DNA from: Amycolatopsis lexingtonensis
GTDB lineage: Bacteria > Actinomycetota > Actinomycetes > Mycobacteriales > Pseudonocardiaceae
Direction: 5' to 3'
DNA: 64,000 nt
Assembly: GCF_014873755.1 (NCBI RefSeq)
Contig: NZ_JADBEG010000001.1
Location: forward strand, 9,770,501-9,834,500
The notes beneath the pieces were generated by a model. It was not told the origin of the DNA. It saw nothing but the letters and a program-made list of their open reading frames with translations, and searched no databases. Position 1 is the stretch's first letter, and every line of letters starts with the position of its first letter. Shown one piece after another: positions 1 through 64,000 of this stretch. Position numbers and translations under genes: made by a program.

Positions 1-1728
1 CTGGCTGCCCCACTGGCCGATCGTGGTGTTCGGGTCGGTCCACGACGCCTGACCCGACTCGAAGCCCGGGTTCTGCACCTGCTGGCCGCTGCACCCGCCA
101 GGGGGAGGTGTGGTGGTCGTCGGAGGCGGCGTCGTGGTGGTCGGCGGGGTGTCCGTGCACGTCGGATCGCCCGATTGCGCCGGCACGCTCACCGCGTTCC
201 ACGCCGCCTTCACGGTGTTGAACTCGGTGCAGCTGCCCGGGTACAGGTTCTTCGCGGCCTGCAGCGTCCACGTGCGGTACCGCAGGTAGCTGCTGCCGGA
301 CGTCTTCAGCTGCACGGCGCCGTGCATGATGTTGATCGCCTTGCGGATGCCGAGGCCGGTCACCGTCGTGTTGTTGCACGTCGAGCTGGTGGGCTGCCCG
401 TTCGTCGGGTTGCTGCCCTCCGCGAGCAGGTAGAACCAGTGGTCGCCGGGCCCGGCCGCCTTGTGCACCTCCGCGTTCGGGATCGAGCTGGAGTAGCAGT
501 TCGGGTCGCCGACCTTCGACGGGTCGTACATGTAGCGGATCGCGCCGGTGCCGACCAGGTTGACCTCCTCGCCGATCGCGTAGTCCGGCGGGTCGTACTG
601 CGACGGCTCGTTCGCGTAGAACTCCGTCGCGGTGCCGAAGGTGTCGGCGATGAACTCCTGCGTGCCGCCGCCGGAGAAGCCGCCGGAGCCGGAGTAGTCG
701 TCGATGCCGTGGCCCATTTCGTGGCCCAGGATGTCGAGCGAGCCGACCCATTCGCCGCTCGGGTTGTGCCCGAGGTTCACGTACGCCGGGCGCGAGTTGT
801 AGTAGTACGCGTTTTCGTCGTCGAGGCCGACGCGGATCTTCCACGCGCCGCCGTTGCCGGTGAAGCCGTTGCGGCCCACCCATTCCGACAGCATCTTCTT
901 TTCGGTCTGCGCGACGAACAACGCGTCCGCGCAGCCGGTTTCGATGTTCGTGCCGCTGCCGTTGCCCCAGCTGTCGTCCGGCCCGGTCAGGACAGCGTCG
1001 CTGCTGTAGTTGCGGCAGTCGAGGTTGGCGGTGTTCGGGTCGGCCATCGAGTACGTGCTGCCGGACTTCGTGGTGTCGAGCGCCAGCGGCGACGGGCCGT
1101 TCCACTTGCCGGTGCCGGTGCCCGCGGCGACGTGCTCCACGGTCCGCAGGACGCGGCCGTCGACCGCGTCGACGTAGACGCTCAGGCTGCTCGGCTCGCC
1201 GTGCTCGTCGGTGCCTTCGACGTTGCTTTCGTAGGCGAGCCGCCCGGCGCCGTCGGCGACCACGACGAGCTTGCCGCCGGGCAGGCTCTTCGGGCCGCTG
1301 ACCTGCCGGCGCGCCACGGTTTCGGCCTGCTGCGCGGACAGCTTGGCGCCGTGGACGTCGAGGTCGCCGAGGGGTTGCTGCTGCGCCACGGACGTCGTTT
1401 TCACCGTCCCGGCCGCGTCGGTGGCGATGACCAGGTCGCCGCCGATCACGGGCAGGCCGTCGTAGGTGCGGTCGTAGACGACGTACGACAGCCCGCCGGC
1501 GGACCGCACGGCCCGCTGGACGAACTTGTCGTGCGCGCCGGTGAACAGTGCGGCGGGGCGGGCCGCGACCAGGCTCGCGGCGGCGCCGGTGGCGTTGGCC
1601 TGCGCCTGGGCGGCGGAAGGTGGCGGCTCGGGCGTGGGCTGGGCGGGCGCGGCGACGGCGATGCCGACCACCACCATGCCCGCCGCCGTGGCGCCGCCGA
1701 GCGCGGCGAACCGTTGCGGCAATCTCAT
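1..1728 (-). CDS. Secreted M4 (thermolysin-family) zinc metalloprotease, C-terminus cut by window edge
   Basis: This is an extracellular zinc endopeptidase of the thermolysin family. The ATG at 1728 follows an AAGGAG site and opens a signal peptide (basic MRLPQR, then a hydrophobic Ala/Val stretch ending near APAQP). A propeptide region of about 200 residues follows. The catalytic domain shows HEMGH at residues 336-340 (nt 709-723), the third zinc ligand Glu in QEFIADTFG about 22 residues later, and a downstream His in AEVHKAAGPGDHW matching the proton-donor region. A Thr/Pro linker near nt 115-150 leads to a C-terminal module with CSGQQVQNPGFESG, which resembles carbohydrate-binding or proprotein-convertase-type add-on domains. 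That module continues beyond the window. The gene stands alone; the next gene is also leftward but 128 bp upstream. Confidence 0.93.
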   Translation of the reverse strand, partial: MRLPQRFAALGGATAAGMVVVGIAVAAPAQPTPEPPPSAAQAQANATGAAASLVAARPAALFTGAHDKFVQRAVRSAGGLSYVVYDRTYDGLPVIGGDLVIATDAAGTVKTTSVAQQQPLGDLDVHGAKLSAQQAETVARRQVSGPKSLPGGKLVVVADGAGRLAYESNVEGTDEHGEPSSLSVYVDAVDGRVLRTVEHVAAGTGTGKWNGPSPLALDTTKSGSTYSMADPNTANLDCRNYSSDAVLTGPDDSWGNGSGTNIETGCADALFVAQTEKKMLSEWVGRNGFTGNGGAWKIRVGLDDENAYYYNSRPAYVNLGHNPSGEWVGSLDILGHEMGHGIDDYSGSGGFSGGGTQEFIADTFGTATEFYANEPSQYDPPDYAIGEEVNLVGTGAIRYMYDPSKVGDPNCYSSSIPNAEVHKAAGPGDHWFYLLAEGSNPTNGQPTSSTCNNTTVTGLGIRKAINIMHGAVQLKTSGSSYLRYRTWTLQAAKNLYPGSCTEFNTVKAAWNAVSVPAQSGDPTCTDTPPTTTTPPPTTTTPPPGGCSGQQVQNPGFESGQASWTDPNTTIGQWGSQ

Positions 1729-1855
1729 GACGCTCCTTGGAAAACGCGATGGGGGAAGGGGAGAACCCGATCGACGCTAATCGCGGAGCAGGGGCGTCAG
1801 AAGATTCATCACAGCACCGGATTTTCACGCCCGGCACTGTGAAAGCGTGAAAACC

Positions 1856-3016
1856 TCAGAGCGTTTCGAAGCGAATGCCCGCCTTGACAAGACGGTCGAT
1901 GAGCGCGTCGCCCATCGCGGTCGCGGTGGTCACCTGGCCCGCCGTTTCCGGGAGCTCGTCGGTCGCCAGGCACAACGCCGATTCCGCGAGCATCTTCGCC
2001 GTTTCGTCGTAGCCGGGATCGCCGCCGGACACCTCGGTGACGACCCGCGAGCCGCCGCCTTCGCCGATGAACCGCACCGAGAACCACGACCGCGCGCGAC
2101 GCTCGGGGCTCGGCCCGTCGCCGGGCGCGAGCAGCCGTGACAGCGCCCGCCGCGCCGGTGGCACCTGCGCCGCGGCGAGCAGGGCACCAGCACCGGCCAC
2201 GCCGCCGGCCAGCACCGGCAGGTGCTTGACCGCGGCGAAGTGCCGGTAGGTGAAGTCCGGGCCGTAGCGCTCGGACGCGGCCGCCGACCGGCGGACGACC
2301 TCGGGGTCGATGGTCGGCAGCGGCACCGCCCACCAGCCCGGTTCGGCGACCCGGTGCGGGCGCCCGAGCGGGGCACGGGCGAACCGGCCGGCGGGCCGCG
2401 GTTCGGCGGCCGCGCGCTCGCGAGCGACCCGGGCCCCGGCCGGCAGCCGGGACATGATGGTCAGCGCGCTGAGGAACGTGCCGCCGGACGGCATCCCGCC
2501 GGCCCGCACGTAGCCGTCGACCTGCAGCGGCACGCCTTCGGGCAGCTGCCGCACGGTGTACCGGACGCCGAGGTCGTGCGGGATCGAGTCGAACCCGCAC
2601 GAGTGCACGAGCCGCGCCCCGGTCTCGCGGGCCCGCCGGTCGTGCGCCAGGTACATCCGGTCGACGAACTCGGGTTCGCCGGTGAGGTCGACGTAGTCGG
2701 TGCCCGCCTCGGCGCACGCCGCCACCAGCGGTTCGCCGTGCGTCAGGTACGGCCCGACGGTCGTGATGACCACTTTCGCCGATTCGGCTACGGCCCGCAG
2801 CGACGCGGGGTCGGCGGAGTCGGCGATCAGCAGGTCGAGAGTGGCGAACCGGTCGTCGATCGCCGCCAGGCGGTCCCGGACGGCTTCGAGCTTGCCGCGG
2901 TTGCGCCCGGCCAGCGCCCAGCGCAGGCCGGCGGGCGCGTGGCGGGCCAGGTACTCGGCGGTCAGCCCGCCGGTGAACCCGGTGGCACCGAACAGGACCA
3001 CGTCGTGCGCGCGCAT
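1856..3016 (-). CDS. Trans-acting enoyl reductase / saccharopine dehydrogenase-like NAD(P)-binding protein
   Basis: The 386-residue protein begins with a Rossmann motif, VVLFGATGFTGG (residues 6-17), followed by the LAGRN segment usual in the saccharopine dehydrogenase NADP-binding family. Mycobacterial relatives act as trans-acting enoyl reductases in lipid synthesis or are uncharacterised membrane-associated reductases. The middle region has conserved DLTGEPEF and HSCGFDSIPHDLG motifs, which are typical of that subgroup. No polyketide synthase partner is visible nearby, so the substrate is unknown. The ATG at 3016 is the first good start before the Rossmann fold and follows a GGAGGAG-like site. 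It is divergent from the flavoenzyme at 3127. Confidence 0.85.
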   Translation of the reverse strand: MRAHDVVLFGATGFTGGLTAEYLARHAPAGLRWALAGRNRGKLEAVRDRLAAIDDRFATLDLLIADSADPASLRAVAESAKVVITTVGPYLTHGEPLVAACAEAGTDYVDLTGEPEFVDRMYLAHDRRARETGARLVHSCGFDSIPHDLGVRYTVRQLPEGVPLQVDGYVRAGGMPSGGTFLSALTIMSRLPAGARVARERAAAEPRPAGRFARAPLGRPHRVAEPGWWAVPLPTIDPEVVRRSAAASERYGPDFTYRHFAAVKHLPVLAGGVAGAGALLAAAQVPPARRALSRLLAPGDGPSPERRARSWFSVRFIGEGGGSRVVTEVSGGDPGYDETAKMLAESALCLATDELPETAGQVTTATAMGDALIDRLVKAGIRFETL

Positions 3017-3126
3017 CGCTTCTCCTCCTCCGACGTCGGGCCCGCTCAGGTTACCCGCCGGTCACTTCGGGGCGCCGGGTGAAAGTACCGGCGAGTACAG
3101 TCCCCTCGAACGCGAGGAGGAAACCC

Positions 3127-4290
3127 GTGACCGAACGCTTCGGCAGCTATCAGAACGAGCTCTACCTGCAAGGACTCGGTGGTCAGCTGCCGCCGTGCTC
3201 GACCGACTCGACCAAGCTCGAGGCGTCGGCCCGTGAGCTCATGGCGCCCGGCCCGTTCTCCTACGTCGCCGGCGCGGCCGGGTCCGGCGCGACCGCGCGC
3301 GCCAACCGCGAGGCGTTCGACCGCTGGCGCATCGTGCCGCGGATGCTGACCGGCGCCACCGACCGCGACCTGGCGACGACGGTGCTCGGCACCCGGCTGC
3401 CGGCGCCGGTGGCCGTCGCGCCGGTCGGCGTCCAGTCGATCGTGCACCCGGACGCCGAGTCCGCGACCGCCCGCGCCGCCGCGTCGGTCGGGGTGCCGTT
3501 CATCCTGTCCACGGCGTCCTCGACCGGCATCGAAGACGTCGCCGCGGCCAACGGCGACGGCCCGCGCTGGTTCCAGCTGTACTGGCCGGGCGACAACGAC
3601 GTCTGCGCGAGCCTGCTGACGCGGGCGAAGAACGCGGGTTACACGGCACTGGTCGTCACGCTCGACACGTGGACGCTGGCCTGGCGACCGTCCGATCTGG
3701 ACCAGGCGTACCTGCCGTTCCTCAAGGGCGAGGGGTGCGCCGTCCCGTTCACCGACCCGGTGTTCCGCGGCCTGCTGGAGAAGACCCCGGAAGAGGACCC
3801 GAGCATGGCGATCCTGCGCTGGATCGGCATGCTCACCGGCACCGACCGGACGTGGGACCAGCTGCCGTTCCTGCGCGAGCACTGGGACGGCCCGATCGTC
3901 CTCAAAGGCATCCAGCACGTCGCCGACGCGCGCCGCGCGGCCGAGGCCGGCGTGGACGGCATCGTCGTGTCGAACCACGGCGGCCGCCAGGTCGACGGCG
4001 CGATCGGCGCGTTGGAGGCGCTGCCCGGCATCGTCGCGGCGGTCGGCGACCGGCTGGAAGTCCTCTTCGACTCGGGTATCCGCACCGGCGCGGACGTCCT
4101 CAAGGCGATCGCGCTGGGCGCGCGGGCGGTGCTGGTCGGCCGTCCGTGGGTCTACGGCCTCGCGCACGCGGGCGAGGACGGCGTCCGGCACGTGCTGCGG
4201 AGCCTGCTGGCGGACTTCGACCTGACCATGGGGTTGTCGGGCCACCGCAGCCTGGCGGACCTCGGCCCGGACTCGCTCCGGCGGAGCTGA
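3127..4290 (+). CDS. FMN-dependent alpha-hydroxy-acid oxidase, lactate 2-monooxygenase-like
   Basis: The 387-residue enzyme belongs to the FMN-dependent alpha-hydroxy-acid oxidising family. Its layout follows mycobacterial lactate 2-monooxygenase: an N-terminal FGSYQNELYLQGL, then SYVAGAAGSG, WFQLYWP, a LVVTLDTW segment, LKGIQHVADARRA, the catalytic SNHGGRQVDG (active-site His and substrate Arg) and FDSGIRTGADVLKA for phosphate binding. The reaction is probably oxidation of L-lactate or a related 2-hydroxy acid. Decarboxylation to acetate is characteristic of the monooxygenase subgroup but cannot be read from sequence alone. I chose the GTG at 3127 because GAGGAGG lies 6 nt upstream; the earlier in-frame ATG at 3079 lacks a site and falls in the promoter region. 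Confidence 0.88.
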   Translation: MTERFGSYQNELYLQGLGGQLPPCSTDSTKLEASARELMAPGPFSYVAGAAGSGATARANREAFDRWRIVPRMLTGATDRDLATTVLGTRLPAPVAVAPVGVQSIVHPDAESATARAAASVGVPFILSTASSTGIEDVAAANGDGPRWFQLYWPGDNDVCASLLTRAKNAGYTALVVTLDTWTLAWRPSDLDQAYLPFLKGEGCAVPFTDPVFRGLLEKTPEEDPSMAILRWIGMLTGTDRTWDQLPFLREHWDGPIVLKGIQHVADARRAAEAGVDGIVVSNHGGRQVDGAIGALEALPGIVAAVGDRLEVLFDSGIRTGADVLKAIALGARAVLVGRPWVYGLAHAGEDGVRHVLRSLLADFDLTMGLSGHRSLADLGPDSLRRS

Positions 4291-4408
4291 GATAACGAAT
4301 CGGGAAACCAGGGGACAACTGCGGACCCGGTCGCTACCGTTCGGTTCCCAATCGCGGGCCGTCGGGGGCGGCCGGCTCCCGTTTCCCTTTTCCCGTTGGG
4401 GGTTTTCC

Positions 4409-4666
4409 ATGGCCGGAATCGCCATGCGCATCGGTGTCGTCTTCGCCGTCCTGGGCTTCGGCTCGCTCATCCTCGAGCAGTTCGACTACGAGTTCCGGCT
4501 GATCGCCTGGGCGTCGGACATGCAGCCGTGGTTCGGCATCGCCCTCGGCGTCGTCGGTCTCGCCCTGTGCGGCGTCTCGGCGCTGGCCGGCCGCGCCAAG
4601 GCCACGCCGCCGCAGCCCGCCACGCCGCAGCAGCAGTACCCGCAGCAGCCCGGCCAGCCCGGCTGA
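4409..4666 (+). CDS. Small two-helix membrane protein with Pro/Gln tail
   Basis: The 85-residue protein has two predicted membrane segments (about residues 6-22 and 41-60) joined by an acidic/aromatic loop. It ends in a proline- and glutamine-rich cytoplasmic tail (QPATPQQQYPQQPGQPG). Small proteins of this shape are common in actinomycetes and mostly unnamed. The ATG at 4409 is preceded by GGGGG, and an alternative ATG at 4424 would remove five residues. A strong perfect hairpin follows 16 bp after the stop. I do not recognise a specific family. Confidence 0.7.
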   Translation: MAGIAMRIGVVFAVLGFGSLILEQFDYEFRLIAWASDMQPWFGIALGVVGLALCGVSALAGRAKATPPQPATPQQQYPQQPGQPG

Positions 4667-4681
4667 CCCACTGTCCGCTGT

Positions 4682-4732
4682 CCGTGAAGGCCTCCTTACC
4701 GGCTTGATGCGCCGGTAAGGAGGCCTTCACGG
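4682..4732. terminator. Perfect 22-bp inverted repeat (hairpin family R3), likely terminator
   Basis: The arms at 4682-4703 and 4711-4732 are perfect reverse complements and the loop is 7 nt. It lies just after the small membrane gene and before hrpA. There is no T-run, so it would be a hairpin-only actinobacterial terminator. The core GTGAAGGCCTCCTTACCGGC differs from the other hairpin families in the window but shares their position at a gene 3' end. Confidence 0.75.
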
Positions 4733-4803
4733 CGTGCGCCCGGTCACGTGGGCGGGATATTGGGAGGCCCGGGTCGTCACGCACGGCTATCCTTGGGCCG
4801 AGC

Positions 4804-7800
4804 ATGTCCACGCCATCCCCCTTCGCCGCCCTGCGGGCGCGCCTGCCCGAGCTGATGCCGCGCGACGAACAACGTCTGCGCCGCCGGCTCGACGGCGCCC
4901 GCAAAGCCCGTGACCGCGACGCCGCACTGGCGCAGATCTCCGCCGACATCGAAAAGGCCGAGCTGCGTGTGCAGTCGCGGCGCGAGAGCGTGCCCAAGAT
5001 CGAATTCCCCGAAGAGCTGCCGGTCAGCAAGCTCCGGGGCGAGATCGCGGCCGCCATCGAGAAGCACCAGGTCGTGATCGTCGCGGGGGAGACCGGGTCG
5101 GGCAAGACCACCCAGCTGCCGAAGATCTGCCTCGAGCTGGGCCGCGGCATCCGCGGGCAGATCGGGCACACCCAGCCGCGACGGCTGGCCGCGCGCACGG
5201 TCGCCGACCGGATCGCCGGCGAGCTGAAGACCGAGCTCGGCGACGCCGTCGGCTACAAGGTCCGCTTCACCGACCAGTCCGGGCAGGACACGCTGGTCAA
5301 GCTGATGACCGACGGCATCCTGCTCGCCGAGATCCAGACCGACCGGTCGCTGCGCCAGTACGACACGCTCATCATCGACGAGGCCCACGAGCGCAGCCTC
5401 AACATCGACTTCATCCTCGGCTACCTCAAGCAGCTGTTGCCGCGCCGCCCCGACCTCAAGGTCATCATCACCTCGGCCACCATCGACCCGGAGCGCTTCT
5501 CCAAGCACTTCGACGACGCGCCGATCGTCGAGGTCTCCGGCCGGACGTACCCGGTCGAGGTGCGCTACCGGCCGCTCGTCGACCCCGACGATCCCGACGC
5601 CGACGACGAGCGCGACCAGACCCAGGGCATCCTCGACGCCGTCGAAGAGCTGTGCGCCGAGGGGCCCGGCGACATCCTCGTGTTCCTCTCCGGCGAGCGC
5701 GAAATCCGCGACACCGCGGACGTCCTGAACCGCGCGAACCTGCGCAACACCGAGGTTCTGCCGCTGTACGCGCGGCTCTCGGCGGCCGAGCAGCACCGCA
5801 TCTTCCAGTCCCACACCGGGCGGCGCGTCGTGCTCGCGACGAACGTCGCCGAGACGTCGCTGACCGTGCCGGGCATCAAGTACGTCGTGGACCCGGGCAC
5901 GGCGCGGATCTCCCGCTACAGCCACCGGACCAAGGTGCAGCGGCTGCCGATCGAGCCGGTGTCGCAGGCGTCGGCGAACCAGCGCAAGGGCCGCTGCGGC
6001 CGCACCTCCGACGGCATCTGCATCCGGCTCTACTCCGAAGAGGACTTCGAGGCGCGGCCCGAGTTCACCGACCCCGAGATCCTGCGGACCAACCTGGCGT
6101 CGGTCATCCTGCAGATGACCTCGCTGGGCCTCGGCGACATCGCCGCTTTCCCGTTCGTCGAGCCGCCGGACCGCCGCCAGGTCACCGACGGCATCGGCCT
6201 GCTGATGGAGCTCGGCGCGTTCTCGTCCGCCGGCGCCGACCGCAGCCTGACCGACATCGGCCGCAAGCTCGCGCAGCTGCCGGTCGACCCGCGGATGGGC
6301 CGGATGGTCCTGGAAGCCGCGAAGAACGGTTGCGTCCGCGAGGTCATGATCATCGCCGCCGCACTGTCCATCCAGGACCCGCGCGAGCGGCCGGCGGAGA
6401 AGCAGCAGGCGGCCGACGCCCAGCACGCGCGCTTCGCCGACCCGACGTCGGACTTCCTCGCCTACCTCAACCTCTGGGAATACGTCGCCGAGCAGCAGAA
6501 GGCGTTGTCCGGCAACCAGTTCCGCCGGATGTGCCGCACCGAGTACCTCAACTACCTGCGGTTGCGCGAGTGGCAGGACATCTTCAGCCAGCTCCGCCAG
6601 CTGGCCAAGCCGCTCGGCATCTCGCTGAACACGAACACCGCCCCGGTGGACCCGCAGCGCGTGCACACGTCGCTGATCGCCGGGCTGCTTTCGCACATCG
6701 GGCTCAAGGACCCCGCGAAGGGCGACTACCTGGGCGCGCGCGGCGCCCGCTTCGGCGTGTTCCCCGGCTCGGCGCTGTTCAAGAAGCAGCCGCGCTGGGT
6801 GATGTCGGCCGAGCTGGTCGAGACCTCGAGGCTGTGGGCGCGGGTCAACGCGCGCATCGAACCCGAGTGGGTCGAGCCGCTGGCCCAGCACGTCGTCAAG
6901 CGGAACTACTCCGAGCCGCACTGGGAACGCAAGCAGGGCGCGGTGATGGCGACGGAGAAGGTGACGCTCTACGGCGTCCCGCTGATCGCCGACCGCCGCG
7001 TCAACTACGGCCGGATCGACCCGGAAGTGTCGCGGGCGATGTTCATCCGGCACGCGCTGGTCGAGGGCGACTGGCAGACGCGCCACCACTTCTTCGCCGA
7101 GAACCGCGCGCTCCTGGAGGAGGTCGAGGACCTCGAGAACCGCGCGCGGCGGCGCGACATCCTCGTCGACGACCAGACGCTGTACGAGTTCTACGACGCC
7201 CGCGTCCCGGACGACGTCGTTTCGGTGCGGCACTTCGACAGCTGGTGGAAGAAGGCCCGGCACGAGCAGCCGGACCTGCTGTCGTTCGAGAAGTCCATGC
7301 TCATCAACGAGACCGCGGGCGGCGTGCGGGAGTCGGACTACCCCGACTCGTGGACCCACGGCACGCAGGTCTTCAAGCTGACCTACCAGTTCGAGCCGGG
7401 CGCGGACGCCGACGGCGTCACCGTGCACATCCCGCTGCCGGTGCTGAACCAGGTGACGCCGGACGGCTTCGACTGGCAGGTGCCGGGTCTCCGGTCGGAA
7501 CTGGTCACCCAGCTGATCAAGTCGCTGCCGAAGGCGTTGCGGCGCAACTTCGTCCCGGCGCCGGACACGGCCCGCGATGTCCTTTCGCGAGTGTCCCCTT
7601 CGGACGGTTCGTTACTGGAGGTGCTCGGGCGCGAGCTCCGGGCGCTGCGCGGCATCACCGTGCCGTACGCGGACTGGGACCTTTCGTCGGTGCCCGAACA
7701 CCTGAAGATGACGTTCCGGGTGGTCGACGAGCGCGGCAAGAAGGTGGCCGAGGGCAAGGACGTCGAGGAACTGCAGCGGCGGCTGGCCCCGAAGGTCCGC

Positions 7801-8688
7801 GCGACGATCTCCAAGGCGGCCAACACCCTGGAGAAGGCCGGCCTGACGAAACCGGCGTTCGGCTCGCTGCCGAAGGTGTTCGAGTCGACGCAGCGCGGCC
7901 ACGACGTCAAGGCGTACCCGGCGCTGGTCGACGAGGGCGCGTCGGTCGCGGTGCGCATGCTGGACACCCCGGGCCAGCAGGCCCACGCGATGTGGGCGGG
8001 CACGCGGCGGATGCTGCGGCTGAACCTGAACTCGCCGATGAAGTTCATCACGAGGTCGCTGACGAACTCGTCGAAGCTGGTGCTGAACCGGAACCCGCAC
8101 GGCAGCGTCGCGGCCCTGCTCGAGGACTGCGTCGACTGCGCGGTGGACGCCCTGATGACGGCCGGCGGTGGCCCCGCCTGGGACGAAACGGGCTTCGCGG
8201 TGCTGCTGGAGAAGGTCCGCGCGGGCCTGCACCCGGAAGTGCTCGCGGTGCTGACGGACGTCGAGAAGATCCTGCGCGCGGCGAACGACGTCGAGGTCCT
8301 GCTCCCGGCCACGCGCGGCCCCGCGGAGTCGCTCGCCGACATCCGCGCGCAGCTCGCCGCGCTGGTGTACCCGGGTTTTGTGACGGAGACGGGTGCTTCG
8401 CGGCTGCGGAACGTCGTGCGCTACCTGCAGGGCATCTCGCGCCGGCTGGAGAAGCTGCCGACGGAGCCGACGCGCGACCTGCAGCGGACCGCCGACGTCG
8501 CGTGGATCCAGGCCGAGTACGCCGACGCGCTGGGTTCACTGCCGCCGGGCACGTCGTCGCCGGCGTTGCGCGAGGTGCGGTGGATGATCGAGGAGCTGCG
8601 GGTTTCGTTCTTCGCGCAGACGTTGGGGACGGCGCACCCGGTGTCGCTGAAGCGGATCACGAAGGCGATCGACGACGCGCTGGCGTGA
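4804..8688 (+). CDS. hrpA: ATP-dependent RNA helicase HrpA (DEAH box)
   Basis: The 1294-residue protein matches the size and order of HrpA-type DEAH RNA helicases. Walker A is GETGSGKT at residues 95-102 and the DEAH box is at 192-195. SAT follows (ITSATID), and the helicase C-terminal half carries the TNVAETSLTVPG and QRKGRCGR motifs. The helicase-associated domain, OB-fold and long HrpA-specific C-terminal region come after that. In E. coli the homologue acts on mRNA and on stalled ribosomes. The ATG at 4804 is the only reasonable start and sits about 70 bp after the R3 hairpin, so the gene probably has its own promoter. It converges with the next gene with only 3 bp between stops. Confidence 0.97.
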   Translation: MSTPSPFAALRARLPELMPRDEQRLRRRLDGARKARDRDAALAQISADIEKAELRVQSRRESVPKIEFPEELPVSKLRGEIAAAIEKHQVVIVAGETGSGKTTQLPKICLELGRGIRGQIGHTQPRRLAARTVADRIAGELKTELGDAVGYKVRFTDQSGQDTLVKLMTDGILLAEIQTDRSLRQYDTLIIDEAHERSLNIDFILGYLKQLLPRRPDLKVIITSATIDPERFSKHFDDAPIVEVSGRTYPVEVRYRPLVDPDDPDADDERDQTQGILDAVEELCAEGPGDILVFLSGEREIRDTADVLNRANLRNTEVLPLYARLSAAEQHRIFQSHTGRRVVLATNVAETSLTVPGIKYVVDPGTARISRYSHRTKVQRLPIEPVSQASANQRKGRCGRTSDGICIRLYSEEDFEARPEFTDPEILRTNLASVILQMTSLGLGDIAAFPFVEPPDRRQVTDGIGLLMELGAFSSAGADRSLTDIGRKLAQLPVDPRMGRMVLEAAKNGCVREVMIIAAALSIQDPRERPAEKQQAADAQHARFADPTSDFLAYLNLWEYVAEQQKALSGNQFRRMCRTEYLNYLRLREWQDIFSQLRQLAKPLGISLNTNTAPVDPQRVHTSLIAGLLSHIGLKDPAKGDYLGARGARFGVFPGSALFKKQPRWVMSAELVETSRLWARVNARIEPEWVEPLAQHVVKRNYSEPHWERKQGAVMATEKVTLYGVPLIADRRVNYGRIDPEVSRAMFIRHALVEGDWQTRHHFFAENRALLEEVEDLENRARRRDILVDDQTLYEFYDARVPDDVVSVRHFDSWWKKARHEQPDLLSFEKSMLINETAGGVRESDYPDSWTHGTQVFKLTYQFEPGADADGVTVHIPLPVLNQVTPDGFDWQVPGLRSELVTQLIKSLPKALRRNFVPAPDTARDVLSRVSPSDGSLLEVLGRELRALRGITVPYADWDLSSVPEHLKMTFRVVDERGKKVAEGKDVEELQRRLAPKVRATISKAANTLEKAGLTKPAFGSLPKVFESTQRGHDVKAYPALVDEGASVAVRMLDTPGQQAHAMWAGTRRMLRLNLNSPMKFITRSLTNSSKLVLNRNPHGSVAALLEDCVDCAVDALMTAGGGPAWDETGFAVLLEKVRAGLHPEVLAVLTDVEKILRAANDVEVLLPATRGPAESLADIRAQLAALVYPGFVTETGASRLRNVVRYLQGISRRLEKLPTEPTRDLQRTADVAWIQAEYADALGSLPPGTSSPALREVRWMIEELRVSFFAQTLGTAHPVSLKRITKAIDDALA

Positions 8689-8691
8689 CGT

Positions 8692-9441
8692 TCAGAGGAA
8701 GACGCGGGCGATGTCCAGCCACTTGTCCGCGTCTTCGCCGACCGCGGTGAGGCCGGTTTCGGCGCGGGTGCGGCGGTGGGTGACCCGCAGGCAGAAGTCG
8801 AGTGCGCTGCCCCGGATGCGCTGAGCGGCGGCTTCGGGGCCCCACGTCCAGAGTTCGCCACCGGGACCGGTGAGTTCGACGCGGAACTCCTCGGCCGGCA
8901 TCGGCGCCTGCGCCGCGTAGAACGACAGCCCCCGGCCGGCCACGCCCAGTGCGGCCACGTGCCGGAGCCGCCCGGTCGGCCGCCGCTCGGCCCCGAACGC
9001 GTCGATGACGTCCTGTCCGTGCGCCCACGTTTCCATCAGCCGGAGCGGCACCATCAGCACCGCGGTCACCTGCGAACCGAACCAGGGGAACGCGTGGTCC
9101 AGCGGCACCTCGCCGAGCGCGGCCGCCAGAGCGGCCCGGCCGGTGCGCCAGCGTCCGAGCAGCACCGGGCGCGGTTCGGCCGCTCCTGCGGCGGCTTCGA
9201 GGTCGGCGTCCTTCGGCACGGCGTCGAAGGCAGCCGGACGGCGGATGGCGGTGAGCGCGTTCGCGTCGGCCGCGGCGAGGTGGGCGATCTGGTGCGCGAC
9301 CGTCCAGCCCGCGGCCGGGGTGGGCCGGGACCAGCCGGCTTCCGCGGTCACGAGGGCGTCGAGTTCGTCGCCTTCGGCCACCAGGTCGGGCAGTGCGAGG
9401 TCACGCGGAACCGCGGAGAGGTCGAGCCCGTAGTCGATCAT
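8692..9441 (-). CDS. TIGR03084-type / maleylpyruvate isomerase N-terminal domain protein
   Basis: The 249-residue protein has a DinB-like metal-binding four-helix domain: an N-terminal LVAEGDELDALV, then AAGWTVAHQIAHLAAAD with the His typical of this fold, and a later LMETWAHGQDVIDAFG whose His completes the usual metal triad. A short C-terminal domain follows. Such proteins are related to mycothiol-dependent maleylpyruvate isomerases. The specific TIGR03084 branch has no proven reaction that I know of. It is convergent with hrpA and divergent from the secreted protein at 9558. Confidence 0.82.
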   Translation of the reverse strand: MIDYGLDLSAVPRDLALPDLVAEGDELDALVTAEAGWSRPTPAAGWTVAHQIAHLAAADANALTAIRRPAAFDAVPKDADLEAAAGAAEPRPVLLGRWRTGRAALAAALGEVPLDHAFPWFGSQVTAVLMVPLRLMETWAHGQDVIDAFGAERRPTGRLRHVAALGVAGRGLSFYAAQAPMPAEEFRVELTGPGGELWTWGPEAAAQRIRGSALDFCLRVTHRRTRAETGLTAVGEDADKWLDIARVFL

Positions 9442-9557
9442 CGCTTTCAGGCTACCGAAAATCGGTTTGTCCGGCTCCGCACTTCCGTCGGTTGACCGGG
9501 TGCGGGGACCCGGGAAGCCTGATCCGGCTGAAGACCCTCCTGGGAAAGGACCTTCCG

Positions 9558-11273
9558 ATGTCCTTGGGTGTTTCGTCCGCCAAGCGAAGAATCCTCGCCA
9601 CCCTCACCGCGCTCGTGCTGCCGCTCACCATCGTGCTCGCGCCGGCCGCGCACGCCGCCGAGCCGCGGCACACCGTGCCGAACCCGTTGCTCAAGGAACG
9701 GTTCGCCGACGGAGACGAGGAGGACGTCGACAACCCGGCGTTGTCCGCGCTCTGCCAGAGCTACCTCGGCAAACCGAACCCGTACCGGCCGCTCGGGTCC
9801 AACCGCGACGTCATCGACGGCGACACCATCGTGCCGACCGGCAGCCAGACCGGGTGCAGCACCGCCCAGAACGAGACGACCATCGCCGTCAACCCCGAGA
9901 ACCCGCGCAACATCGTCGCCGGGTCCAACGACTACCGGCTCTACAACACCCGCGAGTCCCGCAACGACTCCGGCGGCTTCGCCTACACCTCGTTCGACGG
10001 CGGCAAGACCTGGGCGAACGTCCAGCTCCCGCACCTGGACTTCCCGACCGGAGCGGCCGCGCCACTGTCCTACATGGACGCCGCGGGCGATCCGGCGATC
10101 GCGTTCGGACCGCACAACACCGTCTACTACGCGACGCTCGTGTTCAGCCGGGCCGCGGTGCCGGAGGAGCAGCAGCTCGCGAGCGGCATCGCCGTGTCGG
10201 TGTCGCACGACGGCGGGCGCAGCTTCGGCGACCCGGCGATCCTGCATCTCGACGGCGTCACCCCGGCCGGCACCCCGACGCCCGCGAACATCTTCAACGA
10301 CAAGGAGTGGATCGCGGCCGACCCGGTGTCGGGTACGGTCTACGTCACCTGGACCCAGTTCACCTACGACGCCGCGGGCAACTTCGTCGAATCGCCGATC
10401 GTGCTCTCGAAATCCGGCGACTTCGGCCGGACGTGGTCCCCGATGCGCCGGGTTTCGCCTTCGCTGACCGGCTTCACGGGCGGCATCACGCCGTTCGGCA
10501 GCGGTTCGAACCCGGTGGTCACCCGCGACGGGACGCTGCAGATCGCCTACGAGACGTCGGTGTGCGCCACGGCCGCGTGCGATCGGCCGACCGACCACGA
10601 CGCCGTCGTCGTGGCGACCTCGCGCGACGGCGGCCGGACCTTCCGGCACGCCGAAGTGGGCCTCGACTTCGACTTCCCGGTCGACGAAGACGTCGCCAAC
10701 AACGCCCTGACCGGCGAGAACTTCCGGGTGAACAGCTTCCCGCAGCTCGCCTACGACCGCGCGACCGACCACCTGTGGGTGACCTGGGCCGACGACCGCA
10801 ACGGCACCTACCGCGACGGCGAGTCGGTCAAGACGAACGGGGACGCGTTCCTCAGCGGCTCCGACGGGCAGCACGGCTGGTCGAAGCCGGTGAAGATCGG
10901 CACCGGCGCCGACGAGGTGTTCCCCGCCGTCGCGGCGCTGGCCGGGCGCGTGGCCGTCACCTTCTACACGCGCACCTACGACCCGGACGGCATCGGCTTG
11001 GACTACGCCTACGCCACCGGCTGGGGCGACGGCGCGGGCACGGCCCCGATCCGGCGGATCACGACGCAGACGTCGAACCCGCAGGTGCAGTTCGTGTCGT
11101 CCGGCGCGGTGACCGGGAAGGAGCTCCAGGGCGTGTTCATCGGCGACTACACCGCGGCCGCGGTCGGCGCCGACTTCCGCTTGTACCCGTGCTGGACCGA
11201 CTTCCGCGGCAATCCGGGCCGGACCCTGCCGAACCAGGACGTCGTGACGCAGCCGCTCTCGATGTTCCCGTAG
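9558..11273 (+). CDS. Secreted BNR/sialidase-like beta-propeller protein
   Basis: The 571-residue protein starts with a clear signal peptide (SAKRR, a hydrophobic stretch, then the AHAAE cleavage region). Repeated Asp-box-like motifs follow (SFDGGKTW, SHDGGRSFG, SGDFGRTWS, SRDGGRTF), which are the hallmark of BNR propellers such as exo-sialidases. The first repeat is preceded by NETTIAVNPENPRNIVAG, a common opening of actinobacterial secreted members. A catalytic assignment as sialidase is not secure, because the arginine triad and nucleophile Tyr cannot be placed with confidence. The ATG at 9558 follows GGGAAAGGA. Confidence 0.85.
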   Translation: MSLGVSSAKRRILATLTALVLPLTIVLAPAAHAAEPRHTVPNPLLKERFADGDEEDVDNPALSALCQSYLGKPNPYRPLGSNRDVIDGDTIVPTGSQTGCSTAQNETTIAVNPENPRNIVAGSNDYRLYNTRESRNDSGGFAYTSFDGGKTWANVQLPHLDFPTGAAAPLSYMDAAGDPAIAFGPHNTVYYATLVFSRAAVPEEQQLASGIAVSVSHDGGRSFGDPAILHLDGVTPAGTPTPANIFNDKEWIAADPVSGTVYVTWTQFTYDAAGNFVESPIVLSKSGDFGRTWSPMRRVSPSLTGFTGGITPFGSGSNPVVTRDGTLQIAYETSVCATAACDRPTDHDAVVVATSRDGGRTFRHAEVGLDFDFPVDEDVANNALTGENFRVNSFPQLAYDRATDHLWVTWADDRNGTYRDGESVKTNGDAFLSGSDGQHGWSKPVKIGTGADEVFPAVAALAGRVAVTFYTRTYDPDGIGLDYAYATGWGDGAGTAPIRRITTQTSNPQVQFVSSGAVTGKELQGVFIGDYTAAAVGADFRLYPCWTDFRGNPGRTLPNQDVVTQPLSMFP

Positions 11274-11306
11274 GCGAGCGAGCCGTGCCGGGATGACCGG
11301 CACGGC

Positions 11307-12995
11307 TCACTTCGCGTCGGCGTACGTGTCCACCGGGGCGATGTGCAGCGGGAACCGCACCGGGCAAGCCGGGCCGAAGAGCATGCGCGCCGCCTCCGCC
11401 ACGCTGTCCGTGATGGCTGTGGTCACCTCCTCGGCCTGCTCTTCCGGGGTGTGGACGATGACCTCGTCGTGCTGGAAGAACACCAGGTGCGCGGGGGCCG
11501 GCAGGCGCTGCCGCAGCGTCGCCAGCATGACCGCTGTCATGTCGGCCGCGCTGGCCTGGACCACGAAGTTGCGCGTGAAGCGGCCCCAGCCGCGGGAGGC
11601 GCGGCGGGCCTTCAGTTCCGCCGCCTCGTCCGAAGCCAGGCCGCCGGTCAGCGCGCGCCACGCCGCCGAGGGGGCCGGCGACGTGCGGCCCAGCCGGGAG
11701 CGGACCCGCTCGCCGCGTTCGCCCGCCTGGGCGGCTCGCTCCACATAGGACACCGCGTCCGGGAACCGCTGGCGCAGCAACCCGAGCAGCGGGCCCGCTT
11801 CGCCGGACGTGCCGCCGTACATCGCCGACAGCATTGCGATCTTCGCGCGTGCCCGGTCGTCCCGGTCGTCGTCCGCGGCCGGGACCCAGCGCGCGCCCGA
11901 GAACAGTGCCTCGCCGAGCCGCGCGTACAGGTCGGTCGCCGCCGCGACGTCGGCCAGGCGCCGGTCGCCCGACAACGCCGTGAGCACCCGGGGCTCCAGC
12001 TGGGCGGCGTCGGCCACCACCAGCTTCCAGCCCGGGTCCGCCCGGACGCACGTGCGCAGCACCTTCGGGATCTGCAGCGCGCCGCCGCCCCGGCTGGCCC
12101 AGCGCCCGGACACCACGCCGCCCACGACGTAGTGCGGGCGGAACCGCCCGTCGGTGACCCATTCGTCGAGCCACGCCCACCCGTTCGCCGTGTACAGCCG
12201 CGAAAGCTCCTTGTACTCCAGCAGTGGCGCGACGGCCGGATGATCGATCCCGCGAAGCAGGTACTTCCGCGCCGCCGGCACCTCGATCCCTTCCCGCGCC
12301 AGCGCGCGGACCACGCTCGGCGGCGAGTCCGGGTTCACCGGCCGCCCGCCGAACGCTTCGCTGATCTTCGCCGCCAGCTCCACCAGTGCCTTCGGCCGCT
12401 CGCCGGGGCGCACCCGCGGACCGAGCCGGGAGACCAGCAGCGCCTCGTGCAGGTCGGCCCGCCAGGGCAGCCCGTCGGCCGACATCTCCGCCGCGGCCAG
12501 CGCGCTCGCCGACTCGGCCGCCAGCAGCAGCCGCATCCGGTCGGGGTGCTCGGTCGCGGCCACCCGCCGCTCCTGCTCGGCCAGCACGCGCCGGACCGCC
12601 GTGACGACCGTCACGCCCTCGGGCAGGGTCGGCACCCGTGTCTCGAACAGCGTCGGCTGCGCCAGCTCGACCGACGCCGAATCCGGGGGCGGTTCCTCGC
12701 CGTTCGCCCTGGCCCAGGCCGCGCGCAGGCTCCGCGGCTGCTCCTCCGCGCCCTCATACGCCAGCAGCAGCCCCTCCGCCAGCGCGACGTCGTAGCAGCG
12801 GCGCACCCGCACCCCGGCCGCGACGAGCACCGGGTACGTCGACTCCGCCGACGGGAACACCCACCGGGGCTCCAGCGACGCCTCCAGCTCCCGCGCCGAC
12901 CTGGCGAAACCCGCTTCGTCCAGCCCCGTCAGCGTCGATGACGGCGTGTGCACGGTGAAGCTCCCGTCCTCCTCACGCCCCGCGATCACCTGCAC
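11307..12995 (-). CDS. Stand-alone bifunctional 3'-5' exonuclease / family A DNA polymerase
   Basis: The 562-residue protein carries the three polymerase A motifs. Motif A is VVADAAQLEPR, motif B is RAKIAMLSAMYGGTSG and motif C is FFQHDEVIVH, all in the C-terminal half. The N-terminal half corresponds to a shortened and diverged exonuclease-like region. The 5'-nuclease domain of PolI is absent and the length is far below the roughly 900 residues of PolI, so this is the small actinobacterial homologue rather than polA. It may act in repair or gap filling. It converges with the secreted protein and diverges from the CoA ligase at 13148. Confidence 0.9.
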   Translation of the reverse strand: MQVIAGREEDGSFTVHTPSSTLTGLDEAGFARSARELEASLEPRWVFPSAESTYPVLVAAGVRVRRCYDVALAEGLLLAYEGAEEQPRSLRAAWARANGEEPPPDSASVELAQPTLFETRVPTLPEGVTVVTAVRRVLAEQERRVAATEHPDRMRLLLAAESASALAAAEMSADGLPWRADLHEALLVSRLGPRVRPGERPKALVELAAKISEAFGGRPVNPDSPPSVVRALAREGIEVPAARKYLLRGIDHPAVAPLLEYKELSRLYTANGWAWLDEWVTDGRFRPHYVVGGVVSGRWASRGGGALQIPKVLRTCVRADPGWKLVVADAAQLEPRVLTALSGDRRLADVAAATDLYARLGEALFSGARWVPAADDDRDDRARAKIAMLSAMYGGTSGEAGPLLGLLRQRFPDAVSYVERAAQAGERGERVRSRLGRTSPAPSAAWRALTGGLASDEAAELKARRASRGWGRFTRNFVVQASAADMTAVMLATLRQRLPAPAHLVFFQHDEVIVHTPEEQAEEVTTAITDSVAEAARMLFGPACPVRFPLHIAPVDTYADAK

Positions 12996-13147
12996 GAAGA
13001 CATTGTGCCGACCACCACCGACAGTTTCCGCGCGCTCGCGGGTGGTGCGTTCGGCCTACGGTTGGTTTACTCTCCAGTAGCTCCCATACCGCCGGTACGC
13101 CCGCCGTCGGCGTGGGCTCTCTTCCCCGCAGCAACGGAGGTGCCTGG

Positions 13148-14782
13148 ATGAGCCTGGTCGAGCTCGCCACGCAGGTGGCGGACAAGGTGGCCGAGACGGC
13201 CCGCAGTGTCGACGTGATGCGGCGCGCGGGTCTCGTCCCCTTCCCGAGGCTCGACGAGGGGGTCCGGTCGCTGGTCGCGATCCGCAAGTTCGGGCCCTTC
13301 GCCGGCGCGAACCACATCTCCGCGCGCCGCGACCCGACCGCCGTCGGCATCGTCGACGAGCTCGGCCCGCTCACCTACAAGCAGCTCGACGACCAGTCGA
13401 ACGCGCTGGCCAGGGCGTGGTCGGAGCGCGGCATCGAGGCGGGCCAGGTCGTCGCCGTGCTCTGCCGCGACCACCGCGGCCTGGTCCTCACGATGGCGGC
13501 GGCCGGCAAGCTCGGCGTCCGCCTGCTGCTGATGAACACCGGGTTCGCGAAGCCGCAGCTGGCCGACGTCGCCGAGCGCGAAGGCGTCACCGCGCTGGTG
13601 TACGACCAGGAGTTCACCGGGCTGCTCGACGCGATGCCCGCGGGCGTCGACCGCTACCTAGCCTGGGTCGACCCGGACAGCGACCTGGCCGACCGGACGG
13701 TGCCGGTGCTCAGCGAGATCATCGCCAGCACCGACGACCGGCCGTGGCCCGCCCCGGCCAAGCCGGGCGGTTTCGTCCTGCTGACCAGCGGTACGACCGG
13801 CACCCCGAAGGGCGCGCCGCGGCCGCACACCTCGGCGCTGGCGTCGGCGCAGTTCCTCGACCGGATCCCGCTGCGCTCGAACGAGGCCACCTACATGGGC
13901 GCGCCGCTGTTCCACGGCACCGGGCTCTCGCAGTTCATCCTGTCCTTCGCGCTCGGCTCGACGGTCGTGATGCGCCGCAAGTTCAACCCGGAGGAGGCGC
14001 TGCGCGGCGTCGCCGAGCACAAGTGCACCGCGCTCGTGCTGGTGCCGACGATGCTGCAGCGCATCGTCGACCTGCCGAAGGAGACCCGCGAGAAGTACGA
14101 CACGTCGTCGCTGCGGATCATCTTCGTCGCCGGCTCGGCGCTGTCGCCGGACCTGGGCAACCGCGCGAACGAGGCGTTCGGGCCCGTGGTGCACAACCTG
14201 TACGGCTCGACCGAGGTCGCGGTGGCGACGGTCGCGACGCCGGAGGACTGGCGGAAGGCGCCGGGCACGGTCGGCCGCGCACCGGTCGGCTGCAAGGTGG
14301 CGCTGTACGACGAAAAGGGCCGCAAGATCACCGAGCCGAACGTGACCGGCCGGGTGTTCGTGGGCAGCGGCCTGAGCTTCGGCGGCTACACCGACGGCCG
14401 CCACAAGGAGATCATCGACGGCCTGCTGTCGAGCGGCGACGTCGGCCACTTCGACGAGGACGGGTTGCTCTTCATCGACGGCCGCGACGACGAAATGATC
14501 GTCTCCGGCGGCGAGAACGTGTTCCCGATCGAGGTGGAGAACCTCTTGGTGGAGCGGGAAGACGTGCTCGAGGCGGCGGTGATCGGCGTCGAGGACCCGG
14601 AGTTCGGCCAGCGGCTGAAGGCGTTCGTGGTGCTCGCCGACGGTGTTTCGCTGGACGCCGACGAGGTGCGGGACTACGTGAAGGCGAACCTGGCGCGGTA
14701 CAAGGTGCCGCGGGACGTCGAGTTCCTGGACGAGCTGCCGCGGAACGCGACCGGGAAGGTGTTGCGCACCAAGCTTTCCTGA
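13148..14782 (+). CDS. Fatty-acid/acyl-CoA ligase, FadD-like
   Basis: The 544-residue ANL-superfamily enzyme activates a carboxylic acid to an acyl-adenylate and then a CoA thioester. Visible motifs are the P-loop LLTSGTTGTPKGAPR, the A5 motif NLYGSTEVA, the A7/A8 region SSGDVGHFDEDG...DGRDDEMIVSGGENVFP, and the C-terminal catalytic lysine in PRNATGKVLR. The N-terminal helical region resembles mycobacterial FadD proteins with long or branched substrates. I chose the ATG at 13148 because the AACGGAGG motif lies just upstream; an ATG at 13112 is poorly placed. It converges with the HD-domain gene. Confidence 0.92.
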   Translation: MSLVELATQVADKVAETARSVDVMRRAGLVPFPRLDEGVRSLVAIRKFGPFAGANHISARRDPTAVGIVDELGPLTYKQLDDQSNALARAWSERGIEAGQVVAVLCRDHRGLVLTMAAAGKLGVRLLLMNTGFAKPQLADVAEREGVTALVYDQEFTGLLDAMPAGVDRYLAWVDPDSDLADRTVPVLSEIIASTDDRPWPAPAKPGGFVLLTSGTTGTPKGAPRPHTSALASAQFLDRIPLRSNEATYMGAPLFHGTGLSQFILSFALGSTVVMRRKFNPEEALRGVAEHKCTALVLVPTMLQRIVDLPKETREKYDTSSLRIIFVAGSALSPDLGNRANEAFGPVVHNLYGSTEVAVATVATPEDWRKAPGTVGRAPVGCKVALYDEKGRKITEPNVTGRVFVGSGLSFGGYTDGRHKEIIDGLLSSGDVGHFDEDGLLFIDGRDDEMIVSGGENVFPIEVENLLVEREDVLEAAVIGVEDPEFGQRLKAFVVLADGVSLDADEVRDYVKANLARYKVPRDVEFLDELPRNATGKVLRTKLS

Positions 14783-14789
14783 CGCCGGG

Positions 14790-15656
14790 TCAGCGGCGGC
14801 GCCAGGCTTCGATCAGCTCGCGCAGGCGTTGCGCGGCGGCGCCGTCGCGGGCGAAGAGCACGGCCGTGAGGACGGCGAGCGCGGCCACGGCGACGATCGC
14901 GGCCGGCCACGTGATGCCGGTGTTGAGGAAGGTGGCGGCGACCGCGCCCAGGGACAGGGCGGTGCTCGGGCCGGGCCGTCCGCGTTTCCGGAGTGTCCAA
15001 GCCAGACCGGGCATCGCGACGGCCAGCCCGGCCACGAACCCGGCCCGGCGACGCCGGGTGGGGAGTGTGGCGATTTCGCCTGCCCATTCGGCGAGCCACC
15101 GCGACCGCGCGGATTTCGGGAGCAGCAGCGCGGCGAAGGCCAGCACGCGGGGCGGGCGGTCGAGGACTCCGGAGGCCAGGTCCGTCAGTTCCCGCCCGAG
15201 ATCGGGCAGGTCGAGCCGGACGGCGATGGGAACCAGCGTCCGCAGCGTCTCGGCGGACTTGACGCGCCGCTTGGCGGGGTCGAGGTGCTGGATGGTGCGC
15301 AGGTTGTGCAGCCGGTCGGCCAGTTTCAGCCGCAGCACGGCGTCCGAAGCGGACGCCACGTCCTGGGTGGCTTCCAGGCGCTGCAGGCCGGCCAGCAGCG
15401 CGGCGACCGGCGCGCCGAACCCTCCGGGCGCGGGTGCGTCGTGCAGCAGCCCGGCACAGACGAGGTCCCGGCTGCCACGCTGCCCGGCCAGGATCGTGGC
15501 GACGGCGACGGGGTGCGTGAGGTAGGGGTCACCGCTCTTGCGCAGCTGCCCGCGGTGAGCCTCCGCGGCGAACCGGTAAGCCCCTTCGAGGAAGCGCACG
15601 TCTTCGGCCGGCAGGTACGCCGACACCGCGGTGGCCAGCTGATCGGGCAGTTCCAC
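14790..15656 (-). CDS. RelA/SpoT-type HD domain fused to a membrane tail
   Basis: The 288-residue protein has an N-terminal HD domain of the ppGpp-hydrolase type. EAHRGQLRKSGDPYLTHPVAVA, the HD pair in GLLHDAP, and LKLADRLHNLRTI correspond to the metal-binding segments of SpoT/Rel hydrolases. The ED-type segment after the HD pair is lost (GLLHDAPAPGG), so activity is uncertain. From about residue 185 the sequence instead resembles the membrane proteins often found beside PadR regulators (LAEWAGEIATLPTRRRRAG), followed by two or three hydrophobic helices. No synthetase domain is present. The GTG start at 15656 lies one base after the PadR stop, so the two are co-transcribed. Confidence 0.72.
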   Translation of the reverse strand: MELPDQLATAVSAYLPAEDVRFLEGAYRFAAEAHRGQLRKSGDPYLTHPVAVATILAGQRGSRDLVCAGLLHDAPAPGGFGAPVAALLAGLQRLEATQDVASASDAVLRLKLADRLHNLRTIQHLDPAKRRVKSAETLRTLVPIAVRLDLPDLGRELTDLASGVLDRPPRVLAFAALLLPKSARSRWLAEWAGEIATLPTRRRRAGFVAGLAVAMPGLAWTLRKRGRPGPSTALSLGAVAATFLNTGITWPAAIVAVAALAVLTAVLFARDGAAAQRLRELIEAWRRR

Positions 15657-15657
15657 G

Positions 15658-15984
15658 TCACAGCCCTCCCTCGGTCAGCAACCGCCGCGCGCGGCCGCTC
15701 TGGTGCCGGTACGCGGCCTGGGAAAGCACCCGCCGCGCCTGCGCCGCGCCCTCCGCGGTGAGGCGGTACAGCCGCCGCCGGGGACGGCCCTCGGACTCGT
15801 GCACGGCGGGGTCTTCCCACTCGCTCGTCAGCCAGCCGGCACCCTCCAGCCGGGCCAGGATCTGGTACACCGTCCCGGACTTCAGCCCGACGGCGTGCAT
15901 CAGGTCCAGCCCGTACCGCGCTTCGGCTGGGTCGGTGACCAGCTCGTCGAGGATCAGCGCGGTCTGCAGTGTCATCCTCGGCAT
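15658..15984 (-). CDS. PadR-family transcriptional regulator
   Basis: The roughly 108-residue winged-helix protein shows the PadR signature: an N-terminal LILDELV...RYGLDLMHAVGLKSGTVYQILARLEGAGWL, then GRPRRRLYRLTAEGAAQA, and a short C-terminal helix. I placed the start at the ATG at 15984, which has AGAGG just upstream, instead of the longer frame whose N-terminus is low-complexity. PadR proteins usually repress a neighbouring transporter or membrane protein. Here the partner is the overlapping HD/membrane fusion, which is the likely target together with the regulator itself. Confidence 0.88.
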   Translation of the reverse strand: MPRMTLQTALILDELVTDPAEARYGLDLMHAVGLKSGTVYQILARLEGAGWLTSEWEDPAVHESEGRPRRRLYRLTAEGAAQARRVLSQAAYRHQSGRARRLLTEGGL

Positions 15985-16110
15985 ACCTCTAATTCTACAT
16001 AGCCCACGAACTGCGGAAACGGGTCCGAACGGGTCAATCCCGGGGGTTCCCGCAAGCCGTGGCCGCGCGGTCAGGCCGCCACTCCGCCGCCGGTAACCCG
16101 CTCGCCCCAC

Positions 16111-16163
16111 GTCTTGAATGACTCATTCAGGTCTTCGGAGGTCCTGAATGACTCATTCAAGAC
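16111..16163. repeat. Hairpin element R1a (53 bp, paired TGAATGACTCATTCA palindromes)
   Basis: The element starts GTCT and ends AGAC. It contains TGAATGACTCATTCA at 16115-16129 and again at 16145-16159, with centres 30 bp apart and a 15-bp spacer. The whole element is a near-perfect inverted repeat. It sits 44 bp after the stop of the XRE gene. The 12-mer CGGGTCAATCCC occurs on both sides (16030-16041 and 16203-16214), the second copy overlapping the XRE stop codon. Confidence 0.85.
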
Positions 16164-16206
16164 ACTGGCGCACCGCTGCGGACCGCACCGACCCGACTTT
16201 GCCGGG

Positions 16207-17130
16207 TCAATCCCAATCGATGCCGAAGACCCCGGGCCCGAAGTCCAGCGCCACGGCGTGCACCCCGTCGCCCCCGTCCAGCTTGAGCGGGCGGCGTGCC
16301 AGCGACCCCGTCGACCCGTTCCGCGAGTACTGCCAGCACCGCTCCGGCGCGGTGCCCGGCGCGAACCGGACCTCCAGCAGGTACTCCCGCACCGGGCGGC
16401 GGAACTCGCGGTAGTGGGTGTTGCGGCACTCCGGGTACGGCGGCCCGCCGTTCGTCAGCGTGTACTCGATCAAATGCGTCTCGCCGCGGTTGATCGGCTG
16501 GTCGAAGAGCAGCTCGGCGACGATCAGGCCGTGTGCCTCGTCGACCTCGGCGCGGCCCACCCGGCAGTTGCGGACCGCGTGCAGCTCCGGGGCGCCCGCC
16601 GCCGGGTCGTCCTGGGTGTACACCAGCAGCCAGCGGTCCTGGCCGTCCGAGACCGCCTGGAACACCGCTCGGGCGGTCACCGCGCGCTGGCCGCCGTCCG
16701 CGGCGATTTCGCACAGGTCGTGCAGCCCGACCAGTTTCAGCGGGTGCTGGCGCTCCAGCGCGTTCGGGGCGCCGACCTTGTCCAGCAACGGCTGCAGCAC
16801 CTCGCGCGGGAACGACATCGGCTCCCCGCCCGCGTGGCGTTTCCCGGCGCCGCCGCGGGGGCGGGGCGGGGGCAGCAGGCCGAGCAGCGCGCCGGCCGGG
16901 ACGTCGAGGATCTCTTCCAGGGTCCGGACCGCCGACAGCGAACTCTGCCGTTCGGGCTGGCGCTTGCCGGACTGCCAGTAACTGAGGGCGGTGACGCTGA
17001 CGACGACCCCGCGGGCCCGCAGCCGGGCCTGGATCCGGTCGAGCGACAGCCCGCTCGTCGCGATGGCCGCACGCAGTTGCGTGGCGAACGCGGTGCGCCC
17101 GTTCTCGTCGCCCGCCGTGCTGCCCGCCAT
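16207..17130 (-). CDS. XRE-family regulator with large C-terminal domain
   Basis: The 307-residue protein has an N-terminal helix-turn-helix at about residues 10-75 (TQLRAAIATSGLSLDRIQARL, then VVSVTALSYWQSGKRQPERQ) and an LEEILDVPAGAL segment. It then carries a long C-terminal region of unknown function rich in beta structure, ending GPGVFGIDWD. This architecture recurs in actinomycetes without an assigned role. The ATG at 17130 is the best start; an upstream ATG at 17202 adds a low-complexity Arg/Gly tail. The R1a hairpin follows its stop. Confidence 0.78.
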   Translation of the reverse strand: MAGSTAGDENGRTAFATQLRAAIATSGLSLDRIQARLRARGVVVSVTALSYWQSGKRQPERQSSLSAVRTLEEILDVPAGALLGLLPPPRPRGGAGKRHAGGEPMSFPREVLQPLLDKVGAPNALERQHPLKLVGLHDLCEIAADGGQRAVTARAVFQAVSDGQDRWLLVYTQDDPAAGAPELHAVRNCRVGRAEVDEAHGLIVAELLFDQPINRGETHLIEYTLTNGGPPYPECRNTHYREFRRPVREYLLEVRFAPGTAPERCWQYSRNGSTGSLARRPLKLDGGDGVHAVALDFGPGVFGIDWD

Positions 17131-17490
17131 TGCCGATCCGCCCCGTGCCGTCCCCCGACGATCCCCGACACGGAGCACGTTAGCAGGATTGCCCACCCCC
17201 ACCGCGCCCCTGATCGCCGGGCGGTCCGCTGGGGCGAACGGGCTAGTACTGGCAACTGTGAACCATTGCCCCCGCCAGGCCGGGCACGCTTACATGACTT
17301 GCCTGCGCCGGTGGTCCCGCCTCCCCCTCACGGATCACCCGGTGCGCGGGCCGAGAAGCCGTGGACAACGGCTCCGGTTCACCCGGCCGCGTTGTGCGAC
17401 CGGCCGGTGTGGCCGCGCGATGACCGGTGGCCCGGCGACGCCCCCAGCGCCGGGCCACCGGTCTTATTACCAACGGGTAGCATCCGGTCC
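17131..17490. other. 360-bp region without a gene, between divergent XRE and SDR genes
   Basis: This stretch holds the promoters for the leftward XRE gene and the rightward SDR operon. No convincing protein-coding frame was found. Its only strong feature is the perfect hairpin at 17422-17463. I checked for tRNA-like cloverleaf pairing by eye and did not find one. Confidence 0.6.
17422..17463 (+). terminator. Perfect 16-bp hairpin followed by TTATTA, orphan terminator or attenuator
   Basis: The arms 17422-17437 (GACCGGTGGCCCGGCG) and 17448-17463 are exact reverse complements, the loop is 10 nt, and TTATTA follows. It ends 27 bp before the SDR start. No rightward gene precedes it, so it may end a small RNA or attenuate the SDR operon leader. 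Confidence 0.6.
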
Positions 17491-18243
17491 ATGACGCTGC
17501 GGAAGAACATCCTGATCACCGGCGCCAGCAGCGGGTTGGGCGAGGGCATGGCCCGCCAGTTCGCGGCGAAGGGGCGCAACCTGGCCCTGTGCGCGCGGCG
17601 CACCGAGCGCCTCGAAAACCTCGCCAAGGAACTCGAGGCAGCCCACCCCGGGATCAAGGTCGTCACCCGCACCCTCGACGTCACCGAGCACGACCGCGTG
17701 TTCGCCGTCTTCGAGGAGTTCCGCGCCGAGCTGGGGTCCCTCGACCGGGTGATTGTGAACGCCGGGCTCGGGAAGGGGCAGCCGGTCGGCAAGGGCCGGT
17801 TCGACGCCAACCGCCAGACCCTCGAGGTCAACTTCGTCGCGGCCGCGGCCCAGATCGAAGCCGCCGCCGGGATCTTCCGGGAGCAGGGCGCGGGGCACCT
17901 GGCGGTGGTCTCGTCGTTCAGCGCCATCCGCGGGCTGCCGGGCAACCTCACCGCGTACGCCGCTTCGAAGGCCGGGATCTCGGCGTTCGTCGACGGCACC
18001 CGGCTCGAACTCAAGCGCAAGGGCATCACCGTCACCGACGTCCGCCCGGGCTACATCGAGTCGGAGATGAACGACCGGCTCGGTAAGAACCCGTTGCTCG
18101 CCAGGGCGGAGAGCGGCGCCCGGGCGCTGGTGAAGGCGATCGAAGCCGAGCCGCGGCGCGCGTACGTCCCGGCGTGGCCCTGGGTGCCGCTGAGCGTCGC
18201 CATGCGCGTCGTGCCCGCCTCGATCCTGCGGAAGTTCGCATGA
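17491..18243 (+). CDS. Short-chain dehydrogenase/reductase
   Basis: The 250-residue protein is a classical SDR. It has the cofactor motif TGASSGLG (residues 10-17), CARRTERL, which suggests NADP preference, NAG in VIVNAGLG, the catalytic Ser in VSSFSAIRG, and YAASK carrying Tyr and Lys. The C-terminal WPWVPLSVAMRVVPASILRKF is typical of the SDR subgroup that acts on acyl or steroid-like lipids. It is the first gene of a four-gene rightward operon and shares ATGA with the next gene. Confidence 0.92.
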   Translation: MTLRKNILITGASSGLGEGMARQFAAKGRNLALCARRTERLENLAKELEAAHPGIKVVTRTLDVTEHDRVFAVFEEFRAELGSLDRVIVNAGLGKGQPVGKGRFDANRQTLEVNFVAAAAQIEAAAGIFREQGAGHLAVVSSFSAIRGLPGNLTAYAASKAGISAFVDGTRLELKRKGITVTDVRPGYIESEMNDRLGKNPLLARAESGARALVKAIEAEPRRAYVPAWPWVPLSVAMRVVPASILRKFA

Positions 18244-19295
18244 CCACCGTCGAGGTGCGCGAGGAGGACGCCTTCGACGTCGCCGCGGTGCACGCCTGGC
18301 TGACGGCCAAGGTCGACGGGCTCGGCAACGAGCCGCCGCGCGTGCGGCAGTTCCCCGGCGGCGCGTCGAACCTGACGTACCTGCTGACCTACCCGGACCG
18401 CGAGCTGATCCTGCGCCGGCCGCCCGCCGGGCACAAGGCGGCGTCGGCGCACGACATGCGGCGTGAGTACCGCGTCCAGCACGCGCTCGAGCCGGTGTTC
18501 CCGTACGTGCCGCGGATGCTGGCCTTCGGCGACGACGAGGGCGTGCTCGGCGGCGACTTCTACGTCATGGAGAAGCTCGAGGGCCTGATCCTGCGCGGCG
18601 ATCTCCCGCCCGGTCTCGAAGTGCGCCCGGAGCAGGCGCGCGAGCTGTCCGGCAAGGTCGTGGACCGGCTGGTCGACCTGCACGCCGTCGACGTCGGGAA
18701 GGCCGGGCTGGCCGACCTCGGCAAGGGCGCGGGCTACGTCGAGCGCCAGATCCGCGGCTGGTCGGACCGGTACGTCGCGGCGCGCACGGACAACGTCGGC
18801 GACTTCGCCGAGGTGCGCTCGTGGCTGGCGGAGAACCAGCCCGCCGAAGTCAAGATCTGCTTGATCCACAACGACTACCGGCTCGACAACCTGGTGCTGG
18901 ACGGCCCGGCGACGCTGAACATCACCGGCGTGCTCGACTGGGAGATGGCCACCCTCGGCGACCCGCTGATGGAGCTGGGCAGCATGCTGGCCTACTGGGT
19001 CCAGGCCGATGACGACGACGTCATGAAGGCGAGCCGCCGCCAGCCGACGCACCTGCCCGGGATGTTCACTCGCGAAGAGTTCGTGTCGCGCTACGCGGAG
19101 AAGACCGGCCTGGCCGTGGCCGACTGGCGGTTCTACGAGGTCTACGGCCTGTTCCGGCTCGCGGCGGTGCTGCAGCAGCTGTACCGCCGCTACCGCGAGG
19201 GCGCCACCCGCAACCCGGCGTTCAAGAACTTCTGGCAGTTCGTCGGCTACCTGGACTGGCGCTGCCGGGAAATCATCGCGAAGGGAAGCGTGTAG
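18240..19295 (+). CDS. Phosphotransferase-family protein (APH/ACAD10-type kinase fold)
   Basis: The 351-residue protein has an aminoglycoside-phosphotransferase fold. FPGGASNLTYLL forms the nucleotide loop, ELILRRPP supplies the ATP lysine/arginine region, the catalytic loop is CLIHNDYRLDNLVLD, and the metal-binding segment is GVLDWEMATLGDP. This subgroup is found beside acyl-CoA dehydrogenases and SDRs and includes the kinase half of ACAD10, which phosphorylates 4-hydroxyacyl-CoA. A role in hydroxy-acyl-CoA breakdown is thus plausible but not proven. The ATG at 18240 overlaps the SDR stop. Confidence 0.88.
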   Translation: MTTVEVREEDAFDVAAVHAWLTAKVDGLGNEPPRVRQFPGGASNLTYLLTYPDRELILRRPPAGHKAASAHDMRREYRVQHALEPVFPYVPRMLAFGDDEGVLGGDFYVMEKLEGLILRGDLPPGLEVRPEQARELSGKVVDRLVDLHAVDVGKAGLADLGKGAGYVERQIRGWSDRYVAARTDNVGDFAEVRSWLAENQPAEVKICLIHNDYRLDNLVLDGPATLNITGVLDWEMATLGDPLMELGSMLAYWVQADDDDVMKASRRQPTHLPGMFTREEFVSRYAEKTGLAVADWRFYEVYGLFRLAAVLQQLYRRYREGATRNPAFKNFWQFVGYLDWRCREIIAKGSV

Positions 19296-19951
19296 TGGGC
19301 GCGATCTACCTGGTCCGGCACGGTCAGGCCTCGTTCGGCGCGGCCGACTACGACGCCCTGTCGCCGCGCGGCTTCGAGCAGTCCACTGTGGTCGGTGCGG
19401 AGCTGCTGCGCCGCAACGTCTCTTTCAACCAGGTCCGGTCGGGTTCGCTCGCGCGGCAGCGGGACACCGCGGCGACGGCGCTGAAGGTGCTGGGCAGCGA
19501 CGTCCCGGTGGTCGAGGACCCGCGCTGGAACGAGTACGACCACGTCGACATCGGGCTGCACCACGCGGGCGGCGCGCCGCAGGAGGATTCCCGGGCCTAC
19601 CAAGGGGTTCTGGACGCGGCGCTGACCGCGTGGACGTCGGCGGGCCCCGACGGCCCGTGTGCCGAGACGTGGCCCGTGTTCCTCGCCCGCTGCCGCGAAG
19701 CGCTCGCGGACCTGGTGGCGTCCCTCGGCAAGGGGGAGAACGCGCTCGTCTTCACCTCCGGCGGCGTGATCGCCACGGTCTGCGGCCTGCTGATGGGCAC
19801 GCCCGAAGCCGGGCTGCTGAAGCTCAACCGCGTCACGGTCAACGGCGGCATCACGAAGCTCGTTTCGGGCCGCGGCGGCGTAACCTTGTTGTCGTTCAAC
19901 GAACACCCGCACTTCGAGGCCGAAGCGGCTTCGCTGCTCACCTACCGGTAG
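19295..19951 (+). CDS. Histidine phosphatase superfamily protein
   Basis: The 218-residue protein shows the phosphoglycerate-mutase-like signature IYLVRHGQAS (residues 4-13) with the phospho-acceptor His. It also has QRDTAATAL, an acid/base region near ARWNEYD, and a second catalytic His replaced in the ALVFTSGGVIA segment, where SGG stands in for the usual SHGG. Loss of that His may lower activity or mark a divergent subgroup. The GTG start overlaps the last base of the preceding stop (TAGTG), so translation is coupled to the phosphotransferase. Confidence 0.85.
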   Translation: MGAIYLVRHGQASFGAADYDALSPRGFEQSTVVGAELLRRNVSFNQVRSGSLARQRDTAATALKVLGSDVPVVEDPRWNEYDHVDIGLHHAGGAPQEDSRAYQGVLDAALTAWTSAGPDGPCAETWPVFLARCREALADLVASLGKGENALVFTSGGVIATVCGLLMGTPEAGLLKLNRVTVNGGITKLVSGRGGVTLLSFNEHPHFEAEAASLLTYR

Positions 19952-19961
19952 GAGACGTTCG

Positions 19962-20876
19962 ATGCGGTTCGGCGAGGTCACGATCCACCCGGTGAACGGC
20001 CACGGCCCCGAAGACGTCGTGGTCGACGGCGAAGGCCGCGTCTACACCGGCGTCGACGACGGCCGCATCCTGCGCCTGTCCCCGGACGGCCGCCGCATCG
20101 ACGTCCTCGCCGACACCGGCGGCCGTCCACTCGGGCTGGAGCTGTACGGCGAGGACGAGCTGCTGATCTGCGACGCCCGCGCCGGGCTGCTGGTGGTGCC
20201 GCTGTCCGGCGGAACGCCGTCGGTGCTGGCGACTTCCGCGCTGGGCCTGGACTTCGTGTTCTGCAACAACGCGGCGGTCGCGGCCGACGGGACCGTGTAC
20301 TTCACGGACTCTTCCCGCCGCTTCGGCATCGACAACTGGCGCGACGACCTGATCGAGCAAACCGCGGGCGGCCGCCTGCTGCGGCGGTCGCCGGACGGCT
20401 CGATCGACTTGCTCCTGGACGGCCTCCAGTTCGCGAACGGGGTGGCCTTGGCGCCGGACGAGTCCTTTGTGGCCGTCGCGGAGACAGGCGCGTGCCGGGT
20501 GTCGCGAGTGTCCCTTTCGGGCGGTCGAGCGGACGTGCTGATCGATGGTCTGTGGGGCTTCCCGGACAACATCTCGACGGGCACGGACGGATTGATCTGG
20601 ATCACGCAGGCGTCCCCGAAGGTGGCGGCACTGGACGTGGTCCGGCGGATGCCTGCGTTCGTACGGGCGGGAGTCCGGCGGCTGCCGACGTCGTTGCAGC
20701 CCAGCCCGGGCCGCGAGGTGGGCGTGCTGGGTGTCGCCGCCGACGGCAAGGTCGTGCGCGAGCTGCGCGGCGAGATCGACGGCTTCCACATGCTGGTGGG
20801 CGTCCGGGAGTGGCAGGGACAGCTGTACTTCGGCTCGCTGGAGGAGAACGCGATCGCGGTGACCGCCGCCGGGTGA
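19962..20876 (+). CDS. SMP-30/gluconolactonase or strictosidine-synthase-like beta-propeller
   Basis: The 304-residue cytosolic protein folds as a six-bladed propeller judging from repeats such as GPEDVVVDGEGRVYTGVDDGRI, NAAVAADGTVYFTDSSRRF, LQFANGVALAPDESFVAVAETG and GFPDNISTGTDGLIW. The residues FVFCNNAA, NGVA and FPDN match the metal-ligand positions of the SMP-30/strictosidine synthase clan. Members are lactonases or related hydrolases, and the substrate here is unknown. It lies 10 bp after the phosphatase and closes the operon. Its stop abuts the stop of the opposing SDR. Confidence 0.85.
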   Translation: MRFGEVTIHPVNGHGPEDVVVDGEGRVYTGVDDGRILRLSPDGRRIDVLADTGGRPLGLELYGEDELLICDARAGLLVVPLSGGTPSVLATSALGLDFVFCNNAAVAADGTVYFTDSSRRFGIDNWRDDLIEQTAGGRLLRRSPDGSIDLLLDGLQFANGVALAPDESFVAVAETGACRVSRVSLSGGRADVLIDGLWGFPDNISTGTDGLIWITQASPKVAALDVVRRMPAFVRAGVRRLPTSLQPSPGREVGVLGVAADGKVVRELRGEIDGFHMLVGVREWQGQLYFGSLEENAIAVTAAG

Positions 20877-21539
20877 TCACCAGGGCACGGTCTCGCCGTG
20901 CCGGTCCAGGAACCGCAGTCCGGGCTTACCCGCCTGCGCCTCGAGAACGTCGACGACCAAGGGGATCGACTCCTCCGGTGACAGCGGTGCGTCCGGCCCG
21001 CCGAGGCGGGTGCGGTTGTGGCCCGGGTCGATCAGCAGCTTCGTGTGCCCGTCGCCGTCGAAGCGGGTCGCGTAGCTGCGCATCAGCTGGTTGAGTGCGG
21101 CCTTGCTGGCCTTGTACAGCTCGTACCCGGGTTCGGTGTTCAGCGTGATGCTGCCCTGCTCCGACGACATCACCGCGACCGTCCCGCCCGGGACGACCAG
21201 CTCGCGCAGGGCTTCCAGGACCCGCAGCGGGCTCAGCGCGTTGGTGACCATCACCTCGGTGAGCATGTCCGTCGGCACCTCGCCGATCGGGAGGTCGCCG
21301 CGATCGATGGCCGCGTTCACGAAGAGCAGGTCGAACCGCCGGTCGCTCAGCCGCGAGCGCAGGGCAGCCAGTTGGGTGGGATCGGTCATCTCCAGGGTCT
21401 CCACTCTCAGGCCGGGGGGAGTGTCGCCGCGGGTGGTGGCGGTGACGTCCCAGCCGCGGCGGGTCAGTTCGCGGGCCAGGACCAGGCCGAGGCCGCGGGA
21501 GGCGCCGATGACGAGTGCTTCGGGCACGGTGAGCCCCAT
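20877..21539 (-). CDS. SDR oxidoreductase, TetR-controlled
   Basis: The 220-residue SDR has the glycine motif VIGASRGLGLVLA near the N-terminus and TTRGDTPP at the second strand. NAAIDRGDL replaces the usual NNAG, and it has VMSSEQGSI with the catalytic Ser and YELYKASKAALN with Tyr and Lys. I placed the start at the ATG at 21539 because the palindromic operator begins on the next base; a longer frame would encode the operator as protein. The gene is divergent from the TetR gene at 21590 and almost certainly its target. Confidence 0.9.
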   Translation of the reverse strand: MGLTVPEALVIGASRGLGLVLARELTRRGWDVTATTRGDTPPGLRVETLEMTDPTQLAALRSRLSDRRFDLLFVNAAIDRGDLPIGEVPTDMLTEVMVTNALSPLRVLEALRELVVPGGTVAVMSSEQGSITLNTEPGYELYKASKAALNQLMRSYATRFDGDGHTKLLIDPGHNRTRLGGPDAPLSPEESIPLVVDVLEAQAGKPGLRFLDRHGETVPW

Positions 21540-21569
21540 TTGTCTAGACGCGACGTTGCGTCTAGACAA
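21540..21569. promoter_or_regulatory. Perfect 30-bp palindromic operator between SDR and TetR genes
   Basis: The arms TTGTCTAGACGC (21540-21551) and GCGTCTAGACAA (21558-21569) are exact reverse complements around a 6-bp spacer. The site touches the SDR start codon and lies 20 bp before the TetR start, covering both promoters. Each arm contains the small palindrome GTCTAGAC. Confidence 0.88.
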
Positions 21570-21589
21570 TAGCACGCTATCGTGGCCGC

Positions 21590-22147
21590 ATGCCCGCCCC
21601 GAACCAGCCGAGGGCCCGCTCCGGCAACCGGCGCGACGAGGCCGCGCGCCTCGCCGTGCTGCACGCCGCCGACGATCTGCTCGTCGAGCACGGGTTCGGG
21701 GGGCTGACCATCGAGGCGATCGCCCGCGAGGCCGGCGTCGCCAAGCAGACGATCTACCGCTGGTGGCCGTCGAAGGTCGAGATCCTGCTCGACACGCTCA
21801 TCGAGGACGCGGCCAAGTGCGTGCCGGTGCCCGAAAAGGGACTCCGCGACTACCTCCACGCGTTCGCCCGCTTCCTCACCCGCGAGCCGGCGGGCAAGGT
21901 CATGCTGGCGCTCCTCGCCCAGGCCCAGCACGACCCGGCCACGGCGGCGAGCTTCGAGGAGCGCTACCTCGGCCCGCGCCGGGCGGCGGAACGCGACCTG
22001 ATCACGCGTGCGATCGAGGCGGGGGAGATTTCACCGCGCCTCGGCCCCGATGCCTTGCTGGACGCGCTGTTCGGCCCGATCGTCTACAGTGCACTCACCG
22101 GTTCGGGTCAGGACCTGGCCGACGCGCTCGCCGACGAACTCCTCTAG
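21590..22147 (+). CDS. TetR/AcrR-family repressor
   Basis: The 185-residue protein has an N-terminal TetR helix-turn-helix at about residues 20-65 (AADDLLVEHGFGGLTIEAIAREAGVAKQTIYRWWPSK, including the typical KQTIYRWW). An all-helical ligand domain follows, with a C-terminal LLDALFGPIVYSAL. It belongs to the TetR group with a small C-terminal domain. The shared palindrome immediately upstream implies control of itself and of the SDR at 20877. The ligand is unknown. Confidence 0.93.
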   Translation: MPAPNQPRARSGNRRDEAARLAVLHAADDLLVEHGFGGLTIEAIAREAGVAKQTIYRWWPSKVEILLDTLIEDAAKCVPVPEKGLRDYLHAFARFLTREPAGKVMLALLAQAQHDPATAASFEERYLGPRRAAERDLITRAIEAGEISPRLGPDALLDALFGPIVYSALTGSGQDLADALADELL

Positions 22148-22158
22148 CGCCCGACCCG

Positions 22159-22245
22159 AGCGCCCCAATGTGGCGTTGGTTGCGTCAGACGCACCCAATG
22201 TGGCGTTCGGTGCGTTCAACGCACCGAACGCCACATTGGGGCGCT
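22159..22245. repeat. Hairpin element R2a (two 30-bp direct units plus an inverted unit)
   Basis: The motif CAATGTGGCG starts at 22166 and again at 22196, exactly 30 bp apart. Positions 22194-22216 then pair perfectly with 22218-22240 (23 bp, one-base centre). An alternative outer pairing joins AGCGCCCCAATGTGGCGTT (22159-22177) to 22227-22245. It lies between the convergent TetR and enoyl-CoA hydratase genes, so it is probably a bidirectional terminator. Confidence 0.85.
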
Positions 22246-22299
22246 TGAGCCGGGGACGACGGAAGCCGTGGCATCGGTGAAACTTGTCGAGCGGCTGCT

Positions 22300-23127
22300 C
22301 TAGCGGCCCGTCCAGCGCGGCTCGCGGCCCGCCGACCAGGCCGCGTAGAACTCCTTGTGGTCCTTCGCCGTCATCAGCAGCGCCTGCGTGATCGCTTCCA
22401 GCTCGATCGCGCTGCCCAGGTCCATGTCCAGTTCGCGGGTCAGCAGCACCTTCGTCGTCGCGTACGCCAGCGCCGGGCCGTCCGCGAGCCGGCGGGCCAG
22501 CGCCGACGCCGTCGAAGCCAGGTCCGCGTCCGGCACCACCTGGGAAGCCAGGCCGATTTCCAGCGCACGGGCCGCCGGGAGCTTGTCGCCCAGGATCAGC
22601 AGTTCCGTCGCGCGGCCGAGACCGACCAGGCGGGGGAGCAGGTACGCCGAACCCATGTCCGCGCCGGCCAAGCCGACCTTCGTGAACAGGAACGCGAACT
22701 TCGCCGACTCGGCCAGCAGGCGGAAGTCGCTCGCCAGCGCGATCACCGAACCCGCGCCCGCCGCGACGCCGTTGACCGCCGCGATCACCGGGATCGGGCA
22801 CTCTCGCAGGGCCTTCACCACCGCGCCGGTCATGCGCGTGAACTCCAACAGCTCCGCCGTCTCGAACTTCTGCAGCTCGCCGATGATCTCCTCGACGTCG
22901 CCGCCGGAGCAGAAACCGCGGCCCTGGCCGGTGATCACCAGCACCCGGACGTCTTCGTGCTGCGGCAGCTCCAGTACCAGGTCGCGCAGGTCGGCGTAGA
23001 CGTCGAAGGTCAGCGCGTTCAGCTTTTCGGGCCGGGTGAAGGTCACCGTGGCGACGCCGGCGTCCACAGTGAACTCGAAGTGCTCCCACTCCTTCGTCAG
23101 CGGTGCGGTCGCGCGGAACGGGCTCAT
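22300..23127 (-). CDS. Enoyl-CoA hydratase/isomerase family protein
   Basis: The 275-residue crotonase-fold enzyme carries GRGFCSGGDVEEI (oxyanion-hole Gly) and a second oxyanion segment NGVAAGAGSVIALASDFRL. The C-terminal helices follow. A conserved acidic residue at the hydratase position is present in GLAGADMGSAYLLPR. It is the last gene of a four-gene leftward operon with an SDR, an aromatic-acid-type CoA ligase and a creatininase-family protein. That context suggests a hydration or ring-cleavage-type step on a CoA-bound aromatic or dearomatised acid. ATGA overlap with the SDR indicates coupling. Confidence 0.92.
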   Translation of the reverse strand: MSPFRATAPLTKEWEHFEFTVDAGVATVTFTRPEKLNALTFDVYADLRDLVLELPQHEDVRVLVITGQGRGFCSGGDVEEIIGELQKFETAELLEFTRMTGAVVKALRECPIPVIAAVNGVAAGAGSVIALASDFRLLAESAKFAFLFTKVGLAGADMGSAYLLPRLVGLGRATELLILGDKLPAARALEIGLASQVVPDADLASTASALARRLADGPALAYATTKVLLTRELDMDLGSAIELEAITQALLMTAKDHKEFYAAWSAGREPRWTGR

Positions 23128-23816
23128 CGTTGTATTCCTCCGCCGTCGAGTACGAGCGTCTGGCCGTTGATCGCGGCGGCTTCCGGCGCCGCCAGGAAGG
23201 AGACGGCGAACGCCACCTCCGAAGGTTCCAGCAGCCGGCCGAGCGGGGACGCCGCCGCCAGCGCCGCTTCGGCGTCGTCGGACGAGCGACCCGTGCGCTC
23301 CTGGATGCGCGCCACCGACGTCGCCGTCATGTCGGTGCGGACGAACGCCGGGCAGACCGCGTTCGCCGTGACGCCGGTCCCGGCCAGCTCCGCCGCCACC
23401 GCGCGCACGAGACCCAGCGCCGCGTGCTTCGACGCCGTGTAGGCGGCGGTGTAGCGGTAGCCGACGTGGGACGCCGTCGAAGCCACCGTGACGATCCGGC
23501 CGCGGTCGCGCTCGCGCATCCCCGGCAGCACCGCGCGGGTGCAGAGGAAGGCACCGGTCGCGTTGACTTCGAACTGGGCGCGCCAATCGTCCACAGTGGT
23601 CCGCGCGGCCGGGGCACTGGACGAGATCCCGGCGTTGTTGACCAGGACGTCGACCGGCCCCGCCGACGCGAAATAAGCCGTGACCGCTTCTTCGTCGGTG
23701 ACGTCGCACTCGGCGCTGCCGGGCGCCAGCACGGTATCGCCGAGAGAGCGGAACCGGTCGGCGATCGCCGCGCCGATGCCGCGGGTGCCGCCGGTGACCA
23801 CGACCAGGCGGCTCAC
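23124..23816 (-). CDS. SDR dehydrogenase of the aromatic-CoA operon
   Basis: The 230-residue SDR has TGGTRGIGAAIA as the cofactor motif, CDVTDEEAV, NNAGISSSAP, the catalytic Ser in VASTASHVGY, and YTAAYTASKHAA with Tyr and Lys. It ends with the usual LVLDGGG. Its length is near the short end for classical SDRs. The GTG start overlaps the CoA ligase stop by 4 bp. A 3-hydroxyacyl-CoA dehydrogenase-like step next to the hydratase is the natural reading, but the substrate is not determined by sequence. Confidence 0.9.
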   Translation of the reverse strand: MSRLVVVTGGTRGIGAAIADRFRSLGDTVLAPGSAECDVTDEEAVTAYFASAGPVDVLVNNAGISSSAPAARTTVDDWRAQFEVNATGAFLCTRAVLPGMRERDRGRIVTVASTASHVGYRYTAAYTASKHAALGLVRAVAAELAGTGVTANAVCPAFVRTDMTATSVARIQERTGRSSDDAEAALAAASPLGRLLEPSEVAFAVSFLAAPEAAAINGQTLVLDGGGIQR

Positions 23817-25315
23817 GGGCGGGCCGCCAGTGCGCGCCGGTCGAGCTTTCCGTTGGCGGTACGGGGAAGTTCGGTCACGAACACCACCTCGCGGGGGTAC
23901 TTGTGCTTGGCCAGGTGGGCTTTCGCGTGGTCCTTCAGCTCGTCGGCCGACACCGGCGCCCGCGCCACGACGTACGCGCGCGGCACGACCAGGCCGTCGA
24001 CCTCGTGGCCGACGACCGCGCAGTCCACCACGGACTCGTGCCCCAGCAGGCAGTCCTCGATCTCGCCGGGCGCGACGAACACGCCGCCGACCTTGAGCAG
24101 CGCGTCGGCGCGGCCGTGGTGGCGGAAGAAGCCTTCGGACCGGCTGAAAAGGTCGCCGGTGGTCAGCGTGTCACCGTCGAACGTGCGCGCGGACTTCTCC
24201 GGATCGCCGAAGTACTCCAGCGCGATCGTCGGCCCGGTCACCCGCAACGGCCCGATTTCGCCGTCGGGCAACGGGTTTCCGAGCTCGTCGACGACTTCGG
24301 CGGTGTAGCCGGGGACGGCGGTGCCGAGCGTGCCGACCCGGGCCTGGCCCGGCCGGTTCGACAGGTAGATGTGGTACGCCTCGGACGAGCCGATCCCGTC
24401 CACCACCGGCACGCCGAAGGCCGCGTCCCACTTCCGGTGCAGCTCCGAGGGCAGCGCCTCGCCCGCCGACGTCGTCATCCGCAGGCAGCTCAGGTCCTGC
24501 TCCGCCGCGGCCGGGTGGGCGACCATCGCGCTCATCATGGTCGGTACGTTGACCAGCACCGTCGGCCGGTGCCGGGCGATCAGCTCGAAGATCAGGTCGG
24601 CCGTGCTGCGCTCGGGGAACGCGATCCCGGCGGCCCCGACGCCGAACGGGAACAACGCCACGAGGTCGCGTGCGTAGCCGAAGAACAGCTTGGGCACGGC
24701 GAGAACCCGGTCGTCCGCCCGCAGGCCGAGCACCTGCACGGCGTACCGTTCGAAGCTCTCCAGCGGACTGCGCAAGGTGTGGACGCACGCCTTGGGTGCG
24801 CCGGTGCTGCCCGTGGTGAACTTCCAGATCCCGATGTCGTCCAAAGTGGTCGGAGCCGCGGCCAAGTCAGGAGACGCGGCGTCGAGCAGCGCGCGAAACG
24901 ACTGCTCGTCCGGGCGCAGTTCCGCCGCGGGCACGCCGAGCACCAGCAGGTTCCGCGCGCCGGCGGAGCGCAACGCGGGCAGTGTGACGGCGTCCGCGAC
25001 CACGGCGACCGCCTCGGTGTACCCGAGGTAGTAGGCGTAGTCCTTGGGCTGCAGGAACGGATAGACCTCGGCGGTGACCGCGCCGATCTTCTGCGCGCCG
25101 TACCAGGTCGCGACGAACTCCGGGCCGTCGCTCAACGCCAGCAGCACTCGCTGTCCTTTTCGGACACCGGCGTCGCGTAGCACGTTCCCGGCGCGGTTGG
25201 CCAGCTCGGCCAGTTCGCCGTACGAGATCGAGCGATCCCCGGCGAGCAGGGCGACGCGCCCCGATGCCACGTGCCGGTCGAGGAAGTGCGTGGCGAGGTT
25301 GAACGGCTCACTCAC
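23813..25315 (-). CDS. Benzoate-CoA-ligase-family enzyme, candidate anthranilate-CoA ligase
   Basis: The 500-residue ANL enzyme follows the benzoate-CoA ligase branch. Its motifs are KFTTGSTGAPKACVHT for the P-loop, PKLFFGYARDL, which is typical of this branch, TSAGEALPSELHRKWDAAFG, GIGSSEAYHIY for A5, TTGDLFSR for A7, and RTANGKLDR for the C-terminal lysine. Products would be aryl-CoA thioesters. Because tryptophan dioxygenase and kynureninase are encoded divergently from the same region, anthranilate (2-aminobenzoate) is the best substrate guess. The GTG start overlaps the creatininase stop by 8 bp. Confidence 0.88.
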   Translation of the reverse strand: MSEPFNLATHFLDRHVASGRVALLAGDRSISYGELAELANRAGNVLRDAGVRKGQRVLLALSDGPEFVATWYGAQKIGAVTAEVYPFLQPKDYAYYLGYTEAVAVVADAVTLPALRSAGARNLLVLGVPAAELRPDEQSFRALLDAASPDLAAAPTTLDDIGIWKFTTGSTGAPKACVHTLRSPLESFERYAVQVLGLRADDRVLAVPKLFFGYARDLVALFPFGVGAAGIAFPERSTADLIFELIARHRPTVLVNVPTMMSAMVAHPAAAEQDLSCLRMTTSAGEALPSELHRKWDAAFGVPVVDGIGSSEAYHIYLSNRPGQARVGTLGTAVPGYTAEVVDELGNPLPDGEIGPLRVTGPTIALEYFGDPEKSARTFDGDTLTTGDLFSRSEGFFRHHGRADALLKVGGVFVAPGEIEDCLLGHESVVDCAVVGHEVDGLVVPRAYVVARAPVSADELKDHAKAHLAKHKYPREVVFVTELPRTANGKLDRRALAARP

Positions 25316-26060
25316 GGGCCAGCTCCCGGATCGCTTCCACCAGCAGGTCGGTCAACGTCGAGAACGTCTCGGCGCCCTCTTCCGCCGTCGCTTCCGCGGG
25401 CTTGCCGCAGTACGCCTCGGACATCCCCATTTCCAGGAAGCCGCCATCGGACGGGGCCGAAGCGAGGCTCACGGGCACGTGCGGCAACGTCCGCATCACC
25501 GCCTGGTCCACCAGCTCGGGCCGGTCGGCCAGCACCAGCGACGTCTCGTACCGCCCGGCGTGGCACTCGCCGGACCGGAACTCCTCGGTCAGCCGCTGCG
25601 CGTGCCGCCGCCGGACCAGGTCGAGCAGCGCGGCGCGGCCGTCGTAGGCGAAGTTGAGGGTCTCCACCGCCCGTCGCAGCGTGACCAGGTGCGCGGGCTC
25701 GAAGTGGTTGTTGACCAGCAGGATCCGGCGGAACCGCTGGCCGATCAGCGCGGCGCCGATGTCCACCAGCAGCGCATGCAGCGTCTCTTCGCCGATGTGG
25801 ACGCCGCCGGCGAACCCGGTCGCGAAGCGCGTGACGCCGTAGGGGACCTCGGGCAGGACCAGCACGTGGACCTCGTCGTCGGCCGCCAGCCGCTCGGCCG
25901 CGCGCTCGCACATGCCGCGCGAGATCAGCGGATCCGTGCCCAGGGGCGCGTGCGGACCGTGGGGCTCGACCGCGCCCACCGGGAGCAGGAGCACCGGGAC
26001 GCGGTCGCCGTCCGGCAGGGCCGCGACCTGCCGCGAGGTGAGGTCCGCGAAGTACGTCAC
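25308..26060 (-). CDS. Creatininase-family metal amidohydrolase, candidate N-formylkynurenine formamidase
   Basis: The 250-residue protein has the creatininase metal-binding signatures GAVEPHGPHAPLGTD (Glu, His, Asp ligands) and HAGRYETS (His, Glu ligands), plus VNNHFEPAHL in place of the NGHGGN seen in many relatives. The family hydrolyses cyclic amides and formamides, and includes a deformylase of riboflavin/F420 synthesis. Here it neighbours tryptophan dioxygenase and kynureninase, and no cyclase-type KynB is visible. I therefore infer that it may hydrolyse N-formylkynurenine. The start is the GTG at 26060; a TTG at 26069 is possible. Confidence 0.75.
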   Translation of the reverse strand: MTYFADLTSRQVAALPDGDRVPVLLLPVGAVEPHGPHAPLGTDPLISRGMCERAAERLAADDEVHVLVLPEVPYGVTRFATGFAGGVHIGEETLHALLVDIGAALIGQRFRRILLVNNHFEPAHLVTLRRAVETLNFAYDGRAALLDLVRRRHAQRLTEEFRSGECHAGRYETSLVLADRPELVDQAVMRTLPHVPVSLASAPSDGGFLEMGMSEAYCGKPAEATAEEGAETFSTLTDLLVEAIRELARE

Positions 26061-26071
26061 GCAAATCAAGC

Positions 26072-26095
26072 TACACCGCAGCGGCCTGAGGTGTA
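26072..26095. promoter_or_regulatory. Candidate PaaX operator in divergent promoter
   Basis: TACACC at 26072-26077 and GGTGTA at 26090-26095 form a 6-bp inverted repeat with a 12-bp spacer. GGTGTATAGAG, which contains a -10-like TATAGA, overlaps the right arm just before the PaaX gene. The position between both operons suits a PaaX-type repressor site. Confidence 0.45.
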
Positions 26096-26108
26096 TAGAG
26101 TTGCGCCC

Positions 26109-26924
26109 ATGCCCGTCGACGCCTTCGAAACCGGTCCCCAGGACCTGGTCGTGACGTTGCTGGGCAGCTACGTGCACCCGCGCGAGAGCCGCCGGGTGTG
26201 GTCGGGCGGCCTGGTCGCGGTGCTCGCCGAGCTGGGCTTTTCCGACGGCGCCGCCCGCATCGCGCTGACCCGGCTGGTGCGCCGCGGCCTGCTCCAGCGC
26301 CACCGCGAAGGCCGCACCGTGCACTACTCGCTGACCCGGCGCAGCATCGCCCTGCTCGCCGACGGTGACCAGCGGATCTTCTCCCTCGGCCGCCGCGAGC
26401 GCGCCGCGGGCGAGTGGACCGTGCTGTGGCAGAGCATCCCGGAGAGCCGCCGCCAAGCCCGCGAGCGGCTGGTCCGGCGGCTGCGGTTCCTCGGCTTCGG
26501 GCCCTACCAGGACGGCACCTGGATCGCCCCGCACGACCGCGAGGCCGAGGTGCTCGCGCTGCTCGGCGAGCTCGACGTCGCCGAGCACGCCGGGCTGCTG
26601 CTCGGCCGCCCGTCGGCCGCGCTGGACGTCCGCCGGTTCGCCGGCCGGGCCTGGGACCTCGACGACCTGGCCGCGCGCTACACCGGGTTCGTCGAGCAGT
26701 TCGGCGGGTACGCGGGGAGCGAGCCCCCGGACGCCGAGGCGTTCGAAGTCCGCACCCGGCTGGTGCACACCTTCCGCGCGTTCCCGTCCCTGGACCCGGA
26801 ACTGCCCGCCGACCTGGTGCCCGCACCGGATCGCCGGGCGGCCGCGGTCGAGTTGTTCCACGATCTGTACGCCGCGCTCGCGAAACCCGCGCAGCGCCAC
26901 TTCGACGAGGTGACCCGAGGATGA
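26109..26924 (+). CDS. PaaX-family transcriptional regulator
   Basis: The 271-residue protein follows the three-part PaaX layout. The N-terminal winged helix is at about residues 12-80 (DLVVTLLGSYVHPR...ALTRLVRRGLLQRHREGRTVHYSLT). A central Cas2-like ferredoxin fold starts around EWTVLWQSIPESRRQAR, and the C-terminal helical domain contains LVHTFRAFPSLDPELPADLVP. PaaX proteins are usually repressors relieved by aryl-CoA esters. An aryl-CoA made by the divergent ligase is a fitting inducer. The ATG at 26109 is preceded by a -10-like element, so the transcript may be almost leaderless. ATGA overlap couples it to kynA. Confidence 0.9.
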   Translation: MPVDAFETGPQDLVVTLLGSYVHPRESRRVWSGGLVAVLAELGFSDGAARIALTRLVRRGLLQRHREGRTVHYSLTRRSIALLADGDQRIFSLGRRERAAGEWTVLWQSIPESRRQARERLVRRLRFLGFGPYQDGTWIAPHDREAEVLALLGELDVAEHAGLLLGRPSAALDVRRFAGRAWDLDDLAARYTGFVEQFGGYAGSEPPDAEAFEVRTRLVHTFRAFPSLDPELPADLVPAPDRRAAAVELFHDLYAALAKPAQRHFDEVTRG

Positions 26925-27715
26925 CCGAGCCCAGTTCCGCCACTCAGGAAGCCCTGAGCTACACCTCGTACCTCGCGCTGGACGAGGTGCTGGGCGCGCA
27001 GCGCCTGCGGTCCGACGAGCACGACGAACTGCTGTTCATCGTGATCCACCAAGTGTACGAGTTGTGGTTCAAGCAGATCCTGCACGAGGCGGAATTCCTG
27101 CAGCAGAACCTCGAAGCGGGCAACACCGCGCACTCGATCCGCACGCTGCGCCGGATCCTGACGATCCTCAAGGTCGCCGTCGCGCAGATCGACGTGCTGG
27201 AAACGATGACCCCCAGCCAGTTCACCAGCTTCCGCGCGCGTTTGGACGCTTCGAGCGGCTTCCAATCGGCCCAGTTCCGCGAGCTGGAAGCCGTGCTCGG
27301 ACGGCGTGACGAGCGCGTCTTCGCGCATTACCCCGAAGGCGGGGAGCAGCGGAAACGCATTGCCGACGCGATGGCGCGGCCCTCGTTGTTCGACTCTTTT
27401 TTGGCGTATCTCAAGGCTTCTGGCTATTCCGTCGAGTGTGATCGAGACGTCACTCGACCGGTGGAGCCGTCTTCGGCCCTGCAGGCGATATTGCTGGACG
27501 TGTACAGCGACGACGGCGGACCGTCGGTCGTCGCGGAATGTCTGGTGGATCTCGACGAAGGGATGCAGGAGTGGCGCTACCGGCACGTGAAGATGGTCGA
27601 ACGCACCATCGGCGACAAGACCGGAACGGGGGGATCTTCCGGCGCGACCTACCTGCGCACCACGCTTTTCCAGCCGATGTTCCCCGACCTCTGGGCAGTA
27701 CGGAGCCGACTGTGA
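26921..27715 (+). CDS. kynA: Tryptophan 2,3-dioxygenase
   Basis: The 264-residue haem enzyme opens the indole ring of L-tryptophan to N-formylkynurenine. Family motifs are present: YTSYLALDEVLGAQ, HDELLFIVIHQVYELWFKQIL with the haem-pocket residues, LETMTPSQFTSFR, the FQSAQFRELE segment, and the substrate-loop GTGGSSGATYLR near the C-terminus. It is slightly shorter than typical bacterial enzymes. The start overlaps the PaaX stop (ATGA) and its stop overlaps the kynureninase GTG, making a three-gene coupled operon. Several codons near 27340-27450 are AT-richer than neighbours, a local irregularity without an obvious cause. Confidence 0.95.
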   Translation: MTEPSSATQEALSYTSYLALDEVLGAQRLRSDEHDELLFIVIHQVYELWFKQILHEAEFLQQNLEAGNTAHSIRTLRRILTILKVAVAQIDVLETMTPSQFTSFRARLDASSGFQSAQFRELEAVLGRRDERVFAHYPEGGEQRKRIADAMARPSLFDSFLAYLKASGYSVECDRDVTRPVEPSSALQAILLDVYSDDGGPSVVAECLVDLDEGMQEWRYRHVKMVERTIGDKTGTGGSSGATYLRTTLFQPMFPDLWAVRSRL

Positions 27716-28905
27716 CCACCCTCGACGACGTCCGCGCGGACCACAACACGCTGGCCGCGCACTACTCCCGGTTCGCGGTGGCCGATCGCCTGCTGCTGTC
27801 CGGGCATTCGCACCAGGCCTGGCCGGACGTCGCGGAGGAGGGCCTGCTGGAGTCCTTCGCGGACGCCGCCCGCGACGTCGACGCCAAGTGGGAGCGCGCC
27901 TTCGCGAAGGCCGACGAGCTGCGCGCCGGGTTCCGGCAGCTGCTCGGCGACCCGCACGGCGAATACGCGCTCGGCGCGAGCACCCACGACCTGGTGCTGC
28001 GGTTCCTGTCCGCGATGGAACTGCCGCGAAGACCTCGCCTGGTCACCACCGACGGCGAGTTCCACACCCTGCGCCGCCAGTTCGCGCGGCTCGAGGAAGA
28101 AGGCGTCGAGATCGTCCGGGTGCCGCTCGACCCGGTGGCCACGCTGGCCGAGCGCGTCGCCGGCGAGGTGAACGACGACACCGCCGCGGTGCTCGTCTCG
28201 GCCGTGCTGTTCGAGACGTCGCGGCTCGTGCCCGGGCTCGCGCACCTCGCCGACGCCTGTCGCAGCCGCTCGATCGAGCTCGTCGTCGACGCCTACCACG
28301 CGCTCGGCGTCGTGCCGTTCGCGTTGCACGACCTCGGGCTCACCAACGCCTGGGTGCTCGGCGGCGGCTACAAGTACCTGCAGCTCGGCGAGGGCAACTG
28401 CTTCCTGCGGCTGCCCGCGCACGCCCAGGAGCTGCGGCCGGTGATCACCGGCTGGTACGCCGAGTTCGGCGCGCTGGCCGACGAGCGCCACCCGGGTGCG
28501 GTCCCGTACGCCACCGGCGGCGACCGCTTCGCCGGCGCCACCTACGACCCGGCCAGTCACTACCGCGGCGTCCGGGTCCAGCGGTTCTTCGCCGAGCAGG
28601 GCCTGACGCCCGAGTTCCTGCGCGAGGTCTCGCAGCACCAGGTGGGCCTGCTCGCGTCGGTGTTCGACAAGCTCGCGCTGCCCGCGGACGTCGTCACGCG
28701 GGACCACGAGACGCCGCTCGACCGGATCGGCGGGTTCCTTTCGCTGCGCTGCGCCGACGCGGCCGGGCTGCAGGCCGCGCTGGCCGCGCAGGGTGTCCGC
28801 ACCGACAGCAGGGGGTCCTACCTGCGCTTCGGCCCGGCACCGTACCTTTCGGACACCCAGCTCGAGACGGCGATGGCCACCCTCGGGTCGGTGGTCCGCG
28901 GCTGA
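27712..28905 (+). CDS. kynU: Kynureninase-like PLP enzyme
   Basis: The 397-residue fold-type I PLP enzyme corresponds to kynureninase, which cleaves kynurenine to anthranilate and alanine. The motifs are LLLSGHSHQAWPDV, GASTHDLVLRFLSAM, an ELVVDAYHALGVVPF segment with the cofactor Asp, and the lysine that binds PLP in VLGGGYKYLQLGEGNCFLR. Overall length and order match actinobacterial KynU. A cysteine-desulfurase-like alternative is less likely given the dioxygenase directly upstream. The GTG overlaps the dioxygenase stop by 4 bp. Confidence 0.9.
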   Translation: MTTLDDVRADHNTLAAHYSRFAVADRLLLSGHSHQAWPDVAEEGLLESFADAARDVDAKWERAFAKADELRAGFRQLLGDPHGEYALGASTHDLVLRFLSAMELPRRPRLVTTDGEFHTLRRQFARLEEEGVEIVRVPLDPVATLAERVAGEVNDDTAAVLVSAVLFETSRLVPGLAHLADACRSRSIELVVDAYHALGVVPFALHDLGLTNAWVLGGGYKYLQLGEGNCFLRLPAHAQELRPVITGWYAEFGALADERHPGAVPYATGGDRFAGATYDPASHYRGVRVQRFFAEQGLTPEFLREVSQHQVGLLASVFDKLALPADVVTRDHETPLDRIGGFLSLRCADAAGLQAALAAQGVRTDSRGSYLRFGPAPYLSDTQLETAMATLGSVVRG

Positions 28906-28912
28906 CCCCTGA

Positions 28913-28937
28913 GGTACCCCCTAACCCGGGGGTTACC
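28913..28937. promoter_or_regulatory. GC-rich inverted repeat downstream of kynU
   Basis: GGTACCCCC (28913-28921) pairs with GGGGGTTACC (28928-28937) with one bulged base. It starts 8 bp after the kynU stop in the 193-bp gap before valine dehydrogenase. It could be a weak terminator or an operator of the dehydrogenase. There is no decisive evidence for either. Confidence 0.35.
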
Positions 28938-29098
28938 GGTCCGTATCGCGGGACCTCCACTGGTCCGGCGGACGGCGGGGATCTAGGTTGATCCCGGGGA
29001 AATCGCACTCGGGCGGACGACCTCCGCCCCGCGCCCCTGGAAACCTTGGAGCGCGTCCCGGCCACGAACCGGGCGCGGGAGACAAAGGAGTCACCACC

Positions 29099-30172
29099 GT
29101 GACCGACGGAGTGTTCACCCGGGGCACCGGACACGAACAGGTCGTGTACTGCCACGACGAAGCCAGTGGCCTCAAGGCCATCATCGGCATCTACTCCACG
29201 GCGCTCGGCCCCGCATTGGGCGGGACGCGCTTCCACCCCTACGCCACCGAAGCGGACGCGCTCGACGACGTGCTCGCGCTGTCCAAGGGCATGGCCTACA
29301 AGAACGCGCTGGCCGGCCTCGACCTCGGCGGCGGCAAGGCCGTCATCATCGGCGACCCGAAGACGCTGAAGTCCGAAGCGCTGCTGCGCGCGTTCGGCCG
29401 GTTCGTGCAGTCGCTGGGCGGCCGCTACATCACGGCGTGCGACGTCGGCACGTACGTGCAGGACATGGACGTCGTGGCCCGCGAGTGCCGCTTCGTCACC
29501 GGCCGCTCGCCGGAGGACGGCGGCGCGGGCGACTCGTCGGTGCTCACCGCGTTCGGCGTCTACCAGGGCATGCGGGCCTCGGCCGAGCACCTCTGGGGCA
29601 GCCCGGACCTGGCGGGCAAGCGCGTCGGCGTGGCCGGCGTCGGCAAGGTCGGGCACATCCTGGTCGGGCACCTCGTGGCGGCCGGCGCGCAGGTGACGAT
29701 CACCGACGTCTGGGAGCCGGCGATCGAGCGCACCCGGTCGATCTACCCGGACGTCCGGGTCGTGTCCGATGTGGACGCCCTGCTGCGCACCGAGCTGGAC
29801 GTCTTCGCCCCGTGCGCTCTCGGCGGCGCGCTGAACGACGAGACGGTGGCGCTGCTGTCCGCCCAGGTCGTCTGCGGCGCGGCGAACAACCAGCTCGCGC
29901 ACCCGGGCATCGACAAGCAGCTGGCCGACCGCGGCATCCTGTACGCGCCGGACTACCTGGTCAACGCCGGCGGCGTGATCCAGGTCGACGACGAGCGCCG
30001 CGGTTTCGACTTCGACCGCGCCAAGCGCAAGACGACCGCCATCTTCGACACGACGAAGGCCGTGTTCAAGCTGGCCGAGACCGAGGGCGTCCCCCCGGCG
30101 ACGGCGGCGGACCGCCTCGCCGAGCGGCGCATGACGGAGATCGGCCGGCTGCGGTCCATCATGACCGGGTGA
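29099..30172 (+). CDS. vdh: Valine/leucine dehydrogenase
   Basis: The 357-residue enzyme is an NAD-dependent branched-chain amino acid dehydrogenase that deaminates valine or leucine to the 2-oxo acid. Diagnostic segments are [12 protein letters not shown], the catalytic-lysine motif [23 protein letters not shown], and the Rossmann motif [14 protein letters not shown]. Length is close to Streptomyces valine dehydrogenase. I chose the GTG at 29099 because AAAGGAG at 29084-29090 is ideally spaced. In actinomycetes this enzyme supplies precursors for branched fatty acids and polyketides. Its stop overlaps the next GTG. Confidence 0.93.
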
Positions 30173-30978
30173 GTTCCACCCCTGAAGAGATCTTCGCGAC
30201 GGCGGGCGTGCGGGGCTTCCTGCACGTCCGCCGTCTCGGTTCCCCCGCTTCCACCGGTGTCGGTGCCGATGCGCCGGTCGTGCTGGCGTCGGTGGTGAAG
30301 GTGCCGCTGGCGTACGAGTTCGCCCGGCAGGTCGCGGCCGGACTGCTCGACCCCACGGACCGGGTGCGCGCGTCCGCGGCGGACCGCCTGGGCGGTAGCG
30401 GCTCGGCGGGCTTCGCGGACGACGTCTCGTACAGCCTGCGCGACGCGGCCCGGCTGGCGCTTTCGGTGTCCGACAACACCGCGGCGGACCTGCTCTTCGA
30501 CCGGGTGGGGGTGGCCAACGTCCGCTCGCTGCTGGCCGAACTGGGGCTGACGCGGACGACGATCATCGGACCGCCGCGGGATCTGCTGCGCACGATCATC
30601 GAGGACAACGAGGCCGGACGGCCGCTGCGGGCGTTGGACCCGTTGCGCACGTCGGCGAGTACGCCGCGGGAGATGACCGCATTGCTGGCGGCGATGTGGG
30701 GTGACCCGGCTGGGGATCAGGTCCGTGAGTGGATGGCGGCGCAGGTCAGCTGGCACCGGTTGACCGCGGGGTTTCCGCCGGAGGTCGCCGTGGTGGGCAA
30801 GACGGGCACGATGCCGGGGATCCGGAACGAGATCGGGGTGGCGACGTATCCGGACGGGGTTTCGTACGCGATCGCGGTGTTCACAGTGGGCGGGGCGGAG
30901 ACGTTGCGCCGCCCGGACATCGACCGCGCGATCGGCGACGCGGCCCGGGCGGCGGTGGAGCAGCTGCGCGGGTCGTGA
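30169..30978 (+). CDS. Class A beta-lactamase-like serine hydrolase without signal peptide
   Basis: The 269-residue protein keeps the active-site motifs of class A beta-lactamases: SVVK at residues 41-44 (SxxK), SDN at 101-103, an acidic IIEDNEAG segment near the omega-loop position, and KTG at 211-213. It has no signal peptide or lipobox; residue 1 is a GTG overlapping the valine dehydrogenase stop. It is therefore probably cytosolic, unlike true resistance enzymes. It may act on an internal ester or amide, and its coupling to an amino acid dehydrogenase is unexplained. The stop codon lies inside the following hairpin. Confidence 0.85.
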
Positions 30979-31015
30979 GTGTTTGGTCGGGTTCTGACCC
31001 GACCAAACACTCACG
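30974..31015. terminator. Perfect 19-bp hairpin R4 between convergent genes
   Basis: The arms CGTGAGTGTTTGGTCGGGT (30974-30992) and 30997-31015 pair exactly around the loop TCTG. The TGA stop of the beta-lactamase-like gene lies within the left arm, and the LysR stop is 8 bp beyond the right arm. It is a clear bidirectional terminator candidate. Confidence 0.85.
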
Positions 31016-31022
31016 AGGCTTT

Positions 31023-31967
31023 TCACGTGCGCTCGTAGAACTCGTCCCACGGACGCGGGCCCTGCGCAGGCGGCACGATCCGCGACACTCCATCGCCCTC
31101 CAGCACCGCCGCCGCCAGCTCGGCCAGCTTCGGCGCCTGCGGGTGCGGGCTCGCCGGCGGCCATGCGAACGCCATCCGGGACCGCAGCACCTCGCCGTCC
31201 AGCGGCCGCCACACCACGCGGGGTTCCTTGCGCGGCCCCGGCTCGAACGCGACACCGTGACCTGCCAGCACCAGGCCCAGCGCGAACTCCGGGTTTCGCG
31301 CATGACGGATGGCCGACGGGCGGAAGCCGTGGTCCCAGCAGGTGCGCAGGAGGGCGTCGTAGCTGCCCGGGGCCGCCGCGCGGGGTGCGTGGACCAGGCC
31401 TTCGCCGGCGAGGTCGGCCAGCGCCAGCGAAGTGCGGCGGGCCAGCGGTGAATCGCGGGGGAGGACCACGCCCAGCGGGGTGTCGAGCACCGGGCCCAGC
31501 TCCAGGTCGACCACGTCGACCGGCAGCTGCAGGAGGCCCGCGTCCAGCGACCGCTCGGCGAGCAGCCGGGTCTGCTCCGCCGTCGTCAGCTCCTGCAGGT
31601 CGAGCCGGACCGTCGGGTGCCGCGCGGCGAACGCCGTCAGGATCGCGGCGAGGACCGGGCCGGGAAGCTCCGGAGGCACCCCCGCGCGCACCGCGTCCAG
31701 CTCGCCGCGCTCGGCCTTCGCGACCAGCGACGTCATCCGGTCCCACCGGGCGAGCAGGTCGCGGGCTTCGGCGCGCAGGACTTCGCCCGCTTCGGTGAGC
31801 GTGACGCGGCGGCCGCGGTCGAACAGCTTCGCGCCCAGCTCGGCTTCGAGCCGCTTGACGCGCTGGCTCAACGGCGGCTGCGCGATCCCGAGCCGCTCCG
31901 CCGCGCGGCCGAAGTGGAGTTCGTCGGCGACGACGAGGAAGTACCGCAGCGAACGGAGGTGGTCCAC
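31023..31967 (-). CDS. LysR-family transcriptional regulator
   Basis: The 314-residue protein has the LysR N-terminal winged helix (LRYFLVVADELHFGRAAERLGIAQPPLSQRVKRLEAELGAKLFDR). A periplasmic-binding-like effector domain follows, with DAVRAGVPPELPGPVLAAIL and LGVVLPRDSPLARR. It resembles regulators of aromatic catabolism, but no such operon adjoins it. The start is the GTG at 31967 just before the HTH. It is divergent from the exported metallo-hydrolase at 32052, which is the most likely target. Confidence 0.92.
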   Translation of the reverse strand: MDHLRSLRYFLVVADELHFGRAAERLGIAQPPLSQRVKRLEAELGAKLFDRGRRVTLTEAGEVLRAEARDLLARWDRMTSLVAKAERGELDAVRAGVPPELPGPVLAAILTAFAARHPTVRLDLQELTTAEQTRLLAERSLDAGLLQLPVDVVDLELGPVLDTPLGVVLPRDSPLARRTSLALADLAGEGLVHAPRAAAPGSYDALLRTCWDHGFRPSAIRHARNPEFALGLVLAGHGVAFEPGPRKEPRVVWRPLDGEVLRSRMAFAWPPASPHPQAPKLAELAAAVLEGDGVSRIVPPAQGPRPWDEFYERT

Positions 31968-32051
31968 GCTGCGACGATAGCCGTTCCCATATCGACATGC
32001 CGACGGATCGATCTTGGACAGCGGACGGCGGTTCGTGGTCGGGTGTCCGGT

Positions 32052-32981
32052 ATGGACATGGGATTCACGAGGCGCGGGCTGTTCGGCGCGGGAGCCGCGG
32101 CGGCGGCCGTCCTGGCGGGCGCCGGACCGGTGGCCGCGAGCACCGGCCCGTCGCAACTGACGGTGCGGTGGTGGGGGAACAACGGCTGGGAAATCCGGGC
32201 CGGGGCGAAGACGATCCTTGTCGACCCGTGGCTGACGCGGTTCAAGACCGGGACCTACACCCCGGCCGGCGCGGACCCGAAGACGCCGCTGTCGGTGAAC
32301 CGCGCGCTGATCGACGGCGTCCTCGACCGCGGTGACCTGCGGGCGGACCACATCCTCGTCACGCACGGCCACTACGACCACCTCACCGACGTCCCCTACC
32401 TGGCCAAACGCACCGGCGCGACGGTCATCGGCACCGAGACCCATTTGAGTCTCATGGCCGCGCTCGGCGCACCGGAGGACCAGCTGGCGGTCGCGTCCGG
32501 TGGCGAGGACCTGACGTTCGACGGCTACTCGATCCGCGTCCTGCGGTCGCTGCATTCGGCTACCGGCGACCGAGCCCGGGTGCCGTTCCCGGGGTCGCGG
32601 CCCTTGTCCCGCCGCGACCGGCCGCGCGTGATCGAAGACTTGGTGGAGGGCGGCACGCTGGCCTACCAGGTGACCGGCGCCGGCGCGAGCGTGCTGAACT
32701 TCGGCGGCTCGAACTACATCGAGTCCGAACTCGCGGGCCTCCGCCCGGACGTGGTCTGCCTCCCGGCGGGCGGCGCGAAGGTGACGCAGTACGTCCCGCG
32801 CCTGCTGCGCGCCCTGGGCAACCCGCGGTACGTGGCCGCGACCCACTGGGACGACTTCGACCTGCCGCTCGGCCAGGTCAAGGACGCCGGCGGGCTGGAA
32901 CCCCTGCGCACCGCCGTCGCGGCGGCGAGCCCGGCCAGCCGGTTCGTGGTCCTCGACCACCTGGGCGAGTTCACCCCGTAG
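32052..32981 (+). CDS. Tat-exported metallo-beta-lactamase-fold hydrolase
   Basis: The 309-residue protein begins with a twin-arginine signal (FTRRGLFGAGAAAAAVLAGAG, cleaved near VAAS). It then shows an MBL-fold domain: RWWGNNGWEI, ILVDPWLTRF, the zinc motif VTHGHYDHLTD, and late residues ATHWDDFD and VLDHLGEF supplying further ligands. It resembles the UlaG-like branch of MBL hydrolases. The substrate is unknown. The start ATG at 32052 (or 32058) precedes the signal. It is divergent from LysR and ends at a strong terminator. Confidence 0.87.
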   Translation: MDMGFTRRGLFGAGAAAAAVLAGAGPVAASTGPSQLTVRWWGNNGWEIRAGAKTILVDPWLTRFKTGTYTPAGADPKTPLSVNRALIDGVLDRGDLRADHILVTHGHYDHLTDVPYLAKRTGATVIGTETHLSLMAALGAPEDQLAVASGGEDLTFDGYSIRVLRSLHSATGDRARVPFPGSRPLSRRDRPRVIEDLVEGGTLAYQVTGAGASVLNFGGSNYIESELAGLRPDVVCLPAGGAKVTQYVPRLLRALGNPRYVAATHWDDFDLPLGQVKDAGGLEPLRTAVAAASPASRFVVLDHLGEFTP

Positions 32982-32987
32982 ACACGC

Positions 32988-33021
32988 CGAAGGCCCCCAC
33001 CGATCGAGGTGGGGGCCTTCG
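32988..33021. terminator. 14-bp hairpin terminator shared by convergent genes
   Basis: CGAAGGCCCCCACC (32988-33001) pairs with GGTGGGGGCCTTCG (33008-33021) around GATCGA. It begins 6 bp after the metallo-hydrolase stop and ends 9 bp before the opposing stop of the DUF5302 gene. Confidence 0.88.
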
Positions 33022-33030
33022 CCGGAGGTC

Positions 33031-33216
33031 TCAGCCGCTCTTGCGGCGGAACGTCCGCTTGTTCGCCGCCGGGCCGTGGGCGTGCTGGTTCTTGCCGCCG
33101 CCGTTCTCGTGGGAAGCGCCGGAGCGGGCGTGGGCCTGCTTGCGTTCCAGCGCCTCGCGGAACTTGCGCTTGACGTCGTCCTCCTCGCCGCTGGGCGACG
33201 GGGTCGGTTCACTCAT
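33031..33216 (-). CDS. DUF5302 small protein
   Basis: The 61-residue protein has an acidic, proline-rich N-terminus (MSEPTPSPSGEEDD), a charged helix (VKRKFREALERKQAHARSG), and a His/Asn/Lys-rich basic tail (NKRTFRRKSG). This matches the DUF5302 family, which is restricted to actinomycetes and has no known function. The basic tail might bind nucleic acid; that is a guess. The ATG at 33216 follows a GGAGGTAG site. Confidence 0.85.
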   Translation of the reverse strand: MSEPTPSPSGEEDDVKRKFREALERKQAHARSGASHENGGGKNQHAHGPAANKRTFRRKSG

Positions 33217-33287
33217 GACTACCTCCGAAAACGACGACGTGTGACCGCTCCAGCCTGTCAGCCGCGCACCCGCTTGGCGAGTCGATT

Positions 33288-34259
33288 TCAGCGTTTCGGG
33301 GAGGGAACCCCGCCGAACTGCACCGACTTGCGCGTCAGCGGGCGGCCGCAGTGGTCGCAGAGCAGGATCGGCTGCAGCCTGTTGCCGCACTCGACGTGGT
33401 GCAGCGTGATGTCCGGCTCCTGCCCGGTCACCTCGAAGCCCCGCGACCACTCGGCGATGAACGCCAGCGCGGGGAAGAACGCCAGGCCCTTCGCGGTCAG
33501 CCGGTAGTCGCGCGCGTCCGTGCGGGTGGCGGCCGTGCCGGTGCGCAGCACGCCCACCTCGACGAGCTTGCTCAGCCGGCCCGAGAGCACGCTCGGCCCG
33601 ATCCCCAGCTCGCGCTCGAACTCCGAGAAGTGCCGGCAGCCGAGCAGCGCCGACACCAGCAGCCCGGTCGACCAGCGGTCGCCGAGCAGCTCCATCGTGT
33701 CGGGGAAGAACATCATCGGGTCGCCGGCCAGTGACTCGGCGTCCTTGCGGCGGAAGCGCTTGGACGCCGTCGCCGCCGCGACGCCGGTGCTGTCGAGGCG
33801 CTCGGCCCGCACGTCACGGGCGTCGACCCGGCGTCCGCAGGCCGCGCACCCGAGCGGCGCTGATGTAGCCAGCTCGCAGTCGAGGTGGATCAGCGTCGGC
33901 AGCACCTCGCGGCGGCCTTCGACCCACTCGCGCTCCCACGCCCAGATCGAGATCAGCAGCGGCCACAGCTCCAGGCCGCGCTCGGTGAGCCGGTACTCGT
34001 GCCGCGTGCGGCGCGCGTCGCGGTAGGGGACGCGCGTGAGCATGCCCGCCTCGACCATGTCCCGCAGCCGCCCCGACAGCGCGGTCGGCGAAATGCCCAA
34101 GCGCAGCCGCAGCTCTTCGTAGCGCCGGAAGCGCAGGAACAGGCTCTGCAGGATGAGCAGCGTCCACTGGTCGCCGACCAGTTCCAGTGCTCTGCGGAGC
34201 GGATCCCCCGCCGGCCGGACACGGTGTGCGGTCGCCTCGGTCACCGTCTTCCCCCTCAT
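33288..34259 (-). CDS. Tandem HxlR-type regulator (two winged-helix domains fused)
   Basis: The 323-residue protein contains two HxlR domains in series. The first (about residues 18-115) has LELVGDQWTLLILQSLF, FRRYEELRLRLGISPTALSGRL and YRLTERGLELWPLL. The second (about residues 185-285) has MELLGDRWSTGLLVSALL, FSEFERELGIGPSVLSGRL and YRLTAKGLAFFPAL. Each is followed by a Cys pair (CAACGRRV and CDHCGRPL) that could bind zinc or sense redox state. HxlR proteins normally dimerise to bind inverted or direct half-sites, so the fusion probably makes a pseudo-dimer. It is divergent from the carotenoid-oxygenase operon. Confidence 0.88.
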   Translation of the reverse strand: MRGKTVTEATAHRVRPAGDPLRRALELVGDQWTLLILQSLFLRFRRYEELRLRLGISPTALSGRLRDMVEAGMLTRVPYRDARRTRHEYRLTERGLELWPLLISIWAWEREWVEGRREVLPTLIHLDCELATSAPLGCAACGRRVDARDVRAERLDSTGVAAATASKRFRRKDAESLAGDPMMFFPDTMELLGDRWSTGLLVSALLGCRHFSEFERELGIGPSVLSGRLSKLVEVGVLRTGTAATRTDARDYRLTAKGLAFFPALAFIAEWSRGFEVTGQEPDITLHHVECGNRLQPILLCDHCGRPLTRKSVQFGGVPSPKR

Positions 34260-34278
34260 TCTCTGCGGCCTCAGCGTA

Positions 34279-34322
34279 ACACCTGACTACACCAAAAGAA
34301 GCCTATTGACACCTGGGTACAC
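34279..34322. promoter_or_regulatory. Two direct repeats ACACCTGnnTACAC overlapping a TTGACA promoter
   Basis: ACACCTGACTACAC (34279-34292) and ACACCTGGGTACAC (34309-34322) are direct repeats 30 bp apart. The second overlaps a consensus -35 TTGACA at 34306-34311 of the rightward operon, with a CATAGT-like -10 after it. This is the likely binding site of the tandem HxlR protein. Confidence 0.65.
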
Positions 34323-34382
34323 AAATCATAGTCTCATCCCCATCAGCCAGCGCGGTGAGCCCGACAGCCAGGGAGCAGTCCG

Positions 34383-35858
34383 ATGACCAGCACCTCCGAA
34401 CAGCCGCTGATGGTGGCCCGGACGGCGGACGCGGCCGAGGAGCCCAACCCCTACCTGCTCGGCGTCTACGCCCCGGTCGGCACCGAGATCGACGCCGAAG
34501 ACCTGCAGGTCATCGGCGAGATCCCGAAAGACCTCAACGGCGTCTACCTGCGCAACGGCCCGAACCCGCGGTTCGCCCCGGAAGGCCGCTACCACTGGTT
34601 CGACGGCGACGGCATGATCCACGCCGTCCACCTGGAGAACGGCAAGGCCCGCTACCGCAACCGCTGGGTCCGCACCAAGGCCTTCGAGGCCGAGTCCGCG
34701 GCCGGCAAGGCGCTCTGGACCGGCGTCATGGAGAACCCGAAGGGCAACCCCTTCGGCAACGCGCACGGCCTCGGCCTCAAGGACAACGCCAACACCGACG
34801 TCGTCTTCCACCGCGGCCGGATCCTCGCCACCTGGTACCTGTGCGGCTCGCCGTACGCGGTCGACCCGCTCTCCCTGGAGACGCTGGGCGCCGAAGACTT
34901 CCTCGGCACGCTGGTCGGGGACATGATGGCCCACCCCAAGGTGGACGAGGCGACCGGCGAGCTGTTCTGGTTCGACTACGGCCCGCGCCCGCCGTACCTG
35001 CGCTACGGCGTGATCAGCGCGGACGGCAAGGTCGTGAACACCACCGAGATCGAGCTGCCCGGCCCGCGCCTGCCGCACGACATGGCCATCACCGAGCACT
35101 ACGCGGTGCTGATGGACCTGCCGCTGGTCCAGGACGCCCACGCGGCGAAGCTGGGCCGCCACAAGCTGCACTTCGACCGCTCGATGCCGAGCCGTTTCGG
35201 TGTCATGCCACGCTACGGGAACGGTAGCCAGATCCGCTGGTTCGAAGCGAGCCCGTGCTACATCTACCACGTCGTCAACGCCTGGGAGCAGGGCAACGAG
35301 GTCGTCCTCGACGTCTGCCGCGTGCAGAGGCCGGCCCCGCGGGCCGACGCGCACACGCCGCTCGCGAAGATGCTCTCCTACCTGCGCCTGGACGCCCAGC
35401 TGCACCGCTACCGCTTCGACCTGCGGACCGGCGCGTGCCACGAAGAGGCGCTCGACGACGCCAACACCGAGTTCCCGACCGTCGACGCCCGCGGCGTCGG
35501 CAGGCGGAACCGGTACTCCTACGCGGTGCACATCTCGCCCGAGTCGACGCTGAAGTTCGACGGGCTGGTGCGCTACGACAATCTTGCCGGCGCCAAGACC
35601 GAATACCGGTTCGGTCCCGGCCGGTGGGGCAGTGAGGCTCCGTTCGCACCCCGCGAAGGAGCGGCCGCCGATTCGGCGGACGGTCATCTGGTGACGTTCG
35701 TGCAGGACGAGCGCGAGGGACGCTCGGAACTGGACATCTTCGACGCCGCCGATCTCGCTGCCGGACCCGTGGCCAGGGTCCTGTTGCCCCAGCGGGTTCC
35801 GCTCGGTTTTCACGCGACCTGGGTCCGGGCGGACCAGCTGGAAAACCTCCGTTCATGA
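34383..35858 (+). CDS. Carotenoid/lignostilbene oxygenase family dioxygenase
   Basis: The 491-residue non-haem iron enzyme belongs to the carotenoid cleavage oxygenase (RPE65) family. The four iron-binding histidines can be placed in MMAHPKVD, LPHDMAITEH, IYHVVNAWEQ and LGFHATWV. The typical YLRNGPNPRF and HWFDGDGMIHAV motifs are at the N-terminus. These enzymes cleave C=C bonds of apocarotenoids, stilbenes or phenylpropenes. Its operon partners act on acyl-CoA, so the aldehyde or acid made here is probably degraded. The start ATG at 34383 follows GGGAGCAG. Confidence 0.93.
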   Translation: MTSTSEQPLMVARTADAAEEPNPYLLGVYAPVGTEIDAEDLQVIGEIPKDLNGVYLRNGPNPRFAPEGRYHWFDGDGMIHAVHLENGKARYRNRWVRTKAFEAESAAGKALWTGVMENPKGNPFGNAHGLGLKDNANTDVVFHRGRILATWYLCGSPYAVDPLSLETLGAEDFLGTLVGDMMAHPKVDEATGELFWFDYGPRPPYLRYGVISADGKVVNTTEIELPGPRLPHDMAITEHYAVLMDLPLVQDAHAAKLGRHKLHFDRSMPSRFGVMPRYGNGSQIRWFEASPCYIYHVVNAWEQGNEVVLDVCRVQRPAPRADAHTPLAKMLSYLRLDAQLHRYRFDLRTGACHEEALDDANTEFPTVDARGVGRRNRYSYAVHISPESTLKFDGLVRYDNLAGAKTEYRFGPGRWGSEAPFAPREGAAADSADGHLVTFVQDEREGRSELDIFDAADLAAGPVARVLLPQRVPLGFHATWVRADQLENLRS

Positions 35859-37552
35859 GATGCCATCGAGAGGGTCGCGCCCGGGACTTCCGGGCGCGGG
35901 GATGGTGGAGTGCGGAGACGATCGACCAGCTCGTGAAGGAGCGGGTCAGTGCCGACCCGGAGGGTCTCGTGCTGGTCGATCCACCGAACACCACCGCACT
36001 GGTCGGACGCGACCCGGTGCGGTGGACCTGGAACCGGCTCGACGAACGCGTCGACGTCCTGGCCGCGTTCCTGCTCGCCAGAGGGGTGCGAGCAGGTGAC
36101 GTCGTGGCCGTGCAGCTGCCGAACTGCTCGGCCCTGGTCCAGGCGTTCCTCGCGATCGTGCGGATCGGTGCGGTGGTCACGCCGTTCCCGGTGTCCTACC
36201 GGGAGCACGAGATGGGTCCGATGTGCCGGCGCACCGGAGCTGTCGCCGTGGTGACCGCCACCAGATACGGCGAGCACGAGCTCGCCGGGGCGGCCCTTGG
36301 GCTAATCGGCGCTGCGGCGCCGTCGGTCCGGTTCGTCGTCGCCCGGGGGGACGACGAACCGGCCGGCGCCCTGGCCTGGCCCGAAAACCCACTGTCCGAA
36401 GTGGAGAAGTCCACTCTGGACGAGTACTTGTCGACACTCGACACCGACGTCAACGACTGCGTGACGATCTGCTGGACGTCCGGCACCGAAGCCGAACCGA
36501 AAGCGGTTCCGCGCTGCCACGGCGACTGGCTCGCGACGGCCGGCGGCTGCGTCCAGGCCGCGGGGATCACGCGGGAAGACGTCCTGCTGTCGCCGTTCCC
36601 GATGACGAACATGGCCGGCATCGGCGGGATGTTCCTGCCCTGGCTGCTGACCGGCGCCGTGTTCGTCCCGCACCACCCGTTCGACCTGCCGGTGTTCCTG
36701 GGCCAGCTCGCGGCCGAACGCGTGACGTACACGCTCGCGCCGCCGGCGTTGCTCACCATGCTGCTGCACAACGAGAAGATACTGTCCGGAGTGGACATTT
36801 CGAACGTGCGCAAGATCGGCTCCGGCTCGGCGCCGCTGTCGCCGTGGCTCGTGCGCACCTGGGCCGAGCGGTACGGCATCGACATCATCAACTTCTTCGG
36901 CTCCAACGAAGGCACCGCGCTGCTGTCCGGTCCGGTGGACATCCCGGACCCCGATCAGCGCGCGAGCTACTTCCCGAACTACGCCTCGGACGTCACGTGG
37001 TCGACGCCGGTCGCCGGCTGGACGTCGGTGCGGCTGCACGACCCGGTCACCGGCGAGCAGGTCACCGAACCGGGGCGGCCCGGCGAGCTGCACATCGCCG
37101 GGCCGACGGTGTTCGCCGGCTACCTGACTTCGATGGGCGAACCGCTCGACACGTCGTCGTTCGACGAAGACGGGCACTTCCGCACCGGCGACGTCTTCGA
37201 GATCGACGGCGGGCGCGGGGAGTTCCTGCGGTACGTCGACCGGACGAAGGACCTGGTCATCCGCGGCGGGATGAACATCTCGCCGGCCGAGGTCGAGGGC
37301 CTGCTGGCCGGGCACCCGGACGTCGCGGACGTCGGCGTGATCGGCGTGCCGGACGACGTCATGGGGGAGCGGGTGTGCGCGGTCGTCGTGCCGGGCGAGC
37401 GCAAGCCGTCGCTCGACGACCTGGTCGCGTACCTGCGCGAGCGGAAGGTGGCCGCGTTCAAGCTGCCGGAACGGCTCGAGTACGCCGACGCCTTGCCCCG
37501 CAACCCGGTGGGGAAGATCCTGAAGCGGAAGCTGCGGGAAAGTCTGGAGTGA
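35855..37552 (+). CDS. Acyl-CoA synthetase of the carotenoid-oxygenase operon
   Basis: The 565-residue ANL enzyme has ICWTSGTEAEPKAV as its P-loop, FFGSNEGTALL as A5, RTGDVFEIDGG as A7, RTKDLVIRGGMNISPAEVE as A8 and RNPVGKILKRKL with the C-terminal lysine. The P-loop deviates from the usual SGTTGxPKG (an EAEP insert). The N-terminal RARDFRARGWWSAETIDQLV matches ligases of cyclohexane-carboxylate or aromatic-acid type. The start overlaps the oxygenase stop by ATGA. Its substrate is most simply the acid derived from the oxygenase product. Confidence 0.9.
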   Translation: MRCHREGRARDFRARGWWSAETIDQLVKERVSADPEGLVLVDPPNTTALVGRDPVRWTWNRLDERVDVLAAFLLARGVRAGDVVAVQLPNCSALVQAFLAIVRIGAVVTPFPVSYREHEMGPMCRRTGAVAVVTATRYGEHELAGAALGLIGAAAPSVRFVVARGDDEPAGALAWPENPLSEVEKSTLDEYLSTLDTDVNDCVTICWTSGTEAEPKAVPRCHGDWLATAGGCVQAAGITREDVLLSPFPMTNMAGIGGMFLPWLLTGAVFVPHHPFDLPVFLGQLAAERVTYTLAPPALLTMLLHNEKILSGVDISNVRKIGSGSAPLSPWLVRTWAERYGIDIINFFGSNEGTALLSGPVDIPDPDQRASYFPNYASDVTWSTPVAGWTSVRLHDPVTGEQVTEPGRPGELHIAGPTVFAGYLTSMGEPLDTSSFDEDGHFRTGDVFEIDGGRGEFLRYVDRTKDLVIRGGMNISPAEVEGLLAGHPDVADVGVIGVPDDVMGERVCAVVVPGERKPSLDDLVAYLRERKVAAFKLPERLEYADALPRNPVGKILKRKLRESLE

Positions 37553-37556
37553 GGCC

Positions 37557-38744
37557 ATGACGGTGTTCGTGCTGGGCGGGGCGCAGAGCGACTTCGCGCG
37601 CAACTTCGCCAAGGAGGGGCGCGGGATCCTCGAGCTGTTTGCCGAGGTCGTGCCCGCCGCCCTCGCGGACGCCGGGGTCGCGCCCGAAGACGTCGAGGTC
37701 GCGCACGTCGGGAACCTCGCGGCCGAGCTGTTCACCGGCCAGGCCCAGCTCGGCGGGCTGCTGGTGGCCGCGGTGCCGGAACTGGACGGGGTGCCGTCGA
37801 CCCGGCACGAAGCCGCGTGCGCGTCCGGCAGCACCGCCGTGCTCGCCGCGTGCGCGGACATCGAGGCGGGCCGTTACGACGTCGCGCTGGTCGCCGGGGT
37901 CGAGCTGATGCGCAACGTCGACGGGCAGCGCGCGGCCGAGCACCTCGGGTCCGCCGCGTGGGCCGGGCACGAAGCCGTCGGCGCGAAGTTCCCGTGGCCC
38001 GCGTTGTTCGCCGAGGTCGCTTCCGGGTACGACGAGCGGTACGGGCTCGACCCCGAGCACCTCGGGCAGTTCGCCGCGCACGCTTTCGACCGCGCGGCAA
38101 GAAATCCGCTCGCCCAGGCCCGCGACTGGCGCTTCCCGGCCGGTGCCTTCGGCGCCGACGACGACCTCAACCCGGTGATCGAGGGCCGCCTGCGCAAGCA
38201 GGACTGCGGCCGGATCACCGACGGCGCCGCGGCGGTCGTGCTGGCCTCGCCCGCGTTCGCCGAACGGCTCGGCGGCGGCTTCCCGCGCATCGCGGGCTTC
38301 GGGCACCGCACGGCCCACATCGGCCTGGCCGAGAAGCTTTCCGCCGGGGGCGAGTACCTGTTCCCGCACCTGCGCGGCGCGGTCGTCGACGCCTACGAGC
38401 GCGCGGGGGTGCCCGGCCCGGACGCGCTCGACGTCGTCGAGCTGCACGACTGCTTCACCATCACCGGGCTGGTGGCGCTGGAGCACCTGGGCGCGGCGCC
38501 GCCCGGCGACGGCGGCCGGTTCATCGCCGAGGGCGGCCTCGACGCGGCCGGCATCAACCCGGGCGGCGGCCTGATCGGGCTCGGCCACCCGGTCGGCGCC
38601 ACCGGCGTCCGGATGCTGCACGACGTTTCCCGGCAGGTGACCGGGAAAGCGGGCGAGACGCAGGTCGAGGGCGCGCGGACGGCGTTGACGCTCAACGTCG
38701 GCGGCTCGTTCACCACGGTCGTGACGATGGTGGTCACCGCATGA
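37557..38744 (+). CDS. Thiolase-family acetyl-CoA acetyltransferase
   Basis: The 395-residue protein is a thiolase of the SCP2-like/lipid-transfer branch. The nucleophilic cysteine is in HEAACASGS (about residue 90), the VVELHDCFTI segment and the GLGHPVGATG motif carry the catalytic His, and the second Cys of classical thiolases is replaced around TLNVGGSF. Such enzymes cleave steroid or branched 3-oxoacyl-CoA. The ATG at 37557 is 4 bp after the ligase stop and the gene overlaps the next by ATGA. Confidence 0.9.
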   Translation: MTVFVLGGAQSDFARNFAKEGRGILELFAEVVPAALADAGVAPEDVEVAHVGNLAAELFTGQAQLGGLLVAAVPELDGVPSTRHEAACASGSTAVLAACADIEAGRYDVALVAGVELMRNVDGQRAAEHLGSAAWAGHEAVGAKFPWPALFAEVASGYDERYGLDPEHLGQFAAHAFDRAARNPLAQARDWRFPAGAFGADDDLNPVIEGRLRKQDCGRITDGAAAVVLASPAFAERLGGGFPRIAGFGHRTAHIGLAEKLSAGGEYLFPHLRGAVVDAYERAGVPGPDALDVVELHDCFTITGLVALEHLGAAPPGDGGRFIAEGGLDAAGINPGGGLIGLGHPVGATGVRMLHDVSRQVTGKAGETQVEGARTALTLNVGGSFTTVVTMVVTA

Positions 38745-39724
38745 GACTCTCGGTGTCGCTGGGGCTCTGGCAGGACCGGCCGCCGGAGGAGGCGCTGGAG
38801 ACCGCGCGCGCCGCCGAGGCCGCCGGGTACCCGGAGCTGTGGATCGGCGAGATGGCGACGTGGGACGCGTTCGCGCTGGGGACCGCGATCGGCGCGGCGA
38901 CGTCTTCGCTTTCGCTGACGTTCGGGCCACTCGCGGTCACCGTGCGGGACCCGGCGACGATCGCCATGGGCGTCGCGTCGGTGGCGGCGTTGACGGGCCG
39001 CCCGACGGGCGTCGCGCTGGGGACGTCCAGCGACGTCGTGGTGCGCGGCTGGCACGGCCGGTCCCGTTCGCGCGCGGCCACCGCGCTGGAGGAGTCGGCG
39101 ATCGCCGTCCGGCAGCTGGTTTCCGGCGAGAAGTCCACTGTGGATGGTTCGGTGGTGGGGTCGCAGGGGTACCGGTTGCGTTTGGCCGCCCCGAAATCGC
39201 CGTTGACGATCGCCGCGTTCGGCCCGCGGGCCCTCGACGTCGCCGCGCGGCACGCGGACCGGATGGTGGTCAACCTGGTCAGCCCGGCGGCCGCGGCGAC
39301 GCTCGTGCGCGGCCTGCGGGAGGCGGCATCACGGGCGGGGGTCGAGGCGCCGCCGGTGGCCGCGTGGGTCGTCGGGGCGGTGGACCCGGACGCGGCGTCG
39401 CTCGAACAGCTGCGTCGCGGCGTGGTCGGGTACCTCGCGGCACCGGGCTACGCGGACATGTTCCGCGCGGCCGGGTTCGGTGCGCTGGTCGACTTCGCGC
39501 GCACCCGGCCGCACCCGCGTGAGCTGCTGGCCGCGGTGCCGGCCGAGGCCATCGCCGTGGTCGGGCTGCTGGGATCGCGCGCGGAAGTTGCCGCGAAGGC
39601 CGCCGAGTACGCGGCGGCGGGGATCGACGAGCTGGCGATCGTGCCCGCGACCAGCGACGACGACCCCGGTGGCGCGAAAACCCTGGAGGCGTGTCGATCC
39701 GCGGTGCGCCCGTTCGACGCGTAG
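38741..39724 (+). CDS. LLM-class F420-dependent oxidoreductase
   Basis: The 327-residue luciferase-like monooxygenase has an N-terminal SVSLGLWQDRPPEEALETA, ELWIGEMATWDAF, LTFGPLAVTVRDPATIAM and IAAFGPRALDVAARHADRM. It matches actinobacterial F420-dependent members of the TIGR03841-like group that accompany acyl-CoA ligases and thiolases. Reduction or oxidation of an acyl-CoA or ketone intermediate is likely. The start overlaps the thiolase stop (ATGA). Confidence 0.88.
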   Translation: MRLSVSLGLWQDRPPEEALETARAAEAAGYPELWIGEMATWDAFALGTAIGAATSSLSLTFGPLAVTVRDPATIAMGVASVAALTGRPTGVALGTSSDVVVRGWHGRSRSRAATALEESAIAVRQLVSGEKSTVDGSVVGSQGYRLRLAAPKSPLTIAAFGPRALDVAARHADRMVVNLVSPAAAATLVRGLREAASRAGVEAPPVAAWVVGAVDPDAASLEQLRRGVVGYLAAPGYADMFRAAGFGALVDFARTRPHPRELLAAVPAEAIAVVGLLGSRAEVAAKAAEYAAAGIDELAIVPATSDDDPGGAKTLEACRSAVRPFDA

Positions 39725-39726
39725 GC

Positions 39727-40245
39727 ATGAGCGAACCGACGCACACCGAGAACCTCGACCGGACCGGGTCCGCGGCGTTGCCGTGGAGCAGGGCGCGCGA
39801 CCTTCTCGCGACCCAGACCCCGCACGAAAACCTGACGTTCTTCGTCGGGACCATCCGCCCCGACGGCCGCCCGCACGCCGCCGGCGTCGGCGCGATCTGG
39901 GTGGACGACGCGCTGTACTTCAAGGGCGGGCCGGGCACGCGCCGGTCCCGCAACCTCGCGGCGAACCCGGCGTGCACGGTGTCGGTGCGGCTGAACGGGC
40001 TGGACCTGACGATGGAGGGCGAGGCCCACCGCGTCACCGACGAGCCGACGCTGGAGAAGGTCGCGGCGGTCTTCCGCGAGGGCGGCTGGCCGGCGACGGT
40101 GGTCGGTGATGGGCTGACGGCACCGTTCACGGCGCCGAGCGCGGGGCCGCCGCCGTGGCACCTGTACGTGCTCACGCTGCACCGCGCGATCGGCGTCGCC
40201 GGCGCGGAGCCCCACGGTGCGAGCCGCTGGGACTTCACCCGCTGA
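39727..40245 (+). CDS. PPOX-fold (pyridoxamine-oxidase-like) F420/flavin-binding protein
   Basis: The 172-residue split-barrel protein has FFVGTIRPDGRPHAAGVGAIWVDDALYFKGGPGTRRSRNLAANPACTVSV, the core of the pyridoxamine 5'-phosphate-oxidase-like family whose actinobacterial members often bind F420. It sits 2 bp after the LLM gene and ends the operon. It may reduce an unsaturated intermediate or use F420H2 with the LLM enzyme. The R2b hairpin follows 18 bp after its stop. Confidence 0.85.
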   Translation: MSEPTHTENLDRTGSAALPWSRARDLLATQTPHENLTFFVGTIRPDGRPHAAGVGAIWVDDALYFKGGPGTRRSRNLAANPACTVSVRLNGLDLTMEGEAHRVTDEPTLEKVAAVFREGGWPATVVGDGLTAPFTAPSAGPPPWHLYVLTLHRAIGVAGAEPHGASRWDFTR

Positions 40246-40262
40246 CCGCCGGGCCCGGGACG

Positions 40263-40348
40263 AGCGCCCCAATGTGGCGTTCGGTGCGTCAGACGCACCC
40301 AATGTGGCGTTCGGTGCGTTGGACGCACCCAACGCCACATTGGGGCGC
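40263..40348. repeat. Hairpin element R2b (30-bp units, inverted end)
   Basis: CAATGTGGCGTTCGGTGCGT starts at 40270 and again at 40300, then an inverted unit closes it at about 40322-40346. The second unit and the inverted unit pair over 22 bp with one mismatch. It lies between the convergent PPOX and PucR-type genes, as R2a lies between convergent genes. Confidence 0.85.
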
Positions 40349-40361
40349 ATCGGCGGACTCT

Positions 40362-41603
40362 TCAGCGCGCCGGAGGTAGCGAGGCTCGGCGGGCCGCGAG
40401 CGCCGCGATGATGCGGGGGAGGCCCGCCGGGTGGAGCGGGTCGATGCCCGTCAGATCACGGACCTTCCGCAGGCGGTAGTCGACCGTGTTCGGGTGGACG
40501 TGCAGGCGGGTCGCCGCGCGGCGGCGGTTCGTGTCCAGCTCCAGGTACGCCGACAGCGTTTCCACCAGCTCCGGGTGCGCCTCCAGCGGGGCGAGCACCG
40601 CGGCCAGGCGGTCGCGCGCCGCGCCCGGGCGGGTCAGCTGGTACTCCACCAGGACGTCGTCGAGGCGGTACAGGCCCGGCTCGCGGCCGAACCAGCGCAG
40701 CACGTCCAGCACCTCGGCCGTCCGCCCGGCCACCACCCGGACCTCCGGCGGCGTCGCCGTCTCGGCCGCCGCCAGCACGTCGACGCCCGCCGCGCGCCCC
40801 GCCGCGTCGAGCACCGCGTGCCAGCCCGCTATCTCCGTCAGGCGGCCGGCCAGTGGCAGCAGGACCAGCCCGCCCGGGCCGTCCAGGGACGCCAGGACGC
40901 CGTCGCCGCAGGCGTGCTCGAACGCCGCGAGGAAGCGGCGCAGCTTGCGGCGGACCGCGATCTCCGCGTCCACCCCCGGCGACGCCTCGTCGGCGTGCGG
41001 CCCCAGCTCGACGCTCAGCACCAGGTACCGCGCCGGCAGCGCGATCCCGGCGCTGCGGGCGACGACGTCGACCGGGCCACCGTCGGCCAGCACCGACAGC
41101 AGCGTGCGCCGCGCCGTGTGCTCCTGGCCGACCTTCGTGCGCAGTTCCTCGAGGTAGCCCCGGGTGACCGCGGCGGTGACCGCGCCGACCCACGCCAGCA
41201 CGCGGTCGGCCACTTCGAGCAGGTCGGCGACGTCTTCGCCGCCCGCTTCGGCCGACCCGACGGCGAAGATCTCCCGCGCGCCGACGTGGTAGGCGTTCAG
41301 CACGGCTTCCAGCGGGAAGCCCTCCTCGGCCCGCCGCACCGCGGACGCGCCGATCTGCCGCAGCTCGGCGTCGTTCAGCTCGCGGTCCTCGCGCAGGCTC
41401 CGCGCGAACGCCCGCACGGCCTGCCGGGTGATGCCCGCGATGTCGCCGGCCAGCTCCTCCACCGGCAGCCGCCGGTAGTCCGCGACCTCGGCCTGGATGC
41501 GCGCCAGCACCCGCGTGATCAGCTCGGGCTCGTCCCGGGTGAGCCGCTCGTGCACGCGCTGCCCGCCGAGGGTCAGGTCCGCGCCGGTTTTGTGCTCCGT
41601 CAC
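40362..41603 (-). CDS. PucR/CdaR-type helix-turn-helix regulator
   Basis: The 413-residue regulator has a long N-terminal helical RsbR-like sensor region (ELITRVLARIQAEVADYRRLP, then GFPLEAVLNAYHVGAREIF), a GGDEF-like middle region, and the PucR C-terminal HTH (LELDTNRRRAATRLHVHPNTVDYRLRKVRDLTG). The GTG at 41603 is the first start after the upstream stop region. Members control purine, sugar-diacid or secondary-metabolite genes. It is divergent from the SGNH hydrolase and convergent with the F420 operon, so the target is not obvious. Confidence 0.88.
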   Translation of the reverse strand: MTEHKTGADLTLGGQRVHERLTRDEPELITRVLARIQAEVADYRRLPVEELAGDIAGITRQAVRAFARSLREDRELNDAELRQIGASAVRRAEEGFPLEAVLNAYHVGAREIFAVGSAEAGGEDVADLLEVADRVLAWVGAVTAAVTRGYLEELRTKVGQEHTARRTLLSVLADGGPVDVVARSAGIALPARYLVLSVELGPHADEASPGVDAEIAVRRKLRRFLAAFEHACGDGVLASLDGPGGLVLLPLAGRLTEIAGWHAVLDAAGRAAGVDVLAAAETATPPEVRVVAGRTAEVLDVLRWFGREPGLYRLDDVLVEYQLTRPGAARDRLAAVLAPLEAHPELVETLSAYLELDTNRRRAATRLHVHPNTVDYRLRKVRDLTGIDPLHPAGLPRIIAALAARRASLPPAR

Positions 41604-41708
41604 AACCGTTCCCCTCGTTCTCTGCCCGGATTCCCAGTCATTCCGGCCACCCGCGGTGCCGATGGTGTCACGGAGACCAGCCATCGGCACAACGTCAAGG
41701 AGGACGGC

Positions 41709-42554
41709 GTGCGAGTGAGGACTACGGCGTTCATCACGATCTTGGTCACCGCGCTGACGTTCACGACGGCGGGCACCGCGGCCGCCGCAAGCGGGGAGTA
41801 CGTGGCACTCGGGGACTCGGCCGCGGCCGGCCCGCTGATCCTGCCCCCGGACCTCTCGTCCCTGGGTTGCCTCCGGTCGCTCGCGGACTACCCGCACGTC
41901 GCCGCGTCGCAGCTCGGCGTCCCGCTCAAGGACGTGACGTGCTCCGGGGCGACGACCGCGGACATATACGCGCCGCAGTCGACGGAGACCGGCCCGGTCC
42001 CGCCGCAGCTGGACGCGCTCAGCGCCGCCACCGAGACGGTCACCGTGACGATCGGCGGCAACGACGTCGGCCTGGTCGGCGCCGCGACCAGCTGCATCAA
42101 CCTGCTCCCCGGCATCAACCCGGACTGCGTCGACCGGTACACCGCCGGCGGCCACGACCAGCTCGCCGAGCGGATCGCCGCGTTCGAACCGACGTGGGGC
42201 GCGCTGCTCGACGCCATCCACGCGCACGCCCCGAACGCGGCCGTCTTCGTCGCCGGCTACGGCACTTACCTGCCGCACAACGGGTGCTGGCCGATCGCGC
42301 CACTGACCCCGCGCGACGCGAACTACATCCAGGGCAGCATCGACAAGACGAACGCCGCACTGGCCCGTCAGGCGGCCGCGCACGACGCGCGGTACGTCGA
42401 CGTCCGGACGGCCTCGATCGGGCACGACGTCTGCAAGCTGCCCGGCGTGAAGTGGTTCGAGAGCGTGATCCCGACCGCGGTCGCGGCGCCGCTGCACCCC
42501 AACGCCACCGGCATGCGCCACATCGGCGCCCTGGTGGCCGCGACGATCGGCTGA
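41709..42554 (+). CDS. Secreted SGNH/GDSL lipase-esterase
   Basis: The 281-residue protein has a signal peptide (VRVRTTAFITILVTALTFTTAGTAAAAS). The SGNH blocks are YVALGDSAAAG (catalytic Ser), the Gly of CSGATTADIY, IGGNDVG (Asn), and PLHPNATG (catalytic His). It resembles Streptomyces extracellular SGNH lipases. Six cysteines could form disulfides. I chose the GTG at 41709 because AAGGAGG ends 5 nt before it. Confidence 0.92.
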   Translation: MRVRTTAFITILVTALTFTTAGTAAAASGEYVALGDSAAAGPLILPPDLSSLGCLRSLADYPHVAASQLGVPLKDVTCSGATTADIYAPQSTETGPVPPQLDALSAATETVTVTIGGNDVGLVGAATSCINLLPGINPDCVDRYTAGGHDQLAERIAAFEPTWGALLDAIHAHAPNAAVFVAGYGTYLPHNGCWPIAPLTPRDANYIQGSIDKTNAALARQAAAHDARYVDVRTASIGHDVCKLPGVKWFESVIPTAVAAPLHPNATGMRHIGALVAATIG

Positions 42555-42559
42555 GCCGG

Positions 42560-42943
42560 TCAGCCCACCCGGGTCAGGCGCGGCCGGTGCGTGGTGACCT
42601 CCGCCGGACGGCGGGGCGCTGGCACCCGCACCGGCACCGGCCGGACCCGGGCCAGGACCCCGGCGACGACGGCCACCGCGAGCACCCCCGCGGCCACTGC
42701 CGACGCCGCGTCGAACGTCAGCTCGCCCGCACGCCCGAGCACGAAGCCCGAATCCAGCGCCCACGCCACCGCCGCGACCCCGATCGCGGCGGTGGCCGTG
42801 CTGCGGAACGCCGTGCCGAGGACCACCAACCCCAACGTCACCAGCGCGTACCACGGGAACCGGGTCGCGCCGGCCACGTCCGCCAGCACCACCGCGACGA
42901 CCGCGGCCCCGCACCCGAACGGGAACCCGAAGCCACCACTCAT
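42560..42943 (-). CDS. Small four-helix membrane protein, possibly extended by a repeat-derived N-terminus
   Basis: The 127-residue protein starts SGGFGFPFGCGAAVVAVVLADVAG and has about four hydrophobic segments, then a basic Pro/Arg tail. No family is recognised. The frame stays open upstream through the R1b hairpin to a second ATG at 43099, which repeats the same nine residues (SGGFGFPFG). The longer product would carry 52 extra residues including VLNESFRTSEDLNDSFKTS. I prefer the ATG at 42943 because the longer start lies in repeated DNA. The SGNH stop is 5 bp from its end. Confidence 0.6.
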   Translation of the reverse strand: MSGGFGFPFGCGAAVVAVVLADVAGATRFPWYALVTLGLVVLGTAFRSTATAAIGVAAVAWALDSGFVLGRAGELTFDAASAVAAGVLAVAVVAGVLARVRPVPVRVPAPRRPAEVTTHRPRLTRVG

Positions 42944-43106
42944 GCCCCCAGCAGCAGGGTTCCGGCAAAGTCGCGGCGGCTCACTCGGCGGCGGCTTCGC
43001 TGACGTCTTGAATGAGTCATTCAGGTCTTCGGAGGTCCTGAATGACTCATTCAAGACACCGCGGACCCACCCGAACGGGAACCCGAAGCCACCACTCATG
43101 CCCCCA
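42912..43106. repeat. 39-bp direct repeats flanking hairpin R1b
   Basis: Positions 42912-42950 and 43068-43106 are identical over 39 bp and 156 bp apart. Each copy contains an ATG and the first codons of the membrane gene. Between them lies R1b. Confidence 0.9.
43005..43057. repeat. Hairpin element R1b (53 bp)
   Basis: It carries TGAATGAGTCATTCA at 43009-43023 and TGAATGACTCATTCA at 43039-43053, with centres 30 bp apart, the same spacer as R1a and GTCT/AGAC ends. It lies 124 bp after the alpha/beta hydrolase stop. Confidence 0.88.
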
Positions 43107-43180
43107 TTAGGACCCGCCGGGGCAGGCCAAAGGATGAGCCAGGACACATTCCCTACACCCCGGCCCCGGATCTTGACGCG

Positions 43181-44047
43181 CTATTGACCCGTCACGCGCC
43201 CGATCGCGTCGGCGATCTCCGGCCAGACCGCGCGCGGCAGGTTGTGGCCCATGCCCGGGATGACGAGCAGCTCCGCGCCCGGGATCGCCGCCGCCGTCGC
43301 CTTGCCGCCGCTGACGTTGATCAGCGGGTCCGCGTCGCCGTGGATGACCAGCGCGGGCAGCCGCACGTCGCGCAGGCCGGCGGCGCGGTCGCCGGAGGCC
43401 ACCACCGCGGCCGCGTGGCGGAGCGTGCCGACCGGGTGGCGGGCGCGGTCGTAGTGCAGCGTGGCCTTGGCCAGCAGGAACGCCTCGTCGTCCGGGTAGC
43501 CGGGGGAGCCGAGCCGACGGTAGCCCTCGACGCTGTCGGCCAGCGCCTGCTCGCGAGTCGACGCCGGCGGCCGCGCCAGCAGCCCGAGCGCCCACGGCTC
43601 GGCCTGGCCGACGGTCGGGTCGCCGGTGGTCGACATGATGGACGTGACGGACCGCAGCCGGTCCGGGTGGTCGATGGCCAGCTGCTGCACGATCATCCCG
43701 CCCATCGACGCCCCGACGACGTGCGCGCGGCCGATGCCCAGCGCGTCGAACAGCCCGACGGCGTCGTCGGCCAGGTCGGACAGCAGGTACGGCGCGGTCG
43801 CCAGGTCGCCCGCGGCGAGCGCGGCCAGGTCCGGCGCGGGCAGGTGGTCGAGCCAGGTGGAGAGCCCGACGTCCCGGTTGTCGTAGCGCACGACGAAGAA
43901 CCCGCGGCCGGCCAGCAGCTCGCAGAAACCGTCCTCCCAGGTGATCATCTGGGCGCCCAGGCCCATCACCAGGACCAGCGGCGGGGCCGCCGGGTCGCCG
44001 AAGGTGTCGTACTCGAGCTCGAGACCGTTGGCCTGTGCGCGTGCCAT
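43181..44047 (-). CDS. Alpha/beta-hydrolase fold protein
   Basis: The 288-residue hydrolase has the oxyanion region VLVMGLGAQMITWEDGF, the nucleophile elbow VGASMGGMIVQQLA, the acid in IHGDADPLI and the catalytic His in GMGHNLPRAVW. It resembles epoxide hydrolase/haloperoxidase-like esterases, for example TIGR-type 3-oxoadipate enol-lactonase relatives. The start at 44047 is divergent from TetR at 44115, its probable regulator. The only leftward gene downstream is the membrane protein beyond R1b. Confidence 0.9.
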   Translation of the reverse strand: MARAQANGLELEYDTFGDPAAPPLVLVMGLGAQMITWEDGFCELLAGRGFFVVRYDNRDVGLSTWLDHLPAPDLAALAAGDLATAPYLLSDLADDAVGLFDALGIGRAHVVGASMGGMIVQQLAIDHPDRLRSVTSIMSTTGDPTVGQAEPWALGLLARPPASTREQALADSVEGYRRLGSPGYPDDEAFLLAKATLHYDRARHPVGTLRHAAAVVASGDRAAGLRDVRLPALVIHGDADPLINVSGGKATAAAIPGAELLVIPGMGHNLPRAVWPEIADAIGRVTGQ

Positions 44048-44078
44048 TCCCCGATCCTGCCGTACCCGTTCGAAGATG

Positions 44079-44097
44079 GCACCGGCACGGGCGGTGC
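44079..44097. promoter_or_regulatory. Candidate TetR site between hydrolase and TetR genes
   Basis: GCACCG (44079-44084) and CGGTGC (44091-44097 region) form a short inverted repeat in the 67-bp divergent gap. It is followed by GGTTACCGTTAC. It is weak and short, but the only symmetry in the gap. Confidence 0.3.
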
Positions 44098-44114
44098 GGT
44101 TACCGTTACGCCCC

Positions 44115-44846
44115 ATGCCTCCTTCATCTTCGGGCACGGGCCAGCGCCCCCGGTCGCGGGCCGCGGCGGGTCTGCCGGCACTCACGGCCGACCGCATCAT
44201 CGCCGCGGCCACGGCACTGACCGCGGAGCGCGGCCTCGACAACTGGACGTTGCGCGAGCTCGCCCGCGCGGTCGAGGCCTACCCGGCGGTGATCTACCAC
44301 CACGTCGGCGACCGCGACGCCGTGGTGAACGCCGTCGTCGACCGGGTCGTCGGCCTGCTGGAGCTGCCCGACGAGGGGCTGCCGTGGGCCGAGTGGTTCA
44401 CCGAGCTGCTGGCCGGCCTGCGCGCCCTGCTGCGGACCTACCCGGGCTGCGCGCGGCGGCTCGCGCTCTTCGGCCCGTCGGTCCAGGCGGCCACGCGCAG
44501 CATCGACGCCGGCATCGGCGTGCTGCTGCGGGCGGGGTTCGGCCGGGAGAGCGTGCTGGCCTACAACCTGCTGGTGATGACCGCGTGCCAGTTCGTCGCG
44601 ATGGAGGACGACCGCGACGGCGCGCTCGCCCTGCGGATCGACAACACCGAGGAGTACGCGACCTACCGCGAGCGGGCCGACCTGCCGGGGATGGCGGAGC
44701 TGGGCAACGCGATGCACGACCTGATGGGCGATCCCGACCTCGCCGCGGGCTACTACGCCCAGCTCTACGACTACGCGGTCGGCCGCTGCCTCGACGGCCT
44801 CGCCCACCGCCTGGACGAACTGCGCGAAGCGGACAGCCGAGGCTGA
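44115..44846 (+). CDS. TetR-family regulator
   Basis: The 243-residue protein has an N-terminal HTH (LTADRIIAAATALTAERGLDNWTLRELARAVEAYPAVIYHHVGDRDAV) and a large helical ligand domain of the TetR_C type. Its N-terminal tail is basic and Ser/Gly-rich. Divergent placement against the hydrolase suggests control of that gene. It converges with another TetR gene across a hairpin. Confidence 0.92.
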   Translation: MPPSSSGTGQRPRSRAAAGLPALTADRIIAAATALTAERGLDNWTLRELARAVEAYPAVIYHHVGDRDAVVNAVVDRVVGLLELPDEGLPWAEWFTELLAGLRALLRTYPGCARRLALFGPSVQAATRSIDAGIGVLLRAGFGRESVLAYNLLVMTACQFVAMEDDRDGALALRIDNTEEYATYRERADLPGMAELGNAMHDLMGDPDLAAGYYAQLYDYAVGRCLDGLAHRLDELREADSRG

Positions 44847-44905
44847 CAGCGACTTGACAGTGCCCCGGCGTACCGTGGACGTGCGTCGGTGGTTCGCCCA
44901 TCGAC

Positions 44906-44953
44906 CCGGAGCCCCTGGCGCCCTCCTCCCCCTCGTGGCGTCGGGGGCTCCGG
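44906..44953. terminator. Long-loop hairpin between convergent TetR genes
   Basis: CCGGAGCCCC (44906-44915) pairs with GGGGCTCCGG (44944-44953) with a 28-nt loop. It ends 2 bp before the stop of the leftward TetR gene. Confidence 0.55.
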
Positions 44954-44954
44954 T

Positions 44955-45605
44955 CTATTCGCGACCGCCCTGGCGCGGGGCCGGCGGCACGGCCCGGATC
45001 GCCGGGAAGACCTCGCCGACGAGGGTGACGAGCGACTTCGACAGCAGCAGGTGCACCTGGTCCCGCGTCAGCGACCCGCGCACGAGCCATTCCCGCCCGG
45101 ACGCCTTCACCATCCCGCCGAACGCGCGCACGAGCGCGTTCAGCTCGGGCCCGTGGTCGCTTTCGCTGGACAGCCCGACGGCTTCGAGCACGCGGTCGGC
45201 GGATTCGCGGTCGGCTTCCTCGAGGATCCGTTCCACTTCGAGATCGCGCCCGATGCCCTCGGGCGCGATCGCGGCCAGCCACATCCGCTCCTGGCTGGTG
45301 ACCATGTCGAGGAACCACTCGATGGCGACGTCGGCGCGCAGTTCGAGCGGCCCGTCCGGGAGGATCTCGACGGCCAGCCGCGGCACGGTCAGCGCGCGGC
45401 GGATGATTTCCAGGTACAGCTCGCGTTTCGTGCCGAAGTAGTGGTTGATCAGCCCGCGCGCGACGCCCGCCGCCGCGGCGATGTCCGAAGTGGACACTTC
45501 GGAGTACGGACGTTCACCGAACAGCCGCGCGGCGCAGGCGTAGATCTGTTCCTTCCGCTCGTCCGGTTCCAGTCTTCGCCATCTCGGCGCCGGCTCGGTG
45601 GTCAT
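44955..45605 (-). CDS. TetR-family regulator of the lysine operon
   Basis: The 216-residue protein shows a TetR HTH (IYACAARLFGERPYSEVSTSDIAAAAGVARGLINHYFGTKRELYLEI) and a helical C-terminal domain. It lies 80 bp downstream of the DavB-like gene on the same strand, so it may be the last gene of that operon and its feedback regulator. An alternative is that it has its own promoter in the 80-bp gap. Confidence 0.9.
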   Translation of the reverse strand: MTTEPAPRWRRLEPDERKEQIYACAARLFGERPYSEVSTSDIAAAAGVARGLINHYFGTKRELYLEIIRRALTVPRLAVEILPDGPLELRADVAIEWFLDMVTSQERMWLAAIAPEGIGRDLEVERILEEADRESADRVLEAVGLSSESDHGPELNALVRAFGGMVKASGREWLVRGSLTRDQVHLLLSKSLVTLVGEVFPAIRAVPPAPRQGGRE

Positions 45606-45685
45606 GGCCCCATCGTCGCACGGCGGGTTGGGCCGGGCAGCCCGGTCCGCACGATGCCGGACGCGGTGCCACGATCGGGGCACGG

Positions 45686-47377
45686 TCAGTCCGGGAGCGT
45701 GATCGGGGCGAGGTCGTCGAAGACGTCTCCCGGGCCCGGGTTCACCGGATCGGTGCTGCCGCCGAAGTGGTGCAGCACGCCCCACACCGCGTTCAGCGCC
45801 GTCTGCACCGCGCCTTCGGCCCAGCCCGCCGTCCAAGAGACGTCGTCGCCGGCCAGGAAGAGGCCGCGGTGCCGCGGCTGGAGCGAATCCTGCACGAAGT
45901 GCGTGAACAGCCGGTGCTGGTAGCGGTAGTGGCCGGGCAGGTTGGCCTTGAACGCGCCCATGAAGTGCGGTTCCGCCTCCCACGACACGGTCACCGGGTC
46001 GCCGATGATGTGCCGCCGGACGTCGACGCCGGGGTAGATCTCGCGCAGCGATTGCAGCATCACCTCGACGCGTTCGGACACCGAAAGCGGCAGCCACTTC
46101 AGCGAGTCGTCGGCCCACGTGTAGGACAGGCAGATGACTGCCGGCGCCGCGGGGTCGTCGCCGAGCAGGTAGGTGCCGCGCGGCATCCGGTCGGTGAGCG
46201 TCATGCTCATCGTGTCGCGCCCGGTCGCCGGGTCGCGGTCCAGCCAGAACGGGCGGTCGACCGGCACGAACACCTTCGATGACGCCATGTAGTGCGTGCG
46301 CTCGATCGCCGTCCAGTGGTCGATCGGGAACAGCTCCGCGTCGCATTCGATCTTGGACAGCAGCATCCAACTCTGCGCGGTGAACACCGCCGCGGGGAAC
46401 GTCCGGATGTGGCCCTCGGTGTCGGTCACCGTGATGTTGTTCGGCGCGGTGCGGTGCAGCCGCGCGACACCCGGCTGCGGCCGTCCACCGTGGAGCGAGC
46501 TCAGGCTCGTGCCCGCCGGCCAGAAAGCGATCTCTTCCGGCGCGTGCTCCCAAAGCCGCAGCGGCAGCTGCCTGCTGCCGCCGACGATGCTGCGGTGCTC
46601 GTCGTCGGCGCCGGTGTAGACCACGCGCAGGATTTCCAGGATGGAGTTCGGGAAGTCGGTGTCCCAGCCGCCGGTGCCGAAGCCGACCTGGCCGAAGATC
46701 TCGCGGTGGCGGAAGGAGGCGAACGCGGGCGAGTCGCAGAGGAAGCCGTAGAACGTCTGGTTGTCCAGCCGCGGCACGAGCTCGTTCCACAGCCGCTTGA
46801 TCGTCTTCGCGTCGCGGTCGCGGATCGCCGTCTGCATCTCGGCGAAGGACGCGTGCTCGGCGAGCGTCCGGTCCCAGGCCGCGGCGACTTCGGCGTAGAC
46901 GGCGGGCAGGTCCGCGGGCGTCCGGGCGTAGTGGCTCTGTCCTTTCAGGTCCACGACGGTGCTCGGCGTCCCGGGTGCCAGCGGGTTCGGGAACGGCGTC
47001 GTCTCGAGCCCGACCTTGTCGATGTAGTGGTACAGCGCGGTCGACGCGGGCGGGAAGCGCATCGCGCCCATCTCCGCGACGACGTCGTCGGGGCAGCCGG
47101 GGAAGCGCACGGTCCGCAGCCGCCCGCCGAGCTCGTCGATCTCGTAGACCACCGGCCGCAGGCCCAGTTTCATCAGTTCGTAGGCGGTGACGATGCCGGA
47201 CAGGCCGCCGCCGATCACCGCGACTTCGGTGCCGTACCGCTCCGCCGGGACCGAGCCGAGCCCGGCCGGGTGGGCGAGGTAGTCGTCGTAGGCGAACGGG
47301 AAGTCGGGGCCGAACATCGTGATCGGGCGGCCCGGCGGTTCTTCGTGGTGGATCGCGGTCGGGACGGCGGAGGTCAT
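45686..47377 (-). CDS. davB: L-lysine 2-monooxygenase-like flavoenzyme (DavB-type)
   Basis: The 563-residue FAD enzyme belongs to the flavin amine oxidase/2-monooxygenase family. Its N-terminus (ITMFGPDFPFAYDDYLAHPAGLG) and C-terminus (NPGPGDVFDDLAPITL), and the dinucleotide motif VAVIGGGLSGIVTAYELMKLGL, match the layout I recall for Pseudomonas lysine 2-monooxygenase. That enzyme converts lysine to 5-aminovaleramide. Tryptophan 2-monooxygenase is a related alternative, but the DavA-like partner and a cationic amino acid permease favour lysine. The start overlaps the amidase stop by ATGA. Confidence 0.85.
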   Translation of the reverse strand: MTSAVPTAIHHEEPPGRPITMFGPDFPFAYDDYLAHPAGLGSVPAERYGTEVAVIGGGLSGIVTAYELMKLGLRPVVYEIDELGGRLRTVRFPGCPDDVVAEMGAMRFPPASTALYHYIDKVGLETTPFPNPLAPGTPSTVVDLKGQSHYARTPADLPAVYAEVAAAWDRTLAEHASFAEMQTAIRDRDAKTIKRLWNELVPRLDNQTFYGFLCDSPAFASFRHREIFGQVGFGTGGWDTDFPNSILEILRVVYTGADDEHRSIVGGSRQLPLRLWEHAPEEIAFWPAGTSLSSLHGGRPQPGVARLHRTAPNNITVTDTEGHIRTFPAAVFTAQSWMLLSKIECDAELFPIDHWTAIERTHYMASSKVFVPVDRPFWLDRDPATGRDTMSMTLTDRMPRGTYLLGDDPAAPAVICLSYTWADDSLKWLPLSVSERVEVMLQSLREIYPGVDVRRHIIGDPVTVSWEAEPHFMGAFKANLPGHYRYQHRLFTHFVQDSLQPRHRGLFLAGDDVSWTAGWAEGAVQTALNAVWGVLHHFGGSTDPVNPGPGDVFDDLAPITLPD

Positions 47378-48129
47378 GCGGTGGTTCCCCGGTACAGTTC
47401 GGGCCGTCGGTCGGCCAGGTGGGTGTTTTCCAGGCGGGACGCGGCGAGCGCTTCTCGCGTGACATCGGCGTGGACCAGCTCCGGCCCGGATCCGGCGCGC
47501 GCCAGGACTTCCCCGGTCGGGGCGGCCACGCAGGAGCGGCCGCAGTAGGTCAGCTCCCGCTCGGTGTCGCAGCGGTTCGCGTAGGCGACGAACAGCTGGC
47601 TTTCGTAGGCCCGCGCGGGCACGAGCGTGTCGGCGACCAGTTCGTACGGCGTCATCAGCGCGGTCGGCACGACCAGCAATTCCGTGCCGGCCAGCGCGTG
47701 CGCCCGGACCAGTTCCGGGAATTCGACGTCGTAGCAGATCAGCAGCCCGATCCGGAGGCCGCCGAGCTCGGCCTGCACCACGGCTTCGCCGCCGGGGGTG
47801 AACCAAGCCTTGTCGAGGTCGCCGAACAGGTGCGTCTTGCGGTAGTTCGCGAGCCGCCGCCCGGTCGCGTCGACGAGCTGGACGCTGTTGTAGACGTGCT
47901 CGCCGTCGGATTCCGGGTAGCCGTAGGCGATCGCGACGCCGGTTTCCCGTGCCAGCGCGGACAATCGCTGTGCGGTGGGCCCGTCGGCGGGCTCGGCGAG
48001 TTCGTGCGTGCGCGCGCCGATGTGGTAGCCGGTGGTGCCCATCTCGGCCGTGACGACGAGGTCGGCGTCGGTGCCGGCGAGCACCTCCGGGAGAGCGTCG
48101 AACGGGCCCTGGTGGATCGCGACCCTCAT
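47374..48129 (-). CDS. davA: Carbon-nitrogen hydrolase, 5-aminovaleramidase-like (DavA-type)
   Basis: The 251-residue nitrilase-superfamily amidase has the Glu-Lys-Cys triad in VVTAEMGTTG, YRKTHLFGDLD and LLICYDVEFPE. It would hydrolyse the amide made by the 2-monooxygenase, giving 5-aminovalerate if lysine is the substrate. Size matches DavA. ATGA overlaps on both sides place it between permease and monooxygenase, so the three are translated in order of substrate flow. Confidence 0.85.
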   Translation of the reverse strand: MRVAIHQGPFDALPEVLAGTDADLVVTAEMGTTGYHIGARTHELAEPADGPTAQRLSALARETGVAIAYGYPESDGEHVYNSVQLVDATGRRLANYRKTHLFGDLDKAWFTPGGEAVVQAELGGLRIGLLICYDVEFPELVRAHALAGTELLVVPTALMTPYELVADTLVPARAYESQLFVAYANRCDTERELTYCGRSCVAAPTGEVLARAGSGPELVHADVTREALAASRLENTHLADRRPELYRGTTA

Positions 48130-49517
48130 GCCAGCCTCGACTTCCGGATGCCGTAACCGAAGTAGAGGACCAGGCCGAGCGCCATCCAGCCGCCGAAGAC
48201 GACCCAGGTGGCGCCGTCGAGGCTGAGCATCATGTACGCGCAGCACAGCACGCCCAGGACCGGCGTCACCGGCGAGAACGGCACGCGGAACGAGCGCGGC
48301 CGGTCCGGCTGACGGCGGCGCAGCAGCAGGACGGCGACGTTCACCAGCCCGAACGCGAACAGCGTGCCGATGCTGGTCGCGTCGGCCAGCTTGCCCAGCG
48401 GGATGAACGCCGCCAGCACGGCCACGAAGCCCGAAACCACCAGGGTGTTGACCCGCGGCGAGCCGCTCTTGGTGTCTACTTTGGACAACACGCCCGGCAC
48501 CAGGCCGTCGCGGGACATCGCGAACAGGATGCGCGTCTGTCCGTAGAGGACGGTGAGCACCACGCTGGAGATGGCCACGATCGCCCCGACCGCCAGCAGC
48601 GCGGCCCAGAGCGGGTTGTCCGACACGACGCCGAGGACATGCGACAGCGCGGCTTCCTGGCCGTCGAACCGCTGCCACGGCAGCGCGCCGACCGCGGCCA
48701 CCGCGACCAGGCAGTAGAGCACGGTGACGATGCCGAGCGAGAGCAGGATCGCGCGCGGCAGGTCGCGCTGCGGGTTCTTCGCCTCCTCGCCGGCGGTCGA
48801 GGCGGCGTCGAACCCGATGTAGGAGAAGAAGAGCTTGGCCCCGCCGGCACTCAGCCCGGCCAGCCCGAGCGGCAGGAACGGCGTGAAGTTCTTCGCCCGC
48901 ACCGCGGTGAACGCGATCGCGCAGAACAGCACCAGCGTGCCGATCTTGACCACGACCATGACCGCGTTGGCCCGCGCGCTCTCCTTCGCGCCGGACAGCA
49001 GCAGGAGCATCGCGAGGACCACGACGGCGATGGCGGGTACGTTGACGATCCCGCCCGAGCCCGGCGGCTGGCTCAGCGCGTCCGGGATGGTGAAGCCGAA
49101 CACCAGCCGCAGCAGCTCGTTGACGTACTGGCCCCAGCCGACGGCAACCGATGCCACCGAGACGCCGTATTCGAGGATCAGGCACCAGCCGCAGACCCAG
49201 GCGACGAGCTCGCCGAGGGTGGCGTAGGCGTAGGAGTACGACGAACCCGACAGCGGGATCATGCCGGCGAGCTCGGCGTAGGACAGCGCCGAGAAGAGCG
49301 CGGTGATCCCGGCGAGCACGAACGAGAGCACCACCGCCGGCCCGGCCACCGGGACGGCTTCGCCGAGCACGACGAAGATGCCGCTGCCCAGCGTCGCCCC
49401 GATGCTGAGCATCGTGAGCTGCCCGAGGCCGAGCGACCGCTTCAACGTGCCATGATCACCTTCGGCGACGAGGTCGGCGACCGGTTTCCGCCGCACCGTC
49501 GCGGCTCGCAAAGTCAT
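48126..49517 (-). CDS. APC-family amino acid permease, cationic amino acid transporter-like
   Basis: The 463-residue membrane protein has about 12 helices and the APC signatures GATLGSGIFVVLGEAVPVAGPAVVLSF, FSALSYAELAGMIPLSGSSYSYAYATLGE, SYIGFDAASTAGEEAKNPQRDLP and SRDGLVPGVLSKVDTK. The subgroup resembles cationic amino acid transporters. It is first in the operon and would import lysine or a related amino acid. The ATG at 49517 lies 59 bp from the palindrome at 49576. Confidence 0.9.
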   Translation of the reverse strand: MTLRAATVRRKPVADLVAEGDHGTLKRSLGLGQLTMLSIGATLGSGIFVVLGEAVPVAGPAVVLSFVLAGITALFSALSYAELAGMIPLSGSSYSYAYATLGELVAWVCGWCLILEYGVSVASVAVGWGQYVNELLRLVFGFTIPDALSQPPGSGGIVNVPAIAVVVLAMLLLLSGAKESARANAVMVVVKIGTLVLFCAIAFTAVRAKNFTPFLPLGLAGLSAGGAKLFFSYIGFDAASTAGEEAKNPQRDLPRAILLSLGIVTVLYCLVAVAAVGALPWQRFDGQEAALSHVLGVVSDNPLWAALLAVGAIVAISSVVLTVLYGQTRILFAMSRDGLVPGVLSKVDTKSGSPRVNTLVVSGFVAVLAAFIPLGKLADATSIGTLFAFGLVNVAVLLLRRRQPDRPRSFRVPFSPVTPVLGVLCCAYMMLSLDGATWVVFGGWMALGLVLYFGYGIRKSRLA

Positions 49518-49575
49518 GCCGACGACCGTATCCGCCGTTTCCGGCGGGCAAAACAGGGAAACATTGCGCGTACAG

Positions 49576-49595
49576 ATGAATCACAGGTGATTCAT
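49576..49595. promoter_or_regulatory. Palindromic operator upstream of the lysine operon
   Basis: ATGAATCAC and GTGATTCAT are 9-bp perfect arms around a 2-bp centre. The site is 59 bp before the permease start and 18 bp before the end of the histidine kinase gene. It is AT-rich in a GC-rich region and suits a TetR- or GntR-type dimer, most simply the TetR at 44955. Confidence 0.65.
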
Positions 49596-49612
49596 TGCAC
49601 AGGATGCGCAGA

Positions 49613-50911
49613 TCATGGCGATTCGTTCTGCTCGGCGGCGGGCAGGAGCAGGGTGAAGGTGGGCGGGGCGGGACGGCTCAGGCGGAGCCGGCCGCCTTCG
49701 GCCTCGGCGAGGCTGCGAGCCAGCGGCAGGCCGATCCCGTGGTCGCTCGGCGCGGTCGCGAACGGATCGGTCTCGCCCAGGTCCGGGCCTTCGTCGGCCA
49801 CGTCGATGGCCAGCGCGTCGCCGGCGTCGCGGGCCACCACGGTGACCGTGCCGCGGCCGTGCGTCGCCGCGTTGTCCAGCAGGACGCCGAGCACCTGGCG
49901 GACCGCCGCGGCCGCCACCCGGGCCGGCGGCGGCTCCTCGCGGATGATCCGCAGCGCCCGGCCGTGCGGGGCGAGCAGGGCCTCGCCGGCCTGGCGGACT
50001 TCGTCGAGGAGCGCGTCGAGGTCGAGCTCGGCGCGCGGGGCCCGGCGTTCGCGGCCCAGGGCCAGGAGGTCCTCGATGGTGCGTTCCAGCCGGTCGGCGG
50101 ACGCGATGCCGGCGCGGATCGCCTCGTGCGGGTCGGCGCCCGGGGTGTGCAGCGCGGCCTCGAGCTGCAGGCGCAGCCCGGTCAGCGGGGTTCGCAGCTG
50201 GTGCGACGCCTGCGCGGAGAAGGCGCGCTCGCGTTCGAGTGTTTCGCCGATCCGGGCGGCCGTGGTGTCGAGCGTCTCGCCGACCTGGTCGATCTCGGCG
50301 ATGCCCGCGCGCGGTGACCGGGCGGTGAAGTCGCCGTCGCCGAGCCGTTCGGCCGCGGCGGCGAGCTCCTCCATGGGGCGCACCAGCCGCTTGGTGAACC
50401 GCCGGGCCATCAGCCAGCTCATCCCGGTCGTCGCGACCGCGAGCCCGGCCATGCCGAGCCAGGTCAGCACGATCTGCAGCCGCAGCTCGGACAGCGGGAG
50501 CGCGGCGCGGACCACGCCGGTCACCCGGGGGCCGCTGACGACCGGCACGGCCAGCGCCATTTCGTCGCCTTCGCGGCCGACGACGACGTCGACCGTCGCC
50601 TTGGCCGCCTGCCGCTCGACCGGGCCGGCGACGGCGGGCCCGCGCCCGGCGAGCAGCCGCCCGTCCGGGGCGTAGACCCCGACCTCGCCGCCGGCTTCGT
50701 CGTCCTCCGCGTCGAGCGGGGGCACGGTCGGCTGCCGTCCGGCGCTCAGGTCCACCGACACGGCGAGCGCGGTGGTGTCCGCGGCCCGCTCCAGGTCGCT
50801 CTTCGCGTCGTCGTGGTAGTACTGCCACACGGCGATGCCCAGCGGCAGCGCGAACAGCACGGTCGCCACGAGTGCGGCCAGCACCGTCAGCGCGGTGATC
50901 CGGCGGCGCAC
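49613..50911 (-). CDS. Two-component sensor histidine kinase
   Basis: The 432-residue membrane kinase has two transmembrane helices (about residues 6-30 and 148-170), an extracellular sensor loop, a HAMP linker (RRFTKRLVRPMEELAAAAERLGDGDF), the phospho-acceptor box FSAQASHQLRTPLTGLRLQ, and ATP-binding N, G1 and G2 boxes (LDNAATHG, VADEGPDLGETD, GIGLPLARSLAEAEGG). The G1 box is diverged. The GTG start is 2 bp after the response regulator stop. Confidence 0.93.
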   Translation of the reverse strand: MRRRITALTVLAALVATVLFALPLGIAVWQYYHDDAKSDLERAADTTALAVSVDLSAGRQPTVPPLDAEDDEAGGEVGVYAPDGRLLAGRGPAVAGPVERQAAKATVDVVVGREGDEMALAVPVVSGPRVTGVVRAALPLSELRLQIVLTWLGMAGLAVATTGMSWLMARRFTKRLVRPMEELAAAAERLGDGDFTARSPRAGIAEIDQVGETLDTTAARIGETLERERAFSAQASHQLRTPLTGLRLQLEAALHTPGADPHEAIRAGIASADRLERTIEDLLALGRERRAPRAELDLDALLDEVRQAGEALLAPHGRALRIIREEPPPARVAAAAVRQVLGVLLDNAATHGRGTVTVVARDAGDALAIDVADEGPDLGETDPFATAPSDHGIGLPLARSLAEAEGGRLRLSRPAPPTFTLLLPAAEQNESP

Positions 50912-50913
50912 GG

Positions 50914-51624
50914 CTAGCCTTCGGCCGCGGACCGGGCCGGGTCCTCCAGGCGGTAGCCGTGGCCGCGCAGGGTGGCGATCCGGGGCACCTCCGCGTCCGG
51001 GCCGGCGACCGAGGCGAGCTTGCGGCGCACCGCCGCGATGTGCACGTCGAGGGTCTTCGTCGAGCCGTACCAGTGCGCGTCCCAGACCTCGGCCATCAGC
51101 GTGTCGCGGCTGACCGCGACGCCGGGCTGCTCGGCCAGCCGCGCCAGCAGGTCGAACTCCTTCGCGCGCAGCACGACTTCACGGCCGTGCAGGGTGGCGC
51201 GGCGGCCGGCGATGTCCACGGTCAGCCCGCCGACGGTCACCGGCGGCCGGGCCCCGGCGGGCGCGCCGCGGCGTAGGTGCGCGCGCACCCTGGCCAGCAG
51301 CTCGCCCAGCCGGATCGGCTTGGTGAGGTAGTCGTCGGCCCCGGCGTCGAGGCCGACGACGACGTCCATCTCCTCCTGCCGGGCGGTCAGGATGACCAGC
51401 ACGGCGGCGGGCAGCGCGCTCCGCAGCCGGCGGCAGACCTCGACGCCGTCCAGGTCGGGCAGGCCGAGATCGAGCAGCACGAGGTCGAACTCGCCGGCCT
51501 CGGCGGCCTGCAGGGCGGTCCGCCCGTCACGGCGCCAGCACACCTGGTAGCCGTGCAGTCGCAGGGTCGATTCGAGCACGCTGCCGATCGCCGCGTCGTC
51601 TTCCACCACCAGCAGGTTCGGCAT
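50914..51624 (-). CDS. OmpR-family response regulator
   Basis: The 236-residue regulator has a receiver domain (LLVVEDDAAIG, the phospho-accepting Asp in LVLLDLGLPDLDG, TAR and DDYLTKPI) and a C-terminal winged helix (LRAKEFDLLARLAEQPGVAVSRDTLM...STKTLDVHIAAVRRKL...IATLRGHGYRLE). The start is the ATG at 51624. It forms a classical pair with the kinase. No target is identifiable. Confidence 0.95.
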   Translation of the reverse strand: MPNLLVVEDDAAIGSVLESTLRLHGYQVCWRRDGRTALQAAEAGEFDLVLLDLGLPDLDGVEVCRRLRSALPAAVLVILTARQEEMDVVVGLDAGADDYLTKPIRLGELLARVRAHLRRGAPAGARPPVTVGGLTVDIAGRRATLHGREVVLRAKEFDLLARLAEQPGVAVSRDTLMAEVWDAHWYGSTKTLDVHIAAVRRKLASVAGPDAEVPRIATLRGHGYRLEDPARSAAEG

Positions 51625-51671
51625 GCCGGGCAGCCTAACCAACGACTCACCGGATTTCGGACGACTGTGGC

Positions 51672-52346
51672 CTATTCCGTCCGGGTGCCGAGGCCGATCT
51701 GCGATATCCGCTGCGAACCGGCCGCCACGGCTTCGGTAAACGCAGCGACTTCGCCGGGCCCGAACCGGCTGGTGGGACCGGTGACGGCGAGCGCCGCCAG
51801 CACCCGCCCGTCCCCGTCGTGCACCGGCACGGCAACGCTGGAAGCGCCGGTTTCCGGCTCACCGTGGCTGACGGCGGCCCCCTCGGCCCCGTCGAGCACC
51901 TTCCCGGCGGCCCCGAACCCGAGCGGCAGCTCGTCCCCGACCCGCCCGACATGCCGGATCGCGAGCGGCCCCTCCTGCTGGGCCACGCAGACCACGACGG
52001 AGGTGCTGCGGACGTAGAGGTTGACAGTCTCCCGGCATTCGCGCGCGAGGTCCCGCAGTACCTGCCGGACCGGTTCGGGCAGCTGCCACGCGGTGTTCGC
52101 CAGCTGCGCCCACCGCAGCATCCCGGGCCCGACGGTGATCCGCCCGTCCGGCCGCGTCCAGAGCAGACCGCGCTGTTCGCAGGTGGCGACGAGCCGTAGG
52201 ACGGTGGTTTTCGCGAGGCCGCTGGCGGCGGTGAGGTCCTTGACGGCCCAGGTGCGGCGGTGTTCGGTGAAGAGGGCGAGCAGGTCGAAAGCGCGAAGGA
52301 CGCTGCGGACGGCGCCTTCTTCGGTGGTGTGGTGTTCCGTCGTCAT
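51672..52346 (-). CDS. IclR-family transcriptional regulator
   Basis: The 224-residue protein has an IclR winged helix (SVLRAFDLLALFTEHRRTWAVKDLTAASGLAKTTVLRLVATCEQRGLL) and the GAF-like effector domain (RETVNLYVRSTSVVVCVAQQEGP, then GAAGKVLDGAEG and VHDGDGRVLAALAVTGPTSRF). It is short for the family, with the C-terminal end trimmed. The 47-bp gap to the two-component genes suggests its own unit. Confidence 0.92.
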   Translation of the reverse strand: MTTEHHTTEEGAVRSVLRAFDLLALFTEHRRTWAVKDLTAASGLAKTTVLRLVATCEQRGLLWTRPDGRITVGPGMLRWAQLANTAWQLPEPVRQVLRDLARECRETVNLYVRSTSVVVCVAQQEGPLAIRHVGRVGDELPLGFGAAGKVLDGAEGAAVSHGEPETGASSVAVPVHDGDGRVLAALAVTGPTSRFGPGEVAAFTEAVAAGSQRISQIGLGTRTE

Positions 52347-52492
52347 CGCGCGACCTCCCCAAGTCCGCTGGACGGACCGATTGTACCGCGGTGTGGACCG
52401 GGTGGGTCGTTTGTCGCCCGAATGCCACAGGGGTCCGCGTCGTGCGCCCGCCCGCTCAAGCTATGTGGCGCTCGAGTGCCGCGGTGCTTCGT

Positions 52493-52545
52493 GTCTTGAA
52501 TGAGTCATTCAGGACCTCGGAAGACCTGAATGAGTCATTCAGGAC
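52493..52545. repeat. Hairpin element R1c
   Basis: TGAATGAGTCATTCA occurs at 52497-52511 and 52527-52541, with the usual 30-bp centre spacing. The right end is GGAC, not AAGAC, so the outer pairing is slightly weaker than in R1a. Confidence 0.85.
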
Positions 52546-52577
52546 CCTGCGCGGCGGCCGCCGGGGCTGGTTCGGGT

Positions 52578-52630
52578 GTCGTGAACGACTCGTTCATGTC
52601 GCTGGGTGCGATGAAAGGGTCGTTCACGAC
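52578..52630. repeat. Divergent hairpin element R1' (copy 1)
   Basis: TGAACGACTCGTTCA (52582-52596) and TGAAAGGGTCGTTCA (52612-52626) keep the 15-bp motif, the 30-bp centre spacing and the 53-bp length of R1, but two symmetrical positions of the palindrome differ (C/G for T/A). Confidence 0.8.
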
Positions 52631-52681
52631 GTTCGGGGCCGGGCTCAAGCTATGTGGCGCTCGAGGGCTGCGGTGCTTCGT

Positions 52682-52734
52682 GTCTTGAATGAGTCATTCA
52701 GGACCTCGGAAGACCTGAATGAGTCATTCAGGAC
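52682..52734. repeat. Hairpin element R1d (tandem copy of R1c)
   Basis: Identical to R1c and displaced by 189 bp; palindromes at 52686-52700 and 52716-52730. Confidence 0.85.
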
Positions 52735-52766
52735 CCTGCGCGGCGGCCGCCGGGGCTGGTTCGGGT

Positions 52767-52819
52767 GTCGTGAACGACTCGTTCATGTCGCTGGGTGCGA
52801 TGAAAGGGTCGTTCACGAC
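52767..52819. repeat. Divergent hairpin element R1' (copy 2)
   Basis: Identical to the element at 52578 and displaced by 189 bp. It ends 20 bp before the isomerase stop codon. Confidence 0.8.
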
Positions 52820-52839
52820 GTTCGGGGCCGCGGGCGGGG

Positions 52840-53652
52840 TCAGGCCACGTGGTGCTCGAAGGCCGCGATCGTCTCCGCCAGTACCTCCGCGCCCGGGCGG
52901 GACCACAGCTCCGCGTTGAACACCTCGACCTCGATCGGCCCGTCGTACCCCGCCGCCTCGACGCACGACCGCAAGTGGCGGTGGTCGATGGGCCCGTCGC
53001 CCGGCAGCGCGCGGCCCAGCAGCGGATCGGGCAGCGGCACCAGCACGTCGCACACGTGGAACCCGGCGATCCGTCCGGCCGCCGCGGCGATCGACTCCTC
53101 GATCCGCGGGTCCCACCAGACGTGGAACTCGTCCACGATCACCCCGACCTGCCCGGCCGGGTGCTCGGCCGCGATCGCCAGCGCCTGGTCCACAGTGGAC
53201 AGCACCGACCGGTCCGCGCACTGCATCGGGTGCAGTGGCTCCAGGCCGAGCCGTACCCCGCGCTCGCCCGCGTACGGGGCCAGCTCACCGACGGCGTCCG
53301 CGACGCGCTGCCGGGACGCGGCCAGATCGTTGCCCGCGATCCCGCCGACCACCAGCACCAGTACGCCGGCGCCGAGCGCGGCCGCCTCGTCGATCGCCTC
53401 GCGGGTCCGCGCCACACCGTCCACAGGGGACCCTTCCGGGGTCACGCCGGTGAAGAAACCGCCGCGGCACAGCGACGAAACCCGGACGTCGTGCTCCTTG
53501 AGCAGCCGCGCGGCTTCGGCGACGCCGACTTCCGCCACCTTGTCCCGCCACAGCCCGATCCAGCCGACGCCCGCCGCCGCGCAGCCCGCGACCGCGTCGG
53601 GCAGGGACCAGGACTTGGTGGTGATCTGGTTGAGGCTGAGCCGCTCGTCCAT
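52840..53652 (-). CDS. Sugar phosphate isomerase/epimerase family TIM-barrel protein
   Basis: The 270-residue xylose-isomerase-like TIM barrel has LSLNQITTKSWSLPDAV at strand 1, VRVSSLCRGGFFTG, LVLVVGGIAGND, RLGLEPLHPM with a metal-ligand Glu, VGVIVDEFHVWWDP with Asp/His ligands, HVCDVLVPLPDP, and IEVEVFNAELW with the final Glu. These residues fit a metal-dependent isomerase or epimerase. The ATG at 53652 overlaps the DUF993 stop by one base (TGATG). The 3' end is followed by the tandem hairpin block. Confidence 0.87.
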   Translation of the reverse strand: MDERLSLNQITTKSWSLPDAVAGCAAAGVGWIGLWRDKVAEVGVAEAARLLKEHDVRVSSLCRGGFFTGVTPEGSPVDGVARTREAIDEAAALGAGVLVLVVGGIAGNDLAASRQRVADAVGELAPYAGERGVRLGLEPLHPMQCADRSVLSTVDQALAIAAEHPAGQVGVIVDEFHVWWDPRIEESIAAAAGRIAGFHVCDVLVPLPDPLLGRALPGDGPIDHRHLRSCVEAAGYDGPIEVEVFNAELWSRPGAEVLAETIAAFEHHVA

Positions 53653-54785
53653 CACGCCACCCCGGCGGCCAGCAGCAGCGGCCGCATCCGGGCGACGGCC
53701 AGGTCGGGGTCGGCCAGCGCGCCCGCGTCGTCGGCGAGCCGCAGCAGTGTCGCGAGGTGGGTGATCGTGCGCGCCGACTCCTGGCCCGCGATCATCCGGA
53801 AGTGCCGCTGGTGCCCGTTCAAGTACGCCAGGAAGACGACGCCGGTCTTGTAGTGCCGGGTCGGCGCGCGGAAGATCTCGCGCGACAGCGGCGCGGTGGG
53901 GTCGAGCCGGGCGTGGAACCCGGCGAGGTCGCCGTCGTCCAGCCGGCGCAGCCCTGCCGCGGCCACCGGGGCGATCGCGTCGAAGATGCCGAGCAGGGCT
54001 TCGCTGTGGCCGTGGTCGTCGCCCGCGATGAGGCCGGGGTAGTTGAAGTCGTCACCGGTGTAGCAGGCGACGCCCGCGGGCAGCGCGCGCCGGAACTCGG
54101 TCTCCACCGCGGCGTCCAGCACCGAGACCTTCACCCCGGCGATCGTTCCGGCGTGCTCGGTGCAGAGCGCCACCAGCTCGCGGGCGGCCGCGCGCACGTC
54201 GTCGTGGCCCCAGTAGCCGGCCAGCGCCGGGTCGAACTGCTCGCCCAGCCAGTGCAGCAGCACCGGCCCGCCCGCCTCGGACAGCAGCTTCCCGTACGCC
54301 GCGTGGTACTCGGCCGGTCCGGTGGCCGCTGCGGCGAGCGCCCGGCTGGCCATCACGACCGGGATCGCGCCCGCGCCGCCGACCAGGTCCAGCTGCTCGC
54401 GCCAGGCGTCCACAATGGACGCCATGGTCGCCGGCCCCGGCGGCAGCTGGTCGGTGCCGACGCCGGCGCACCACCGCCGGCCGGCCGCGGCCGCGCCGGT
54501 GCGCGTCACGAGTTCTTGGGTGGTCGGCCAATCGAGGCCCATGCCGCGCTGCGCGGTGTCCATCGCCTCCGCGACGCCGAGGCCGCACGACCAGAGGTGC
54601 TCGCGGAAGGCGAGCGTCGTGTCCCAGTCGACGGTGTCCGGTTCGCCGGCCAGCGCGTCCGCCACGACGTGCGCGGCGGCGTAGACGACCCGCGACTTCG
54701 GCGGCGCTCCGGCCGGCTCGGGGCACGGCGGTCCGGACGGTGTCCAGTCCAGCAACCCGCCACCGGGCACCGGGAGCACGAGCAT
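53652..54785 (-). CDS. DUF993 dihydrodipicolinate-synthase-like aldolase
   Basis: The 377-residue protein matches the DUF993 group, distantly related to class I aldolases of the DHDPS clan. Notable segments are GLGVAEAMDTAQRGMGLDW, GVGTDQLPPG, LLHWLGEQFDPALAGYWG and AGVKVSVLDA, whose Lys is a candidate Schiff-base residue. CYTGDDFNYPGLIAGD follows. With a TIM-barrel isomerase downstream and a LacI regulator upstream it probably works on a sugar or sugar acid. The ATG at 54785 lies 22 bp after the LacI operator. Confidence 0.85.
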   Translation of the reverse strand: MLVLPVPGGGLLDWTPSGPPCPEPAGAPPKSRVVYAAAHVVADALAGEPDTVDWDTTLAFREHLWSCGLGVAEAMDTAQRGMGLDWPTTQELVTRTGAAAAGRRWCAGVGTDQLPPGPATMASIVDAWREQLDLVGGAGAIPVVMASRALAAAATGPAEYHAAYGKLLSEAGGPVLLHWLGEQFDPALAGYWGHDDVRAAARELVALCTEHAGTIAGVKVSVLDAAVETEFRRALPAGVACYTGDDFNYPGLIAGDDHGHSEALLGIFDAIAPVAAAGLRRLDDGDLAGFHARLDPTAPLSREIFRAPTRHYKTGVVFLAYLNGHQRHFRMIAGQESARTITHLATLLRLADDAGALADPDLAVARMRPLLLAAGVA

Positions 54786-54806
54786 CGGAGACCTCCGAGG
54801 ACGTCA

Positions 54807-54818
54807 GAAAGCGCTTTC
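54807..54818. promoter_or_regulatory. LacI-type operator
   Basis: GAAAGCGCTTTC is a perfect 12-bp palindrome with the central CG typical of LacI-family sites. It stands 22 bp upstream of the DUF993 start and 50 bp from the end of the LacI gene, whose product most likely binds it. Confidence 0.85.
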
Positions 54819-54867
54819 CCAAATCCACGGTAGGGCCTGTGCCGAAGCACGACAAGGCCCGACCGGG

Positions 54868-55908
54868 TCAGCGCTTGGGGCGTCCGGTGCTTTCGCGCAG
54901 GACGACTTCGCCGGAGAGCCGGACCGTCCGGGGCCGGGTGCCCGCGGACCCCTTGATCGCCAGGTCCATCGCGCGCTCGCCGAGCTCTTCCAGCGGCAGC
55001 CGCACGGTGGTCAGCGCCGGGGCGAGGTCGCGGACGACCGGGATGTCGTCGAAGCCGGCCACCGAGATGTCGCCCGGCACGGAAAGGCCTTCTTCCCGCA
55101 ACGCCGTCAGCGCGCCGATCGCCATCACGTCCGTGACGGCGAAGACGCAGGTCGGCAGCTTGCGCTTGCGGCCGGCGAGCAGCTGCTTCGTCGCCTCGTA
55201 GCCGCCGTCGCGGGTGAAGGCGCCCTCGATGACGTCGTCCTCGCGCAGGGTGATGCCGTGCGCGGCCAGCGCGTCGGTGAACCCGGCCAACCGGTCGATG
55301 ACGGTGCTCAGCCGCCGCGGGCCGGCGAGCACCGCGAACCGCTTGTGGCCGAGGCCGACCAGCGCGTCGGCCAGCGCCGCGGCGCCGCCCTTGTTGTCCG
55401 GCTGCACGGTGTCGATCTTGAGCCCGCGGTGGCGGCTGACCGCCGCGACCTGCCCGCCGCCGCGGCGGTAGGGCTCCAGCTCGGCGGCCATCGCGCGTTC
55501 CCACGTCCGGTCTTCGAACGCCGAGCCGATCAGCAGGATCGCCGCGGCCCGCTGCGCGCGCAGCGTCGAGACGTAGGCGACCTCGCGATCGGGGTCGCGG
55601 AACGTGCCGGCCAGCATGACGAGCAGCCCGTTGTCGGTCGCCACCCGCATCACGCCGCCGGCGATCGCGGCGAAGTACGGGTCGCTGACGTCGTGGCAGA
55701 TCACGCCGACCGTGCGGTGCGTGCCGCCGGCGAGGGCCTGCGCGTGCGCATTCGGGGCGTAGGCCAGTTCGGCCGCGGCGGCGGACACCCGCTCCCGCAG
55801 GTCGGCGCGGACGGACGCGGTGCCGTTGAGCACCCGCGACGCCGTCGCGAGCGAGACGTTCGCGCTGCGTGCCACGTCTTCGAGTGTCACGTGCGGCCGG
55901 GCCTTCAT
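54868..55908 (-). CDS. LacI-family transcriptional regulator
   Basis: The 346-residue regulator has the LacI HTH and hinge (VTLEDVARSANVSLATASRVLNGTASVRADLRERV...LAYAPNAHAQALAGG) and a ribose-binding-protein-like core (VGVICHDVSDPYFAAIAGGV, then FAVTDVMAIGALTALREEGLSVPGDISVAGFDDIP). The start is the ATG at 55908 just before the HTH. Co-directional with DUF993 and isomerase, it probably represses them through the site at 54807. Confidence 0.94.
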   Translation of the reverse strand: MKARPHVTLEDVARSANVSLATASRVLNGTASVRADLRERVSAAAAELAYAPNAHAQALAGGTHRTVGVICHDVSDPYFAAIAGGVMRVATDNGLLVMLAGTFRDPDREVAYVSTLRAQRAAAILLIGSAFEDRTWERAMAAELEPYRRGGGQVAAVSRHRGLKIDTVQPDNKGGAAALADALVGLGHKRFAVLAGPRRLSTVIDRLAGFTDALAAHGITLREDDVIEGAFTRDGGYEATKQLLAGRKRKLPTCVFAVTDVMAIGALTALREEGLSVPGDISVAGFDDIPVVRDLAPALTTVRLPLEELGERAMDLAIKGSAGTRPRTVRLSGEVVLRESTGRPKR

Positions 55909-56125
55909 GGCTGGCTCCTCCAAGATCGGTTTCGGGTGTCTCCGCGTGCTCGGTCGGTGCAATCTACTGGGAGGAGGGTGTCTCCGGAGAAGCCGCTGCT
56001 CGGGGGACCTGACCCGTTCGAGTGAAACCGGCGGGAAGATCGGCCGCGGTGCGTGTGTTGCAAACAAGGAGAACCTTCAAGCAGTGAGTACGCCACTGCT
56101 TGATCGACCGCGAAAGGAACCACGC

Positions 56126-56530
56126 ATGCTGTTCGGTGACGAGCACGTCCGCCGCTACGAGGAGACCGACGGCGAGGTCGGGCACGAGTGGAAGGAAGGC
56201 GTCCCGACGCTCGTGCTGACCACCAAGGGCCGCAAGACCGGCCAGGAGCGCAAGTTCGCCCTGATCTACCAGGAAGTCGACGGCAACCCGGTGATCGTGG
56301 CCTCCAAGGGCGGCGCGCCGAACCACCCCGGCTGGTACTTCAACCTCCTCGAGACCCCCGAGGTCGGTGTGCAGGTCAAGGCGGACAAGTTCAAGGCCGT
56401 CGCCCGCACGGCCGAAGGCGAGGAGCGCGCGAAGCTGTGGGAGAAGCTGGCCGCCGTCTGGCCGGACTACAACGAGTACGCCAAGAAGACCGACCGTGAG
56501 ATTCCCGTGGTGGTTCTCGAGCGGCAGTGA
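56126..56530 (+). CDS. Deazaflavin (F420)-dependent nitroreductase-family protein
   Basis: The 134-residue protein belongs to the Ddn-like split-barrel family. Motifs are VPTLVLTTKGRKTGQERKFALIY, NPVIVASKGGAPNHPGWYFNLLETPEVGVQV and LWEKLAAVWPDYNEYAKKTDREIPVVVLER. Members reduce quinones, nitroimidazoles or other acceptors with F420H2. The ATG at 56126 follows GAAAGGAAC. It is divergent from the LacI gene across 217 bp with no other feature seen. Confidence 0.92.
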   Translation: MLFGDEHVRRYEETDGEVGHEWKEGVPTLVLTTKGRKTGQERKFALIYQEVDGNPVIVASKGGAPNHPGWYFNLLETPEVGVQVKADKFKAVARTAEGEERAKLWEKLAAVWPDYNEYAKKTDREIPVVVLERQ

Positions 56531-56598
56531 AATTCGCACTGTGATCTGCGCCGCGTTCGGCGCGCGCCGGGGCCGAACCGGCCGGTCGTCGGCTACGA

Positions 56599-57372
56599 AT
56601 GACACTCATGACCGACCGCTGGACCGCCCTGGACCTCGAGGGTGAGCTGCTCACCCGACGCCAGATGATCGCCTACGGCCGGCGCTTCGCCCGCGCCGGC
56701 CGTGGCGCCTGGTACAGCTTCGCGATCGAAGTGGTCTGGCAGTTCCTCGCGCAGACCACCCGGTTCCGCGTCCGGGGCGCGCGCCACATCCCGAAGACCG
56801 GCGGGGTGCTGGTCGCGTCGAACCACCTCTCCTTCGCCGACCCGACGACGCTCACCGCGTTCTGCCTCGCCGCCGGCCGCGTGCCGCGCTACCTGGCCAA
56901 GGCCTCGCTGTGGAAGCTGCCGGTGGTCGGCCGCGTGATGCGCTCGGGCCGCCACATCCCGGTCTACCGCGGCGCGGCGACGGCCGCGGAGGCCTACCGC
57001 GACCTGGTGGCGTCGGTGCGGGCGGGCGAGTGCGTCGCGGTCTTCCCGGAAGGCACCTTCTCGAAGGACCCGGACGGCTGGCCGATGCGCGGCAAGACCG
57101 GCCTCGTCCGCGCTGCCCTGGAGACCGGCGCGCCGGTGATCCCGGTGGCCAACTGGGGCACCCATCACCTGCTGCCCTCGACCGCGAAGTTCCCCCGCGT
57201 GCTGCCGCGCAAGACCGTCGAGCTGGTCGCCGGGCCGCCGGTCGACCTGTCCGACCTGCGTGACCGCCCGCTCACCCGCGAGGTGCTGGAGGAGGCGACG
57301 GCCCGCATCATGGGCGAGGTGACGACGCTTTTGGAGTCGATCCGCGGCGAGCGCAGGCCCCTCGCGGCCTGA
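56599..57372 (+). CDS. 1-acyl-glycerol-3-phosphate acyltransferase (PlsC-type)
   Basis: The 257-residue acyltransferase has the HX4D motif in [10 protein letters not shown], the glycerophosphate-binding [10 protein letters not shown], and [14 protein letters not shown]. An amphipathic N-terminal helix could anchor it to the membrane. It would acylate lysophosphatidic acid or a related lysolipid. ATGs at 56599 and 56608 are both possible starts. Confidence 0.92.
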
Positions 57373-57421
57373 GTTCCGCGTCACCCCGCCCGCACCTGCC
57401 CGAAGGGGTAGTTTCTGGCGT

Positions 57422-58802
<1,381 letters not shown>

Positions 58803-58813
<11 letters not shown>

Positions 58814-59243
58814 GGACGTCGAAGCGGAGTTCCGGCCGTTCCCAGCGGACCTTGGGCGGGTTCGGCGGGACCGTGCCGGTGCGCCGCGCGCCCATGCGGA
58901 GGTAGAAGTCGAGTGCGGGCGGGTGCGCGACGACGCGGACGCCTTGCAGCCCCCGGGCTCGCGCTTCACTCCGCATGTGGTCGATCAACCGGCGGCCGAC
59001 GCCGAGGCCCTGGGCGGCGTCGGCCACGAAGAGCAGGTCGAGTTCCGCTTCCACCAGCGCGTAGAAGCCGATGATGCGGCCGTCGTTCGTGGCGGTGAAC
59101 GTGGGGTTGGTTTCGACGTAGGCGGGGGTGACTTCGTAGCCGTCGAGGATGGTGGCGTAGTCGCCTCGGTACGCCGAGGACGCGTGCACGAGGGCGGTCA
59201 GGGCGGGGGCTTGGTCCGGGGCGGCGCGGACGATCTCGACCAT
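58803..59243 (-). CDS. GNAT-family N-acetyltransferase
   Basis: The 146-residue protein has the GNAT fold with the acetyl-CoA pyrophosphate loop in [54 protein letters not shown]. The substrate is unknown. It overlaps lpdA by 11 bp at the 3' ends and diverges from the pseudogene at 59266. Confidence 0.9.
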
Positions 59244-59265
59244 GGGCGCAGCCTACGATGGCGGT

Positions 59266-59573
59266 ATGACGGACTCCGGTCGGCTCCGCGACGTCCTGGG
59301 GCGCAACGAAGTCCTCGCCGAAGTCTTCGACCGGGCGCGGGGGCTCGGCCTGCCGGAGTGGTACCTCGCCGCCGGGTGCATCTCTGGTACGAAGCCAAGT
59401 TCGGAGTCTTTTGCCCGCCCTTCGCGAGCACCGAGGCCGCGATCGATGCCTTCCCCGCCGTCTGCTCGTGTGTCGGGGTTCGGCTCGGAGCCGACGGGAG
59501 CTGGCACTCCTACACGCCCCACGGGCTCGATGATCTCTTCGCGATGATCGTCCGGCCGAATCCCGTGTCTTGA
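59266..59573 (+). pseudogene. Nucleotidyltransferase-family (DUF925-like) gene with internal deletion and frameshift
   Basis: The first 37 codons (RLRDVLGRNEVLAEVFDRA...LPEWYLAAGC) match the start of the actinobacterial nucleotidyltransferase family related to DUF925. From about nt 59376 the frame shifts to another one encoding VHLWYEAKFGVFCPPF, STEAAIDAFPAVCSCVGVRL and HGLDDLFAMIVRPNP, the family's C-terminal half. About 60 residues containing the nucleotide-binding DYDLFYFD-type region are absent. The last 20 or so residues are lost too, after RPNPVS. The remaining pieces cannot give a functional enzyme. Confidence 0.75.
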
Positions 59574-59606
59574 CCTCCAGCTAGCTCGAAGTATCAGACT
59601 GGCGCC

Positions 59607-60494
59607 ATGAAAGCTGTGGCGTTCACCGAATTCGGCGGTCCCGAAGTCCTCCGCGTCCTCGATCTCCCCGAACCGCACGCCGGGCCCGGCGAAGTGCGGG
59701 TGCGGGTCAAAGCCGCCGGGGTGCAGCCGTACGACGCGGCCGTTCGGGCCGGGTGGGAGCCGCCCGGGCTCGAACTCGGGTGGCCTCGCGTGCCCGGGAA
59801 CGAGTTCGCCGGGGTCGTCGACGAAGGCGAACTCGAGGCGGGTACCGAAGTTCTCGGCTTCACCGCCGTCCGGGCCGCCGCCGAGTACATCGTCGTGCCC
59901 GCCTCCGATGTCACCCCGAAGCCGCCCGAAATGCCGTGGGAGGTGGCCGGAGGATTCACCGCCGGGACGCAGACCGCCTCGATCGCCTTGGAAGCGCTGA
60001 AATTGCAAGCGGGGGAGACGCTGCTCGTGCACGGCGCCGCCGGTTCGGTCGGGACCGCCGCCGTTCAGCTCGCGAAGCTCAAGGGTGCCGCCGTGATCGG
60101 TACCGCGAGTGCGTCCAATCAGGACTACGTCCGTTCGCTGGGCGCCACCGCCGTCGTGTACGGCGAAGGGCTCAAGGCACGGGTGGCGCCGCTGGGGGTC
60201 GACGTCGTGCTCGACGGTGCCGGCGGTGCAGCACTCGACCTCTCACTCGAACTGGTGAAGGACCGGACACGGATCCTCACGCTGGTCGACCACGGGCGAG
60301 CGGCGGAACTCGGCGTGCTCGTCTCGAAGTCCGGACGCTCCGCCGCGCGCCTCGCCGAGCTGGCTGCGCTGTACGCCAAGGGGGATCTGCGCTTCCACGT
60401 GCGCCGTGCTTACCCGTACACCGAGGCCGCCGCCGCGCATCGGGAAATCGAGACCGGGCACGGGCGGGGAAAAATAGTTCTCACGTTTCCCTGA
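59607..60494 (+). CDS. MDR-family NADP-dependent quinone oxidoreductase-like protein
   Basis: The 295-residue medium-chain reductase begins MKAVAFTEFGGPEVLRVLDLPEP, typical of quinone oxidoreductases. It has VRVKAAGVQPYDAAVRAG, the cofactor motif LLVHGAAGSVGTAAVQLAK, and IGTASASNQDYVRSLGATAVVYG. No zinc ligands are seen. The total length is short for the family. It reduces small enones or quinones with NADPH. The gene has its own start 33 bp after the pseudogene. Confidence 0.9.
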   Translation: MKAVAFTEFGGPEVLRVLDLPEPHAGPGEVRVRVKAAGVQPYDAAVRAGWEPPGLELGWPRVPGNEFAGVVDEGELEAGTEVLGFTAVRAAAEYIVVPASDVTPKPPEMPWEVAGGFTAGTQTASIALEALKLQAGETLLVHGAAGSVGTAAVQLAKLKGAAVIGTASASNQDYVRSLGATAVVYGEGLKARVAPLGVDVVLDGAGGAALDLSLELVKDRTRILTLVDHGRAAELGVLVSKSGRSAARLAELAALYAKGDLRFHVRRAYPYTEAAAAHREIETGHGRGKIVLTFP

Positions 60495-60615
60495 TCGTTC
60501 CAGGATGTGGACGGTCGCGCGATCCAGACTTTGGTCGGTGGTTCCCCGTCTCGTCACTCCTTAGATTCTCCCCATTACACCCGGTCGAGTGACCGAGGAT
60601 CACAGGGAGACATCG

Positions 60616-62520
60616 ATGGTGAGATTCAGCCGGGTTGCCGCGCACGCGGTTCCGCTGACGGTCGGCGCGCTGCTGCTGTCCACGGGCGTCTCCGCGGCGC
60701 AGCCGTCCACGGTGGACGCGGCGACCGCGCGCACCGAGGCCGGGATCAGCGCCCTGCAGAGCATCAAGAAGAGCCTGAGCCCCGCGGAACGCAAGCAATC
60801 GAGCCAGCTGGTCGTCGAGAAGCGGTTGCGGGCCGACCGGTCGCTCGCCGCGAAGCTGCCCGACTACCGCTCCGGGGTGGGCGTCAGCGGCGCCGGCACC
60901 GTCGCGGTCGACATCGCCGCGTCCGGCAAGGCCGTCGCGAACGCCGTGCGGGCCGCCGGCGGCACCGTCCGCTACACCGCGCCGGACGGGGCCGTCCGCG
61001 CCGACCTGCCGCTGTCCGCGGTGGACGCGATCGCCGGCCGCGCCGACGTCGCCGAAGTGAAGCCCGCGGCGCAGGCCACCACCTGGAGCGAGCCGGGCAA
61101 CCGGGACCTGCGCCGGGACGTGGCCGCGCAGGCCGCCGCCGCGACGCAGGTGTCCGAAGGGGACAAGGCGCACGGCGCCGACACCGCCCGCACGACCTAC
61201 GGCGTCAGCGGCTCCGGCGTCAAGGTGTGCGTGCTCTCCGACGGCGTCGACTCGCTCGCGAAGTCGCAGAGCGCCGGCGAACTGCCCGCGGTCGACGTGC
61301 TGTCCGGCCAGAAGGGCAGCGGCGACGAGGGCACCGCGATGCTCGAGATCATCCACGACCTCGCGCCGAACGCGACCCTCGGCTTCGCCACCGCGTTCAC
61401 CAGTGAGGCCAGCTTCGCCGCGAACATCCGCGCGCTGCGCACCACCGGCAAGTGCCAGATCATCGTCGACGACGTCGCCTACTTCGACGAGTCGCCGTTC
61501 CAGGACACGCAGGTCGCGCAGGCGGTCAACGACGTGACCGCGGCCGGCGCCCTGTACTTCTCCTCGGCCGGCAACTCGGGCAACGCGACCGACGGCACCA
61601 GCGGGTACTACGAAGGCGACTTCCGCGCCTCCTCGACGAAGATCAGCGGCGTCACCGGTACCCCGCACGACTTCGACCCGAGCAGCACCACGCAGAACTT
61701 CGACGCGCTCTCGGCCGGCTCGCTCGGCAAGCCGGTGACGCTGTTCTGGTCCGACCCGTGGGGCAAGTCCGCCAACGACTACGACCTGTTCATCCTGAAC
61801 TCCTCGGGCAGCGTCGTGGCCTCCAGCGAGAACGGCCAGTCCGGCTCGCAGAACCCGTACGAGATCGCGAGCGTGCCGACCACCGGCTCGGGCTACAAGG
61901 TCGCGGTCGTCAAGTACAGCGGTGCCGACCGGTTCATCGCGCTGAACGTCATCCGCGGCCGCTTCGTGGCTTCGGGTTCGCTGAAGGCGTTCAGCACCAA
62001 CGGTGTCACGAACGGCCACTCGGCGGCGGCGAACGCGTTCAGCGTCGCGGCGGCCCCGGCGGCGGCCGCGTTCAGCCGTCCGCTGGAGACCGGTGACCCG
62101 GCCAACCCGACCGGCCCGTACCCGGGTCTCTACACCGCGTCGAGCAAATGGGAGCGCTTCTCCTCCGACGGCAAGCGCAAGCTGTTCTACAACGCCGACG
62201 GCACGGCGATCACCCCGGGCAACGTCTCCTCGACCGGCGGCACGACCCGCAACAAGCCGGACATCACGGCGGCGGACGGCGTGGCGACCTCGGTGACCGG
62301 CTTCCAGCCGTTCTTCGGGACGTCGGCGGCGGCCCCGCACGCGGGGGCGATCGCGGCCCTGCTGCTCTCGGGCAAGCCGACGGCGACCCCGGCCGAGATC
62401 CGCTCGGCACTGGTGTCCTCGGCCATCGACCTGGGCACGCCCGGCTTCGACACGGTGACCGGCACCGGCGTGATCATGGCCGGCCCGGCGCTGGCCGCGC
62501 TGGGTGTCCAGCCGAAGTAA
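60616..62520 (+). CDS. Secreted S8/S53-like serine peptidase with altered catalytic His
   Basis: The 634-residue protein has a signal peptide ([28 protein letters not shown]) and a propeptide of about 180 residues. The catalytic domain has the acid in [11 protein letters not shown] and the serine in [11 protein letters not shown]. Where subtilisins have HGTH, it reads [11 protein letters not shown], so the catalytic His appears replaced by Glu. [11 protein letters not shown] and FSSAGNSGN for the oxyanion Asn are present. The ATG at 60616 follows CAGGGAG. It ends at a strong terminator. Confidence 0.87.
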
Positions 62521-62533
62521 GGTCCGTTTCGTG

Positions 62534-62563
62534 AAGAGGGCCCGGCACGCGCCGGGCCCTCTT
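62534..62563 (+). terminator. 13-bp hairpin terminator with following T residues
   Basis: AAGAGGGCCCGGC (62534-62546) pairs with GCCGGGCCCTCTT (62551-62563) around ACGC. It starts 14 bp after the peptidase stop and ends just before the convergent methyltransferase stop. Confidence 0.9.
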
Positions 62564-62566
62564 TCG

Positions 62567-63196
62567 TCATTTCGCGGTGCTCAGCAGGTGGAAGCCGAGC
62601 CCGCCGTGGGTGAACCGCTCGTGCTTGCGCAAGCTCAGCCCCGCCGTGCCCAGCGCGGTTTCGAGGTCGGCGACCGGCCGGATGCGGAAGCCGTTTTCGG
62701 TCAGCATCGGCGACCGGGCCATCAGGTCCGGGTCGCCGACGCCGAGCACGAACCGCCCGCCGGGGGCGAGCACCCGCGCGACCTCGGCGAGCGCGGCGTC
62801 GAGGTCTGCCACGAAGTAGACGGTGTTCGTCGACACGATCGCGTCGACCGAACCGTCCGCGAGGGGCAGCGCCGTCATCGAGCCTTCATCGAGCACGAGC
62901 CGCCCGGCCGTGATCTCCTCGCGGAAGGTGCCCCGGGCCCGGTCGAGCATCGTCACCGAGATGTCCACCCCGTGCACGCGGGCGGCGGACCCCAGCAACA
63001 GCCGGAGGCCGAGGCCGCCGCCGAACCCGATGTCCAGTGCCGTTTCGCCGCCGGTCAGCTCGAGCGCGGCGACGGCTTTCACCACGGCCTCGCGGTTCCG
63101 GCGGTTGAGCATCGCGCCGACGACCCGGCCCCGCAGGCCGCTAGGGTGGCCGAGCTGCCGGGCGAGCCCGGCTCGGAAACTCTCGCGAAGTCCCAT
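62567..63196 (-). CDS. Class I SAM-dependent methyltransferase
   Basis: The 209-residue methyltransferase has the SAM motif [17 protein letters not shown], acidic residue in [35 protein letters not shown] for motifs II/III and [15 protein letters not shown]. It resembles UbiE/Methyltransf_11 enzymes acting on small molecules. The substrate is unknown. It is divergent from the SDR at 63218 across 21 bp, so both use overlapping promoters. Confidence 0.92.
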
Positions 63197-63217
63197 ACGA
63201 GCAGTCTAGGAGGCGGG

Positions 63218-63952
63218 ATGGCGAAAACGGCGGTGGTCACCGGGGCCGGATCGGGGATCGGGCGGGCGGTGGCGCGGGCCCTGCTCGAGGACGGCTGGTC
63301 CGTCGCGCTGGCCGGACGCCGAGCTGCCGCACTCGAAGAAACCGCCGAGGGCTTCGAGAGTGCCGTCGTCGTGCCCACCGACGTCGCCGACGAAGCTTCC
63401 GTCGCCGCGCTCTTCGAGGCTGTTCGCGACGCTTGGGGGCGGCTCGACCTGCTCGTCAACAACGCCGGCATCGGCGCGGCCGGGACGATCGCCGACCTGT
63501 CCGTCGAGGACTGGAAGCGGACCGTCGACGTCAACCTGACCGGGATGTTCCTCTGCGCCCGCGAAGCCGTGCGGCTGATGAAGGACCAGGCCCCCCGCGG
63601 CGGCCGGATCGTCAACAACGGCTCGATCTCCGCCCACGCGCCGCGGCCCGCGAGCGTCGCCTACACGGCCACCAAGCACGCGGTCACCGGCCTGACCCGG
63701 TCGATTTCGCTGGACGGCCGGGCCTGGAACGTCGCCTGCGGCCAGATCGACATCGGCAACGCGGCGACGGAGATGACCGAACGCATGGCGGCGGGAATTC
63801 CCCAGGCGGACGGCCGGATCCTCGCGGAGCCGACGTTCGACGTCCGGCACGTCGCCGACGCGGTGCGGTACATGGCGGGGCTGCCGCTGGACGCGAACGT
63901 CCAGTTCCTCACCGTCACGGCGACGACCATGCCGTTCATCGGCCGCGGCTAA
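63218..63952 (+). CDS. SDR oxidoreductase
   Basis: The 244-residue SDR has [27 protein letters not shown] for NADP preference, [21 protein letters not shown] with the catalytic Ser, and [10 protein letters not shown] with Tyr and Lys. It ends [15 protein letters not shown]. The ATG at 63218 follows TAGGAGG. Its stop overlaps the stop of a probable convergent gene by two bases. Confidence 0.93.
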
Positions 63953-64000
63953 GGGATCACGCGCGCCTTCCGGAACTCGTCGAACAGCCGGTAGAACATC
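63949..64000 (-). CDS. Partial C-terminus of a convergent gene
   Basis: The reverse strand reads (M)[15 protein letters not shown] and ends with TAG at 63949-63951, two bases inside the SDR stop. It reads like a real protein end, but 16 codons are too few to name it. Confidence 0.4.

Follow-up and report, generated by a model that had tools for sequence, protein, structure and literature searches.

What keeps a 53-bp hairpin recurring with one fixed internal spacing along a single stretch of the Amycolatopsis lexingtonensis genome, and by what route could its copies have spread? An earlier note on this stretch (64,000 nt, hereafter the window) described four such copies, R1a to R1d, each with two palindromes centred exactly 30 bp apart; positions and spacing were all confirmed. 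We find that Amycolatopsis carries hundreds of short hairpins built on one 53-base plan, which differ in sequence and are gained or lost between genes across species. The source genome (G000, 10.74 Mb) was compared with two close relatives, G325 and G342, over a total of 2.4 Mb (1.2 Mb of G000, 0.8 Mb of G325 and 0.4 Mb of G342). The names of the subfamilies (R1, R2, R3, R6, R7 etc.) and of the repeat unit E2 were coined in the present analysis.

Hairpin elements in the window

Positions are those of the window, with no strand assigned:

4681..4733, R7 element (TGAAGGCCTCCTTA type), gap 113
16111..16163, R1a, subfamily R1 hairpin, 53 bp, inside a longer repeat
22149..22244, R3 three-unit element (CCAATGTGGCGTT type, 30-bp period) between convergent genes, gap 124
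40253..40348, R3 three-unit element between convergent genes, gap 135
42912..42950, left 39-bp target duplication of the R1b insertion (the two copies were checked and are identical)
42951..43067, insert bearing R1b (repeat unit E2), gap 139, missing here in G325 and G342
43005..43057, R1b, subfamily R1 hairpin, 53 bp, outer stem of 21 bp unbroken
43068..43106, right 39-bp target duplication of the R1b insertion
52433..52810, head-to-tail duplication with a 189-bp period, containing R1 and R2 twice; copies 94% identical, limits being the repeat finder's cut points
52493..52545, R1c, subfamily R1
52578..52630, R2 copy, the divergent form
52682..52734, R1d, the second copy of R1c in the tandem duplication (189-bp period)
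52767..52819, R2 copy, duplicate of 52578..52630

The window contains 12 occurrences of the pattern TGAAN7TTCA, where shuffling predicts 0.05. About 140 bp around R1a (16064-16206) are found at two other places of the genome with 94-95% identity, and related copies of the E2 insert around R1b exist as well. The GTCT ends first ascribed to R1 hold at the start of the unit (GTCT in 45 and GTCC in 3 of 48 aligned units) but not at the far end, where R1a and R1b finish in AGAC, R1c and R1d in GGAC. Similarly, the symmetric change proposed for the divergent form is present in its first palindrome (TGAACGACTCGTTCA) but not in its second site (TGAAAGGGTCGTTCA), which makes no local palindrome and mostly still pairs with the first arm.

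Rfam 15 gave no match above the gathering score in the window. Among the best-ranked open-access literature matches, taken by titles and starts of abstracts, no account of these repeats was found; the surveys of bacterial stem-loop families PMC1590033 and PMC2267715 were covered at that level.

One plan in many sequences

The suspicion of a genome-wide element is supported: TGAATGASTCATTCA is present in 558 copies in the whole genome and is not confined to the copies of the window, while the reversed-pattern control gives 0. TGAAN7TTCA forms 307 pairs spaced by exactly 30 bp, again with 0 in the control. At least seven subfamilies, R1 among them, differ in their arms but have a common geometry. 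The superfamily unit is a 53-bp palindrome or hairpin whose stem reaches up to 24 bp and whose loop has 5 nt; it carries two dyad-symmetric AANGNNNCNTT sites whose centres lie 30 bp apart; arrays with three or four sites retain the 30-bp period. Across the 2.4 Mb of the three species, 162 motif pairs are spaced by 30 bp, 38 by 60 bp and 3 by 29 bp, and no other distance up to 70 bp accounts for more than 2.

Searched without reference to the motif, the same 2.4 Mb contain 149 long hairpins, 100 of which bear a symmetric motif pair. Within 26 bp of these hairpin centres there are 206 motif sites, of which 200 sit exactly 15.0 bp off centre. The second base G and the sixth base C of the variable part are found in all 124 paired TGAAN7TTCA arms, beyond what the pattern requires, these arms comprising 13 different 7-mers and 78 arms of R1; in unpaired occurrences the same bases are found in 32 of 53.

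The dominant type changes from species to species. Exact R1 palindromes number 77 in the 1.2 Mb of G000, 0 in the 0.8 Mb of G325 and 4 in the 0.4 Mb of G342; 19 R1-like matches were counted elsewhere in the G325 genome. At the family level, the TGAA-type pair is absent from 243 of 297 genomes, among them 7 of the 26 members of the genus. Loci of other genera show the same frame, the search model used there itself containing the motif. For the range beyond the order, a sample of the class was scanned: of its 246 genomes besides G000, 4 gave 1-2 model matches each (best, 45.8 bits), which we provisionally regard as ordinary hairpins. So far, the dispersed group lies mainly within one actinobacterial order.

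The long hairpin as the better supported fold

Superfamily arms diverge widely yet remain complementary. Over the long hairpin, two-sided changes occur in 16 of 24 pairs, compared with 11.8 in shuffles, and the covariation score is 0.379 versus 0.150 shuffled, with none of 500 shuffles scoring as high. Twin local hairpins show 90.9% of cells paired versus 84.0% in shuffles and a covariation score of 0.254 versus 0.136, but no excess of two-sided changes (5 of 14 pairs versus 5.2). Tried as the main constrained fold, they are present, though weaker than the long hairpin. The invariance of the AANGNNNCNTT columns in alignment A1, with 36 rows hand-picked from 88, follows from how the alignment was built.

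By these sequence comparisons, the long hairpin joining both palindromes is the better supported fold. The rigid spacing and compensating changes reported at the outset are supported, the fold in question being the long hairpin rather than the twin local ones. Folding energies of eight elements range from -30 to -47 kcal/mol.

Placement relative to genes

Within the window, gene calls place R1 and the divergent copies after the 3' end of a leftward gene, as originally described, but this does not extend genome-wide. Among 76 superfamily elements in the 1.2 Mb of G000, 73 are intergenic and 3 genic, most lying near gene 3' ends; convergent gaps hold 32, tandem gaps 35 and divergent gaps 6. For the 73 intergenic elements, gap lengths predict 8.9 convergent and 22.1 divergent cases. 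In tandem gaps, the element is closer to the 3' end of the upstream gene in 28 of 35. Few copies or random scatter had been set beforehand as outcomes that would speak against a genome-wide element, and neither was found. T-runs are rare next to R1, with four or more T within the next 8 nt in just 3 of 96 R1 flanks; one R7 copy (gap 157) is followed by CTTTT.

Turnover between close relatives

Comparison of the three species resolved 196 gaps. In 35 of these an element stands in one species or more; 17 are filled in a single species, 13 in two and 5 in all three, so that presence varies at 30 of the 35. Close relatives show empty sites, insertions and differing subfamilies within the same gap. 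In the window, the R3 element of gap 124 is shared by G342 and missing from G325; gap 135 has R3 in G000 and R6 in G342 (G325 not resolved); gap 113 has R7 in G000, R3 in G342 and no element in G325. Elsewhere, gaps 190 and 176 carry R1 in one species where another has R2. In gap 237 the loop is common to two species and 7 stem pairs differ, 3 of them changed on both sides with pairing kept and 3 losing pairing in one species. An identical position of differing types was judged by eye, and for gaps 190, 176 and 237 only. Hot spots that take up insertions repeatedly may account for differing types within a gap, and part of the pairwise insertions may instead reflect a deletion from the other species. 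Copies that are insertion-polymorphic between sister species point to a mobile repeat and not only to a conserved regulatory structure.

A set of 50 clean insertions, within gaps or next to them, comprises 26 with a motif pair and 24 without. The element-bearing inserts span 58-488 bp, all exceeding 53 bp, and none of the 26 is a bare 53-bp insertion with a fixed duplication. Target duplications vary from 0 to 49 bp without a fixed size; a duplication of 9 bp or more accompanies 11 of the 26 insertions with an element and 3 of the 24 without. Such variable lengths do not fit a classical transposase and allow a wholly passive route. The R1b duplication, identical over 39 bp, was scored as 42 bp with mismatches in the insertion comparison. 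Some R1 copies are part of composites, about 160-180 bp long, that have inverted ends. Where copies of these ends (CCGGCAAAGTCG; 2.4 Mb scanned, of which 1.2 Mb G000) are intergenic, nearly all are close to R1, and no parent element bearing them, looked for by its ends only, was recognised in the 2.4 Mb.

Possible origins

On balance, we consider the elements to be probably REP- or MITE-like non-autonomous mobile hairpins read by a protein of the host lineage, some of them perhaps serving as terminators. We infer recognition of the paired sites by a trans-acting factor (a recombinase, nuclease or hairpin-binding protein) because the AANGNNNCNTT columns and the spacing persist while the remaining arms get rewritten. 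Copies would enter breaks through end-joining or template switching, which would produce duplications without fixed length. Resident copies might then be converted to the dominant type of the species by recombination or, alternatively, by correction in which one arm serves as template for the other. Right after stop codons, copies would be tolerated, and some may act there as two-way terminators. A more specific version, possible though doubtful, is a new class of mobile or homing-like hairpin, of which one actinobacterial protein reads the geometry, two AANGNNNCNTT dyads 30 bp apart in one hairpin, and not a fixed sequence; many subfamilies unrelated in sequence could then emerge, spread and displace each other at shared sites, with the dominant type of each species tracking what its protein recognises.

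Could the host simply keep these hairpins as bidirectional terminators, stabilisers of RNA 3' ends or RNase III sites, with ordinary duplication as the only mobility? Actinobacterial intrinsic terminators have a strong stem directly after stop codons and between convergent genes. The Amycolatopsis hairpins are likewise stable and near gene 3' ends; selection on an RNA hairpin would keep the arms complementary and set them there, and the convergent excess, divergent deficit, tandem bias, folding energies and the CTTTT after one R7 copy all agree. We nevertheless find this unlikely: terminators require neither AANGNNNCNTT nor a 30-bp period in three- and four-unit arrays, whereas these are dispersed families with a conserved motif and spacing; R1, the only subfamily counted, is without T-runs; presence varies between species; and the location equally fits mere tolerance. 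Rigid spacing, dyad sites and species-specific dominant types in shared gaps would also suit dimer pairs of a chromosomal or regulatory protein, about three turns apart, with sites following its drifting specificity. This is distinctly unlikely: G000 and G325 share about 90-96% identity in aligned blocks, and the turnover between them is rapid if the role is structural; nor would a DNA-binding array need hairpin symmetry over the whole 53 bp. Under passive spread alone, breakage at fragile palindromes would be followed by copying through end-joining or template switching, with no dedicated protein. Such spread agrees with duplications and insert ends that vary, with three above-cut-off matches to the Ku family and with the duplications at element-free insertions. 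It leaves unexplained how spacing and AANGNNNCNTT columns survive amid arm rewriting and why loci of other genera share the frame (through a model containing the motif), and we hold it very unlikely.

The least credible candidate is the classical REP/RAYT system, in which a Y1 tyrosine transposase spreads the repeats. Excerpts of PMC2817692 describe REPs and BIMEs as extragenic palindromes in over 100 copies per genome, with unit clusters, species-specific types and compensating mutations, all as here. However, Y1_Tnp (IS200/IS605-like transposase) has no match at E <= 0.001 in G000 or in any of 80 genus genomes, the search matching 5 of 14 controls; mobilisation by RAYT is rejected for this reason. 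In addition, the GT(A/G)G head is absent from all 48 aligned R1 units (only R1 was counted), and the unit is a near-perfect 53-bp hairpin with paired sites 30 bp apart. A large dispersed group would join a field whose best-explained case, the REPs, relies on a transposase that was not found in the genus, and the three-species comparison makes the identity of a mobilising or converting enzyme directly testable.

Relation to other palindromic repeats

With prokaryotic MITEs, as excerpted in PMC10969869, the mobile hairpins favoured here share being short, non-autonomous, palindromic, intergenic and insertion-polymorphic, with filled and empty orthologous sites, some pairwise cases of which could be deletions; they differ in having no target duplication of fixed length. 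The same excerpts present Rickettsia palindromic elements as several palindromic families, of about 150 bp and noted for insertions in genes. In contrast, only 3 of the 76 Amycolatopsis elements are genic, and they have a period and site motif of their own. Two R3 copies lie in frame within polyketide synthase ORFs, 30 bp being a multiple of three; the process thus also reaches antibiotic-type pathways.

R1 is a dispersed, genome-wide element

The R1 element, a 53-bp hairpin with two palindromes 30 bp apart, and its divergent form, here R2, are present in the window where the earlier note had placed them, with palindrome centres 30 bp apart in each:

16111: R1a
43005: R1b
52493: R1c
52578: R2
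52682: R1d
52767: R2

TGAAN7TTCA occurs 12 times in the window against 0.05 expected. The window lies at 9.77-9.83 Mb on a single 10.74-Mb contig, and the proposal of a genome-wide element is borne out: this contig carries 558 copies of TGAATGASTCATTCA (reversed control, 0), and the genome search for the paired pattern suggested in that note, TGAAN7TTCA-N15-TGAAN7TTCA, returned 307 matches at 30 bp (control, 0). Among named genomes, the 80 R1-core stretches listed, of 99, all come from A. eburnea GLM-1 and Amycolatopsis sp. 2-2.

R1 measures 53 bp in all 48 copies drawn from 1.2 Mb of the genome and the first loci, with a sequence near GTCTTGAATGASTCATTCAGGTCTTCGGAGGTCCTGAATGASTCATTCAAGAC; by eye, the flanks are mostly unrelated. 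Longer repeats, including a composite with inverted ends, enclose several R1 copies. At C1:70141-70760 (L034), R1 sits inside inverted CCGGCAAAGTCG ends, which are in turn enclosed by more ends of this kind and by R2 units, in the manner of Russian dolls.

One frame, many arms

R1 belongs to a superfamily in which a common frame holds many arms of differing letters.

Arms of the hairpin subfamilies (labels R1-R7 coined in the present analysis)
R1: TGAATGASTCATTCA
R2: TGAACGRSYCGTTCA and relatives
R3: CCAATGTGGCGTT
R4: TGAATGCCACATT
R5: CGAATGASTCATTCG
R6: TGAAGGGGACGTT
R7: TGAAGGCCTCCTTA

In 2.4 Mb, pairs of AANGNNNCNTT are 30 bp apart in 162 cases, 60 bp in 38 and 29 bp in three, every other distance to 70 bp occurring at most twice. 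Two controls guard against circularity. A motif-blind search returned 149 long hairpins, of which 100 contain a symmetric motif pair; 206 motif sites fall no more than 26 bp from a hairpin centre, 200 of them at a distance of 15.0 bp. Ordinary-looking terminators are among the remaining 49. The second control is base preference: paired TGAAN7TTCA arms have G at base two and C at base six in 124/124 (13 different 7-mers, 78 arms being from R1), without the pattern requiring either, while unpaired ones do so in only 32/53. Another dispersed hairpin, TCGTGAGTGTTTGGTCGGGTT...AACCCGACCAAACACTCACGA, lies at window 30973-31016 and has no AANGNNNCNTT pair; related hairpins occur in stretches of this genome and of its relative G325.

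Fold and covariation

Folded alone, R1b forms an unbroken 21-bp outer stem (-36.7 kcal/mol). Eight folded elements, including a 45-nt R3, range from -30 to -47 kcal/mol, with z of -6.3 to -11.8. From 88 two-unit elements (53-bp hairpins with two motif sites) of three species, excluding R3 and R4, we chose 36 for variety; they align without gaps. The 24-bp long hairpin is paired in 88.9% of cells, compared with 27-44% for slid control structures. Both-side changes affect 16 of its 24 pairs (shuffle mean 11.8; as many as 16 in 1/500), and its covariation score is 0.379 vs 0.150 in shuffles (0/500). The twin local hairpins exceed all 500 shuffles in paired cells (90.9 vs 84.0%) and in covariation score (0.254 vs 0.136); their double-change pairs, 5/14, show no excess over shuffles (5.2). 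Thus both symmetries are present, with more compensating change in the long hairpin. R1 palindrome centres are complementary across the arms in 35 of the 48 copies and not in 13.

Position relative to genes

With genes called by a simple caller written for this analysis, 76 elements in 1.2 Mb of this genome fall into convergent gaps (32, against 8.9 expected by intergenic length), tandem gaps (35), divergent gaps (6, against 22.1 expected) and genes (3). Within tandem gaps the element is closer to the upstream gene's stop codon in 28/35. Two R3 copies lie in frame within polyketide synthase ORFs, 3' of what we take to be the ketosynthase domain, and translate in both as ...DAPNATLGALDAPNATLG...; the third genic match may be chance. 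The two ORFs (C1:10060277-10075114 and 10098436-10113594) are giant and outside the window, each with a three-unit R3, an array of the same 30-bp period, directly after this presumed domain.

Range

TGAA-type pairs occur in 54/297 genomes and 19/46 genera of a family sample (maximum 471 per genome; control, 0) and are absent from 7 of its 26 genus members. A covariance model, whose counts are lower bounds since few candidates were scored per genome under stricter filters, matched 24/200 genomes and 12/60 genera of an order sample, including four other families, some with just one or two weak matches. Among 20 loci fetched from that search, the motif stands at unit positions 7 and 37 in 16, at 6 and 36 in one, at 7 only in one and is absent in two, the model itself including the motif. 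In a class sample, 4/246 genomes besides the window's own gave 1-2 matches each (best, 45.8 bits).

Turnover between species

We compared the window's genome, G000, with two syntenic relatives, G325 and G342. Of 53 G000-G325 aligned blocks above 1.5 kb, 51 are 89.9-96.1% identical; the other two, at 76%, are probably paralogous. Exact R1 palindromes number 77 in 1.2 Mb of G000, 4 in 0.4 Mb of G342 and none in 0.8 Mb of G325, although R1-like copies exist elsewhere in the latter. Intergenic gaps could be resolved in all three species in 196 cases; 35 of these gaps are occupied by an element in one or more species: G000 alone (10), G342 alone (7), G000 and G342 (10), G000 and G325 (3) or all three (5). 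In each of these five, G000 has R1 (once plus R5) and G325 has R2, while G342 carries R5 at three of them and R2 at the other two, automatic labels confusing R3 and R5 in multi-unit elements.

G000 and G342 have flanks and a 5-nt loop in common at gap 237 and differ in 7 stem pairs: three have changed in both bases yet remain paired, three are lost and one is gained in G342. The same position is held by R1 or R2 at gaps 190 and 176; in the remaining shared gaps, positions differ or are unmatched by eye. Four R2 elements stand in tandem, with a 129-bp period, at about C1:419900-420360 of G325 (L109), in the gap that carries a single R1 in G000 and a single R5 in G342. At window 52433-52819, R1 and R2 are duplicated in tandem with a 189-bp period; this gap has only an R2-like copy in G325, and its sole copy in G342 is R1-like and spaced at 29 bp.

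Insertion and possible mechanism

Pairwise calls, which use analyst-set identity thresholds and sometimes leave insertion and deletion indistinguishable, gave 50 distinct clean insertions, each 35 bp or longer and lying within a gap or next to one. The motif pair is inside 26, and flanking duplications of at least 9 bp accompany 11 of these (9-49 bp) vs 3 of the 24 others. R1b is one such case, part of a 117-bp insert between identical 39-bp duplications, absent from both relatives.

Spread by Y1 transposase, as for REP sequences, appears to be unavailable in the genus, since Y1_Tnp matched 0/80 of its genomes while the controls responded. The 58-488 bp range of motif-pair inserts and the lack of a fixed duplication length make a classical transposase less likely and favour capture at breaks; Ku-family matches number three. 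Template switching, proposed in PMC8794818 as an origin and repair route for hairpin arms, could preserve arm pairing as letters change. Neither process explains why paired sites and spacing survive, which points to a putative protein that would recognise both. Some copies may act as terminators, but T-runs are lacking in R1 (present in 3/96 flanks). One defining feature of REP and one of MITE (short non-autonomous mobile elements) were tested and not found, so we class the hairpins as short interspersed palindromic repeats of neither kind. Among the best-ranked titles and abstract openings of the open-access literature, we found no such sequences, nor such repeats in Amycolatopsis.

Window 14790-16206, comprising two genes and R1a, lies between neighbours that are only ~20 bp apart in G325 and in another genome, G327; in a further one, G309, other hairpins occupy this place.
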